The notes beneath the pieces were generated by a model. It saw nothing but the letters and a program-made list of their open reading frames with translations, had not been told where the DNA came from and made no database searches. Below are positions 1 through 64,000 of a stretch of DNA of 64,000 nt, piece by piece. Position 1 is the first letter of the stretch. Each line of letters opens with the position of its first letter. This DNA comes from Antedon mediterranea (Eukaryota > Echinodermata > Crinoidea > Comatulida > Antedonidae): the NCBI RefSeq assembly GCF_964355755.1, contig NC_092670.1, positions 37,807,795 to 37,871,794 on the forward strand. The letters run 5' to 3'. Made by a program: the position numbers and the translations under genes.

Positions 1-600
1 CTACCTGATTCTCTGTACTGTATATCTCCACACATGTGTCATTGAAATTTAGGATGAGGTTTGTGTTAGCTATGATACAGGCATCACATGTGATTCACAT
101 CAGATGCTGTATTACAGAATTTGCCTGGACAATTTTAATAATTGAAAAAAAAAAGAATACAATTACTTTAGCATTCTGTTTGCCATTCTAGATTCTCTGA
201 TATGCATATCAACCGGACACAAACTTTTGTCCATTTAAAAAAAAAATCAAAAATTTAAAACAGCAAATACAGTCATTCTAGGTCCTGTACTACCAAATGA
301 AATTGTAAAACTTTTACTTATTTTTCTTGTTAATTTTCTTTTATTTGTATGTTTATTTTCGCTTTAAATTACTGCAGAAGTTTTATCGTGTCTTGTTTTA
401 GTATTTCTATGTACTAAATTGAAATTAAATCATTGGTTAAATTGAAACAAAGATCTTTTAATAGACTCTATATTTTAATGTTAATTGGGGGATATTATTA
501 ATTAGTACTTAAAGCTTTCATTTATATTCTGTTTCATTTCCGGACATTTTTAATACAGTGGGATATTTATAGGTTTTGGAATCTTCCAACCTGTGAATTT
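1..600. other. AT-rich stretch, no gene seen
   Basis: I see only AT-rich sequence with short A and T runs. There is no exon-like reading frame, domain or recognisable repeat end. Confidence 0.6.
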
Positions 601-1386
601 CTGAACATGCTTACTAAACCAAAATGAACCTTTTGGTTTTCCTCGTAGTATAAGTTACCCTATTGTGCAAACATCTGTGTTAACATCACGATGCCTTTGG
701 TTGGCTGTTTGTACCAACTATATATTGGAAAATAAATGTTTAATGAAAGAATGTACATTTGTTACGTCAATGAATTTAAATAAATTAAAGGTTGCCCACG
801 TAATTTCTAATATTGTTTTTTTTATGACTTTCTCATTCAGTTTAAACAAAAGCATTGTCTACACTATCAAACTTCATATGGCAAAAATATGATATGCCCA
901 TATATGTACACGATGATGACATATCACTACCATAATATTTGGGCACATCACACCTTTTTTTGTCAACTGACGCCATTTGCACACTGCGATAACCAATAGC
1001 ATAATATATATTATATATGCAGGAAAGATAAAATACAAATTTCACGTAGTCCGTCCGATGAACTGCGTGTAGAATAAAAAATCAAGCGAACCGTTGTATT
1101 TGCAACGATTTATGCAATAACTTTACATTAGAATTGATTTGTATAATTTCTAAAGTTATTGCCATCGTAGATTGCTTAGCTCAGCAAAACTTTTACTTTC
1201 ACAGCGGCGTTGTGTATTTATTTTATTCAGCGTTTAGTAATGGCATTGTTTACAAGATATTTTTTATTGTAAACATATGTTTTTTTTAGAATAAAATGTA
1301 TGACATCTCATTATATTTATGGATCGTATACATACACCCGAAGTACAGTACGTTCATTAGCATGTGGACATCTGGCTATAAAATAA
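601..1386 (+). repeat. Upstream segment duplicated at 57375-58500 (copy 1)
   Basis: This block reads nearly base for base like 57375-58500, including the runs around 605-790 and 1060-1380. In copy 2 the segment lies directly next to the gene 2 promoter. Here the same junction is split by the insertion at 1387-12958. It is therefore the old distal 5' flank of gene 1, now about 11.6 kb from its promoter. No coding sequence is visible. Confidence 0.8.
851..966. mobile_element. Palindromic MITE, right end truncated
   Basis: This copy has the family's left arm (core CTACACTATCAAACT), the internal gatgtgcccatatatg-like blocks and a central dyad, but ends before the right terminal arm. The same family occurs about 15 more times in the window, mostly in introns. 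Confidence 0.75.
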
Positions 1387-2129
1387 GGCGTCATCTACGC
1401 GTCTGGAAACTTGCAACCCAAACGCGTCTGTTCAATGCAGAACCTCATTAACGATCTTATGAATATTCATGAGCTACCCAATCGCGGCGAAGACGCGTCT
1501 GTGTGATTGAAACCCATAGTAGCCATTTCTGGCATTATTATGGTTTTTGGCATTATTTGGAGGCCCACGGCATCTGGCATAATGCCACTGCATTATTTAG
1601 CCGTTTTTAGCATAATATGGCATAATTTTGTGTTTTTTAAACAAGCAAAAAAATAATATAGGCTACCGCAGAACAAGAATAATATTTTGTTTAATCTTGC
1701 AATTTCGTACATATCACCTTACATTATGTGTTTTTAAGACTGTTCTCGGTTGTATATTATATTTATGTCTTTTTTTATTGGGTAATTTTAAATTTCCTCT
1801 ATCCTTTCCTTTCGGACTCAATCCACACTTGGGATAGGAAGGCTGCTGACAAACTACCGTGTGTGCGATAGGCAGCACAACGAAACCGACGAGGCTAGCC
1901 GCGATTGGCCAATTGCTCTAATCATGGACCTATCTAATTTTATAGGTCCATGCTCTAATCATGCAGGTTATTGGATCCCAGATGTAGAGACAATTGAACG
2001 AAAACAAGGGGTTTTGTTTTTTAAGTTCATATAAGCGGCCGCACCCCTACCATAACCCTTAAAAGGGCAGTAACTTAGCAGCTCTAATTTAAAAACAAAT
2101 TCTCCTAGAGAATTTGTTTTCCATATTTT

Positions 2130-2710
2130 AAATTAAGTTTCATTTGCATCGTAGTCGCCCTATTTTTCCAAATGTTCTTACCTCAGCCCAACCAGTCAGT
2201 GACCATGGTGGGAGGAGGTCCCAGACTCTTATACATTTTTATCTCAAATTAAGTGCCATTTCCGGCCATCGAGCAGCTCTAATTTTCAAAATGTCTTACC
2301 TCAGACACTTAATATATATTGTCGGACCATGGTGGGCTAAGATCCTGGAGGCACTAATATTTTTATTTCAAATTTGAAATGCCATTTCCAGCCATCGAGC
2401 AGCTCCATTTTTCACAATTTTCTTACCTCAGCTAGCTCCAACCATGGTGGGACTGAGGTCCTGGAGACACTTAATATATATTTTTATTAAAAATATTAAT
2501 GCCTCCAGGATCTTAGCCCACCATGGTCCGAAAATGGCATTTATAATTTAAAATAGGAAATATTATTTCCTATTTTAAATTAAATGCCATTTTCGGACCA
2601 TGGTGGGCTAAGATCCTGGAGGCATTAATATTTTTATTTCAAATTTGAAATGCCATTTCCAGCCATCGAGCAGCTCCATTTTCCACAATTTTCTTACCTC
2701 GCACCCCAAA
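2130..2710. repeat. Imperfect tandem and palindromic repeat block
   Basis: Units of roughly 110-130 bp built on ccatcgagcagctc, cttacctcag and accatggtggg recur several times. The section 2497-2640 is a long inverted repeat with arms of about 60 bp around an AT-rich centre near 2550-2580. Diverged relatives lie at 8170-8460 and 16860-17120, so this is a dispersed family rather than a local satellite. Confidence 0.65.
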
Positions 2711-3216
2711 TATTGGGAAATATTAATATTAGTTATTAACACACAAAACTAAAAATACGACATAGGGATACAATTTTAGGCCCTATTTTTTGTCAGTTTG
2801 GGTTTTACGGACGTTTTTTAGACATGCAACCGATGACGATGTTTAGGACCACATTTTGGGGGTTTGCCATTATTTTCGCCAATCTGGCATTATTTGAGAC
2901 AGGCTACGGCATAATTTAAATTTATCGCTGGCAACGCTGTTGAAACCCGTCGTCGCTGTTAGTAGGTAAAACAATAGAAGACGCGTCTCAGTGATTAAAA
3001 CCCGTCTGTATTGCTTGTATGGTAAAACAATAGATAGAAGACGCGTATTACCGCCTATGTTGTTAACCAAGGCTTGGTATCATTTCACAGAACCATATAT
3101 ATTCACTATAATAATTATCTCTATGACTGAACCAACAAATCTACAGTACAGAAAGAAATTACTGCTTCGTATCTACGCGTAACCTTTCGTAGCCTACGCG
3201 TAGTTAAGGTTGGTTC

Positions 3217-4062
3217 CCACCAGAGCCATATATATAAAGAGTTACGACATTGGATTATAGTCACGTGATATGCAGATCAAATTGTGTCAAACTTTTCTCC
3301 ATTATGTAAAGTATAGGATCAACAAAATACTTTAAACTTTTTGTTATATTTAAAAAAATGTAATTGCACAATTTACGGTAAAATATCGACGTGCACATGC
3401 AGCGTACAGAAGTACTTGCGCCAAAGAATATTGCGCGCGCGTGCGCTAGTACATTATAAGGTTCTATTGATTGATTTTGGAACAAAACATCCCATAACTA
3501 GCTGTACGTCCTATTAATAACAATTATGTAATATTTTCAATTCATAATGCATGCTTTGATGACTAAATAAAATAATAAAGTGTCGAGGATATATTTGTTA
3601 ATATACTGAAAAGAGTATGAACAATATTTAAATAATAAAGGCAAATTATTACAAATGAAATGATGAACGAGTCTCTGAATGTTAATAACGTTGGCGGCGC
3701 AGTTTGTGTAAAAAACACACAGAACATCATATACTGCATAAAAAGAGGGGTGAATTTGTTTGTTTTTTGTATTGGTTCATTCTTTGATGTATCCTAATTT
3801 CCATGTATGCCCTAGCATTTATTTTTTCGTTATTATAAAAAATATATATCTATTTTAACAAATCAATTATACCATGAATAAAATTAATTACTAAAATAAA
3901 AACGGAATCTAAGCGTTATTTCATTGACAACAAAATCTAAAAATAATGCATGAACTATAGGAAAACACTATACAAAAAAGACGCGCGCGCCCTCAGCGTG
4001 CGAATTCTTTGACACAAAAATGGCTTCTAATTTTCAATGTCGTAACTCTTTATATATATGGC
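3217..4062. mobile_element. Non-autonomous TIR element, copy 1
   Basis: The ends are inverted copies of a sequence containing AAAGAGTTACGACATTG (about 3234 and 4025-4050). The whole unit recurs in opposite orientation at 55601-56440 with similar internal sequence, so it is a mobile unit of about 845 bp. No transposase reading frame is visible. Confidence 0.75.
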
Positions 4063-4312
4063 TATGGTTCTCACTCTAGAACGTAACGCAAGGACGTAAA
4101 CGCAACGCAAGCGTTTTAACCAATGACAAGCGAAGTTATAGACAGTTAGCAATCACAAGCGAATAAGCCATCGCTTGTGATTGGTCAAATCGTTGCGTTA
4201 CGTCCCTGTGTTGCGTCGCTAGTGGGAACCACGCTGTAGATTGTAGATCGTAGGTCATGTGCTCTCTGAACGTAGTCTACGAACAGCTGTCTACGAAGTG
4301 TTGTTGGGTGTC

Positions 4313-4497
4313 TAGAAAACTCAGATCTCAGATTTATCTAAGTTTTCTAGATCTATAGAAAAGTCAGATATCTGAGTTTTCTAGATCTAGAAAACTCAGA
4401 TATCTGACTTTTCTAGATCTAGAAAACTCAGATATCTGACTTTCTAGATCTAGAAAACTCAGATGTCAAGATCTGAGTTTTCTAGTTCCAAAATGGA
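4313..4497. repeat. Palindromic minisatellite (TCTAGATCTAGA units)
   Basis: About six alternating copies of AGAAAACTCAGATATCTGAC-type sequence are separated by CTAGATCTAG dyads. Each unit is close to self-complementary, so the tract could fold into serial hairpins or a cruciform. It sits inside the large composite insertion. Confidence 0.8.
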
Positions 4498-4872
4498 ACT
4501 AGAAAACCCAGATCATCAAAATGGATCGTTCCATTATTAATAGAGGATAGCTAATTGTTTGAAATACTACAGTATTATACGTTTTCTTACTAATAATAAT
4601 TATTGTAACTTGTAGTAGTAGCAGGGGAAAAAATCCAGGAACACCATTATCGTCGTCAGCCACCCTCTCTGTGTACCGAATAAAAAAAAACATGTGACAG
4701 TTTGCGGTTAAAGTAGAGAGTACCAATTGCATGCTGCTGCAGACTGTCCGCCATGCGGTATGTCTACTACAGGGAGTTTGTGTCCGCTAACCGGTACCTT
4801 GTAAAATTGCCCGGCGATTCCATTGGTCTGGGGTCGGAGTTGATAAATCCAATGGCAAAAACATACATAGAG

Positions 4873-5932
4873 TCAGTAGATTTCTCTATGTAACGTCCGT
4901 TGACGACCATCTGCGTTTTCAACCTTGTACACTGGAATATTTGGATGTTTGAAGAACACGACATATGGGGTTTCCTCCCATCTGTCTACGAGTTTTTGCT
5001 TCCCGATAATATGTTTCTTTTGCACAAGGACGCGATCGCCCAATTCCAAAGGAGCTTGAGTTGTCTTTGTGTCATACTCATGTTTCTGTTTGTCTTTGGC
5101 TTTCATGGACGATTTGGATGCTTGGTCATAGACCAGCTTAAATCACTCGCGAAATTGAAAGACCAACTCATCATAATCATCGTCATCGCTATTATGATTA
5201 TCGCTATCAAGTCCAAACATGACATCAATATTGGTAGATTGGCATGTCGACCGAACATTAATAAGTAAAATGGTGCATAACCCGTGGAATCGTGTTTCGT
5301 ACAATTATATGCGTATGCCATATCGCCAACGTATTCCTTCCAGTCCTGTTTACGATCAAGTGGGAGTGTACCCAGCATGTCGATTAGTGTTCTATTAAAT
5401 CTCTCCATAGTTCCCTTACCCATTGAGTGGTAGGGTGTAGTACGTGACTTTGCTATTCCGGCGACCTTGCACACAGATTTAATTATTGCGCTTTCAAAAT
5501 TACGCCCTTGATCGGAGTGGATATAGGTTTTGGGAAACCATAATGTCTAAATACGTTCTGAAATAGTACCTTGGCAACAGTTTCAGCCGTCTGGTTTTTT
5601 GTTGGGTACGCTAAGGCATATCGGGTGAAATGATCGGTGATAACTAAAACATTCTCATAGCCTCCTTTCGACCGTTTCAGACCAAGGAAGTCGATGATGC
5701 ATAGTAGTTCCATTGGTTCGTTTGTGTGAATATTCACGAGAGGCGCACGTTTCACATTTGGTGAAGTTTTTCGATGACATGTGTCACACCAGGTCTTAAT
5801 GTCAGATGCCATCTTAGGCCAATAAATCATATCGATGGTTCGATCATAACCCAAATGCCCGATGTTCATGCAGGTGTTCAAAAGCAAGTTTGTGTTTAGA
5901 CGTTGGTAATACAAGCTGATCACATGTGTCAT
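4873..5932 (-). pseudogene. Retrotransposon integrase remnant
   Basis: Three minus-strand frames cover it. 5483-5932 has the HHCC zinc-binding region (GHLG, then CDTCH) and the first part of the catalytic core (CIIDFLGL, ITDHFTRY). 5103-5474 continues the core with the ERFNRTL helix typical of gypsy integrases. 4873-5106 is the C-terminal module with a GDRVLV strand. Frameshifts occur near 5520 and just upstream of GHLG near 5860. It is not functional as it stands. Confidence 0.8.
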
Positions 5933-5935
5933 AAT

Positions 5936-6245
5936 ATTAATAAATCTGATTTCCTGTGGTTAGATAAGGATGCTTCAGACTAGGTCTGCTTAATTTATGA
6001 GCCAATCAGAATAGTATAATTTTGGTGGGAAACTTTTTGAGGCAACATTTTGATCCTCCTCAGAAGCCCCTAATTTGCATGTCAAGTATAAGTAGTAAAA
6101 TGTTATAGATATTATTAGTGGAGAAAAGAATATAAGATCATAGTAGAAAGATGTTCTGTATAGAGTATATGAAAGGTGTAGACTGAGTTACGAGAAATAA
6201 AAGTTTAGTTGAATACAGTATACTTTTTGTATGTGAAATCATTTT
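5936..6245. mobile_element. Block interrupting the gypsy remnant, possible solo LTR
   Basis: Retroelement coding similarity stops near 5935 and weakly resumes after about 6250. The block between starts near a TG, ends near TGAAATCA and has an AATAAA-like signal at about 6196. No target duplication was recognised, so the solo-LTR reading is weak. Confidence 0.3.
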
Positions 6246-6719
6246 GGCAGTCAGTGTGTACGGTCTCGTGGATTTAATACGCCAGAGAAAGCATACGCTC
6301 GGAACCGACTATATAAATTCACTACAACATGCTTCTCCAGTGTTGTTATTGGTGGTCCTATATAATACGTTGTTTATGAACTTTAGGCGATTCCATTGTC
6401 TGAGTAAACAGATGACATTCGGATGTTCAAGTCGACGCTCTGCTGCTGATGGCTTTTGATTGCGCCGGAAGAATATCACTCGGTCAAGTACATCGTCCTC
6501 ACCATGGAGACGTGATATGTCCCCTTGAGAAGATTAGGGACGACCGCAAAACCATGATTTGTGTTAACATCAGGGGCTTGCACTGGGTCCCCAGCAGCAT
6601 CAGTGTTGTCGGTACGAGATTTGCTTCTGGCGTGGGCCTGACACTGTACAATTGTGGTTGGACATACAGACACGGATCCCCAGGGGCAGATCCAACAACG
6701 GATTATTATCAGTGATTTC
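6246..6719 (-). pseudogene. Decayed gypsy pol spacer between RNase H and integrase
   Basis: On the minus strand the upper end reads TDNNPL, a motif usual after RNase H in gypsy polyproteins. The rest is broken by stops. I assign it from position between the RT and integrase remnants rather than from a clear domain. Confidence 0.4.
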
Positions 6720-7043
6720 CAATTAGGTACTCACGAAAGTTATTAGGGTGTTTAAGATGTGTAAATGCTTTGTCGCAGTCTGAAGTCCATACAAATGGTG
6801 ATGGTTTGGCGTTCATTGCCTTTCTTCCATTCTTTTTCTTTCGTCGTGGGTCACCGCACGTTAGGGCATATTAAATGGCGCAGCTATCTCCGAATACTGG
6901 CTGCTGATAAACCGTCTGTAGTAGCCGGTAAATCCCCAAAATTGAAGAACTTGTTTGCGGTCAACCGGGGTGGGCCAGTAGTCGACTTGTGCTGTTTTAG
7001 CAGGGTCGGCATGAATCCCCTCGGCTGATACAATGTGACCCAA
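6720..7043 (-). pseudogene. Reverse transcriptase (thumb/RNase H junction) remnant
   Basis: The minus-strand frame 6861-7043 reads GHIVSAEGIHADPAK...FTGYYRRFI, which is diagnostic of Ty3/gypsy RT. At lower coordinates the other frame continues with WTSDCDKAF, the start of RNase H. The palm motifs, including YxDD, are missing because of the deletion towards gag. Confidence 0.8.
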
Positions 7044-7121
7044 ATAATTAACCTTTATGGGATGGGCTAGGTGTGGTGCGCACGGTTGTTGCTTTCGTTC
7101 CCGTTCCAGTAGTTTTATCTC

Positions 7122-7505
7122 TCATAGTACAGAACGAAATGTCATTGACCTTGGCCTCATGGACGCTATTCGTGCAACTACTTCTTGGTCATACTTTCCC
7201 CGCATTAATTGTTGTGTCAACATTCGATCCCTTTCATACATGGGACCTCGCCCAAGTTTCTCCTCCACATCTCTAAACACTGCCTCTATTTCTATTGCAT
7301 AAAAACTAGCTGACTCACCCTGTCTTTGTGTTCTCTGATAAAAATCAGATAAGGGGTCACCAGAGGACACATTTCCGAATTGTTCTTTCAGTTCTTTGAA
7401 TGCTCTTTCAGGTGTCCGACATTCTCTCGGAAGGTTTAACACCAGCTTCCGTGCAGTTCCTCCCAGATTTCTAACAACTGTTGACAACTGTAGGTGACTA
7501 GGCAT
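7122..7505 (-). pseudogene. Retrotransposon gag-like fragment
   Basis: A 127-residue minus-strand frame with a helical capsid-like pattern (LNLPRECRTPERAFKELKEQFG, here trimmed: key blocks LPRE, FKELKEQFG, DFYQRTQ) resembles the gag capsid of metazoan LTR elements. Its position between the primer-binding-like site and pol fits. There is no visible zinc knuckle. Confidence 0.6.
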
Positions 7506-7875
7506 GTTGCTACAACTTAATATATGCTGTACATCTCTGGTTCAATCCTCAATCAGTAGGTTGGATGATTGTCTCGTAAATATTGGTACTCCTTTTAGTT
7601 GGTGTGCCGGGGTGTAAATTTGTACTGATTTTGGCACCGGTAATAATGGTTTTACCGCTGTGTTATACCCCTGAACTGGTCTTGGTAACCGAGGTTGGCC
7701 TGGAGTTTCTAGGCTTTGGAGACACGTCCGGTCTCAACGGGGTAGTATAGTAACCACTTCTCTCCCATATGGCGAAATTTCTGGGTGAACAGTTTCACAT
7801 CGGGTATCTTCATATCCTGTCATATATCCAATACAGTATATTCCATTGTAGATTAAAATATGTCACGGCACCAAT

Positions 7876-8164
7876 TGTAGCTCTTCACAAAATATTAACT
7901 ATAATAACTTAAACCTAGGTTCTCAATTTCAGCTACAAAATCGATGAAACACAGCATTCCAATACAAAGTGCTTTTATTAATTACAGTATAACACAACTG
8001 CTTACTTTAAACTGACTCATCTATCCAATTTCACAGAATTTCTAGATAACACACAGGCTATAAAACTTTCTTATTCCCCACCACAAAACCCACAAAATGA
8101 ACCAGTTGTTATATAAAGGAGGTACAGTCTTAATTAATTCAAGAGTGTGGAATGTGTAAAATCA
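7876..8164 (-). repeat. Probable 5' LTR of the gypsy remnant, with adjacent primer-binding-like site
   Basis: On the minus strand this block begins TG and ends CA, has a TTTATATAA TATA box (complement of about 8110-8119) and an AATAAA-type signal (about 7970-7980). It is followed by TTGGTGCCGTGACA (complement of 7861-7875), the usual style of a tRNA primer-binding site. Only one LTR is recognised. Confidence 0.55.
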
Positions 8165-8839
8165 ATAGGGGCCTCTTTCCAGGGACTTGGCAGTTCTATT
8201 TTTCACAACTTTTTTAGCAGCTCAACCCTAATGGTAGTGCTGGTCCTTACTTATATATTTTTATTTTTTTTTTCGAAGTACTATAATCCAATTTCCAGAT
8301 TGCACAACTTTTCTAAATGTTCTTAGCTCCATCCCAACCTCGGTTGGCTGGTTCTCTGTAGACTTATAATTTCGTTTCATATATCAATGTATAATTGCAA
8401 TTTCCGGGGACCTAGCAGCTTTATTTTTCAAAATGTTCTTACCGATCAGCCCATGGGTGTTCGTCTCGCGCATTTACAATTTTCGCACCCCCAGACAGTA
8501 ACCAGTCTCTGCGATTAACGATATACTTCTTGGCCCTTGGTTTTACGTTCGCGTATATTTTCTATTTTAGGCATATTTAACTTTAAAAACTTCATTTTTA
8601 AAATTGAAAGAATGTATTTACAGTCATCGCAACGTGTTTTTCACACAGTATTTTATTTATGTACCATAAAAAATGGAAAAAGTTGAATACCCTAAATCTT
8701 ATTAAAACGGCCTCAAATTACGCTATAACGCTTCCCCCTGACCCCTAGCCTAGTGATGCTCGTTTTACTTACATAGCCACCCCCCCCCCCCCCCCCCGTA
8801 AGCTATATTTGGCCTGTTCGTTGAAGTTCACCTGGTTGT
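8165..8839. other. Repeat remnants and poly-C run
   Basis: 8170-8460 is a diverged relative of the 2130-2710 repeat family. A run of about 18 C residues lies near 8783-8799. No gene is visible. Confidence 0.55.
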
Positions 8840-9353
8840 GCGGGTGTAAGATTGAACATTGTCCGGTGTTTAAAAGTGTCCACCGGACAATTTTCAGCAT
8901 TGAATAGTGTAACACCAGCTGTTGAAAATGGTTACAACCACCCGGAAAGTTTTCATTGGTAACAAAATAGGTCCCTCGACTGTCACAACCTAACCTTTAT
9001 CCTGTAACAATTATGCCACTGGACATTCAACTCCCATTTAGGGTATTTATAATTTCTTAGAATATCAACTTGAATCGCAAAACTTGTCGATCCAAATAAA
9101 TATTATTATTTATTGTTATATCAGGAGAAATAGTCTATCAAATTAGGCATAAAAAATATTTGTTTGCTGTTTTTCTTTTTGGCAGGGGGCGGGTGGGAAA
9201 AAGTTTTTTTTTTTTTTTTTTAATGTTAATTTCTCTGTTAATTGTACGCGAATTTGAGAGTAACAAAACACACTGAATAAAACAACGAGCTACACAGTAG
9301 GCCTAGCATTAGGTCGTTGTTAGCAGGCCTAATTAAATATTTTATAATTTAGT

Positions 9354-11567
9354 GTACCGTATATTTTGGTGTATAAGTCGCACCTGTGTATAAGACGCAC
9401 CCCCTAAATGAGAGTAAAATATCGGTATTTTGTATATCGTCGATGTATAAGACGCACTTTATATTTCATCAACACATGTTTTTTCTCACCTAGGCTTGGC
9501 CGCGCCCAGCCTCAACACAAGAAGGGAAGTCACCCATCCCGTCAGTTCTTTCTAACTTGTAACTTTATTCATGAGTTTCGCAACAAGTTGCTGTTACTTG
9601 ATAGAGTTGTACAACAAAGTCAACTTACTAGATGCAACTTCATTAGAGCCTGCTTCAACAGAAATTTATAATTCCCAGCAATGTTTTAACTGTATATATG
9701 AACTGTTTTATAAGTTGTTTTTTGACTGTGTAATTTGGTAGTAGTCACTCTCATACTGTAGGCCTACATTTAAAAGTAACACATCCACATGCCAACTTCA
9801 AGTCAATGGCTACCAGATGTCTCTGTGAGACGGTTATTTGAACCAGTACCAGTACCAGTACCCGCAACATCGAGTGCATGACCGGACCACCGCACGTGCG
9901 TGCGTGTTGGCTGCCTCGCTCGATCCTTTTGTACGCCATGTGGTTTCCAAGAAGAGCTCGCTCGCGCTGGGGGTACGGCGGTCGGCGATCGTGCGTATCT
10001 ATAATACTATTCCAATCGTAAACGTTTACAAATGAAATTTTATCGGAGCGCCAAAAACAGCTCCATAATGAACAAATCTTTTCATCATATTTAGTACAAC
10101 ATCACGCTAAAATGCCTTAAAAACTAGGCAGAAGCAGGTTGCTGTTACGTTAGTACACTGTAGCAGGCCTAGGCCTTACCAAAAGCCCAGGCCTAGCCAA
10201 ACGAGGTGCGGCGATATGTGTACACTCTGTGTGGTGAGGCAAGTATGTTAGGTGTATAAGACGCGCACCCTTAACCGATTCACCACGATAAGCGCTTAAA
10301 GCGCTCAAAAGGTTAAAAGTCAAGGTCATTGTAAACAAATTTTCAACAAAAAAAAAGTAAATCGAATTTACATGCGCAGTTTGCTGTGCATGAATCGTAA
10401 CAACAAATTATACAAACTACTCACAACTTTTTTTTAAAAAATATGCTTCTAAATATATAAAAACAATTGTTGAAGTTAGTTTGAAAATAAAATTCGAAAA
10501 TATAACCGTTTTTCGAAGCACGCTGTTCGAAACGCGACAGGCGCGTTGAATGAATCTAGGCCTAGACATACAACGTAAAATCGTCTAAAATCCATCTTTA
10601 TTTCTAATAATCACTATTTTGAAGCTTGTATACAATAAATGTATAATAAATAAAGATTATGTATCAGTTACAGTGTCTAAATCGTCATATTTCCATGTAA
10701 AAATGTGATTTTTCTACCGGAGAAAAGTCGTGAAGATGTCCTCACAAGGGCCGCGCCATATTGTTTACCTTTGATTGTAATATGAACCCTGACATGTCAG
10801 ATGCATTATGGGCATGAAATATTTGTTCAAACTCTGCGCAAAGGTCAGTTTATTGAAGCATAACTTTTGACAAACATTTTGATACCAAACTTGTTTTAAT
10901 TTCATAAGTTTTCGACGCATTTTCGTCAAATTTTCTGCAAGCTACACGTCTAAAACAGCGGACTAAGCTCCCGAGGGATGCCGGTGCGCGTGGGAATCGC
11001 GAATTCCAAGTCGCTTTCGGGATGTTTTTTTTAACATTCCCGGTGAACAAACAGCGGCGAGGACGCTCTCGGGGCGGCTCCCGATAGGCCTAGGCCCCAT
11101 ATGGTCATCGTCGGATGAGTCAGTCTACTAATTTCTTCATAATTTCGAAACCGGTCATTCATAATGGTCAAGTTTGGTCTTATTTTGAAGAGAAGAAATA
11201 GGTTCTGATGAAGAGATGAGTTTTATTATGAAATATTTATTAATTTTTGTGCATTTGGTAGTCAAAGATAAATTACAAATTTTTAATAATTTTCCTAAAA
11301 TATTTCTAAAATTTGCATAATCCATACTCCGCCAAAATAAGTTGTAACACAAATTTGATAACATATTTGGAAATAAAATGTCCTTTGCATTATTTTTGTT
11401 TTTTAATTTTTTTAATGTCTGTGTTTAGAAAAAAAGTTAGGGTTAATTATATGACATATGCTTTTTGGGTCCCAGGGGAGCAAAATAAACTTAGGGGTCA
11501 ATGGGTTAATTTAGAGGTTATATTTGCGTGTCAAAAGTGCGATTATACACCGAAATATACGGTACGT
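9354..11567. mobile_element. Nested TIR element with GTGTATAAGACGCAC repeats
   Basis: The left terminus at 9354 (TACCGTATATTTTGGTGTAT) is mirrored at 11538-11567. The subterminal motif GTGTATAAGACGCAC and variants occur at about 9385, 9445 and 10255. I see no transposase frame. Internal frames of 60-130 codons look like chance openings. Confidence 0.65.
10085..10290 (+). repeat. Segment repeated at 11735-11910
   Basis: About 200 bp, including the ggcctaggcctta stretch, recur almost unchanged at 11735-11910. In the second place the segment is joined to a duplicate of the element's right end, which implies local rearrangement. Confidence 0.8.
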
Positions 11568-12137
11568 TATTATTTTAATTGTTCCATCCTCGCACACTCG
11601 ATTTACACCTTTTCGGCCAAAAAAACTAACAAAAAATCTTTTTTTAAAAAAAGCGCCCTCAACGTTAAAAAAACACTTTTTCTTTATCTCCGCCCCTAAT
11701 TTTTGGCGAAATTAGGGGCGGCGGATGACAGCAAACATCACGCTAAAATGCCTTAAAAACTAGGCAGAAGCAGGTTGCTGTTACGTTAGTACACTGTAGC
11801 AGGCCTAGGCCTTACCAAAAGCCCAGGCCTAGCCAAACGAGGTGCGGCGATATGTGTACACTCTGTGTGGTGAGGCAAGTATGTTAGGTGTATAAGACGC
11901 GCACCCTTAATTTAGAGGTTATATTTGCGTGTCAAAAGTGCGATTATACACCGAAATATACGGTACGTTATTATTTTAATTGTTCCATCCTCGCACACTC
12001 GATTTACACCTTTTCGGCCAAAAAAACTAACAAAAAATCTTTTTTTTTTAAAAGCGCCCTCAACGTTAAAAAAACACTTTTTCTTTATCTCCGCCCCTAA
12101 TTTTTGGCGAAATTAGGGGCGGCGGATGACAGCAAAC
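11505..12137 (+). repeat. Tandem duplication of the element's right end
   Basis: 11505-11735 and 11905-12137 are nearly identical, differing mainly in A/T run length near 11645 and 12045. The 10085-type segment lies between them. This explains the duplicated short frames here, which I do not regard as genes. Confidence 0.85.
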
Positions 12138-13084
12138 AAAAAATTTTTTTTAGGCCTTATAACAAAACCTGTTGTTTCACAGACCAGAACAGACATATCA
12201 ATTTGAAGTGAATAATAAAAAATATAATGGTCGCTATTTGAGGTGTCTTTAGGTAAAGGGATTAACTGAATCCTAATATTTTTCCCCGTACAATATTCAA
12301 TGGTGGACACATTTCAATACGTGGGTCATACATTATTAAACGGGCCGGACAGCATTCAATATTGTTGAAAACCGCCCGCGAACCCGTTGAAAAATGCAAC
12401 TGGACACTATTCAATGCTGAAAAGTGTCCGCCCGGACACTTTTAAATGACGGACACATTTCAATCTTACACGGGCGATACTGCATAGGCGCAAAGGCCTG
12501 AAACAAGGTAAAACCAGTACACGTAAAAGTAGGTCAGAGGCGACGAATACTGATTTGTTACCGCTTGTTGTGCACGACCGATACAGTGGATACCACGATA
12601 AAAAAAAATCTACAATGTGCTTAAAAATCAAACATTGTGGATACTGTATTTTGTTATGGATTTTTAAAAAAATAACACCACAAACTGATTAAAATATGTC
12701 ATGGCATGGAGTCAAAAAGGATAATATAAAGTTATTGCTATAAATAATAATTTAATATCACGCTGTCAATGAATTAACTTGTATGTAGCACGTTTTATCA
12801 CCAGTCAGTCGTATATAGGGGCGGGGCCATAGTCGAACATGCATATTGGCGTCTAGACGCAGCCAAATCAGACTGGTTTTGAGACGCGTTTTTGGGTAAA
12901 CAATAGAAAACGCGTCTGGACGCTGATTTGTGGTCTGAAATAATTTGTAGATGACGCCTAATACATGAGACGATACGAATTTATTCGTATCGTCTCAGAT
13001 CATGTATATAAAAGCATCTACGCGTGCGCAGTGTTTAACACAAACCTACAGATAGAAATAATCAATATGCCAACCAAGTTTTAA

Positions 13085-13214
13085 CCAATCAAAATTATGT
13101 ATTTAAACACATGATATACAGTGACCAATGAACATATGATGACGTAACAACAACTCTGTAAAGTTTCAACCAATCACAACAATGTATTATAATTTGTTGT
13201 AAGTATAAACCAAT
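13085..13214 (+). promoter_or_regulatory. Four CCAAT boxes and a CRE-like site, gene 1 promoter
   Basis: CCAAT occurs at 13085, 13125, 13170 and 13210, spaced 40, 45 and 40 bp. TGACGTAA lies at 13140-13147. The same order, orientation and near-equal spacing are kept in gene 2 (58598, 58640, 58684, 58724; TGACGTAA at 58655). NF-Y and CREB/ATF factors are the known binders of such sites; binding here is inferred. Confidence 0.6.
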
Positions 13215-13262
13215 TAATTGACTCCTTTTGCGAATTGCATACTAATTGATAAAATGATTTGG

Positions 13263-13270
13263 TATAAAAA
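13263..13270 (+). promoter_or_regulatory. TATA box of gene 1
   Basis: TATAAAAA lies 51 bp before the ATG at 13314. Transcription would be expected near 13290-13295, giving a 5' UTR of only about 20-25 nt. Gene 2 has TATATATA at 58778 in the equivalent place. Confidence 0.65.
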
Positions 13271-13313
13271 CGGATGATGCGGACGAAGAGCCTACCAAAG
13301 CGCGACAGACAAG

Positions 13314-13469
13314 ATGAAGTGGTTTGTTTTGCAAACTTACCTGATTTTATCAGCTGGACTCGCTTGTTTCGGAAGCAGTTGGCAAAGAAAATTACACGAG
13401 CGAAATGTCCATCATGCCGAGGCACCCGTAGCTGAATCGTCGATAGCTGATCAACGAATACAAGAGGAC
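13314..13469 (+). CDS. Exon 1: signal peptide and linker (residues 1-52)
   Basis: MKWFVLQTYLILSAGLACFG has a short basic N-region, a hydrophobic core and small residues near position 17-21, so it is a convincing signal peptide. A polar linker follows (WQRKLHERN...). The donor is GAC|GTAAGT in phase 0. This ATG is the first after the TATA box, and the exon is conserved in gene 2 at 58828-58983. Confidence 0.85.
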
Positions 13470-13897
13470 GTAAGTATTGTCTATTAGTATGTAACCTAGT
13501 GAAAAACTCAATTTCTTTCTAAAAATTTAGTTTTAGTTATCTATAAATGCGCCTTGAAATTCATTTGTTTGGCGCCGCGCCATATAAAAATGGTATAAGT
13601 ATGTTGTATGGCTGATTAAAAATGTTCATCTGGTTTTGAATATCCATGAGTTAGTGGTTCTTTGTGCTAAAACCAAAAATTAGCGAACTAACTTGTTTTT
13701 TGCAAAAATAATTTATGTATGGCTGTTTTCGTTAGCTTTTACTATCATTTTGTATCTCATTGTCATTATGTTCAGTTTGTCTTTTTATAGCTATTTGATG
13801 GAGGAATAAGTTAAGACTTAACTTATTTCTACATTTTTGTATTTATATATTTGATTGAATATACATCAAAGAAACATTCTTCAAAATTTACAAATTA

Positions 13898-13928
<31 letters not shown>

Positions 13929-16900
13929 TAGAAGTATATATATATATAAATGTTCGGTTCAATGTAACCGTCTAGAAAGTGCTCAATACGGTAAAGTAGA
14001 GCTAAAATATACGTTGAGTCTGGAAAAGAAGTAAAAACTACAGTTTGGTCTCTACAGGCTTGTTTCGTGAGTCGTGCAACTCACTCATCAGGAGACTATA
14101 TATATATATATATATAGAAGTATTGGCGAGAAAAAAACCAATATAGGCCTAAACAATATTAAGTAAACGAAATATTTATAACAAACTATTTCTACTTTCC
14201 CCTTACTCCTCCCTCCCACCATATATTTTCATATTTATGTTTCAAGGTAATTCATCCGTGAATATTACAAACAAATGATTTTGTTAAATTTGATTTACGC
14301 TAATCAATATTATCACATGCACGCTTCAATATTTAGAAGAAACCAGAACAAAACATTGCTTTTGCAAAATTCTGCTGCTAATAATGCATCATAGCAAAGA
14401 ACTTATAACACAAGAATCTCCTGTTCGTCCGAAGCGCGTAACAATTTCGAAAGGCATTGTGGGATAGAATAGAGCTATGGGTGGCGCCATTGTGAGCCAT
14501 GGAGTAGGGCGCCCGCATCAAATTAGAAAGTCAAAATCATAGAGGGGTTCTGCTAATGCTCTAGGGGGTATAGAGTAATTGACTGAGGAGTAGGGCGCCC
14601 GCATCAAATTAGAAAGTCAAAATCATAGAGGGGATCTGCTAATACTCTAGGAGGGGTAGAGTAATTGACTTCCTAGTTTGGAGAGGAGGGGGAGCTGCTC
14701 GCGTGTTTTTTTTTCCAGGACGAACGTGGGCAGAAGTCATGAATAATTCATTACCTTAATTATTTTTATTATAAAGAATTGAAAGATAGCTGATCTACTT
14801 CCTTAATATACTAAACCTAACCCTCTAAATAATCTCTCTCAACTATTAAAAAAAACATGTTCATGAAAGACCTCGAACCGAGGGCTTCAGCGTAATAGGT
14901 TAAAGCCTTTACCACTAGACCAAACATTTCGGTTGGCAAACGTTGTTTACACTAATTATTTAATCTCTCTGCATTCTTATACAGCGCCCTCTATAATGTT
15001 CCCTATTATGTCATAATTATTATATAATATATAAATATTTACCGCCCACCATATTATCTACTAACATTATTTTACCATTTATCTAATTCAATAATATATT
15101 TTATTTTTATTTTTTATTTTTTATTTTTTTTTTTTTTTTTATTTTTTTTTTTTTTTTTTTTTTTTCTTCAAAATTATATAATGTAACCTAAATCTAAATA
15201 AAATAAATAAATAATACAGTACTAAAAATAAGACTAAATAGTATAATAAAAATTGTATCACATTTAATTAAATTACAAATATAACTATTAATATTAAATA
15301 TAATAAGAACAAATAATCATATAAAAGTTGCATTTATTTTAATAATAACAGTATAATAAATCAATTAGCAATTATATATATATATATATATATATATTTT
15401 TTTAGTAATAATAATGATAATATATTCGCTTAAAACTTGAAAATATTAATAATACTGATAATAAATAGATAATAACATTAACTCCATCATATAGGTTAAG
15501 TATTGTTCGATATGTAAGATTACCTTGTTTTTACTAATTTCATTTTACTTGTATAATTCGCTTCTTAGTTAAGACTTAAATGTTATTTTTTGATACTTTT
15601 CTTTTTGTTTTTACATTGCCTTGTAAATGAACGCACCGTCTTATAAACGTGTGCCGCTGATACAAAAGCGTTCGTTCAATAAATTTATCCTAAATTTATC
15701 CTAATTAATCATGAATTATTCATGATTTCTGCCCACGTTCGTCCTGGAAAAAAAAATTACGCGAGCTGCTCCATGCTCTGTGAAATGGCGTCGCCCAGTT
15801 TGACCTTTTAACCCTGTACTTCCGATACTGTGTTTTGAATGCAAATTGAAGAACAGGAGATTCTTATGTGTTATAAGTTCTTTGATCATAGTTATAATAA
15901 TCATTCCGGTTGGGCAAAAAATACTGATTCCAAGTGTCTGATGCTTTTTTAGAAACAATTGGAAGAAACGTATAGAGACTTATTGCATCTGCTGGGGGAA
16001 ACTGGACATAAGTTTGGTGAGTTATTTAGCCTTGTCTACACTATCAAACTTTATGTGACGAATGTTATGTGCTCATAATGGACATGATGATGTCATATCA
16101 CTACCGTATTTGGGAATATCACTGCCATATTTGGGCACATCACGCTTTTTAATTAATTACGTCAGAGTAGGGCAAAACATCTGACCAATATTATTACTCA
16201 ACACCCTGACGCAAAGCTACCTCCACAGTAGTTACAAACAATGTACAAACTGTTGATGTAGTACCCGCTGCTTACTTGGGCTCGAAATATAACCCTTTGT
16301 CATCAGAGCAATCTTAGTATTACGTCAGAGTAGGGCAAAACATCTTACTAATAAGTCTAGTATTGTTTATATCGCTATACTTATTAATCAAAAATAAAAC
16401 TTACTGTAGCAATACTGTTGGTATGCGCGCTTTCCAAGATTGTTGAAATGTGTGAAACGCACGATGCTATGAAATTACGTCTAAAAGTCTGACCAACAGT
16501 CAGGCGCGTGTTTAGTTGCATACAGAGTATCGAATTTTAATCGATAAGTATGGACAAAAGAACATGATGAAAGCAAATATCCCAATATTCCCGATTGTCC
16601 CTCTGAAAACAAAATTAAAACCCGTTAAAATAATCAACCGGAGGCCATGGAAGAGAATGGATTAAATTAATGTAGGCCTCCTGTATATGTTGTAGGCCTA
16701 ATCTTTTTTGTTAATTTTAACATATTAAAAAACAGCAAAATTGTTTTAGGCCTAATAATGTGTAATTCTTTCACATTCGTTATTATCTATACTTTTTTCA
16801 ACTATAAGACAAGCAAATGAAGAAGGTGAGTATTTTTGTTATTATTTAATTTAAGATTTATTTTAGCAAATTTTTTTTAGCTCTATTTTCCCCAATTTTT

Positions 16901-19900
16901 TTTTACCTCAGCTCCAATCATGGTCTTGTTATATATATTTTTATTTCCTATTTTAAATTATAAGTGCCATTTTCGGACCATGATTTGCTAAGATCCTGGA
17001 GGCACTAATAAATATATTTTTATTTAATATTTGAAATTAAATGCCATTTCCGGCCATCGATCAGCTCTATTTTTCAAAATGTTCCCAATCATTGTGGGGC
17101 TGAGGTCTTGGATAGATTTTTATGCTATGATTTCCGAACATATTTCAGCAACTTAAATTCAAAATGTCCGTGGCTGTAGCAGGTTGGGCGTTGATGACTT
17201 TTGCCATTACCATTTTCGCACCCCAGATATTGGGAATTATATGACAGTTATTACACACAAAACTAAAAATATAAATTTTGAACGACTTTGGATACAATTT
17301 TAGGCCCTGTGTCAGTTTGGGTTTTACAGACGTTGTTTAGAAATGCAACCGTTGGTGGTGCTAATTAGGGCCACATTTTGGTTGGGGATTTGGCATAATT
17401 TGAGACAGGCTATGGCATAGTTTAAATTGTATCGCTGGCAACGCTGGTGGTGACACACAATACAATATACAACATATTCACACACCACCACCACGCGAGT
17501 TGATTAGGCCGCCTTGCCTATAGTAGTCTATACAAAATACACATTGAACAAAATATATTCCTTCTTGGTAGAGTTTAAAACATTACTCCTGATTAGTTTT
17601 TGTTTGTGCAAGTTACTATTTTAACATCGAATTATTTTAGATCGAATATAACACCTCTCACTTTGTGCTGTCGGGCCTAGCTACGCTCTAGATAATCAGA
17701 AACACGGCAAGCTGCCTCTCTGTACACAAAAAGAGGGAAAGCTCTGGAATCGAATGATAAAAAACAACGTCGTCGCACACGCGCGTGCCTCCACTTTCCC
17801 CGTCTATTTTTTTTGTTTTTTTTTTCTTGCGTACCGCCGTACCACACCACCGACGGATGACGTGTGGAGCGGAAGTTAAACGCCACCTATAAAATATGCA
17901 AGCTTTAATGAATCTGCATATAAATAATTTGCATAAATTATGTTTTGAATATTTGAACTAAAAACTAACGTGCAGAGCTAATTGTTTAAAACTATTATGT
18001 ATTTACAGTCGAATGGACTCGCTGGTTTAACCGAGACAATCCATCCGGTACTGGAGATTGGGAAACTGTGACCAGTTTGTACTACGTAAGTGAATTGTTT
18101 ATGTCTACTTTGTGATAATATACCAACTGGATCATAAATAATTGGAAATTATTTATCAAATAATGGTTGAAACACACCACACTGTCATAAAATATGTAAT
18201 TGTAAAAACAAGTTAAAAAAATAATACACATGATCACATGTCTTCTTACGCTGTTTATCTTAGGAGAATCCGAATCAAATGTGTCAGAATCCAGTTGACA
18301 TTCAATGCCAGACTATTGGTGGTTCATCTTACACTTCTACTGGAGAGGTTGTCAGTTGTAGCGCTAGTGTAGGTCTTGTTTGTAAGAATGCTGACCAAAC
18401 AGATGGTTACTGTCGGGATTACAGAGTTCGTTTCAAGTGTCCATGTTACTGTTAGTAGTTCTATAGCTTAACATAATACCAAACTATTTAAATTAGATAT
18501 TCTCTGTTAAACCTAAATTTAAAAAAAAAATCAAATTTCATCAAAAGAAAATTGCACAATTTTGTCAAATTTAGTAATTTTTTTCATTCCAGTTTCCGCA
18601 CTAATTTATTATAACCGACATAATTTATTATGCCTAATTTGTATGAACCTGAACTACAGTATTGTACAGTACGTACCGGTGATAAACCAGTACATTTCTG
18701 GGGCCGATATATTTGTTGTCGTGCAATAACAAAATTCATAAATTAGTGTCAGTCAGTTCAGATCCTTGCCATAATGCTAAAAAAGTGAATTCGATTAAAT
18801 TGATTGTTGATGGTGGGATTATAATATAGCTATATATACTATGTATTTACAGACGAATGGACTCCCTGGTTTGACCGAGACAATCCATCCGGTACTGGAG
18901 ATTGGGAAACTGTTACCAGTTTGTACTACGTAAGTGAATTGCTTATGTCTACTTTGTGATAATATACCAACTGGATCATAAATAATTGGAAATTATTTAT
19001 CAAATAATGGTTGAAACACACAACACTGTCAGAAAATATGTAATTGTAAAAACAAGTTAAAAAAATAATACACATGTCTTCTTACGTTTTTGATCTTAGG
19101 AGAATCCGAATCAAATGTGTCAGAATCCAGTTGACATTCAATGCCAAACTATTGGTGGTTCATCTTACACTTCTACTGGAGAGGTTGTCAGTTGTAGCGC
19201 TAGTCTAGGTCTTGTTTGTAAGAATGCTGACCAAACAGATTGGTCCTGTCTGGATTACAGAGTTCGTTTCAAGTGTCCATGTTAGTAGTTCTATAGCTTA
19301 ACATAATACCAAACTATTTAAATTGGATGTTCTCTGTTAAACCTAAATTTAAAAAAAAAATCAAATTTCATCAAAAGAAAATTGCACAATATGGTAGTGA
19401 TATGCCTAAATATGGTAGTGATATGACATCATCATGTCCATATATGCGCACATACAATATTTTTGCCCCATAAAGTTTGATAGTGTAGACAGAGCTTTAG
19501 TAGAGAGGAATTGTTACAATTGAATCCAGCATCCTGGTAAACAGGCTCAGTGGTAATAAAATGTTCGCAAACTAAAAAGAGTCTTGTTTGTTTTGTTATT
19601 TTTCAGGTAATCCATGTCAGCCAAACCCTTGCCTGAATAATGGAAAATGTGTTGATAGTCTTGGCAGTGCAGAGTGTGATTGTACCAATACAGGCTTTAC
19701 TGGAGTTACCTGCAGTGATGGTAAGGTCAACTGAGGTCAAGTGTAAAGTGTTGTTCCCACTTGGACCCAACACAATGGTGTAGATGCATTCTATTGTACA
19801 ATATTTCCTAATTTATAACACTAGTAAGGCCAAATTATTATCATTTTATTTTTAAAGGATTACATTTTTGTTTTGTCTTACAAAAAAACTGAACTGAGTA

Positions 19901-22900
19901 TTATGGCGCTATGAACTCTAAGAACATACCCGAGTCACATGTTTTTAGCCAGCATGGTTGATTTAATTGGAAGGTGCCGGACAGTGGCCAGTAAAATTAG
20001 TCAAAATTAACCCAAATTAAGTGCAGTCAGTAACAGTTATAAAACATTTTTTTTTTCAGAGGATCCATGTTTTAAAAATGATCCATGTGAAAATGGTGGT
20101 ATATGCAATTACGATACGGAATCAGATACCTCTATGTGTAACTGTACTGGTACACTTCATAGAGGTACCCTCTGTGAATTGAGTAAGTACAGTACTGTAT
20201 ATCCTGTGGTATAATCCCACTCCCATAGAATATGACTCATTGGGCTAACTTTGTGGGTGGGACTATACTTGGGGAACGCCAGATTCAGGAAAATAAAGTA
20301 AGATCTGAACTGGCTAGAGAGAGGCTTACATCCAGATCAAAAGTCAATGATGGGACTATACCCGGGGATATGCCTGTTTGTTTCTGTCCACAACCACAGG
20401 GGCTGAGTGAACCAGAACACTGGAGTAACCTCCTAATCTTCCGAAAGATATACTGGGTTTTTTTAGAGTGTACACGAGCCAGATGTGTACACTGGACCTC
20501 CAGTTTTAAATCCTTATCCTAAAAGACTTGTTCTACCATCAGAACAATGGTTGAGGAGTTCCGTGAACCTGTGCTGATTGTATAATGGTTTGCAGCACTT
20601 AACATCTCGGCCACTCGACTTGTGTTTGAAATTCTAATTTCATTTGATTTACAACATGTCTGAAGACATTGTGTAATTATACAAGGACATTAGTGCCCCA
20701 ATGGTTTATTATGATTTTATTCATACCTATTGTTTGGTTTGTTCAATAATTTTGTGTTTTATTGAAATGATTTACAACATATGCAGTCGGAAGACACTTA
20801 TACAATGAGATTAGTGCCCAAATGGTTTATTATTATTTTATACCCAATACCTTTTGTTTGGTTTGTTCATGTTGTCATCAAATTGAATAATTTTGTGTTT
20901 TTATTATTGAAATAATTGTTTTTTAATGACAATTTTAATAGAAATATGATTTAGTTTAATTTAAATACAATTTTGATATATGTACTGCATATTTCATTTA
21001 GAGGACGTATGTGCACAAAATAATCCGTGCAAAAATGACGCTCCTTGTCAAAACTCAGATTCAGAAAGCGTAACATGTGATTGTAGCAATGGAGGTGCTG
21101 AACCAACACACACCGGTGCATTTTGTGAAATATGTAAGTTTTTCTGAGATTACTACACAACATTTTTGTTTTACTACAGTTAGACCTTCATTAAGACGAC
21201 ACAACTGGGACCCAATAAAGTGTTTCTTTAATTGAGACATCCCCTAAAAGGGGTTGGCCATAGTGTTAAGTGGAACATAATAAGCAAAATCTAATCAAAA
21301 CAAATAGAATACATAGCGGGCAGTAGTTGGTTCAGACTAGTAAAGTTCAGTGTAGTCAATTTACTCACTGTCCTACAAACCTGCTATGATCTTAAGCTTT
21401 ATGTTACAAAAAATGTGATGTGCCCATCTATGGACATGATAATGTCATATCACTACCATGTTTGGGTATATCACTACTATATTTGGGCATTTTTGTTTGA
21501 TAGTATAGACAGAGCTTTATTGTGTCAAGGAGGGAGCGAACTTGTAGTGGTGTTTCACACAGCTCCTTTCAGTGATTGGTGTGAATACACCCTATATATA
21601 TTGACCCTCATTCACACTTGTTCCGTTTCACTCAAGACCGTACCATTTTGTTAAATAAGCTATTTTGTTGTTATCAGTTCCATGAAATTAAACAAGTATG
21701 AATGTGGTTTAAACTCTGTCCACACTATCAAACTAGTTTGACAAACAATTTTGATGTGCCCAAATATGGTAGCGATATGCACAAATATCCTAGTGATATG
21801 ACATCATCATGTCCATATATGGGCACATCACATTTTTTTTGTCACATAAAGTTTGATAGTGTAGACAGAGCTTTAGAAAAAAAAGCATAAAATCAACCTT
21901 TGCATTTGATCAATATGTTCCTCACTATAGAGTTCTGCGGTGTGACGTCACAACAATAGTTGGCACAGCGTGGTTGCTAGCGCAACCAAAATGTGTTCAA
22001 TGCTACTATGCTGATAACTATATAGATCTGTATTTCTATCAAATTATGTATATTAGCTTGATTCTTTTTAAATGATACTGTAGTTGAAGAATGAATAGAT
22101 TATTAAAAACAAATATTTAGTAACCTATTGAAATTTTAGTTTGTTTTTATTGAAAATTATTAAGTTTTAAAATTAATTCAATAAGCCTATTCCAAACCAT
22201 TGGTGACCTTGGAGTCACTTAGGCAGGTTGAATGTTTTGTAGCTACGAAACGGCGCCACGTACCGTTGTGACATCAGATGATATGATGATAAATTAACTT
22301 TATTTTCTTCATTCCTTAGTGCTTCTGTCGTGTGTTCCCAATCCTTGCCTGAACGGAGGAAGTTGTGTAGATGGCGTTTGCCAGTGTCCAGATGGAATTG
22401 AAGGATTTTTGTGCGAAACTCGTAAGACTTTTAAATGTTTCATTTCTTCATTTATTGAAAAAAAAATGTAAAAACAATTTTAGAATCCCATTCAACATTT
22501 ACTGGTTGGTTCATATATATATATATTTATATATGAAATATATACCATAAATTTTCTAATAGTAACCCACACTCTAAAGGAACCCCCCTTATAATAGTAA
22601 CCCACCTTATAAGTCAATCTATAATAATAACCCACTACTCTAATAGTAACCTATGGGAGTTACTATTAGAGTCACAAAAACTTATGATACAGCCATATTT
22701 TGAAAATAAGGAGATAATGCATGTTGATCTCAGCAGTGGGCGAGGATTGAGTGTTTTTGAGTTTATAAAATAAAGATAGAGTTTAACCAAATTTGTTTAT
22801 TCGTACTGTTTTATTATTTTGCTATGAGTTGCTGACCGGAAAAGTTAGGGGTGGGTTACTATTTTCAGGTGCCTAATTTAAGATTAGTAATAGTAACCCA

Positions 22901-25900
22901 CTACTCTAATAGTAATCCCCCTTCTAATAGTAACCCACCATATAAAAAACAATCAAAGAATAATAACCCAGGGTTACAATTAGAAGATTTACGGTATAAG
23001 AAATAAATACATACCTTACAATAAGAACTTGTAAGACTTTTTTAATTTTCATTTCTTAATTTATTGAAAAACAAATGTACAAACAATTTGTGAATCACAT
23101 TCAACATGTACTGGTTGGGGTATCAGGGGATGGATCTCAATGGAGATACAAAAAAAAAAAGCAAAAAGCTAAATCAAAACGATAAAGTAAAACAGCCAGA
23201 AAAGTTTATATATATATATAAAATAAATCCAAAGGCAAATAACTGAAAAAATGACAATGCTGTGGGTATCAGTGGCTGGATCTCAATGGAGATACAAAAA
23301 AAAAAGCGAAAAGCTAAATCAAAACGATAAAGTAAAACAGCCAGAAAAGTTAGCAGAGCTTTCGGGCAACACTAGCCCTTCGTCAGTGCAAGTGAAAAAT
23401 ATAAATAAATACATACGTACACGTACAATTAGAAAATGTTTAATCCAACTAAAAAAATAAAAAATGTATTGAAAATTCTATACCGATTTTAATGAGTCTC
23501 TACTTCGAATAAGCTACACCTCTCAACACTTCCAGGTTTTTTCTCATTTTAATAGATATTTTTTTATCTTTTGTTGGGATTTCACACACTTTTATTTCTT
23601 GTATAAAAATGCATATTTTTGTAAATAATATTTGTCTTATAAATATCAATTTGATACAATAAATGTATATTTACTTCATATGTAACTTTTTCATTAATTA
23701 TTCATAATATATCTTCTTTTTCAGTTAATAGTGGATACAGACCTGAACCCAGTCTTCCGCCAAGTGGCAAGTAACATGTATTTAAATTGTTTATCTTTGC
23801 TACTCAAACCATTGGAAGGTTCATTTCAGGGTGGAAAAAAAGATAGTAATTTCTTTATGTTAAGCTCTGTCTACACTATCAAACTAGTTTAACAAAAATA
23901 GTGTGATGTGCCCATAAATGGACATGATGGTGTCATATCACTACCAAACACACATACACATCACATATAGTTTGTTAGTGTAGACAGAGCTTTACATTCA
24001 TGTTTTAAGCTTTGTTTACACTATCAAACTTTATGTGACAAAAAAATGTGATGTGCCCATATATGGACATGATGATGTCATACCACTACCATATATAAGT
24101 ATCACTACCATATTTGGGCACATCACATTTTTTTTGTCAAATTAGTTTGATAGTGTAAACAGAGCTTTAGAGTGAGTGGAAGTACTTCACAAAGCAGTTA
24201 ATTAGTATGGGTTATTTTTGTGTTTACATTTTGCATAATTTTAATCATTTTATTTATTTATTTAATTTTTTTATTTATTCGGTATATAAAAATATATTAC
24301 AAAACGACAGTCAAGGACTGAAATGAATTGTATTACAAATAACTAAAAATTAGTTAAAATTGCTATAAAAATAGAAACATCTTATTAAAATTAAATATCG
24401 TACAGTGATACAGAAAATAAATTCTTAATTAATTAATTAATTAGTAATTAATAAGACGTCTATACAGTATGTACTATCAATTTGTTGATGTGTTGCATTT
24501 AAAAAAAAAAAATTATTTTTCAGGGGATTTTTGTACTGTATGGGACAAGCAGAATTACCGCACATTTGATGGCTTCGTTTATTCCATTAACAGCGAATGT
24601 CGTCATGTTTTGGTACAAAATGATGAGTTGGACAACAACAAAGATGGAGATGTTTTTCAGATTTTGGTTGACTACACTGATTCCATGTCTATTATTGTTC
24701 AAGAAAATTATGATGGGACCTCGAAATCCATACAGTTGAGAAGTGACGGTGTTATGTACAACAATGAGCTCATCAACAAAACAGAAACTGCCGGTCCATT
24801 TTCAATCACATTTTCCTCTCATTACGTTACTGTGGTTGATGACCTGAATTTGTTTAAAGTTATCTGGAACCGAAACGACTTGGTTGAAATTTTTATCACC
24901 GGTTCACCGTTAAGTGTTAATGGGATGTGTGGAAACTATGATGGGTTACCATCAAATGATGCTACCCATAATGGTGTTACACCAGCAACATTTGATCCAT
25001 TTACCATGGCTAAAAATTGGAATGTAGAAAGTGCAGGTAATTTGCCCATTTTCAAAATAAAATTATGATTTGTCAGTCTTAATTTGTTCTAGAAATTATT
25101 CTGCATATAGTAAACATATAGTGTAAGTTATGGTTATGTAATTTTTTTTATGATATTCATTTTGTTACAATTTGGTGTAACATCATCGATATTATAGAAA
25201 AATGTTCACCGTTTTGGCTTTCTAATAGTAATGCCATTTTCACATTTGCAAACTAACACCTTGTAACAAGTATTAACAGACTTGTGAGATGTTTTACGTC
25301 TTTTGGTCAACTATTAAATATAAAAAAATGTAATAGTGAATTGTGAATAAATGTGTGAAATATGTAAAAAAAAAAAAAACATGTGTAGTAAAATGAATCA
25401 CAATAATCAAATAGCGGACAGTTATATCTTGCAGCTGAAAATCTAAATCAAAATATGTTACAACTTTTTATAATAACTTACATTACTGTGGGACTTAAGT
25501 AAGATCATGCGATACTAAGTGGGATATGTTACATCTTTTGTTTAATTTATTTTGTTTTGTTTTTGACAACAATTAGTTATGTGTAATTTAATATATAACC
25601 TGCGCTGCTATTTAAGTTTTTTTTTCAGTTTTTTGTTTTGGGTCAGTTTTATGTCTTTTACTTCTTATTTATTATTACTGTACTTCTTAAAAACGAATAA
25701 AAAATCTATGAAAATGTCATTATATTTTGAAGACGTGCATAGTGATGGATAATACGATAAATTTTATTCATTGTATTGAATTCATATTTCAGAATGTGGT
25801 ATAATAGGAACGTGTGTAGAGTTTAAAGATCTTAGCCAAGATGAAATTAATATGTGCTTAAAACTGAAGGAAGTCTTTAGCGATTGCCTTGAGGTAAGGG

Positions 25901-28900
25901 TTAAGGCCAGTTAACACTAGGACGATAACGATCGACGATAATATATAAGCATGCATATTTATTACATAAAGCAAAAGAAATTAGAAAGGTTTTCGTTTTA
26001 GAACTATATGATAATCATTTATGCTGTCTTTTATCGTCTATCATTATCGTCCTAGTGTAAATGGGCCTTTACAATTGCGCATTTCCAAATTGATAAACTT
26101 TTGTTCAGATTAAAAAATCTAAAAACAACTCTTATGAATAAGAATTTTTTGGTAATACTGTATGTTTATTTTAATCTACATCATAAACTAACCATTATTA
26201 CCTATTACCTACCTTACCTATCATAATAGTTCATTCTAATATAGCGCTTATAAGCAAGCTCTCAATGCGCTGCACATTATTACCCTGGTCATCTTTTGGA
26301 TCAAACATGTACAGAAACATACTCTCATAATGTTGCAGCTATTAATCAGTGCAAACTTGTGTCTTGATCTAACCAGTACCCATTTTATACACCTGGGTGG
26401 GGAGAGAGGCAAATGTATGTAATGTGTGTTGCCTAAGGATACAAGCAATGCAGCGAGAGTTGGATTCAAACCACGATCAGTAATCCAACGTTCAACACAC
26501 TGTGCCACGCGCCCTCATTGAAATATATAATATATTTTTATTTTACTATAAAAAAAATGAAACTATTTCACCAAAGTTTATTGTTTATTTGTTCTGGTGC
26601 AAGTTATTGAAATATATATTACAGTTTATATTTATAGAACTAAAAATAACTTTTTTTTTTTAGGTAGTTCCATCGGACTACTATCTTGAAGCTTGTTACG
26701 AAAGCATTTGTAGTTGTGAAAGCAGTAATATTAATGATTGCATTTGTTCCGATTTTGCTGCATATGCTTTGGAAAGCTCTAGAGGTGGTACAAATGTATA
26801 TTGGCGAACAGCTGGTCTCTGTCGTAAGTCCTGTATAATGTAATAATTATTCTCTTTAAGAATCAGATTTTTATCGAATTTGGAAAGCTAGCAAAAGTTT
26901 ACAATTTTACAAAAGGAACAAGCAGTTTTTTTATGTTATATCTCAAAATATATACTCAGCAATGGCAAAAACTACTTAAAGCTCTTTTTACACTATCAAC
27001 TAGTGTGAAAAAAAAGAAAGTGTGATGTGCCCAAATGTGGTAGTGATATGCTCAAATAGGGTAGTGATATGACATCATCATGTCCATATATGGGCACATC
27101 ACATTTTTTTGTCACATAAAGTTTGATAGTGTAGACAGAGCCTACTTCAAACGGCCTTTACTATTCTAAATGTATGACACATCATTATATTGCTTTCGTT
27201 ACAGCCTTTGATTGTGATAGCCTGGTTGAGGAGTATTCACCATGTGAGAGTACCTGTGGCGGTACCTGTCAACATGAAGATGGCGACTGTGAAGCTGATT
27301 TTTGTTTAGAGGGATGTAAATGCAAAAGCGGCCATTTGCATCATAATGGGGTTTGTGTACCAAGCAGCGATTGCCCATGTTTTTATGGCAATGATATAAT
27401 TCAACCTAATGAGGTGGTTGATACTGAATGCAAAGAATGGTAAGTGTGCTGGAATATTTAGTACAGAGATTTTTTTGAAAAATGACCAATATACTGTACA
27501 AGGAATATTCTATTATCATTGTCACGAACTCCTCTCACGTATGTTTCCGAGCGGTTGAAAATACTTTAAAAGTATACACACAAAATCCACAAAGTTGTAA
27601 AATAACTCAAAACAAAGCTTTAATTTCATTCAACTTCAACTTTTAACAATCCAGTAAACAACAGCTTCACAATAACTTTACAATATAATATCCAACCTCT
27701 AATCCAACAACCTTACAATAGTTTTACATCCCTTTATATACAAGATGTTCCTATCCTTCTGGATCATTCTTTATACTTCTCATTATTACATGATTACAGT
27801 TTCTATTAATAGCACTTCTGGAATGTTCCTGATTGATCTTATTAATTATACATGGTTTCTTAAATCAAAACATCTTATTCTAGAATGTTCATGTAAATAC
27901 TATGTTACTCTATATGTTAGGGAATGGTAATTTATTACAATCATGCCATATGGTTTTCTGTCAGAATAGGTCATGCAGGCAGCATCAGCTAGACCTTTCT
28001 CAAGACGATCTAGTAATATTACTAAAGCTCTGTCTACATTATCAAACTATCTAAAAAAGGATGATGTGCCCAAATATAGTAGTGATATTCCCAAATATGG
28101 TAGTGCTTTGACATCATCATGTCCAAATATGGGCAGATCACATTTTGTTGTCACATAAAGTTTGGTTGTGTAGACAGAGCTTAAGAATATTAACTGCAAT
28201 GCAAGTGAGCCATTCTGTAAGAACGTAGTCCATTACATTCCCCAGTCAATGTCTTCACTTCAAGCTTTCAAACTACAATTCAATGACATTGACAAATGCA
28301 GTTATTTAATTTAATATTTTTCATTTTATTCATTAATGCACATGCAATTTATTGTACATATTTACATAATTGATAATCACCTTCTATTTCAGCACTTGTA
28401 GAAGTGGATCATTCGACTGCATAGACCAGCTCTGTGGAGGTATGTTGATGGCGATATTTGAATATTTTGATTATTATTTTGATTATTATTATCATTTTGA
28501 TTATTATTATTAATTTAAATATTATTATTATTTTGATTATTATTATTTTTATTATTATTATTTTGATTATAATTATTGTTTTGATTATTATTATTATTTT
28601 CATTATTATTATTATTTGATTATTTTTTTTGATTTGTGACGATCTAGTTACTTCATGTCAAAGGTCGTCGGTTGTTGTAACCATCAACACTTCTTAAAGC
28701 TCTGTCTACACTATCAAACTTTATGTGACAAAAAAATGTGCCCATATATGGACATGATGATGTCATACCACTACCATTTTTAAACATATCACTACCATAT
28801 TTGGGTACAGCAGACTTTTTTTGTCAAACTAGTTTGATAGTGTAGACATACAATTTAAGTATTTTTTACTTTAAATTACATTTTTTTTTAGGTAAATAAT

Positions 28901-31900
28901 TTTTTTTTAGATCCAGTTTTTGGTCAAAGTGAATGACTATTATGTGACATTAAATTGGCATATTCAACAACAAAAAATGTTTAGACGGACAATATATCTT
29001 TAAGTAATGTGATTGAGTGACCAAAATTAATCATCCATTTTAAATATTGTATCTATACATTTGATTATTCTTTTCTAATTATAGCTACTTGCTGGGCATC
29101 AGGTATTTGGTCGTACAAAACTTTTGACAACAAACACTATGAATTCATTGGCGACTGCGAATACTATCTCCTTAAAGACTGCAACGACGACCCAGGGGAT
29201 TACCAAATACTGTTACAAAACACACATTGCCATCCAGAAGTTGACGGATTTCTAGCCCAGTGCACAAAGAAACTTACAATCATTAAGGACGGTAATGAAG
29301 TTATGTTGTCTGAAGGTGCTAGGGCTTATGTGAACAACTTTCAAATAGGGTCTTTTCCACATGTATTGCCGGGATTGTTTGTTGAAAAGATTGACAATTT
29401 AATCAAGGTATCTTGGTATTCTTTTACTTTAAATTTAAAAATGCATTTGGCAGTCATAATGAATGAGTGAAACTTAAGCTCTGTCTACACTATCAAACTT
29501 GTGACAAAAAATGCCATGTGCCCATATACTGTATGGGCACATCACACTTTTTTTTTGTCAAACTAGTTTAATAGTGTGGACAGAGCTTTAGAAGAAAGTC
29601 ATAACTCTCTAAAGCTCTATATACGCAATCAAACTTGTTTGACAAAAAAGTGTGATGAACCCTAATAGTGATATGACATCATCATGTCCATATATGGGCA
29701 CATCACATTTTTTTTCACAAAAACTTTGATAGTGTAGACAGAGCTAAATATGAAGTGAAAAGCCTGTAGGTTGATAATTGTGCATTATAGTAGCATGGAG
29801 CTATGATAGTACATGCAAGTACATAAATATCAATTTAAATTTGCACCTTATTTTAGCTATATTGTACAATACTGTGTCTAGATTGCATAATATATACCTG
29901 GCAACTTCAGTGGCTAATGCGTGAGACATTAAATTAAAATTGTTATGGATATGTGAAAAATGAACACGTATGCGTGCGGTATAATATAATATCATATCAT
30001 ACTGTAGGTGTCGTTGAATGATGGTATTTCACTATTGTATGATGGCAATACACAAATAGAGGTTCACGTTGAGAGCGATTTGTTTGGAAAAACGTGCGGA
30101 TTATGTGGAACATACAACAACAATAAGGCTGACGATTTTTTGACACCAGCAGGTAAAAATTTTATAAGAAAACATTGTACAATCTCTACTTTCTTCTTCC
30201 AGGCATTGCTACTCTCATAAGTATAAGTGACGAGATGATTCAGTCATGTCTGATGTGAAAGATGTATTGTCCCCTAAAAACATGAAAAATAAAGATTAAT
30301 AAAATCAGACTTTGAATAGATTATTTTGTAGATTTAATAAAGTTAATCACTTCTGTTGAAAAAAAAAACGGACAAAATGAATGATTTTCACTTATAAAAT
30401 GACAAAATAAATGGTTCAATTCAACCACAAACCCATTGGCTGGCAGCCAATTTGACTATTTTTTGCTTTAAATTATAGTTTTTTTAGGTTAAGTACATTT
30501 TTTTTTTCGATTCTAAGTGGATAACTATTATGTGACATTAAAATGGCATATTCAACAACAACAAAATTGAAGAATTATTTCCTTTAGGGGAACAATTTTA
30601 TTTTATTTTATTTTATTCAATCGAAACCAACAGCGATAATTACTGCCACTAACAGGTTTTTAACAAAGCCAGGACTGTTTAAAGCACCTTCATTGGTCCT
30701 AACATTGATTAAGGGCTTCTCTCATCCAATGCCCACCTTTAATGTAAAAACTCTCTTAAAACATGCTTTTGAAATGGTAAAACATTTTTTTTGTGGGTTC
30801 TCCAAGACATCTTTTTACTTTTATGAAAGAAAACAAGATTTAATTATTATTTTTTTTAGGGAATGTTGAGGAAAATATTAGTGAGTTTGTTAGTAAGACT
30901 AAAGTTGTTGCTGGTTGTTCAAATAGCCATTCACTTTTAACTCTACCGTGCAACTGGCAGGAGAGTCATCAACAAACTGCCGAAGACAGGTGTGAACCTC
31001 TCAAGAGTGCAGGAGCCCTTTCAGGTAAAGCTAATAGTCATGTTTATAGTAGTGATATCATGCTATAATGCCCATATTTGGTAATGATATCCTGCCATAA
31101 TGCCCATATTTGGTAATGATATCATGCCATAATGCCCATATTTGGTAATGATATCATGCCATAATGCCCATATTTGGTAATGATATCATGCCATAATGCC
31201 CATGATCATGCTATAATTCCCATATTTGGTAATGATATCACGCTATAATGCCCATATTTAGTAGTGATATCACGCTATAATGCCCATATTTAGTAGTGAT
31301 ATCACGCCATAATGCCCATATTTGGTACTGATATCATGCTATAATTCCCATATTAAAATGATATCATGCTATAATTCCCATATTTGGTAATGATATCACG
31401 TCAAAATGCCCATATTTGGTAATGATATCACGCCATAATGCCCATATTTGGAATTATATCATGCCATAATGCCCATATTTAGTAGTGATATGCCATAATG
31501 ATCATATTTGGTCATGATATGCTTTCTAGGAGTGATACTGTATCATGACCATATTTAGTATCGTTATCATGTCATCATGCCCATCTATAGTAGTGATGGG
31601 TTAAGTTAATATATTTTTTTTAAATTTCATTGCATCCAACATCATGAAACTTGCCAATTACAGGATGGATAAACTATTTTATAATTTATCGTGCTTATAA
31701 ACTAAGTCTCACTTATGTTGAAAGAGTCATGGGTTACAACCCTGGCACTAGGTCAGGATTGAACCCTGGACCTTGGGATTGGAAGGCAAGCACGTTAACC
31801 ACCAAGGTACAGCTCCCCTACCAACGTTCTTAATTATGTATTGTCAATTAATCTAAACAGAATGTTTCAAATATTTGGAAAGTCGGCCGTATTATGATTC

Positions 31901-34900
31901 CTGCTTGCAAGATGTGTGCACAAATCCAGAAGATGAAAGCATTCACTGCAATATGATGTCGCAGTATGTTTCTGATTGCGCCAAAAAGGGAATCTACATG
32001 GATTACTGGCACGCAGATGTGAACAACTGCAGTAAGTATACAGCTGTATTACCTACGCCTGGGACGTACCTGAACTTCCTATCTGCCATTGTGACAGCCA
32101 GTTCATCTATCTGCATACCAGTATCCGTCTCTAGTACATCAATGCATGCGAGTGCTGGTCTTCCTACTTTTGCAAGCCCATGTTTTGTCTTCCACATCAG
32201 AACATCTGTAATGATGTCTTCTTTATTGCGAGGACAATGTCCAGCAAATGTCAGCCTTCTTATCGTTTCTGTTTTTGGTACAGCTACCACCCATCATATA
32301 TATTTTAGTATTAGAATAACAGTTACTGTACCTCCATTGAAACCAGACTCTGAAAACGAGAAAACCAGACTTATCTTGAGGTCCAAAATTCTATTACCAT
32401 TAAAGATGTATTGTTCCCCCAAAACATGAAAAATGTTAGAATGGATCTGTTAAAATAAGTATTATTTGGGAAACGAATCAATTAATAATGAATATTTTTA
32501 ACTTAAAATTTATAACCGCTTCATATTATTATTTTTTTTTTATTATTTTTAAATTATATTGTACAATTAATTTAAACTTTTATTCTTTAAAAGACAATAC
32601 TTGTCCTGAAGGGCTTGTCTATAGAGTGTGTGCTGACTCTTGTGACTTATTTTGCTATCCGCTACCATCCGACAATATATGTAATGATATCTGTACTGCT
32701 GGATGCGTCTGTCCTGATGGTCAGGTATTTGATCATTATGGTAATTGCGTTGTCAAAGAAGATTGTTACTGTTTAGCTGATGGTAGATACTACCCAAAAG
32801 ATCACGAATTAACTGTAGATTGTGGTGTATGGTAAGTTGTGAATGGACGTTCCATCAATAGCAAGCTTTCAGTTTCCTGTTAGTTAATTTATTGTGTGCA
32901 TGCATTTGAGTTAGGAGTCTTCGGTTTAAAATTCGTATCAGAAACATGCACATTTCAAATTTTTCAACACAACCCGTCTTGTCGTCAGGCTAAACGTTAA
33001 ATAGAGCAGTCAATCTCATGAAATATCCTGACCATCCAACTTATAAACATTCATTATTCAATATTTATTAGTTGTAACACCCTAACCATTCATTTTCTTA
33101 TGTAGTATATGTAGTAATGGTGAATTCATTTGTTCACAACAACAAGATTGTTCATGCTCTGAAAATGCTGTTTATACTTTGTGTTATGGAGGCAACAATT
33201 GTCGTAAAACATGCGCCACAAGGTTTTTTGATGAGGTTTGTTCTGAGAAAGATTGCCTTCCAGGATGTAAATGCCAAGAGGGATATGTCTACGATGAGGT
33301 CCATTTAAAATGTGTTCAACCAACAGAATGTCCATGTATGAATGATGGCAAGGCCTACTTTGATACACAAGTTTTAGCAATTGGTTGCAGTTCATGGTAA
33401 AGTGTCTTACTATTATTTTGCATTCAACAGTGTTTAGATAATAATATAAATACATTTCTAAATTCATAGGCTTAAACTATCTGGCCAATGGACCAGACTA
33501 TCTTTAGTCTTTAGTCTATCTTTAGTCTTTTCATAGCAACCACGCAGCGCCACCTACCGTCGTGACGTCAGAACCGTGATACTCTATAGTACAAAAGAGA
33601 GAACTTGTACAACTTGCCATGTAAATTGTCTGTTATATACATTTTGATACTGAACACATCCATAACACAAACGACATTTAAACTGTTCAATGAATAATAT
33701 TCTACTGTACCTTCTTTTCAGTACCTGCAATGAAGGCATTTGGAAATGTGTAGAAATGAAATGCGATGGTATATATTACTACTGTATATATTTTTAAAGT
33801 AATGACTATGTTTAGAGTACCTCATAGACTTCCTGTTGATTGTTAAAAGTGCTGTATAAGTTTGACAACATTAGCATTATAAATTAGGGTCATCCAGACT
33901 TTACTCTTACTTACTAATTTACCTCCGCCAAGGAGGTATATGTAATCGATCGAGTGTGTTTGTTTGTCTGTTTGTTTGTTTGTTAGCAGGATTACTCAAA
34001 AAGTAATTACAAGGTCTTAACCAAAATGAATGTACAAATAGATATGTGGTCAAGGACCATTCCATTAAATTTTGGGACCATTTCGTACCACGGTTCCAAT
34101 TCTGGACCAATTTTTAGTATACTTTTCAGACCTGCTAGTGTTAAAAAGATAGGACAGAATTTTTCAAAAGGCGGTGAGCAGTCTTAAAGTAACAAGTAAA
34201 CTCAAATTGAATTTTCTTGAGAACTAGTTGTCCAAAAAACTTCATTTTTGTACAAGAGGCAAGAGTTATAATTTGTGATTTGTAATTTTAAAACATAATT
34301 TGATTTAATGTGCACGTTTTTTGATGCGAGTAGTTTACTTACTATTGTTAATTGAAAGGCTTGTTACATAACCATTACACAAAACTCGCATACGCATGCT
34401 AGTAGTGAAATTAGCGTAAATCACAAACAGCATTAAGACACACACAAATATATATGTATATATATTTTTTTACATGAGAAATCTTATGTAGGAGAATTTT
34501 ACAGTAGGCGGAGGTATGCACTCTCGGAGTGGCTTTCTAATTATTAGTTATTATTAGGCAAAAGTTGTCTGTGCCACACTTCTATTATTTTCTGATAATC
34601 TGTTTCTCAAGATTGTTTCTGCAGATATTAATGTTCCTTTAAGAAATTGGAGAAATAATAATACTATGTTTTAATAGGTACTTGCATTACATGGGGAGAT
34701 GGCCACTACAAAACTTTTGATGGACGATGGTTTAACTTCCCAGGAAAATGTAAATATGATCTGATTAAATCAAAAGATCTTAAATTCAAGATTACTATTC
34801 AGAATGTAGAATGTGGATCAACAGGTGTCACTTGTACAAAGGCGATTACACTTAAGGAAGGTATGAACCAATCTACGTTCACACTGAGCCAATATTAAGC

Positions 34901-37900
34901 TACATTCACACTGAGCCAATATTCAGCTACGTTCACACTGAGCCAATATTAAGCTTCATTCACACTGAGCAAATATTTAGCTACATTCACACTGAGCCAA
35001 TATTAAGCTATATTCACACTGAGCCAATATTAAGCTACATTCACACTGAGTCAATATTAAGCTATATTGACACTGAGGCAATATTAAGCTACATTCACAC
35101 TGAGTCAATATTCGGCTACATTCACACTGAGCCAATATTAAGCTACGTTCACACTGAGCCAATATTAAGCTACCCATATGATAGTTTGCTGGAACAGTAT
35201 TCATAGGAGCTCAAGTGAAAGGCATCTGTCTAGACTATCTTACCAAAATAAGAAGTATAAAGATGTAGCTTAAGACTTAAGAAAAAATATTGATTGATGT
35301 TTCCTCTTTAATTGCTTTTGGCAGATCTTTCCAAAGATGAGCAGATAAAAAGAAAAATGATGATGTATCGTTGTATTTCTTTAAGCTTTAATGTTTTGTT
35401 GTACTAGGGTCTGATGATGACAAAGCTACTTACAAGCTAATTCGTGGTTACTCTGTGTTGCAACCAACTGGTTTAGCTGCCAACTACTGGACAGTAATTG
35501 ACTTGGATTACAATGTGCTTGTATACTCAATAAATATAGGCTACACTTTGCTGTGGAATAAAGGAACATGGCTTCAAATTAAATTAAGTTCAGACTTGAA
35601 AAACAAAGTAAGAAGATAAATACAGTATAACCCTTATTAAGAATACACCTTCAGGACCCTGGTGATCGGGGTGTCCGACCCCTGAATTGGGGTTGACCTT
35701 AATGTTAAAATTGGCCCTGTAGTGTGCATCATCTATAATTTTTCTACCCCACATCCAAAATTGAAGGGTTAAGGTGGAAGCAGCGAAGTAATTGAATAAA
35801 AGTAGGCATGAAAAAAAAATAATGAATGTTTTATGTTTATGCAATGGAAAAAATAATTTCATTTGGTGAAAAATGAAATGTTTTCACTTCATTATTTGCA
35901 CTCATAAACATTCATTATTTGTATAATAGCCACCTGTATATCTGCTTTTAACCACCTGCATCACATATAAAACCTGAAATCATTTTCTAGAGATTTTGCT
36001 TGTTTTTATAGCTAACAGGGCTATGTGGCTACTATGATGGCGTGGTAGGTAATGACTTTCAAAAGCGAAATGGAATGGAAGCCACGTCAGAACTTGATTT
36101 CGGTAACAGTTGGAAGGTATGTTTGCACTGGACTTGAACAATTGTAAATTTAACCATGGTAGCTTTACCCAATGTCTTTGGATCATCATCATCGTACTCA
36201 GATATTTTAATGCAGTTAGTTTTACCGTAATTTTACCAAAATTTTACCATGATATTAAAAACAATGATTGAATTAATGCGTTAACATGAGTCGCACATTC
36301 GGATCGAACTTCTTAGCTGCGTAGTTAGTTTTACTAAGACCACGGTAAGTTTTACTGGGCAGACAGTTTTCGGTAGGAGTAACTATTGGAAATCGTTAAT
36401 TTAACCCTGTGGGAATTGTAGCCAGTGTTCAGATTGGACTTTTATTGGTCACTTTAGCCAGCGAATCAGTTAATTTGATCAAATTAAGTCCAGTGCGATC
36501 GAGTCTTTAGGCCCAAGTTACAGGATGTTAACACTGAAGTAGCTCAAACTTAGAGTATGCACATGTATGTTACTACTGTATCTCGATGATAACATTTGTC
36601 TTACAGTATATCTATCAAAATGTAAGTCATAACGACTACACAGGGGTGGATCCAGCATTATAGATTAGTGGGTGGGGGTTGGGGTGCTAAAACGATCTGT
36701 CGGATTGCAAAAAATACAAATATTCATTATTTCATTTTAAAAAGACATGGCTGAGGGCAGGGCTAAAGCCTGTTTAAGCCCCCGCCTGGTACATAACAGT
36801 ATTGAAGTCTGGTACAATCTGGTTTTATAATGGTATAATTTACCTTGTTTACCTACAGTACTGTGCATGGTAACACCACAATTTTCATTAACTTATATCA
36901 ATATACTGTAGGCATTGACTGCTTGCCCTAGTGCTGTAGAGCCCAGCGATGCCTGTCAAAAATACCCAAAACGAAAGTTCTGGGCTGCGAGCAAGTGTAA
37001 AATACTTTATGAAGATTTGTTTTCACCGTGCCACAGTCGTGTTCCTGTCAAGACGTTTTACAAAAAATGTGTGGCTGATTCGTGTGCCTGTGACTATGGT
37101 GGCGACTGTGAGTGTATGTGTACAGCCATATCGGCTTATGCCCAACTCTGCAAAGATTGTGACATTATGATAAGCTGGAGGTCATCACACTTTTGCCGTA
37201 AGTTTTAACAACTTTTTTTTCCAAATTCTCCAAAACTGTGACTTGTTTATGTATTTGATTTTTAATTTTATGTGAAACACTGTACTTATTGTAAAAGTTG
37301 ATCACGGCACACTGTACATTTTATAACAAAGCATAAAAAAGTACAGACAATAATTAGAAATATTATAAAACAAACAATTCTTAGGACCATGCATTAAAAT
37401 GGCTTTATAGGCATTCATATTCTACAACTCTAAAGCTAAAATTATTGATCATCTGATTTCACAATAATAATAATACAATAAATTTATATTTTTTCGTAAA
37501 TTTAGTTTGTATATATCTATTGTTTTTATGCCTTTTTAACTAATGTTTTTTTTTTAAATTATTTTTTTGTTTATGTGTTTACGAGCATTAAAATGTGTTC
37601 AGATTGCTTGCTCCTGGCAAGATTGTGTTTGATAATATCCCCCATGTCGAGTAAACTTGAGTCGAATGGCTGAGGGGCGCCGCAAACCATCCATACAATC
37701 GGCACAGGTTCAAGACACTCCTCAACCAGGTCTCGAATATGGACTTAAAACTGGAGGTTCAGTGTACACATCTGGCTCGCGTGCACTTTAAAGAACTCAA
37801 TACATCTTTCGGAAGAGTAGGGGGTTTCCCTTGTGTACTAGTCCATTCAGCCCCTGTCGTAGACAGAAGAACGGTCGCCGTTTGGTGGCAGCATTCAACA

Positions 37901-40900
37901 TGAAGAGACCCTTTGGGGAGAAGAAAGAAGTTGTGGTATGTGTCGTCCACACCTGTGCAGCCAATCGCAAGTTATTATATTTTATATTTACATTTTAATA
38001 TTATTAATATTATTTTACAGCTATGCAGTGCGATGAGGGATGTGAGCATTACAGTCCATGTGTGGAGATGTGTTACGAAGCTACCTGCGTAGATGGCTGT
38101 TGCCATCAAGATGACTACAACAACCAAACTGGTCTTTGTAGTACTAAACCTGTTTGTGAGATTACTACAGCCGCTACGACAACAAGGCCAACTATTACTC
38201 CAATTACAATTACTACTCCAATTCCAACCACTACTGCTGTGCCTACAACAATAGAAGGTATGCAATTGGAATACAGTATACCGTAAATCTTCTAATTGTA
38301 ACACTGGGTTATTATTCTTTGATTGTTTTTTAGGGTGGGTTACTATTAGAAGTTGGGGGTGGAGGGGTGGGGTGTTACTAATAGAGTAGTGGGTTACTAT
38401 TACTAATCTTAAATTAGGCACCTGAAAATAGTAACTCACCCCCAACTTTCCCAGTCAGCAACTCATAGCAAAATAATAAAACAGTACAAACTAGAATTTA
38501 ATTCGTCACTTTGACGAATCATAGGTGATCATTTTTATCATTTTCATCATGAAATTAAATTTGTTTAAATATGCATGTATGTTGTACCTATTATGTGTCA
38601 TATATAATATGTACAGTATACTGTATATCCATATACAGTGTAACATAGGTGAAATTACAGGACCCACATCATGTTCTAATTTTTTGGTATGATGACGTTA
38701 TCAAAATAAACTTGAAGATGACAATTTTGCAAGATATTGAATTGAGCAAAAAATTTAAGGTTTTGAAGAAAATTTGGTATGTAGATGCGCAGTGCGCGCT
38801 CTTTAAAATTTTTGTAAATGTGATGAAAGAGACGAATGAAAAAACTACTTTTTAAATTCAACTGGCCATATCATAACGTCACAACATCTGATAGGCTTAA
38901 TTTTTATGTGAATTCATATCTACATTTCATCAGCTGTCACAATGAATTAAAATCATCAAGGTCACCTTTAATTCTGAAGAGCTGTGAGATATTTAAATAT
39001 ACGCTGAAGGTGAAATTCCTCGACCCAGGTTATTCAAGTTTTAATGCATGATGACGTCATCATAATGAAAATGTTGGAATCTCATGATAAAGATAATTAA
39101 TATCACAAGCACATACTGAAATTTGAGCGAAAATCAGGCTCAAATAACGGATATACGCACTATTGAATGTGTTAACATACAAAAAAAGATAAAAAATTCT
39201 AATTTTTAAATTGAAGTGGCCATTTGATGACGTCACAACATTTTCTACGTCAAATGTGTGAATGAATTCATATCTACAACTCAATGACTTCCAGAATAAA
39301 TTTAAAAAATTGGGGGTCATCGTGCATTCTGAAGAATTATTTTAATTTTAAAAATGCCTTATTTCTTACCCTTTTCAGCACTTTTGTGCAATTAATATGC
39401 GCATATTGTAATTTTTAACGTGCGCGTATAGCGTTATTTTAGGTCAGAATTAACTGAAAATAGGTGAATGTACTACGGATTGTGAGTAGAATGCGATTTG
39501 TAAAAAAATTTCGCATTTTTACACTTTTTAAGTATTGCGTGATCAAAACTTAATTTTGAGCTTTTTAAATTTCTAACGTGCGATTTCACGCGTATGACCC
39601 TACGTACGCGTGCGTTTTTATTTGCTGTTATATTTACCCTTGACATATAGTGAATTTCATTAATATGTGATAATGAATTATGGAGATATGATTGATAATG
39701 TGATTTCACAAAATGGCATATAAATTACGTCACGGAGGAGCGATCATGCTGAAAAGCTTATTAGGACTAAGTTAAAGTATTTGAAAGACATTGTGAAATT
39801 TTTGTGATCATTGCCATTCAACTTTTTGAGATATTTGTTACACAAAAGTGTACAGAAAGAAGAATAACAATAACATTTAGGATTTCATACAATAACAATA
39901 GGTGATCATTTTATTCTAAATGATCACCTAATAAACAAATTTGTTATGTATTGCAAAATAACACATGATACATTATGCATACTGTACACATGTTGCAATG
40001 ATAATATTCATATAGAATAATAACATAACAATATATTTTTTGTGAAACTTTCACTTTTAATGACTTATTGTAATTTACAAGAGGACCAGTAAAATTACAT
40101 TACTCCACTGCTTTAACTGGCCACAGAATATGGGCCAATAGGGAGGCCTTCAACAACCAAAATAACTTTTTTTTTTTAAATGAGGTACAAAAAATCAATC
40201 TTTATTATATTAATATTTTGTAAAAGAATTTGTGAAGAGGTAAATTGGGTAAAATTATTGATATTTTATCATATTTTTCTGAAATTTTATCTGGCCAAGC
40301 AGACTTGTTATTTTACTATTTAACTGATCCATCATGCATTTAACTTGCCATTGGCCGGCGGACACAAACGCGGCAAGTAATAACATTACAATTAGCCAAT
40401 ACAGTTGGGAGAGACAATAATACAATTCTGTTTTTATCTAGAGTGCAACAAAGACTTGGACGTCGTTGGACAAGGAACTAGGATAACGTCCGACTTTTCA
40501 AATCCAGAAAACACAAAGTTATACAGTGAGGGCTGGATCCCAAACTATATGCCAGAACAATTACCTAGACCGTATGTTGAATTCTATTTCAACTGCACTG
40601 TAGAGGTGTTTGTTATTGGTATTCAGGGAGTAGATAACATGTATGTTACCGAGCTAAAATTGTACTATAAAACAGTGGACTCTGACACTATAGTAGAGTG
40701 GAATCAATTAATAGAGGTATCTGGGCAAGATAACCATTCAGTTGTGACTATCATTCAACTGCCGCACGATTTTCCAGATGTCGTGTATCTAAAAGCTGAA
40801 ATCATTAAGTTTCATATTCAGCCTGCTTTACGAATTGCTTTCTATGGATGTGTGGTCAAAGCTACGACGACCCAAGCACCTCAAACTACAACTAAAATTA

Positions 40901-43900
40901 CTACTTCTGCTGAAATTACAACCGTACTAGTAACTGAACCTCCTACCACTTTGCAAACCACTAGATTGATGACGATCGAAGGTATTTCATTTTCATTTAT
41001 CGATCCCTTCCGTGATGGGTGGATCTGGGCAGTGTAGTGCTAACAATTATAATATTTATAGTCTGGCCAAAATAATATAAGTATACTAATAATGGCAATT
41101 TGCATAGAGCCAGTATCCTCCACCCGAATAGAGCTCAGGGCTTTTTTAACTTTTAAAAACATCAGCATATAGTGATATTTTCCTTTGTAATGTCTTATAT
41201 GAAATAATAATAAAAAATAGTGATATTTCAGATTAATCTTAAATGGAGCATTTAACTGTTGCGGTAAGCTATAGCCATACAGTTGCAGACCTGCAACATA
41301 GAATTATCTCAGACCCCACTGGCCCTACGCTCTTGAAACAGGTTCTGTGACAATGATCTTCTAATATAAAATATCCCCCAAACTTATTTTTTTTGTTTGT
41401 TGTGTCTTATACCCTTTTCACATCTGCATAAATTTGTACAACTTGTTACAACTTGTAACAAGGTTTGATCTCCTGATTTATTACACGTTTTCATACATGC
41501 ATATGCGAAGCCTGAGAAATCTTGGTAGAAAGCCTAGTTGCATGTTATTTAATTACTACGATAGGTCAGTTTAATACCAGGGCAATACACGTGGAACATC
41601 TCAGAACAAAAACACGCTTCTCATCAATGTGTCTCGGGAGATTTTCATAAAATAGTACTTACACTATGCAAACCTAGTTACAACTTGTTACAAGTAGTTA
41701 CATTTTGCAGATGTGAAAAGGGTATAACAGTTATATATGATTTGTGAATTGCACTAAAGCATTGATGTAATGGTTATATATCCAGCCTTTCACAGTAGAT
41801 ATCCTTGGTTTAATTCCTGCTTAGGATCTTTATTTTTTCATCATCATTATTTTTTAAAATATTTAATCATTATTTTTTTTTAATTAATAATATTAATATT
41901 TTTTTTACTATGAACCTAAGTTCAACAAATGGATACTTACCTGTAATAAGTAAAATAATATAAAAAGTGGTCCAGAATTAGGATCCCGGTCCAGATTGCC
42001 TCAAAATTTAATGAAGTAGTCTGTGACCACATATCTGTGTTTTCAATTTAATGTTAAAGATCTGGCGATCCTGCAACTAACAAACACATAGGCGCAATCG
42101 ACGACATAACCTCCTCCTTGTGCGGAGGTAAAAAAATACATATAAAATTAGTTGGTTAAATATGATAGATTACTTTATTTGATTTCAAAGTACTGAAATG
42201 TTAATTAAATCTGGGACTTTTGACTTGGGCTTCATGGACTCTTTAGAAAACCCGGACTTTATGCCAAATAAATGAAATAATGTTCTTAAAATTATTCTTG
42301 CACAACCTAAAAGCTAGCCAGATGCTAGATTGGCAACACAACTTGTGGAGGTCTGCAAATTCAGAAGAATTTACATTCCACCTTCCTGACATCCAATCAA
42401 TTACCTATTTTAGAATGCCTCATGGAATTTTGCAAAATAAACAACTTCTAGTAATTATTATAATAAAATCTGAACTTTAAATATTATTTTAAGTTGGACT
42501 GTGTGTGTTTTCTTGATATTTTCTTCAACTCTCATAGGTTATTTAATTGTAAAAGGTTTTTTTTTTTTTACTGTAGATTAGGTATATTTAAGGGTTAGGT
42601 TCAGTTTGACATTTGTCTATCATCTGACAAATTCACGATTAAAAATTGTCTCCACTGCTAACACACATTATCTAATAAAATAAGATTTTAGTTTATATTT
42701 TTCTTATTAGCCAATCAAACTAATAAACTATTTTCTTTTCTTTACAGAATGTGATGATGAATTATCTAATATTGTTGGACTTTCAATAACTAGAACAACA
42801 TCAGATAATTCTAATCCTAACAGCACGGAAATAGACAGCAGAGACATATGGTATCCGAATATTACTGTACAGCCCAAACCATATGTAGATGTTACATTTG
42901 ATAACACGGTATCCATAACATCCTTAACCATTCAGGGAGATGAAGGAAATTCTGTTACCAAACTTAAACTGTATCATAAAGAATCAGAAAGTGAAAGTTA
43001 CATTATCATGAATAATGACTTTCATATTCCAAACCAAACTAATAATTCCCTTGTAGTAAAAATTCTTCTTCCTGAAGAACTTTCAGTTGTTGTCGCTCTA
43101 AGAGTGGAAATTGATTCTTATAATGTCGACAATCCAACAGTAAGATTTGGAATTTTTGGATGTCTGCCTGAAAGAACAACTACTATTGTTATACCATCTA
43201 TTGCAACAGGTACCCCATCAACACCAAGTACAATTGCAACAGGTACCACGACAACAACAAGTACAATTGCAACAGGTACCCCGTCAACACCAAGTTCAAC
43301 TGCAACAGGTACTCCATCAACACCAAGTACAACTGCAACCGGTACCCCATCAACACCAACATCAACTCAAAAACACTCAATCTTCCCCCACTCCCGAGAT
43401 CAACATGCATTATCTCCTTATTTTCAAAATACGGCTGTATCATAAACGACCAGTCTTCATAATGTCATTTTGTCAATAATTGTTGTGACTCTAATATTAA
43501 CCCCCATGGGTTACTATTAGAGTAGTGGGTTATTAGATTGACTTATAAGGTGGGTTACTATTAGAAGCGGGGTTACTATTAGAGTGAGGGTTATTATTAG
43601 AAGATTTACGGTACTGTACTCTAATTGTAATTGTAGGAGGGATGTAATCTTTTTTAAGAATGAAAACAATTATACTTTTTCTTAATATTATTATTGTTTA
43701 TTATTAAAACAAGAAAAAAAGGAAACAAAACCAAAACATCTATTGAGAACATTTTTAAATTATTCGGCTATCCCAATAGATTCTCAAATCACATCTCAAA
43801 AGTAAAACAAATTATCTTCCAAATGACCATAAATAGGACTTGTTCATGCTGTTGTTTCTTGAAGTAATGAAATAATTCCCCACAAAATTTAAACAAATTA

Positions 43901-46900
43901 TGTATTGCAAAATAACAGATGATACATTATACATACTGTACACATGTTGCAATGATAATATTCATGTAGTATAATAACATAACAATATATTTTTTGTGAA
44001 ACTTTCACTTTTAATGACTTATTGTAATTTACAAGAGGACCAGTAAAATTACATTACTCCACTGCTTTAACTGGCCACAGAATATGGGCCAATAGGGAGG
44101 CCTTCAACAACCAAAATAACTTTTTTTTTTTAAATGAGGTACAAAAAATCAATCTTTATTATATTAATATTTTGTAAAAGAATTTGTGAAGAGGTAAATT
44201 GGGTAAAATTATTGATATTTTATCATATTTTTCTGAAATTTTAACTGGCCAAGCAGACTTGTTATTTTACTATTTAACTGATCCATCATGCATTTAACTT
44301 GCCATTGGCCGGCGGACACAAACGCTGCAAGTAATGACATTACAATTAGCCAATACAGTTGGGAGAGACAATAATACAATTCTGTTTTTATCTAGAGTGC
44401 AACAAAGACTTGGACGTCGTTGGACAAGGAACTAGGGTAACGTCCGACTTTTCAAATCCAGAAAACACAAAGTTATACAGTGAGGGCTGGATCCCAAACT
44501 ATATTCCAGAACAACCTAGACCGTATGTTGAATTCTATTTCAACTGCACTGTAGAGGTGTTTGTTATTGGTATCCAGGGAGTAGATAACATGTATGTTAC
44601 CGAGCTAAAATTGTACTATAAAACAGTGGACTCTGACACTATAGTAGAGTGGAATCAATTAATAGAGGTATCTGGGCAAGATAACCATTCAGTTGTGACT
44701 ATCATTCAACTGCCGCACGATTTTCCAGATGTCGTGTATCTAAAAGCTGAAATCATTAAGTTTCATATTCAGCCTGCTTTACGAATTGCTTTCTATGGAT
44801 GTGTGGTCAAAGCTACGACGACCCAAGCACCTCAAACTACAACTAGAATTACTACTTCTGCTGAAATTACAACCGTACTAGTAACTGAACCTCCTACCAC
44901 TTTGCAAACCACTAGATTGACGACGATCGAAGGTATTTCATTTTCATTTATCGATCCCTTCCGTGATGGGTGGATCTGGGCAGTGTAGTGCTAACAATTA
45001 TAATATTTATAGTCTGGCCAAAATAATATAAGTATACTAATAATGACAATTTGCATAGAGCCAGTATCCTCCACCCGAATAGAGCTCAGGGCTTTTTTAA
45101 CTTTTAAAAACATCAGCATATAGTGATACTGTATTTTCCTTTGTAATGTCTTATATGAAATAATAATAAAAAATAGTGATATTTCAGATTCATCTTAAAT
45201 GGATCATTTAACTGTTGCTGGTAAGCTATAGCCATACACTTGCAGACCTGCAACATAGAATTATCTCAGACCCCACTGGCCCTACGCTCTTGAAACAGGT
45301 TCTGTGACAATGATCGTAGGCTTCTACGAGTAGTTTATAATGCAGTACACAATCTCATTGTAGCTGCTAAAAGGGAGATCACGCAAACCTGGTTTGGCCC
45401 TTGTATGACATTTACAATTTTAACACTATTAAATATTGTATATAGAGAAGCATCTGTTAACAATTGACCATATTACTCAACACTTCTATTCAATAATTTC
45501 TTTAACAAAATAAATTATGCATATCTTTTGTGGTTTGATACAAAATTGTAGTATTTAGTAGAAATTAAGAACAGAACATTAGCTTGCTCAGCATTTACAT
45601 TGTTCATAAATTACTGAAAAAAATGTATTGGATACCTCTTCTAATATAAAATATCCCCCAAACTTTTTTTTTTTTTTTTTTTGTGTCTTATACCCTTTTC
45701 ACATCTGCATAAATTTTTACTACTTGTTACAACTTGTAACAAGGTTTGATCTCATTTATTACACGTTTTCATACATGCATATGCGAAGCCTGAGAAATCT
45801 TGGTAGAAAGCCTAGTTGCATGTTATTTAATTACTACGATAGGTCAGTTTAATACCAGGGCAATACACGCGGAACATCTCAGAACAAAAACACGCTTCTC
45901 ATCAATGTGTCTCGGGAGATTTTCATAAAATAGTACTTACACTATGCAAACCTAGTTACAACTTGTTACAAGTAGTTACATTTTGCAGATGTGAAAAGGG
46001 TATAACAGTTATATATGATTTGTGAATTGCACTAAAGCATTGATGTAATGGTTATATATCCAGCCTTTCACAGTAGATATCCTTGGTTTAATTCCTGCTT
46101 AGGATCTTTATTTTTTCATCATCATTATTTTTTAAAATATTTAATCATTATTATTTTTTTTAAATTAATAATATTAATATTTTTTTTACTATGAACCTAA
46201 GTTCAACAAATGGATACTTACCTGTAATAAGTAAAATAATATAAAAAGTGGTCCAGAATTGGGATCCCGGTCCAGTATGCCTCAAAATTTAATGAAGTAG
46301 TCCGTGACCACATATCTGTGTTTCCAATTTAATGTTAAAGATCTGGCGATCCTGCAACTAACAAACACATGGCGCAATCGACGACATAACCTCCTCCTTG
46401 TTCGGAGGTAAAAAAATACATATAAAACTAGATTTAATTCGTCACTATGACGAATTATAGGTTATATGCATTGATTTAAATAAAGATAATTGATTTTTAA
46501 AAGATATATTGATTGATTGATTTTCTCAGAATCTAAGTTAATTATTTATAATATATGATAGGACCTTGCTAACGCGACCACCATAGCCGGTATCACAATC
46601 CGATCAAAGATCCATATGCGTATAATGTCATAAACCACATTTGTTGTTACATAATAATAAAGACATAAGTTAATTTTTATCTAGATTTCATTATAAATCA
46701 TGTGTATAATCTATACACTAAGAAATAAATTTGAACAAACAATACGGATAATAAAAAAAAAATCTTATTTCGTTTCACAAGGTGAGACTCGATCTCGGTA
46801 CCTTGAATGCCATAGACACGAGCACAGACCATCGAGCCATACACAACTAAAAGTTGTAGAAAAATTTCTCCGTGTATTTACTATGCAGTAACCAGTTTGG

Positions 46901-49900
46901 TGCAAATAGATTATTACATACCGCAATGAATTATAATTTTTTACTATGATGACATCTTTAAAATGTAAACAAATGATGCACTGTCAAACTATATACTTTT
47001 AACTTTAATATATGAACTTTGGAAGGAAGAAAGTTAATGTTAAGTTTGTTATTTTGGCCTAAGAAAATGTCATAATTTGTTTGATTGTCGAAATTATTTT
47101 TTTAAAATTTAATATGCAATTAATGATGACTTAATCAACTTTTGTTCTCTTAATTTGATAATAAATCATACATATGATACATACACTTGAAGAAAATGAA
47201 ATAAAAAATAGGTGTTTCCCTGCATTCTGACGATATATATTAATTTAAAAATTTAGCATATTTTCACCATTTTGTTAACTTATACGTGCGTAGCCAGTCA
47301 CTTTTGACGTGCTCGTATAACGCAATTTCGAGTTGAAACGTGAATCAAATATGATGATATTATTAAAGAAAGATTGTAAAACAGAAATCGGGCAAAAAGA
47401 ATGCGCATCAACGTTTAACGCGTAGTGCGCGTGCAAAAATCGGTGCGCACTCATGGCAATTTTTTAAACGCTTAAAATTGCCTGAAACGTACTCTAATTT
47501 CATCGAAAATAAATTTTGACAATTTTGAACATTTTAAGCGCGCGTACGCAAGCGTTATATGCGCTACGCACGTAATTGTATTGCCATATGATGAAATATG
47601 ACCTGAAATTTATGAGTACCAAATTTTATTTAATTGTGATTCATGCTTGTGAAGATATGATTACAAACGTGATTTCGTAAAATCGCGCGTAGACCGCGTA
47701 ATTTTTGATTGCGCATCGTGAAAATATAACCACATCGATTCCTGGCCATAAGGAATATACTCTGAAAACTTGACTTAGCTAGATGAAACGGATGCCAAGA
47801 TAATTCACGGACAAAATAGTGCTAAGGAATTAAGAATAAATAAATAAATAAATAAAGATTTTGACAGAATCAAGAGGTTATATGCATGATAATGCATATA
47901 ACCTAATTAGTTGGTTAAATATGATAGATTACTTTATTTGATTTCAAAGTACTGAAATGTTAATTAAATCTGGGACTTTTGACTTGGGCTTCATGGACTC
48001 TTTAGAAAACCCGGACTTTATGCCAAATAAATGAAATAATGTTCTTAAAATTATTCTTGCACAACCTAAAAGCTAGCCAGATGCTAGATTGGCAACACAA
48101 CTTGTGGAGGTCTGCAAATTCAGAAGAATTTACGTTCCACGTTCCTGACATCCAATCAATTACCTATTTTAGAATGCCTCATGGAATTTTGCAAAATAAA
48201 CAACTTCTAGTAATTATTATAATAAAATCTGAACTTTAAATATTATTTTAAGTTGGACTGTGTGTGTTTTCTTGATATTTTCTTCAAATCTCATAGGTTA
48301 TTTAATTGTAAAAGGTTTTTTTTTTTTTACTGTAGATTAGGTATATTTAAGGGTTAGGTTCAGTTTGACATTTGTCTATCATCTGACAAATTCACGATTA
48401 AAAATTGTCTCCACTGCTAACACACATTATCTAATAAAATAAGATTTTAGTTTATATTTTTCTTATTAGCCAATCAAACTAATAAACTATTTTCTTTTCT
48501 TTACAGAATGTGATGATGAATTATCTAATATTGTTGGACTTTCAATAACTAGAACAACATCAGATAATTCTAATCCTAACAGCACGGAAATAGACAGCAG
48601 AGACATATGGTATCCGAATATTACTGTACAGCCCAAACCATATGTAGATGTTACATTTGATAACACGGTATCCATAACATCCTTAACCATTCAGGGAGAT
48701 GAAGGAAATTCTGTTACCAAACTTAAACTGTATCATAAAGAATCAGAAAGTGAAAGTTACATTATCATGAATAATGACTTTCAGATTCCAAACCAAACTA
48801 ATAATTCCCTTGTAGTAAAAATTCTTCTTCCTGAAGAACTTTCAGTTGTTGTCGCTCTAAGAGTGGAAATTGATTCTTATAATGTCGACAATCCAACAGT
48901 AAGATTTGGAATTTTTGGATGTCTGCCTGAAAGAACAACTACTATTGTTATACCATCTATTGCAACAGGTACCCCGTCAACACCAAGTACAATTGCAACA
49001 GGTACCACGACAACAACAAGTACAATTGCAACAGGTACCCCGTCAACACCAAGTTCAATTGCAACAGGTACTCCATCAACACCAAGTACAACTGCAACCG
49101 GTACCCCATCAACACCAACATCAACTCAAAAACACTCAATCTTCCCCCACTCCCGAGATCAACATGCATTATCTCCTTATTTTCAAAATACGGCTGTATC
49201 ATGTCTTCATAATGTCATTTTGTCAATAATTTTTGTGACTCTAATATTAACCCCCATGGGTTACTATTAGTGTAGTCGGTTATTAGATTGACTTATAAGG
49301 TGGGTTACTATTAGAAGCGGGGTTACTATTAGAGTGAGGGTTATTATTAGAAGATTTACGGTACTGTACTCTAATTGTAATTGTAGGAGGGATGTAATCT
49401 TTTTTAAGAATGAAAACAAGAAAAAAAGGAAACAAAACCAAAACATCTATTGAGAACATTTTTAAATTATTTTGCTATCCCAATAGATTCTCAAATCACA
49501 TCTCAAAAGTAAAACAAATTATCTTCCAAATGACCATCAATAGGACTTGTTCATGCTGTTGTTTCTTGAAGTAATGAAATAATTCCCCACAAAATTTAAA
49601 CAAATTATGTATTGCAAAATAACACATGATACATAATACATACTGTACACATGTTGCAATGATAATATTCATGTAGTATAATAACATAACAATATATTTT
49701 TTGTGAAACTTTCACTTTTAATGACTTATTGTAATTTACAAGAGGACCAGTAAAATTACATTACTCCACTGCTTTAACTGGCCACAGAATATGGGCCAAT
49801 AGGGAGGCCTTCAACAACCAAAATAACTTTTTAAAAAAAAATGAGGTACAAAAAATCAATCTTTATTATATTAATATTTTGTAAAAGAATTTGTGAAGAG

Positions 49901-52900
49901 GTAAATTGGGTAAAATTATTGATATTTTATCATATTTTTCTGAAATTTTAACTGGCCAAGCAGACTTGTTATTTTACTATTTAACTGATCCATCATGCAT
50001 TTAACTTGCCATTGGCCGGCGGACACAAACGCTGCAAGTAATGACATTACAATTAGCCAATACAGTTGGGAGAGACAATAATACAATTCTGTTTTTATCT
50101 AGAGTGCAACAAAGACTTGGACGTCGTTGGACAAGGAACTAGGGTAACGTCCGACTTTTCAAATCCAGAAAACACAAAGTTATACAGTGAGGGCTGGATC
50201 CCAAACTATATTCCAGAACAACCTAGACCGTATGTTGAATTCTATTTCAACTGCACTGTAGAGGTGTTTGTTATTGGTATCCAGGGAGTAGATAACATGT
50301 ATGTTACCGAGCTAAAATTGTACTATAAAACAGTGGACTCTGACACTATAGTAGAGTGGAATCAATTAATAGAGGTATCTGGGCAAGATAACCATTCAGT
50401 TGTGACTATCATTCAACTGCCGCACGATTTTCCAGATGTCGTGTATCTAAAAGCTGAAATCATTAAGTTTCATATTCAGCCTGCTTTACGAATTGCTTTC
50501 TATGGATGTGTGGTCAAAGCTACGACGACCCAAGCACCTCAAACTACAACTAGAATTACTACTTCTGCTGAAATTACAACCGTACTAGTAACTGAACCTC
50601 CTACCACTTTGCAAACCACTAGATTGACGACGATCGAAGGTATTTCATTTTCATTTATCGATCCCTTCCGTGATGGGTGGATCTGGGCAGTGTAGTGCTA
50701 ACAATTATAATATTTATAGTCTGGCCAAAATAATATAAGTATACTAATAATGACAATTTGCATAGAGCCAGTATCCTCCACCCGAATAGAGCTCAGGGCT
50801 TTTTTAACTTTTAAAAACATCAGCATATAGTGATACTGTATTTTCCTTTGTAATGTCTTATATGAAATAATAATAAAAAATAGTGATATTTCAGATTCAT
50901 CTTAAATGGATCATTTAACTGTTGCTGGTAAGCTATAGCCATACACTTGCAGACCTGCAACATAGAATTATCTCAGACCCCACTGGCCCTACGCTCTTGA
51001 AACAGGTTCTGTGACAATGATCGTAGGCTTCTACGAGTAGTTTATAATGCAGTACACAATCTCATTGTAGCTGCTAAAAGGGAGATCACGCAAACCTGGT
51101 TTGGCCCTTGTATGACATTTACAATTTTAACACTATTAAATATTGTATATAGAGAAGCATCTGTTAACAATTGACCATATTACTCAACACTTCTATTCAA
51201 TAATTTCTTTAACAAAATAAATTATGCATATCTTTTGTGGTTTGATACAAAATTGTAGTATTTAGTAGAAATTAAGAACAGAACATTAGCTTGCTCAGCA
51301 TTTGCATTGTTCATAAATTACTGAAAAAAATCTATTGGATACCTCTTCTAATATAAAATATCCCCCAAACTTATTTTTTTTTTTTTTTGTGTCTTATACC
51401 CTTTTCACATAAATGCATAAATTTGTACAACTTGTTACAACTTGTAACAAGGTTTGATCTCCTGATTTATTACACGTTTTCATACATGCATATGCGAAGC
51501 CTGAGAAATCTTGGTAGAAAGCCTAGTTGCATGTTATTTAATTACTACGATAGGTCAGTTTAATACCAGGGCAATACACGCGGAACATCTCAGAACAAAA
51601 ACACGCTTCTCATCAATGTGTCTCGGGAGATTTTCATAAAATAGTACTTACACTATGCAAACCTAGTTACAACTTGTTACAAGTAGTTACAATTTGCAGA
51701 TGTGAAAAGGGTATAACAGTTATATATGATTTGTGAATTGCACTAAAGCATTGATTGATGTAATGGTTATATATCCAGCCTTTCACAGTAGATATCCTTG
51801 GTTTAATTCCTGCTTAGGATCTTTATTTTTTCATCATCATTATTTTTTAAAATATTTAATCATTATCATTTTTTTTTTAATTAATAATATTAATATTTTT
51901 TTTACTATGAACCTAAGTTCAACAAATGGATACTTACCTGTAATAAGTAAAATAATATAAAAAGTGGTCCAGAATTGGGATCCCGGTCCAGATTGCCTCA
52001 AAATTTAATGAAGTAGTCTGTGACCACATATCTGTGTTTTCAATTTAATGTTAAAGATCTGGCGATCCTGCAACTACCAAACACATAGGCGCAATCGACG
52101 ACATAACCTCCTCCTTGTGCGGAGGTAAAAAAATACATATAAAATTAGTTGGTTAAATATGATAGATTACTTTATTTGATTTCAAAGTACTGAAATGTTA
52201 ATTAAATCTGGGACTTTTGACTTGGGCTTCATGGACTCTTTAGAAAACCCGGACTTTATGCCAAATAAATGAAATAATGTTCTTAAAATTATTCTTGCAC
52301 AACCTAAAAAGAGCTAGCCAGATGCTAGATTGGCAACACAACTTGTGGAGGTCTGCAAATTCAGAAGAATTTACGTTCCAGACATCCAATCAATTATCTA
52401 TTTTAGAATGCCTCATGGAATTTTGCAAAATAAACAACTTCTAGTAATTATTATAATAAAATCTGAACTTTAAATATTATTTTAAATTGGACTGTGTTTG
52501 TTTTCTTGATATTTTCTTCAACTCTCATAGGTTATTTAATTGTAAAAGGTTTTTTTTTACTGTAGATTAGGTATATTTAAGGGTTATGTTCAGTTTGACA
52601 TTTGTCTATCATCTGACAAATTCAGGATTAAAAATTGTCTCCACTGCTAACACACCTTATCTAATAAAATAAGATTTTAGTTTATATTTTTCTTATCTAC
52701 AGAAAATACAGCCACTTGTAGCCAATCACACTAATAAACTATTTTCTTTTCTTTACAGAATGTGATGATGAATTATCTAATATTGTTGGACTTTCAATAA
52801 CTAGAACAACATCAGATAATTCTAATCCTAACAGCACGGAAATAGACAGCAGAGACATATGGTATCCGAATATTACTGTACAGCCCAAACCATATGTAGA

Positions 52901-54372
52901 TGTTACATTTGATAACACGGTATCCATAACATCCTTAACCATTCAGGGAGATGAAGGAAATTCTGTTACCAAACTTAAACTGTATCATAAAGAATCAGAA
53001 AGTGAAAGTTACATTATCATGAATAATGACTTTCAGATTCCAAACCAAACTAATAATTCCCTTGTAGTAAAAATTCTTCTTCCTGAAGAACTTTCAGTTG
53101 TTGTCGCTCTAAGAGTGGAAATTGATTCTTATAATGTCGACAATCCAACAGTAAGATTTGGAATTTTTGGATGTCTGCCTGAAAGAACAACTACTATTGT
53201 TATACCATCTATTGCAACAGGTACCCCGTCAACACCAAGTACAATTGCAACAGGTACCCCGACAACAACAACTACAATTGCAACAGGTACCCCTTCAACA
53301 CCAAGTTCAATTGCAACAGGTACTCCATCAACATCAAGTACAATTGCAACAGGTACTCCATCAACACCAAGTACAATTGCAACAAGTTTTACCGAAATTA
53401 AAAAATTAACCCAAGTCCAATCCACAACCGTACTACCAACATTTCCAGCACCTACAAGAGGTACCCCGTCAACACCAATTACAGCTGCAACAGGTACCCC
53501 GTCAACACCAAGTTCAATTGCAACAGGTACCCCATCAACACCAAGTACAATTGCAACAGGTACCCCATCAACACCAAGTTTAATTGCAACAGGTACCCGA
53601 TCAACACCAAGTACAATTGCAACAGGTACTCCATCAACACCAAGTACAGCTACAATAGGTACCCCGATAACACCAAGTACATTTGCAACATTTTCACCAC
53701 CAACTGCATTGCCGGCAACTACCAAACCTAAAGGTAATATTTTCTTCTCAATAAATTTTAAAAAGAAATTGGTGTAGTCACAAAAATAATGATAGGCCTT
53801 TACAATAACAATGGTTTGTTTAATTTGCAGATTATTGTAAAATTGCTGTTGCTTAATGGAAATAAAAATAAGTTAATACACAATTTTCTACAAAAACATG
53901 AACTCTACTCCAAAATACTTTGTTTATGTATAGAATCGTTTGTATCTTTGCCCTGGGAACAGTGTTGCCACCTTTATAATGTCTATTATTGGCAATTCAT
54001 AATTTGAGAATAAGAAAAAAAAATGTAACAAATACTTCTCGCTCTACCTTTTGATTTCTAGGAACTTGTGAACAAAAGCAGGCAGTCAAAACGTTTAGTA
54101 CAGTATATAATAATAAAACCTGCACAACAGGCTTTCAAATTGATTACTGTGATGGAATGTGCGCTTCAACCACTACTCACCATGTAGAAATACGAACACA
54201 GACTATTTCTTATGATACCAAATGTGGTTGCTGTAGGCCTGAGGCACCAGTGTCTGTAACTAGAATGATAACGTTTATCTGTGGTGGTGAAGAAAATGTT
54301 GAACTAGAAATTACTTTAGACACCTTTGATCGTTGTACCTGTACGGAATACCTGCCCTGCCCTCCAGTATAA
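13314..54372 (+). CDS. Giant secreted mucin/VWF/hemolectin-like glycoprotein (35-exon model)
   Basis: Exons: 13314-13469, 15953-16016, 18009-18085, 18264-18450, 18853-18929, 19100-19280, 19607-19720, 20060-20182, 21002-21133, 22320-22421, 23725-23766, 24524-25036, 25793-25893, 26664-26823, 27205-27439, 28393-28439, 29085-29407, 30008-30152, 30860-31024, 31861-32031, 32594-32831, 33106-33396, 33722-33768, 34678-34860, 35408-35607, 36012-36116, 36912-37197, 38021-38257, 40442-40981, 42748-43209, 44396-44932, 48507-48968, 50103-50639, 52759-53733, 54062-54372. Splice phases match at every junction, and most domain borders are phase 1. The product is about 2,841 residues, with D1-D2-D'-D3 and C-terminal cystine-knot organisation as in VWF, gel-forming mucins and insect hemolectin. 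In those families the knot makes dimers and D3 makes multimers. No furin-type RxxR site is evident between D2 and D'. Mucus, clotting or adhesive roles are all possible. The ends of exons 42748 and 48507 are the least certain; no cDNA supports the model. Confidence 0.85.
14048..14096 (-). ncRNA. Hammerhead ribozyme motif (type I, very short stem III)
   Basis: On the minus strand, 49 nt contain every hammerhead element. Stem I strands are GTCTC and GAGAC, followed by the core CTGATGA. Stem II is GTGAG/CTCAC with a TTGCACGA-type loop. Then come GAA, a 3-bp stem III ACA/TGT with loop AGCC, and A at the cleavage position after GU. Short-stem-III type I hammerheads are known from Penelope-like retroelements and retrozymes. 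It sits in intron 1 between two AT microsatellites. Activity is inferred from the motif. Confidence 0.8.
14395..15884. mobile_element. Non-autonomous hAT-like element in intron 1
   Basis: It starts CAAAGAACTTATAACACAAG and ends with the inverted equivalent, TIRs of about 32 bp. It is flanked by 7-bp direct repeats ATCATAG (14388-14394 and 15885-15891). The corresponding intron of gene 2 (near 59800) lacks it. No transposase is visible; the middle is AT-rich with long T runs (15110-15165). A partial relative lies at about 55488-55600. The hAT label rests on terminus and target-site style. Confidence 0.75.
14868..14935 (-). repeat. tRNA-like (SINE-type) sequence
   Basis: On the minus strand TTTGGTCTAGTGGTAAAGG resembles a pol III A box, and GGTTCGAGGTC about 35 nt on resembles a B box. 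The acceptor stem is not convincing, so this is a tRNA-derived relic inside the hAT-like element, not a tRNA gene. Confidence 0.5.
15953..16016 (+). CDS. Exon 2: linker (residues 53-73)
   Basis: The exon encodes KQLEETYRDLLHLLGETGHK and one more residue, a charged, possibly helical segment. The acceptor is CTTTTTTAG and the donor TTTG|GTGAGT, leaving phase 1. Gene 2 has the matching exon at 59872-59935. No domain is recognised. Confidence 0.75.
16029..16150. mobile_element. Palindromic MITE, right-truncated
   Basis: The left arm cttgtctacactatcaaact and the internal gacatgatgatgtcatatcac dyad are present; the right arm is missing. It lies just after exon 2. Gene 2 has a shorter remnant at the same place (59946-60013), so the insertion is older than the gene duplication. 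Confidence 0.75.
16802..16825 (+). pseudogene. Disabled 24-nt microexon 3
   Basis: Gene 2 has a 24-nt phase 1-1 exon here (60700-60723) with acceptor CCAG and donor GTGAGT. In gene 1 the aligned acceptor reads TCAA, with AG changed to AA at 16800-16801, while the GTGAGT donor remains. The next AG at 16807-16808 would give a 17-nt exon and shift the frame. Skipping it joins exon 2 to exon 18009 in frame, so I leave it out of the gene 1 model. Confidence 0.7.
16855..17450. repeat. Dispersed repeat block related to 2130-2930
   Basis: The ccatttccggccatcg, ggaccatg...gctaagatcctggaggc and ggcaacgctg blocks match the repeat family at 2130-2930 in the same general order. This is intronic and has no coding content. 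Confidence 0.6.
18009..18450 (+). CDS. WxxW (CysD) domain 1, exons 18009-18085 and 18264-18450
   Basis: The translation begins VEWTRWFNRDNPSGTGDWE, the hallmark of the mucin WxxW/CysD domain (also in CILP), and continues with a Cys-rich second half (residues about 74-161). WTRW is a possible C-mannosylation site. In vertebrate mucins CysD domains cross-link the gel non-covalently. The donor used is TACT|GTTAGT, phase 1; without splicing, an in-frame TAG follows. The exon pair and its intron are almost identical to the next pair, indicating a recent tandem duplication. Confidence 0.85.
18853..19280 (+). CDS. WxxW (CysD) domain 2, exons 18853-18929 and 19100-19280
   Basis: It begins EWTPWFDRDNPSGTGDWE and matches domain 1 almost throughout (residues about 162-247). 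The tail is shorter than in domain 1, ending KCP with donor CAT|GTTAGT, phase 1, so the next exon supplies the completing Cys. The intron is also nearly identical to that of domain 1. This domain pair is not found in gene 2. Confidence 0.85.
19388..19499. mobile_element. Palindromic MITE, left-truncated
   Basis: The right arm AGTTTGATAGTGTAGACAGA and internal blocks are present; the left arm is replaced. The equivalent element precedes the EGF exon of gene 2 (63067-63225). Confidence 0.75.
19607..22421 (+). CDS. Four EGF-like domains (exons 19607, 20060, 21002, 22320)
   Basis: Each EGF is one phase 1-1 exon: 19607-19720 (CQPNPCLNNGKCVDSLG...), 20060-20182 (CFKNDPCENGGIC...), 21002-21133 (CAQNNPCKNDAPC...) and 22320-22421 (CVPNPCLNGGSCVDGVCQC). 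All have the six-Cys EGF pattern at residues about 248-405. The usual calcium-binding N-terminal DxxE/D motif is not clear. The symmetric phases make these exons easy to shuffle, and the first one is also duplicated in gene 2. Confidence 0.88.
20290..20625 (-). repeat. tRNA-derived SINE
   Basis: On the minus strand the head reads TGGCCGAGATGTTAAGTG (A box) and GGTTCACGGAACTCC (B box), then a body with GTGTACACATCTGGCTCGTG. The body matches SINEs at 37652-37975 and 57695-57990. The 96-codon frame here is SINE sequence, not a gene. Confidence 0.75.
21391..21519. mobile_element. Palindromic MITE
   Basis: Shortened left arm, gatgtgccc core and right arm ending TAGACAGAGCTTTA. Confidence 0.75.
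21711..21876. mobile_element. Palindromic MITE, near full length
   Basis: About 166 bp, from AAACTCTGTCCACACTATC to GTGTAGACAGAGCTTTAG, with inverted termini and internal dyads. Confidence 0.85.
22530..23000. mobile_element. TIR element with TAATAGTAACCCAC repeats
   Basis: The left end accataaattttctaatag and the right end attagaagatttacggtat are inverted. Both ends carry multiple TAATAGTAACCCAC-type subterminal motifs. Fragments of this family lie at 38279-38489 and, importantly, inside the Thr/Pro exons at 43364 and 49123. Confidence 0.75.
23105..23400 (-). mobile_element. Penelope-like terminal fragment with hammerhead-like motif
   Basis: A block with tctcaatggagatacaaaaa...aaacagccagaaaagtt occurs twice (about 23131-23203 and 23277-23350). 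The second is followed on the minus strand by CTGACGA, a GGGC/GCCC stem, GAAA and AGC/GCT, a hammerhead-like order. An extra A before stem II and a weak stem I make it degenerate. Confidence 0.45.
23725..23766 (+). CDS. Pro-rich linker exon with GC donor (residues 405-419)
   Basis: The 42-nt phase 1-1 exon encodes NSGYRPEPSLPPS. The only frame-compatible donor is AGTG|GCAAGT at 23766/23767, a GC-AG intron. The nearby GT at 23771 would end the exon in phase 2 and put the VWD exon out of frame with early stops. Because it is symmetric it can also be skipped cleanly, so it may be an alternative cassette. Confidence 0.65.
23871..23994. mobile_element. Palindromic MITE, internally shortened
   Basis: TAAGCTCTGTCTACACTATC to GTGTAGACAGAGCTTTA; the central part is shortened with cacacatacacatc sequence. 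Confidence 0.8.
24006..24169. mobile_element. Palindromic MITE, full length
   Basis: About 164 bp with inverted arms, 12 bp from the previous copy. Confidence 0.85.
24524..25036 (+). CDS. VWD domain of D1 (residues 419-590)
   Basis: One exon encodes GDFCTVWDKQNYRTFDGFVY through GMCGNYDG to NWNVESA. The FDG motif at the start, the central Val/Ile-rich strands and the CGNYDG...ND calcium loop near the end define a von Willebrand type D domain. The usual CGLC redox-like motif is NGMC here, lacking the first Cys. Entry and exit are both phase 1. Confidence 0.9.
25793..26823 (+). CDS. C8 domain of D1 (exons 25793-25893, 26664-26823)
   Basis: The Cys pattern C...C...MCLKLKEVFSDCLE / YYLEACYESIC-C...CICSDFAAYALE...LC is the C8 module that follows VWD (residues about 590-677). 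The internal intron is phase 0, as in the other D units. Confidence 0.85.
26228..26520 (-). repeat. tRNA-derived SINE
   Basis: On the minus strand GGGCGCGTGGCACAGTGTG contains an A box and GGTTTGAATCC is a B box about 40 nt later; the body extends to about 26228. It lies in a C8 intron. The 86-codon minus-strand frame here is part of the SINE. Confidence 0.7.
26976..27142. mobile_element. Palindromic MITE, full length
   Basis: TTAAAGCTCTTTTTACACTA to GTGTAGACAGAGCC with internal dyads; it ends about 60 bp before the TIL exon. Confidence 0.85.
27205..28439 (+). CDS. TIL domain of D1 (exons 27205-27439, 28393-28439)
   Basis: PFDCDSLVEEYSPCESTCGG...C through GCKCKSG...GVCVPSSDCPC is a trypsin-inhibitor-like Cys-rich domain (residues about 677-771). 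It is followed by the short ECKECTCRSGSFDCIDQLCG extension usual before the next VWD. The internal intron is phase 2, and the same split is seen in the D2 and D' TIL domains. Confidence 0.87.
27520..27975 (-). mobile_element. Possible solo LTR in intron
   Basis: A unique block begins TGTCACGAACTC and ends near GGTCATGCA. On the minus strand it has a TATATAAAGG TATA-like box (about 27733-27742) upstream of an ATTAAA signal (about 27620), the same organisation as the gypsy LTR at 7876-8164. I found no target duplication or second copy. Confidence 0.35.
28023..28183. mobile_element. Palindromic MITE, full length
   Basis: AAAGCTCTGTCTACATTATC to GTGTAGACAGAGCTTA; more diverged inside than other copies. 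Confidence 0.8.
28455..28640. repeat. GATTATTATTATTTT microsatellite
   Basis: An imperfect (ATT)n/(GATTATTATT)n tract starts about 15 bp after the exon ending at 28439. The long minus-strand Ile/Lys frame is a product of the repeat. Confidence 0.9.
28694..28852. mobile_element. Palindromic MITE
   Basis: TTAAAGCTCTGTCTACACTA to AGTTTGATAGTGTAGACA; the right terminus has decayed. Confidence 0.8.
29085..30152 (+). CDS. VWD domain of D2 (exons 29085-29407, 30008-30152)
   Basis: It runs from ATCWASGIWSYKTFDNKHYEF through TLLQNTHC-type strands to GKTCGLCGTYNNNKADDF (residues about 771-927). This is the only D unit in the protein with a complete CGLC motif, the vicinal-Cys sequence linked in VWF and mucins to disulfide exchange during multimer assembly. 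The N/D-rich loop after it matches the VWD calcium site. The internal intron is phase 0. Confidence 0.9.
29474..29590. mobile_element. Palindromic MITE, shortened
   Basis: TTAAGCTCTGTCTACACTAT to GTGTGGACAGAGCTTTA, with the centre deleted. A second copy follows 20 bp later. Confidence 0.8.
29610..29746. mobile_element. Palindromic MITE
   Basis: TAAAGCTCTATATACGCAAT to GTGTAGACAGAGCTA; second of a close pair. Confidence 0.8.
30860..32031 (+). CDS. C8 domain of D2 (exons 30860-31024, 31861-32031)
   Basis: The exons encode GNVEENISEFVSKTKVVAGC... and ECFKYLESRPYYDSCLQDVC...CNMMSQYVSDCAKKG...NNC, a C8 module with its pre-C8 linker (residues about 927-1039). The junction is phase 1. The intron between them carries the 32-bp minisatellite and a SINE. 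Confidence 0.85.
31045..31597. repeat. About 32-bp minisatellite, roughly 17 copies, in a C8 intron
   Basis: Units of the type TGATATCATGCCATAATGCC plus CATATTTGGTAA repeat head to tail with substitutions. The array starts about 20 bp after the donor at 31024. Copies touch directly with no spacers. Confidence 0.9.
31690..31835 (-). repeat. tRNA-derived SINE close to a splice acceptor
   Basis: On the minus strand GGGGAGCTGTACCTTGGTGG begins a tRNA-like head with GGGTTCAATCC as B box. The element ends about 25 bp before the exon starting at 31861, so it includes or abuts the branch-point region. Confidence 0.65.
32003..32290 (-). pseudogene. Non-LTR retrotransposon (LINE) C-terminal fragment
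   Basis: The minus-strand frame reads RRLTFAGHCPRNKEDIITD, then W...HG...GRPALACIDVLETDTG. This FAGH...GRP...D..D pattern is the C-terminal tail common downstream of reverse transcriptase in animal LINEs. Only this tail is present. It starts at the splice donor of the exon ending at 32031. Confidence 0.7.
32594..32831 (+). CDS. TIL domain of D2 (residues 1039-1118)
   Basis: NNTCPEGLVYRVCADSCDLFC...C...GCVCPDGQVFDHYGNCVVKEDCYC is a canonical TIL domain, followed by the LADGRYYPKDHELTVDCGV linker. The exon ends in phase 2, like the D1 TIL exon. No RxxR processing site is seen after it. Confidence 0.87.
33106..33768 (+). CDS. D' TIL domain (exons 33106-33396, 33722-33768)
   Basis: The exon first finishes the D2 extension (CICSNGEFICSQQQDC), then encodes a second consecutive TIL domain, CSENAVYTLCYGGNNCRKTC...CKCQEGYVYDE...CVQPTECPC (residues about 1118-1231). 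Two TILs in a row between D2 and D3 is the D' feature of VWF and gel-forming mucins. The short exon CTCNEGIWKCVEMKCD leads into VWD3. Confidence 0.87.
33918..34530. mobile_element. Intronic TIR repeat (CCTCCGCCAAGGAGG type)
   Basis: The left end has TACCTCCGCCAAGGAGGTAT and the right end GGCGGAGGTATGCACTCTCG, roughly inverted. Related segments are at 41930-42140 (and its two copies) and 57180-57360. Confidence 0.55.
34678..36116 (+). CDS. VWD domain of D3 (exons 34678-34860, 35408-35607, 36012-36116)
   Basis: GTCITWGDGHYKTFDGRWFNF starts the domain and LTGLCGYYDGVVGNDF ends it (residues about 1231-1393). The calcium-loop Asp/Asn residues are present, but the first Cys of CGLC is replaced (TGLC). 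Introns are phase 1 and phase 0. In VWF and mucins D3 makes the inter-dimer disulfides; whether that holds here cannot be read from sequence alone. Confidence 0.88.
34870..35175. repeat. 27-bp minisatellite, about 11 copies, abutting a splice donor
   Basis: Units of TACATTCACACTGAGCCAAT plus ATTAAGC repeat head to tail. The array begins within about 10 bp of the donor of the exon ending at 34860. The minus-strand Cys/Leu-rich frame is an artefact of the repeat. Confidence 0.9.
36912..37197 (+). CDS. C8 domain of D3 (residues 1394-1489)
   Basis: ALTACPSAVEPSDACQKYP...KCKILYEDLFSPCHSRVP...[30 protein letters not shown]...FC is a complete C8 module in one exon, where D1 and D2 use two. Entry is phase 0 and exit phase 1. 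The KYPKRK segment is dibasic but lies before the C8 core. Confidence 0.87.
37652..37975 (+). repeat. tRNA-derived SINE just before an exon
   Basis: The head GAATGGCTGAGGGGCGCC (A box) and GGTTCAAGACAC (B box) are followed by a body with GTGTACACATCTGGCTCGCG shared with 20290-20625 and 57695-57990. It ends about 45 bp before the exon at 38021. Confidence 0.75.
38021..38257 (+). CDS. D3 Cys-rich (TIL-like) tail and Thr/Pro stretch (residues 1489-1568)
   Basis: PMQCDEGCEHYSPCVEMCYE...DGCC...GLCSTKPVC is a partial TIL-like Cys cluster closing D3. It runs into TTAATTTRPTITPITITTPI, a candidate O-glycosylated hinge before the discoidin-like modules. Phase 1 in and out. Confidence 0.8.
38279..38489. 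mobile_element. Fragment of the TAATAGTAACCCAC element
   Basis: It starts at ACCGTAAATCTTCTAATTGT just after the donor at 38257 and reads inward as at 22530-23000. The element at 38490-39930 interrupts it; its remaining flank (AATAAACAAATTTG) resumes at about 39931. Confidence 0.7.
38490..39930 (-). mobile_element. Helentron-like element 1 (non-autonomous)
   Basis: On the minus strand the 5' end carries AGGTGATCATTT followed by its inverted copy. The 3' end has the inverted copy again, then a hairpin ATTCGTCA...TGACGAAT and CTAG(T). Compared with the uninterrupted flank near 22800, it inserted between two T residues without target duplication. These are Helentron/Helitron2 features. No Rep/helicase is encoded. 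It is related in layout to 46427-47904. Confidence 0.65.
40442..40981 (+). CDS. Discoidin (F5/8C)-like module A1 plus Thr-rich tail (residues 1568-1748)
   Basis: ECNKDLDVVGQGTRITSDFS opens the module and LRIAFYGC closes it, with PYVEFYFNCTVEVFVIGIQG and YVTELKLYYKTVD between. These match strand and end motifs of coagulation factor 5/8 C (discoidin) domains, though the fold assignment is from pattern only. A Thr/Pro tail (TTTQAPQTTT...) follows. A1 has one extra Leu and a few substitutions relative to A2 and A3. Discoidin domains often bind glycans or membranes and also occur in hemolectin. Confidence 0.8.
41408..41726. mobile_element. MITE with CCCTTTTCACATCTGC termini (copy in unit 1)
   Basis: Inverted termini of about 45 bp (ACCCTTTTCACATCTGCATA and the complement of TTTGCAGATGTGAAAAGGGT) are flanked by TA. 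Copies at about 45688-46006 and 51390-51715 were carried along by the exon-array duplication. Confidence 0.75.
41755..41830 (+). repeat. tRNA-like SINE relic (also in units 2 and 3)
   Basis: TGATGTAATGGTTATATATC resembles an A box region and GGTTTAATTCC a B box with one mismatch. The same sequence is at about 46025-46100 and 51740-51815 by duplication. Confidence 0.4.
42748..43209 (+). CDS. Discoidin-like module B1 (residues 1748-1902), 3' end uncertain
   Basis: ECDDELSNIVGLSITRTTSD through ALRVEIDSYN to VRFGIFGC is a second, diverged F5/8C-like module. The frame continues past 43209 into 11-residue ATGTPSTPSTI-type repeats, then transposon-derived sequence and a stop at 43443. I end the exon at the first phase-1 donor-like CAG|GTACC (43209). 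Later copies of that site at 33-nt steps are equally frame-compatible. Read-through would give a short form without the cystine knot. Confidence 0.65.
43210..43445 (+). other. Thr/Pro/Ser repeat coding tract interrupted by a transposon fragment (unit 1)
   Basis: About five 33-nt units remain in frame with module B1 up to about 43363. From there the sequence matches the transposon family of 22530-23000, giving QKHSIFPHSRDQHALSPYF and a TAA at 43443-43445. In unit 3 the corresponding tract is uninterrupted and much longer. Confidence 0.7.
43364..43613. mobile_element. Transposon fragment inside the Thr/Pro exon, unit 1
   Basis: It starts near AACTCAAAAACACTCAATC and ends at AGAAGATTTACGGTA, and is the inverted right half of the TAATAGTAACCCAC element (compare 22660-22760). 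The same fragment at the same codon is in unit 2 but not unit 3. Confidence 0.8.
44396..44932 (+). CDS. Discoidin-like module A2 (residues 1902-2081)
   Basis: The same module as A1 with V for I after GTR, I for M in NYIPEQ, one Leu fewer, R for K in the Thr tail and T for M near the end. Its protein sequence is identical to A3. Flanking introns are duplicated too. Phase 1 in and out, so modules can be added without breaking the frame. Confidence 0.8.
46427..47904 (-). mobile_element. Helentron-like element 2 (non-autonomous), only in unit 2
   Basis: Units 1 and 3 give the exact empty site. On the minus strand the 5' end is AGGTTATATGCAT plus its inverted copy, the 3' subterminal region repeats it inverted, and a hairpin ATTCGTCA...TGACGAAT and CTAG(T) follow. 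Insertion was between two T residues without target duplication. A decayed relative is at 61637-62797. A weak tRNA-like stretch lies inside at about 46775-46860. No protein is encoded. Confidence 0.75.
48507..48968 (+). CDS. Discoidin-like module B2 (residues 2081-2235), 3' end uncertain
   Basis: Identical to B1 in this part except Q for H in NNDFQIPNQ, as in B3. The frame again continues through ATGTPSTP repeats into transposon sequence, with a stop at about 49268. The first phase-1 CAG|GTACC donor-like site is at 48968. The same alternatives exist as for B1. Confidence 0.65.
49123..49363. mobile_element. Transposon fragment inside the Thr/Pro exon, unit 2
   Basis: Same fragment and insertion point as 43364-43613, with a short deletion after GGCTGTATCAT that changes the read-through tail and its stop position. 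Confidence 0.8.
49590..53215 (+). repeat. Tandem array unit 3 (exons A3-B3)
   Basis: The 5' part, through A3 and the first part of the intron, follows unit 2. The 3' part differs from units 1 and 2 by an 8-bp deletion near 52378 and an extra CTACAGAAAATACAGCCACT stretch near 52697, and lacks the transposon fragment. Confidence 0.85.
50103..50639 (+). CDS. Discoidin-like module A3 (residues 2235-2414)
   Basis: The translation is identical to A2, from ECNKDLDVVG to LTTIE, with the same acceptor (TTTTTATCTAG) and GTATTT donor. Such identity, including intron sequence, means very recent duplication or gene conversion. Confidence 0.8.
52759..53733 (+). CDS. Discoidin-like module B3 and long Thr/Pro/Ser tract (residues 2414-2739)
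   Basis: Module B3 ends at VRFGIFGC. Then follow about 13 imperfect 11-residue repeats (ATGTPSTPSTI type), broken once by a unique segment FTEIKKLTQVQ...FPAPTR at about 53385-53460. This is a mucin-like PTS tract expected to be O-glycosylated. The donor is AAAG|GTAATA at 53733, phase 1, joining the cystine-knot exon. The opposite strand also stays open here because of the repeat; that frame is an artefact. Confidence 0.85.
54062..54372 (+). CDS. C-terminal cystine knot (CTCK), last exon (residues 2739-2841)
   Basis: GTCEQKQAVKTFSTVYNNKTC...DYCDGMC...KCGCCRPEA...ITFIC...FDRCTCTEYLPC shows the Cys spacing of a CT cystine knot, with 11 Cys. The frame ends at TAA 54370-54372. In VWF and mucins this domain forms the tail-to-tail dimer in the ER. 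Confidence 0.9.
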
Positions 54373-54838
54373 TTTAAGAGTTTCTAGTATAGTTCATATT
54401 CAAAAAATGTTCTCACCTTATCCTTATGACCATTTACAGGTTAAATACAGATTATATGTGGGACAAGCTACGCTGTTTTCCGCTTAGCATTACCGCTAGT
54501 CTGTGTAAATTGGCCTTAGACTTATGTGTGGTTGAGTGGTCATTATCTCAACCCCAAAATGTGCATAGCTACAGCAGTATAATCAATCCCATCAAATGTT
54601 AGTTCAGTTTTTATTTGCAAGCATGCTGATGTTTTAAATGTTCTTTGGTAAGATTAATATTAATTTTTGGTGTGAAAACAATTTGTCTTGCAGATTTGGA
54701 CCTTTGCTGACACACGCACCCATGGTTTAAGTGGTTGAATTATATTATTTTAAATTTATATAGCTTATCATAATTATAATAGTTCAAATGTTTATTATTA
54801 ATTATATGCACTTTGTTATTTTAGCACCAAGTGAAAAT

Positions 54839-54844
54839 ATTAAA
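54839..54844 (+). terminator. Possible poly(A) signal of gene 1
   Basis: ATTAAA lies 467 bp after the stop codon. An AATAAA occurs at about 54968 but is inside SINE-derived sequence. Neither is proven. Confidence 0.3.
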
Positions 54845-54894
54845 GCCATAATTATAAGTGATTTGATTTTTTGTTTTTTTCACACTCGGTCACT

Positions 54895-54985
54895 GTTACA
54901 AACTCATCATACACTGGCCCCTCTGGGAGAACAGTCTTATGACTGAAGAGGCTATACCCAGTATAAAGAATAAATATAAAGAGAG
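54895..54985 (+). repeat. SINE 3' fragment
   Basis: cactggcccctctgggagaa to cccagtataaagaataaata matches the 3' part of the SINE at 57695-57990. Confidence 0.7.
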
Positions 54986-55487
54986 ACTTTTCGTTTTTGA
55001 GCGACTACGTGACTATTAAATTCAGAGCATGCTCAGACCATGGAGCTATAAAATTCTAATTTTATAGCTCCATGCGCAGACGTTATAGCATGGAACATAA
55101 TGACCAACATTCTCAGTATACAGCATAGTTGAGGGTAAAGCGCAATTGTATAAAACTCTGGGTATGCTTGCAAAATGCATAATAGCCCCAAAAACTAAAA
55201 ATGAAGATTAATAAAATCAGACTTTGAAAGGCCATTTTGTTATTCACTTCCTAGAAGAAAAAAAAATAACAAAAATAATAATTTTGACACTTTTTAATAA
55301 AAATAAAAACAACCTTTTTAAAAGATAACAATTAGGCCTAGGCCTATTATTATACAGTATGCGACATTAAAATGGGATTATATATTGACGGAGTTTTACA
55401 AATAAATATATGTAAAAGAAGAAGACACTACGGGTTTTCCGTAACGACGTTGCGCGCGCAGTTCAATTCCATATTGTCGAGTCAAAG
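54986..55487. other. Intergenic sequence with a small palindrome
   Basis: A hairpin (CATGGAGCTATAAAATT and its complement) lies at about 55036-55076. Otherwise there is AT-rich sequence without a recognised gene. Confidence 0.55.
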
Positions 55488-55600
55488 AACTTATTTAACA
55501 CAAGAATCTCCTGTTCGTCCGAAGCGCGTAACAATTTCGAAAGGCATTGTGGGATAGAATAGAGCTAATGATGGGTGGCGCCATTGTGAGCCACAGAGCC
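55488..55600. mobile_element. Left-end fragment of the hAT-like element
   Basis: It begins CAAAGAACTTATTTAACACA and matches 14395-14505, including gaagcgcgtaacaatttcg. The right end is absent. Confidence 0.7.
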
Positions 55601-56440
55601 ATATTAATATAAAGAGTTACGACATTGAAAATTAGAAGCCATTTTTGTGTCAAAGAATTCGCACGATGAGGGCGCGCGCGTCTCTTTTGTATAGCGTTTT
55701 CCTATAGTTCATGCACTATTTTTAGATTTTGTTGTCTATGAAATAACGCTTAGATTCTGTTTTTATTTAGTAATTAATTTTATTAATGGTATTGATTTGT
55801 TAAAATATATATATATATTTTATAATAACAAAAAAATAAATGCTAGGGCCTACATGGAAGTTAGGATACATCAAAGAATGAACCAATAAAAAAAAAAACA
55901 CAATTCACCCCTCTTTATATAAAGTATATGGCCGGCAGCTCTCTGTGTGTTTTAGCACAAACTGCGCCGCCAACTTTATTAACATTCAGAGACTCGTTCA
56001 TCATTTCATTTGTAATAATTTGCCTTTATTATTTAAATATTGTTCATACCCTTTTCAGTATATTAACAAATATATCCACGAAACTTTATTATTTTATTTA
56101 GTATCAAAGCATGCATTATGAATTGAAAATATTACATAATTGTTATTAATGGGACGTAGTTATGGGATGTTTTGTTCCAAAATCAATCAATCGAACGTTA
56201 TAATGTACTAGCGCACGTGCGCGCAATATTCTTTGCCGCAAGTACTTCTGTACGCTGTGCACATCGATATTTCATCGTAAAATGTGCAATTACATTTTTT
56301 TTAATATTATAAGAAAAAGTTTAAAGTATTTTGTTGCTCCTATACTTTACATGCATTTACTAATGCAGACAAGTTTGACACATTTTGATCTGCATATCAC
56401 GTGACTATAATCCAATGTCGTAACTCTTTATATATATGTT
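55601..56440. mobile_element. Non-autonomous TIR element, copy 2
   Basis: An inverted copy of 3217-4062 with the same AAAGAGTTACGACATTG termini. Confidence 0.75.
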
Positions 56441-57374
56441 TTGTTTATTTTTTTGCTTTAGGTATTAGCTTTACATGGTTAAAATATTGCTGGGGGTTAA
56501 TAATTTTTTTATACAAACAATCCGGCATTGCAACAATGACCTTTCTAAATCAAGATTGACCAGAATAATGATCGAGGAGTGTCTTGAAGCTGTGACGATT
56601 TGCGGCGCCTCTGCCTTAACCCTAGTCTGAGTTCCAGACGGAGTTTTGTCTTAATATTAGTAAAAAGATAAATATTTTGGCACATATGGCGTTTCATACG
56701 TATACTACTTGATTTTGGATTCAGACAAAAATCGCGGTCGAAATAAAAACAAAAGATAATACAGACTTGGGGCAAGTCTACCTTAACCCATGTAGTAAGC
56801 TTAACCGCTTGACCAGTCGACTAATGTTTTGGTCCATATCAAAGAATAATTATGTCCATGTTAAAACGAAAAGAAGACAATGCGTGCTATTTAATATATC
56901 GTACGGAAGATAGGCCTAAGCTTTTGTGACAAACAATATATCAATTTTCCTGAAAATCAATAGGCATGTTCTGTAAGTATATACCTATGTACAGAATGAA
57001 ATAAGGAAGGACACACACTGGGGTACTAACAAAACTAATTATCAACTAACAATAGATTAATTTGAATAACAATAGAACAGCAACGCCGAAAGCAAACGGG
57101 TGAATTTGAAAAGAAATAGGTTTTTTTAAACTACCTGTATGAAAAAGCCGGTACATTTAATCAACTTTTGTTTTAAAATTACAAATCACAAATTATAACC
57201 CTTGCCTCTTGTCCAAAAATGAGGTTTTTTGGACAAGTAGTTCTCGAGAAAATGTAATTTCAGTTTACGTGTTATTTTAAAACTGCTCACCGGCTTTTGA
57301 AAATCGTCTCCGATCTTTTAACACTAGCCGGTCTGAAAATAATATCATTTTTGTTATTTGTGATTTTCAATTTC
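56441..57374. other. Intergenic sequence, mostly unrecognised
   Basis: 57180-57360 matches, inverted, part of the intronic repeat at 33918-34530. The rest shows no gene or clear repeat. The 76-codon minus-strand frame has no domain. Confidence 0.5.
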
Positions 57375-57618
57375 GGAACATGCTTACTAAGTGACAAAAT
57401 GAACCTTTTGGTTTTCCTCGTAGAATAAGTTATAGTGCATCATCTGTGTTAACATCACGATGCCTTTGGTTGGTTGGTATGTAGCAACTATATATTGGAA
57501 AATAAATGTTTAATGAAAGAATGTACATTTGTTACGTCAATAAATTTGAATAAATTAAAGGTTGCCCACATAATTTCTAATATTGTTTTTTTTTATGACT
57601 TTCTCATTCAGTTTAAAC

Positions 57619-57679
57619 TAAAAAATCTCCACTATCAAATTTAATGTCACAAAAAATGTGATGTGCCCATATATGATCT
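57619..57679. mobile_element. Palindromic MITE remnant
   Basis: The left part matches the copy at 851-966; it is cut off by the SINE-bearing insertion. Confidence 0.6.
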
Positions 57680-57694
57680 TATATTTTATATTCT

Positions 57695-57990
57695 AGAGTG
57701 AGTGAGTGGGTGGCCGAGCGGTTAAGACAGTGGAACCGTAATTACGTAGCCATTACATCAGCAGGGGTTCGATGCTCACTCACTCCATGGTTCTGGTGGT
57801 AGAACGAGTCTTCTCGGATAAGGACTATAAACCGTAGGTCCAGTGTACACATCTAGTTCGTGTGCACTTTAAAGAACCTAGGTGTATTAGTACATCACAG
57901 CCACTGATCACCAACTGGGCCCTCTGGGAGACCAGTCTTTTGACTGAAGAGGTTACCCAGTATAAATATAAATTTCAATTCAATTCAATT
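57695..57990 (+). repeat. tRNA-derived SINE, well preserved
   Basis: The tRNA-like head has GTGGCCGAGCGGTTAAGAC (A box), GGGTTCGATGCTC (B box) and a pairing acceptor-type stem (gagtgag/ctcactc). A body and a (CAATT)n tail at about 57976-57992 follow. The head resembles a Leu/Ser-type tRNA. It inserted into copy 2 only. Confidence 0.8.
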
Positions 57991-58597
57991 CAATATGTTG
58001 CAGTTATGTATTTATTATGAACTTATGAGTTTGATATTTGATCTGGTGAAAGATGTGTTACTGCAGGATGAGACGTACGTCCTATCGAAAGAGATTGAGT
58101 TCGCGGTAGGAGTCCACCGGGTCTAGCAAGTGTCATGTATGAGTTTGTATTGTACAATCCAGAATTGAATTAAACTGCGTGTAGAAAAAAAATCAAGCGA
58201 ACCTCTGTATTTTAGCAATGATTATATGCAATAACTTTACAAATAAAATTGATTTATATAATTTCTAATGTTATTGCCATCACAGATTGCTTAGCTCAGC
58301 AAAACTTTTACTTTCACAGCTGCGTTATATATTTATTTTATTCGAATCAGCGTTTAGTAATGGCATTGTTTACAAGATATTTTTTATTGTAAACATATGT
58401 TTTTTTAGAATAAAATCTATAACAACTCATTACATTTATGGATCGTATACATACACCTAAAGTACAATACGTTCATTAGCATGTGGACATCTGGCTATAA
58501 AATAATAAATGAGACGATACAAATAACAGCATCTACGCGTGCGCAGTGTTTAACACAAACCTACAGACAGGAGTAATCAATACCAACAAAGTTTTAA

Positions 58598-58728
58598 CCA
58601 ATCAAAACTGTGTATTTAAACACATGATATACAGAGTGACCAATGAACATACGATGACGTAACAACAACTCTGTAAGTTTAAACCAATTACAACAATGTA
58701 GTATGATCTGTTGTAAGTATAAACCAAT
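58598..58728 (+). promoter_or_regulatory. Four CCAAT boxes and CRE-like site, gene 2 promoter
   Basis: CCAAT occurs at 58598, 58640, 58684 and 58724 and TGACGTAA at 58655-58662, matching the gene 1 promoter in order and spacing. Confidence 0.6.
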
Positions 58729-58777
58729 TAATTTACTCCGTTTGCAAATTGCATAATAATTGAAAAAAATGATTTGG

Positions 58778-58785
58778 TATATATA
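58778..58785 (+). promoter_or_regulatory. TATA box of gene 2
   Basis: TATATATA lies 50 bp before the ATG, in the position of TATAAAAA in gene 1. Confidence 0.6.
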
Positions 58786-58827
58786 TGGATGATGCAGACG
58801 AAGAGCTTACAAAGCGCGACGGACAAG

Positions 58828-61800
58828 ATGAAGTGGTTTGTTTTGCAAACTTATCTGATTTTATCAGCTGGACTAGCTTGTCTCGCTAGCAGTTGGCAAA
58901 GAAAATTACACCAGCGAAATGTCCATCATGCCAAAGCACCCGTAGCTGAATCGTTGATAGCTGATCAACGAATACAAGAAGACGTAAGTAGTGTCTATTA
59001 GTGTTATTAGAAAAACTCTGCAATTTCTTTCTAAAAATGTAGTTTTAGTTATCTGTAAATGCGCCTTTAAATCCATTTGTTTGTCGCCGCGCCGCGCAAT
59101 ATAAAAATGGTACAAGTATGTTGTATGGCTGATTATTGTTCATCTGGTTGTAAATATCCATGATTTAGTGGATAGTTAGTTAGTAGTTTGCAAAAACCAA
59201 AAAATTTGCGAACTAACCTCGGTTTTTGCAAAAAATAATGTAGCTGTTTTCGTTTTAGCTTTTGCTATCATTTTGTATCTCATTGTCATTTATTTTCAGT
59301 TTGCTTTTTTATAGTTATGGACTTAACTTATATAACTTAACTTATATAACTTAACTTATATAACTTAACTTATATAACTTAACTTATATAACTTAACTTA
59401 TATAACTTAACTTATATAACTTAACTTATATATCTCCATGGTTATATTTATATATTTGATTGAATATACACTTACAATTCAAAGGAACATTCTTCCAAAA
59501 ATTTAAAAAAAAAAATCAATTATAGAACTATTGGCGAGAAAAAAACAAAATAAACAATATTAAGTAAACGAAATATTTATTGCAAACTATTTCTACTTGC
59601 CCCTACTCCTCCCTTCCACCATATATTTTCGATTTCAAGTTTTATTAAAAGGTACCGGTAATTAATCCGTGAATATTACAAAATATGATTTCTTAAATTC
59701 GATTTACATTAACGTCAATATTATCACATGCACACTTCAATATATACAAGAAACCACGCCAAAAAATTGCTTTGGCAAAATTCTGCTAAAATGTATCAGG
59801 CAGTATCAGTAGTTATATAATCATTCCGATTGGGCAAAAAATACTGATTCCAAGTGTCTAACGCTTTTTAGGAACAATTACAAGAAACGTATAGAGACTT
59901 ATTGCATCTGCTGGAGGAAACTGAACATAAGTTTGGTGAGTTATCTAAAGCCTTGTCTACACTATCAAACGTTATGTGACAAATGTTATGTGCCCATAAT
60001 GGACATGATGATGTTTTGCCCTACTCTGATGTGAAAAACCCTTTAATCTAGTATGTTTTAGTATTCTCAATGTACTTGTATATATAATTAAAGTACAAAT
60101 TACGTCAAAGTAGGGCAAAACATCCTGACGCAAAGCTACCTCCACAGTAGTTACAAACAATTACAATCCTGTTGATGCAGTACCCGTTGCTTACTTGGGA
60201 TCGAAATCTAAACCCTCTAGAGGTGGTATGAACGGCAGGCTAGTGATCTGGAGGGAATTAATTCCGTATTTTTTCTCAATATTCTCAATTTAGGCCTACT
60301 TAGTATACGTCCGAATAGGGCAAATTAACATCTTACCAATAAGTCTATTGTACTGTTTATATCGCTATAGGCCTACTTATTAATAAAAATAAGTCAAACT
60401 TATTTTCAGGTCAGGCGCGTAGGCATATATTAAATGTTTAGTTACATACAGAGTATCCAATTTTAATCGATAAATATGGACAAAAGAACATGATGAAAGC
60501 AAATATCACAATATTCCCGATTGTGCCAAATTAAAAACCCGGTAATTTAATTCAGCCGGAGGCCATGGAAGAGAATAGATAAAATGTACTGTTTATGTTG
60601 TAATTCTTTTTGTTAATTTTAACCAGCAAACTTGTTTTAGGCCTAATAATGTGTTATTCTTTCACATTCGTTAATATTCAATATCTATACTTTTTCCAGC
60701 TTTAAGACAAGCAGATGAAGGAGGTGAGTATTTTTGTTATTATTAATTTAGCAAATTTCAGGATACAATGCGCCTGATCATCTTTTTGAAATTGGCGCTA
60801 GATTTATTGATTGTATTATGGTTTTACCACTGATAAGAAAGCCCTTCCACCAAACCACACCACACCAACGCGCGCGTATCTCTGTCACCGCTTTGGTGGA
60901 CCGCTTTGGCCTTTTTTACAACATGCACACCAAAATACACGTCACACACAATATACAACACATTCACACCACCACCACCACCAGGCCACCACAACGAGTT
61001 GATGTAGCCTCCTTCTAGGCCCTAGGCTTATAAAAATGTAAAAAAATATATTTCTTGGTAGAGTATAAAACATTACTCGTTCTGATTAGTTTTTTGTTTG
61101 TGTAAGTTACTATGGATCGATCCGTTACTATTTTAACATCGAATTATTTTAGATAGAATACAACAACACCTCTCACTTATTTGTGCTGTCGGGCCTAGCC
61201 TAGGCCTAGGCCTAGTAGTAGGCTAGCCTAGGCCTAGCCTAGATAATCAGAAAACACAGGCAAGCTACCTGTATCATATCTGTACAAACGGAGGAAAAGC
61301 TGGAATGACCAACTAACATTAACAACAAAAACAACGTTGTCACTCTCCGCTTTCCCTGCCGTCTAGTTTTTTTTACGCGTGCCGACGGATGACGTGTAGA
61401 GCGGAAGTTATACGCCACCTATAATTATATGTAAGCTTTTGAATCTGCATAAATAATTTGCATAAATTATATATTATTATATATATTATATTTGAAATAA
61501 AAATGTGCAGAGCTAATTAATAATAATAATAAAATGTTTAAAACTAGGCCTATATTTAAATGAATAGCGCCATAAATAGAAAGATCACTAAAGAAACAAA
61601 CTTTTTAATAAGCACTGCACAATTGTATTTTTAGGCATGCATATAACCTATTGATTCTGTCAGAATCTTTATTTATTCGTTCCTTAGCCCTATTTTATCC
61701 GTCAGTTAAATTGATATTAGTTCATCTAGCTAAACCAATTTTTTCAGAGTATATTCCTTAAGGCCAGGAATCGATGTGGTTTTGTTTTCACGGTGCGCAA

Positions 61801-63403
61801 TCAAAATTTATGCGGTCTACGCGCGATTTAACGAAATCACGTTTGTAATCGTATCTTCACAAGCATGAATCACAAAAAACATTTGGTACTCATAAATTTC
61901 AGATTGTATTTCATCATATGGCAATACAATTACGTGTCTAGCGCATATAACGTATGCGTACGCGTGCTTACAATTTTCAAAATTTATTTTTGATGTAATT
62001 TGAGTACGTTTCAGGCAATTTTAAGCGTTTAAAAAATTTCCATGAGTGCGCAGATTTTTGCATACGCACTGCACGTTAAACGTTAATGCGTACTCTTTTT
62101 GTCCGATTTATGTTTTCCAACCTTTCTTTAATAATATATTTGATTCACTTTTTAACACAAAATTGCGTTATACGAGCACGTCAAATGTGACAGGCTACGC
62201 ATGTGTAAGTTAACAAAATGGTGAAAATATGCTAAATTTTAAAATTAATAATGCTCGGGAACACCTATTTTTCATTTCATTTTCTTGAAGTGTATGTATC
62301 ATATGTATGGTTTATTGTGAAATTAAGAGAACAAAAGTAGATTAAGTCATCATTAATTGCATATTAAATTTTTTTTAAATAATTTCGACAATCAAATAAA
62401 TTATGACATTTTCTTAATAATAAACGATAATTTTCGAAATAACAAACTTAATATTAACTTTCTTCCTTAAAATGTTCATATATTAAAGTTAAAAGTATAT
62501 ACTTTGATAGGGCATCAGGTACCGAGAACGAGTCTCACCTTGGAAAAGGAAATAAGATTTTTTTTATATCCGTATTGTTTGTTTGTTCGCCTGATTTATA
62601 ATGAAATCTAGAGAAAATTATGTCTTTATTATGTAACAAGGATGGTTTATGACATATTTCGCGGAGGGATCGGTTGTTTTTATGCAAGTGGCTTGATGGG
62701 CAGTGATACCAGCTATTTTATTTGTGCTACCAAGATCCTATCTTTCATATATAAATTGACCTAATTAAAGACCACAGCAGTACATCTTTTAAAAGGTGCA
62801 CAGGGGGGACATGTGCAACAACCAACAAAGTGACATCATGAAGTGCATGTGAATGATTTAAATGGTTTTCAATTGTGAGTGTATGCTTACTTTATTGATA
62901 AGTATATTTATATATATAGTGTATCATAAAGGAAGTTCATTTCTTTAAGAAAGTTTGATAAACCAGTTTTTCACTTAAGCACTTTTTAACTACTATCTTT
63001 GGCAAAAGATAGATAAAACAAATGTTAGCCCAGTTACTTACTGGCTTTTAATTTTCTGTAAAGCTTTTAAGCTCTGTCTACACTATCAAACTAGTTCGAC
63101 AAAAAAAGTGTGATGTGCCCAAATGTGGTAGTGATATGCCTAATGGTAGTGATATGACATCATCATGTCCATATATATGCACACTTTTTTGTCACATAAA
63201 GTTTGATAGTGTAGACAGAGCTTTTGAGGAACTGTTAAATTGCATCCAGCATCCTGGTAAACAGACTCAAAATGTTTGTTATTTTTCAGCTAATCCATGT
63301 ACACCAAACCCATGCCTGAATAATGGAGTATGTGTTGATAGTCTTGGCAGTGCAGAGTGTGATTGTACCAATACAGGCTATACTGGAATTACCTGCAGTG
63401 ATG
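58828..63403 (+). CDS. Paralog of gene 1, 5' part only (runs off the window)
   Basis: Exons are 58828-58983 (signal peptide MKWFVLQTYLILSAGLACLA and linker), 59872-59935 (EQLQETYRDLLHLLEETEHK), 60700-60723 (24-nt microexon LRQADEG) and 63290-63403 (EGF, CTPNPCLNNGVCVDSLG...). All junctions are phase-compatible. Unlike gene 1 the microexon has a good acceptor, and no WxxW exons are found between 60723 and 63290; alignment to gene 1 stops near 61550 and resumes at the MITE before EGF. The product would thus go from linker to EGF. Expression and completeness are unknown. Confidence 0.75.
59321..59431. repeat. 14-bp minisatellite (TTATATAACTTAAC)
   Basis: About eight head-to-tail copies lie in intron 1 of gene 2. 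Gene 1 has only a single related AAGTTAAGACTTAACTTA at about 13806-13824, so the expansion followed the gene duplication. Confidence 0.9.
59946..60013. mobile_element. Palindromic MITE remnant
   Basis: AAGCCTTGTCTACACTATC to about GACATGATGATG, at the same intron position as 16029-16150 of gene 1. Confidence 0.7.
60724..61560 (+). other. Gene 2 intron matching gene 1 16826-17990 in pieces
   Basis: The CACCACCACC stretch (about 60965-60980), gtgctgtcgggcctagcc and the gacggatgacgtgtagagcg block all have counterparts at 17440-17900. The repeat block at 16855-17450 of gene 1 is missing here. No exon is seen; the 63-66 codon frames at 60811-61018 are not supported by gene 1. Confidence 0.65.
61637..62797 (+). 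mobile_element. Decayed Helentron-like element, end-truncated
   Basis: It matches 46427-47904 in opposite orientation over more than 1 kb. It starts at ATGCATATAACCTATTGATTC, so one arm of the terminal palindrome is lost, and ends near 62797 without the 3' hairpin. It occupies the place where gene 1 has its WxxW exons. Confidence 0.7.
63067..63225. mobile_element. Palindromic MITE
   Basis: TTAAGCTCTGTCTACACTAT to GTGTAGACAGAGCTTT, before the EGF exon; orthologous in place to 19388-19499. Confidence 0.8.
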
Positions 63404-63858
63404 GTAAGGTCAACTGAGGTCAAGTGTAAAGTGTTGTTCCCACTTGAACCCAACATAATGGTGTAGATGCATCAAGTGGCTTGATGGGCAGTGATACCAG
63501 CTATTTTATTTGTGCTACCAAGATCCTATCTTTCATTTATAAATTGGCCTAATTAAAGACCACAACAAAATAAATATATCTTTTAAAAGGCGCACAGGGG
63601 GGACATGTGCAACAACCAACAAAGTGACATCATGAAGTGCATGTGAATGATTTAAATGGTTTTCAATTGTGAGTGTATGCTTAATTTATTGATAAGTATA
63701 TTTATATATATAGTGTATCATAAAGGAAGTTCATTTCTTTAAGAAAGTTTGATAAACCAGTTTTTCACTTAAGCACTTCTTAACTATCTTTGGCAAAAGA
63801 TAGATAAAACAAATGTCAGCCCAGTTTACTTACTGGCTTTTAATTTTCTGTAAAGCTC

Positions 63859-64000
63859 TTAAGCGGCTCTGCCCACTATCAAACTAGTTCGACAAAAAAA
63901 GTGTGATGTGCCCAAATGTAGTAGTGATATGCCTAATGGTAGTGATATGACATCATCATGTCCGTATATGCGCACTTTTTGTCACATAAAGTTTGATAGT
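63859..64000. mobile_element. Palindromic MITE, duplicated copy cut by window end
   Basis: Second copy in the 778-bp tandem duplication; the left arm is altered (cggctctgcccactatc). Confidence 0.8.

Follow-up and report, generated by a model that had tools for sequence, protein, structure and literature searches.

The window analysed here is a stretch of 64,000 nucleotides from Antedon mediterranea (C1:37807795-37871794, where C1 is NC_092670.1). The genome searched amounts to 354 Mb in 11 chromosome-sized contigs. Two of its tektin exons match 8SNB, the doublet microtubule of sea-urchin sperm, at 290 and 238 bits (156 and 147 for the next best tektins), which points to an echinoderm or a near relative. 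Neuropeptide patterns were uninformative on lineage: an echinoderm-type motif had no match and FMRF had two scattered ones. The window holds a gene, gene 1, and the start of its tandem paralogue, gene 2 (Table 1). Gene 1 is known from DNA alone, and its model was spliced by hand from splice sites and phase. Under this predicted splicing the frame is unbroken from the ATG at 13314 to the stop at 54372 through 31 phase-consistent exons, which are 28 front exons plus A1, B3 and CTCK. The protein would have about 2,176 aa, in the predicted order SP-CysD2-EGF4-D1-D2-D'D3-discoidin A/B-PTS-CTCK. The initial annotation drew a 35-exon frame across the same interval. Its ATG, its stop and the continuity of 31 exons stand, and the figure of 35 results when the duplicates B1, A2, B2 and A3 are added. 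The frame is also open with three A exons and B3 (~2,533 residues), and with B1 and B2 included via weak internal donors (~2,910-2,930 residues).

Ty3/gypsy-like retroelement remnants lie on the minus strand at 4876-7541 of the window, with integrase H2C2/rve and reverse-transcriptase-like ORFs. Many introns of genes 1 and 2 contain a short interspersed repeat whose ends resemble AAAGCTCTGTCTACACTATCAAACT and which is probably a MITE (repeats of this type at window 16033-16150, 19368-19498, 21430-21873, 23880-24170, 27014-27144, 28053-28183 and 28748-28820). Within the introns of gene 1 there are also minisatellites of 32 bp (30993-31509) and 27 bp (34816-35226).

Table 1. Features of genes 1 and 2 in window coordinates
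Feature	Position	Strand	Evidence or relation
Exon 1: start codon, signal peptide MKWFVLQTYLILSAGLAC, TATA-like box ~50 bp upstream	13314-13469	+	Conserved in exon 1 of gene 2 (58828-58983), as is the promoter-like stretch there
Exon 2: short segment KQLEETYRDLLHLLGETGHKF, phase 0 to 1	15953-16016	+	Conserved in gene 2 (59872-59935), splice sites kept
CysD/WxxW 1: exons 18009-18085, 18264-18450, phases 1-0-1	18009-18450	+	PF13330; intron position as in the genome's other two-exon CysDs
CysD/WxxW 2: exons 18853-18929, 19100-19280	18853-19280	+	PF13330; 94% DNA copy of CysD 1
Four EGF-like exons: 19607-19720, 20060-20182, 21002-21133, 22320-22421, all phase 1-1	19607-22421	+	PF00008; conserved in gene 2
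Linker exon (exon 11), GC-AG intron donor AGTG/GCAAGT	23725-23766	+	Identical GC donor kept in gene 2
D1 (VWD-C8-TIL-E): exons 24524-25036, 25793-25893, 26664-26823, 27205-27439, 28393-28439	24524-28439	+	PF00094, PF08742, PF01826; GMCG replaces CGLCG
D2: exons 29085-29407, 30008-30152, 30860-31024, 31861-32031, 32594-32831	29085-32831	+	PF00094 (109.6 bits), C8, TIL; CGLCG present; E2 runs on into exon 33106
D'D3: exons 33106-33396, 33722-33768, 34678-34860, 35408-35607, 36012-36116, 36912-37197, 38021-38257	33106-38257	+	Pfam, alignment; D3 has GGDC and the TIL-3 cysteine
A1: discoidin (F5/8C-type) exon and PTS linker	40442-40981	+	AlphaFold, Foldseek
B1: discoidin exon and PTS, stop 43445, no B3-type donor	42748-43445	+	DNA comparison, splice sites
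A2: discoidin exon, coding sequence identical to A3	44396-44932	+	DNA comparison
B2: discoidin exon and PTS, stop 49270, no B3-type donor	48507-49270	+	DNA comparison, splice sites
A3: discoidin exon	50103-50639	+	DNA comparison
B3: discoidin and PTS repeats (ATGTPSTPSTI-type 11-mers), donor AAAG/GTAATA	52759-53733	+	PF00754 (22.3 bits); splice sites
CTCK-like cystine knot exon and stop codon	54062-54372	+	Cysteine pattern common to mucin CTCK at C1:38590669; weak VWF/Norrin matches
Gene 2 start: exon 1 58828-58983, exon 2 59872-59935, EGF exon 63290-63403	58828-64000	+	Homology to gene 1; runs on to ~C1:37903.7 kb
Dispersed repeat in gene 2 at the site of the gene 1 CysD pair	61636-62771	+	~50 scored copies across chromosomes, 82-86% identical

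The initial annotation described a VWF/mucin-type backbone that has discoidin-like units and, ahead of D1, both CysD and EGF. Pfam, colinearity with MUC2 and the model of unit A all agree with this description. The Pfam scan of the gene 1 segments recovers CysD twice (PF13330, 157.6 bits), VWD-C8-TIL three times and EGF above the cut-off in three stretches; a fourth EGF was called by eye. Unit A and the CTCK exon have no Pfam match, and unit B is below the cut-off (PF00754 F5/8C, 22.3 bits against 28.2). The D1-D2-D'D3 region is colinear with MUC2 over query positions 196-1092 (433 bits, positions 210-1125 of the solved chain), and it also aligns to MUC5AC, MUC5B and VWF. D3 is identical at the positions aligned to MUC2 R1043, W1046, G1085, G1086, D1087, C1088, C1130 and H1133 (chain numbering +20). 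In MUC2, C1088 and C1130 make the interchain disulfides and the other residues belong to a conserved interface (PMC6739602). The gene 1 motifs aligned at these two cysteines are GGDCECMC and EGCEHYSPC. Some features count against a mucin-type reading. CGLCG is intact only in D2, since D1 (GMCG) and D3 (GLCG) are without its first cysteine, and the B3 PTS is short at ~170 aa (50-74% P/T/S).

The C-terminal exon has to be identified in another way, and AlphaFold models it with low confidence (pLDDT 58.7). It is homologous to the last exon of one of the ordinary mucins (C1:38590669; 31%, E 1e-8), and the cysteines align. A three-sequence CTCK profile has weak matches in the PDB, mostly to cystine-knot proteins, and activin/BMP, the VWF CTCK and Norrin are among the best (E 0.0025-0.05). 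TALE matches of the mucin CTCK were discarded as sums of many sub-significant repeats. We take the last exon as a putative CTCK, with reservation, from its cysteine pattern and the weak cystine-knot matches.

Gene 2 begins with a TATA-like start region similar to that of gene 1. It is predicted to encode five EGFs (the first is duplicated), the same D assemblies, one A, one B and a CTCK, with no CysD. Its exons map one to one onto those of gene 1 with splice sites kept, except that gene 2 has one more EGF and no CysD exons. The exons of gene 1 are independently supported because they are matched in this way. The shared part of the two genes has dN 0.045 and dS 0.124 (dN/dS ~0.36), which indicates purifying selection. 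The B exon of gene 2 (C1:37892740-37903060) is a 3,444-residue ORF in which a discoidin unit is followed by ~3,300 residues of 11-residue TTATGTPSTPS repeats, a motif matched 260 times in this PTS exon.

With A and B as queries, a third member of the family, gene 3, was found (C1:30.92-30.99 Mb, minus strand). It has at least 12 full discoidin units and two partial ones. Long PTS lies between these units, with PTS-rich ORFs up to 967 aa. Gene 3 also has D1-D2-D'D3 with GGDC in D3, and an EGF ~0.7 kb before D1; there is no CysD in the 24 kb upstream. Since gene 3 has both, discoidin modules through the PTS and EGF before D1 are a family trait. The combination of domains in gene 1 had been considered unusual and perhaps lineage-specific. 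It does not stand alone, because three genes share the EGF before D1 and the mixture of discoidin and PTS, but of the three only gene 1 has the CysD pair.

The AlphaFold model of unit A, built from 16 relatives (pLDDT 89.5), has a discoidin fold. Foldseek matches this model to discoidin domains, among them neuropilin b1 and factor VIII C2, with probability 1.00 (best E 1.5e-8). Units A and B are 38-39% identical, and every discoidin exon of gene 1 has a PTS linker. At the DNA level there are three A and three B exons, and along most of its length the unit is 97-100% identical, introns too. Where coding sequence was compared, A2 and A3 have zero differences, and so have B2 and B3. The array thus arose by a tandem duplication that is young, and a duplication in the assembly is also possible; its use in protein is a prediction.

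How much of gene 1 is one protein can be asked at both ends. We see a real chance, somewhat short of even, that the array (and perhaps the CysD doublet too) is a recent duplication, in tandem or in the assembly, of which only a part is spliced in, so that the protein contains only A1(-A2-A3)-B3. The near identity of the units through their introns fits this, as do the identical pairs A2/A3 and B2/B3. The acceptors of all A and B exons are intact. B1 and B2, on the other hand, depart from B3 within the PTS repeats and reach their stops without the phase-1 donor CTAAAG/GTAATA of B3, and skipping them also keeps the frame. Splicing from B1 to A2 would require a weak phase-1 CAACAG/GTAC donor in the PTS repeats. 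Such donors are present in B1 and B2, and this is an argument for the longer protein. The unit lengths differ (3,954 and 5,707 bp), so the array is not a simple repeated copy, and this too counts against the reading with partial splicing. The initial annotation wrote SP-WxxW2-EGF4-D1-D2-D'-D3-(A-B)3-PTS-CTCK. The head, the D assemblies, the discoidin-like units and the PTS hold, but (A-B)3 in the protein is unproven because B1 and B2 have no normal donor and run into stops. At the other end, the stretch could be two or more separate genes, such as a CysD-EGF protein followed by a D-domain protein. CysD followed by EGF does occur elsewhere in this genome (loci L018 and L025). However, the frame and phases of gene 1 are continuous, gene 2 keeps the SP-EGF-D1 order behind its own promoter-like start, and EGF stands just before D1 in gene 3 too. 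We consider a split into separate genes very improbable.

The origin of the CysD pair can be considered next. There are at least 34 CysD matches in the genome. Two ordinary mucins (C1:14.84 Mb; C1:38.56 Mb) have single-exon CysDs behind their D assemblies. In gene 1 and eight other loci the CysD is split by an intron, nearly always at the same position and with phases 1-0-1 (C1:25.25 Mb left out). The two-exon CysDs elsewhere are on C3, C4, C6, C8 and at C1:25.25 Mb (L018-L025), and several adjoin EGF, HYR, kringle or SRCR exons. The closest relative of the gene 1 CysDs is a doublet at C7:30.445 Mb, with 77-83% protein identity and ~75% DNA identity including the intron. A CysD tree groups the gene 1 pair with this doublet (80/92), and most of its branches are weak. 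The doublet itself (C7:30445.1-30447.8 kb; L019, L064, L065) has few other coding signs nearby and is downstream of a tryptophanyl-tRNA-synthetase-like gene. The CysDs of the ordinary mucins are only 31-39% identical to those of gene 1. A move from the ordinary mucins was rejected, since both intron structure and identity differ. The gene 1 pair probably came from the CysD modules with two exons and phase 1-1 that form a shuffled pool across the genome. Such modules can enter a gene and leave its frame intact.

Homology between genes 1 and 2 ends at 18005, with the first CysD exon starting four bases further on, and restarts at 19388; in gene 2 the dispersed repeat lies in between. One might want to date the gain of CysD after the split of the two genes. 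This is not warranted because the dispersed repeat in gene 2 makes a loss there equally possible. A gain in gene 1 or a loss in gene 2 would both fit.

The nearest class can now be considered. MUC2, MUC5AC and MUC5B share with gene 1 the D1-D2-D'D3 assemblies, the interchain cysteines and interface residues of D3, PTS and a C-terminal cystine knot (putative in gene 1). Gene 1 differs from them in its CysD before D1, its EGF head and the discoidin among its PTS, and it had no VWD match beyond D3, while the Pfam scan of its segments found no D4 or VWC before the CTCK. Some gel-forming mucins have no CysD. The vertebrate mucins have CysD modules within the PTS, while the gene 1 family has discoidin modules there. 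In MUC2 the CysD1 docks onto the neighbouring bead and helps to fix the filament (PMC9169620). The placement of CysD after D3 in gel-forming mucins, which the initial annotation contrasted with its placement before D1 here, is seen in the same genome in the two ordinary mucins. These resemble gene 1 in their D assemblies and PTS, and the one at 38.59 Mb has a homologous CTCK, but besides their single-exon CysDs they differ in that no A/B-like discoidin units were detected in them. As a separate matter, C3:38095-38152 kb has at least 27 near-identical VWD units in tandem with a period of ~1.7 kb, which could be one giant gene of VWD repeats or a hotspot of copy-number change.

VWF has D1-D2-D'D3 like gene 1, and a CTCK, which is putative in gene 1. 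Unlike VWF, gene 1 has EGF, CysD, discoidin and PTS; the Pfam scan of its segments found no VWA (A) domains, D4 or VWC repeats, and no furin motif of a VWF-type propeptide was found in it. Insect hemolectin and hemocytin combine VWD-C8-TIL assemblies, F5/8C domains and a C-terminal knot, as gene 1 does if its putative CTCK is counted. The gene 1 family is set apart from them, by description, by its head of EGF and CysD and by the long PTS in the family. Sfp1 shares VWD/C8/TIL, EGF and discoidin with gene 1, and Nectin shares discoidin arrays. Gene 1 differs from both in having PTS and a putative CTCK, in having no GDPH self-cleavage site (motif check of the spliced protein) and in having no galactose-binding lectin domain found in the Pfam scan of its segments. 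An overlap with the footprint adhesive and hemolectin sets had been pointed out, and the shared VWD/C8/TIL and discoidin agree with it. The nearest class is nevertheless the gel-forming mucin rather than hemolectin or the sea star footprint protein, because the PTS of gene 2 exceeds 3,000 residues. We found no published protein with the domain order of gene 1, which is weak evidence, as the main mucin-evolution literature and the published echinoderm mucin architectures are outside this comparison. From the predicted proteins, the gene 1 family is best filed as an EGF-headed, discoidin-bearing branch of the gel-forming mucins, and not as a one-off.

We argue that gene 1 probably encodes a secreted polymer subunit of the gel-forming-mucin type, from an EGF-headed, discoidin-bearing branch, that polymerises and cross-links in the following way (probability about 0.7). 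Subunits would dimerise via the C-terminal cystine knot. By homology, D1-D2 would help to pack and align the chains. D3 would then join dimers into linear chains via two interchain cysteines of the MUC2 type; the residues are conserved and the bonding is predicted from them. The PTS stretches would be O-glycosylated. The discoidin modules between them, like discoidin lectins, may bind glycans, whether of the gel itself or of a surface, and so cross-link the gel. Binding of galactose and GlcNAc is known for discoidin proteins of echinoderms, Nectin among them (PMC7037938). Gene 1, with its short PTS and several discoidin copies, may be the cross-linking or sticky partner, and gene 2, with one discoidin pair, may be the bulk gel former. 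A bolder version can be offered tentatively, and we would not yet bet on it. It holds that this is a separate mucin branch in which discoidin modules that bind glycans take the place of CysD between the O-glycosylated stretches, the gel cross-links itself by lectin-sugar binding, and CysD is a swappable N-terminal cap that one tandem sister has and the other lacks.

Other functions have to be weighed against the polymer subunit of a mucus gel. Sea star footprint proteins of the Sfp1 type are composed of VWD, C8, TIL, EGF and discoidin (PMC9382459, PMC7037938), and sea urchin Nectin is an adhesive protein of six discoidins, so gene 1 could be a tube-foot or surface adhesive of this kind. The missing GDPH site and galactose-binding lectin domain speak against it, and the D1-D2-D'D3-PTS-CTCK order is mucin-like. 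We regard an Sfp1-type adhesive as unlikely. Hemolectin and hemocytin are clot proteins of insects, and hemocytin has several domains in common with VWF (PMC7023112). The VWD-C8-TIL and F5/8C set with a putative CTCK resembles hemolectin, and in a clotting protein from coelomocytes the D assemblies would polymerise while discoidin bound exposed wound surfaces. The long PTS of gene 2 and the PTS-rich gene 3 are a mucin feature, and they make a hemolectin-like clotting protein decidedly unlikely in our estimation. Since genes 2 and 3 carry PTS we favour a mucus role, as far as predicted proteins can indicate one; the adhesive and clotting roles that were first suggested beside it would be possible.

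Gene 1 may be a case of mucin polymers rebuilt by domain shuffling, with a conserved D1-D2-D'D3 core and interchangeable modules on either side. Its tandem sister differs in the CysD pair and in PTS length (~170 vs > 3,000 residues), which is a natural experiment on the roles of CysD and PTS. The gene family links mucins to the echinoderm adhesives, whose discoidin domains bind galactose and GlcNAc. With three genes, the family makes self-binding mucus gels of the lectin type testable.
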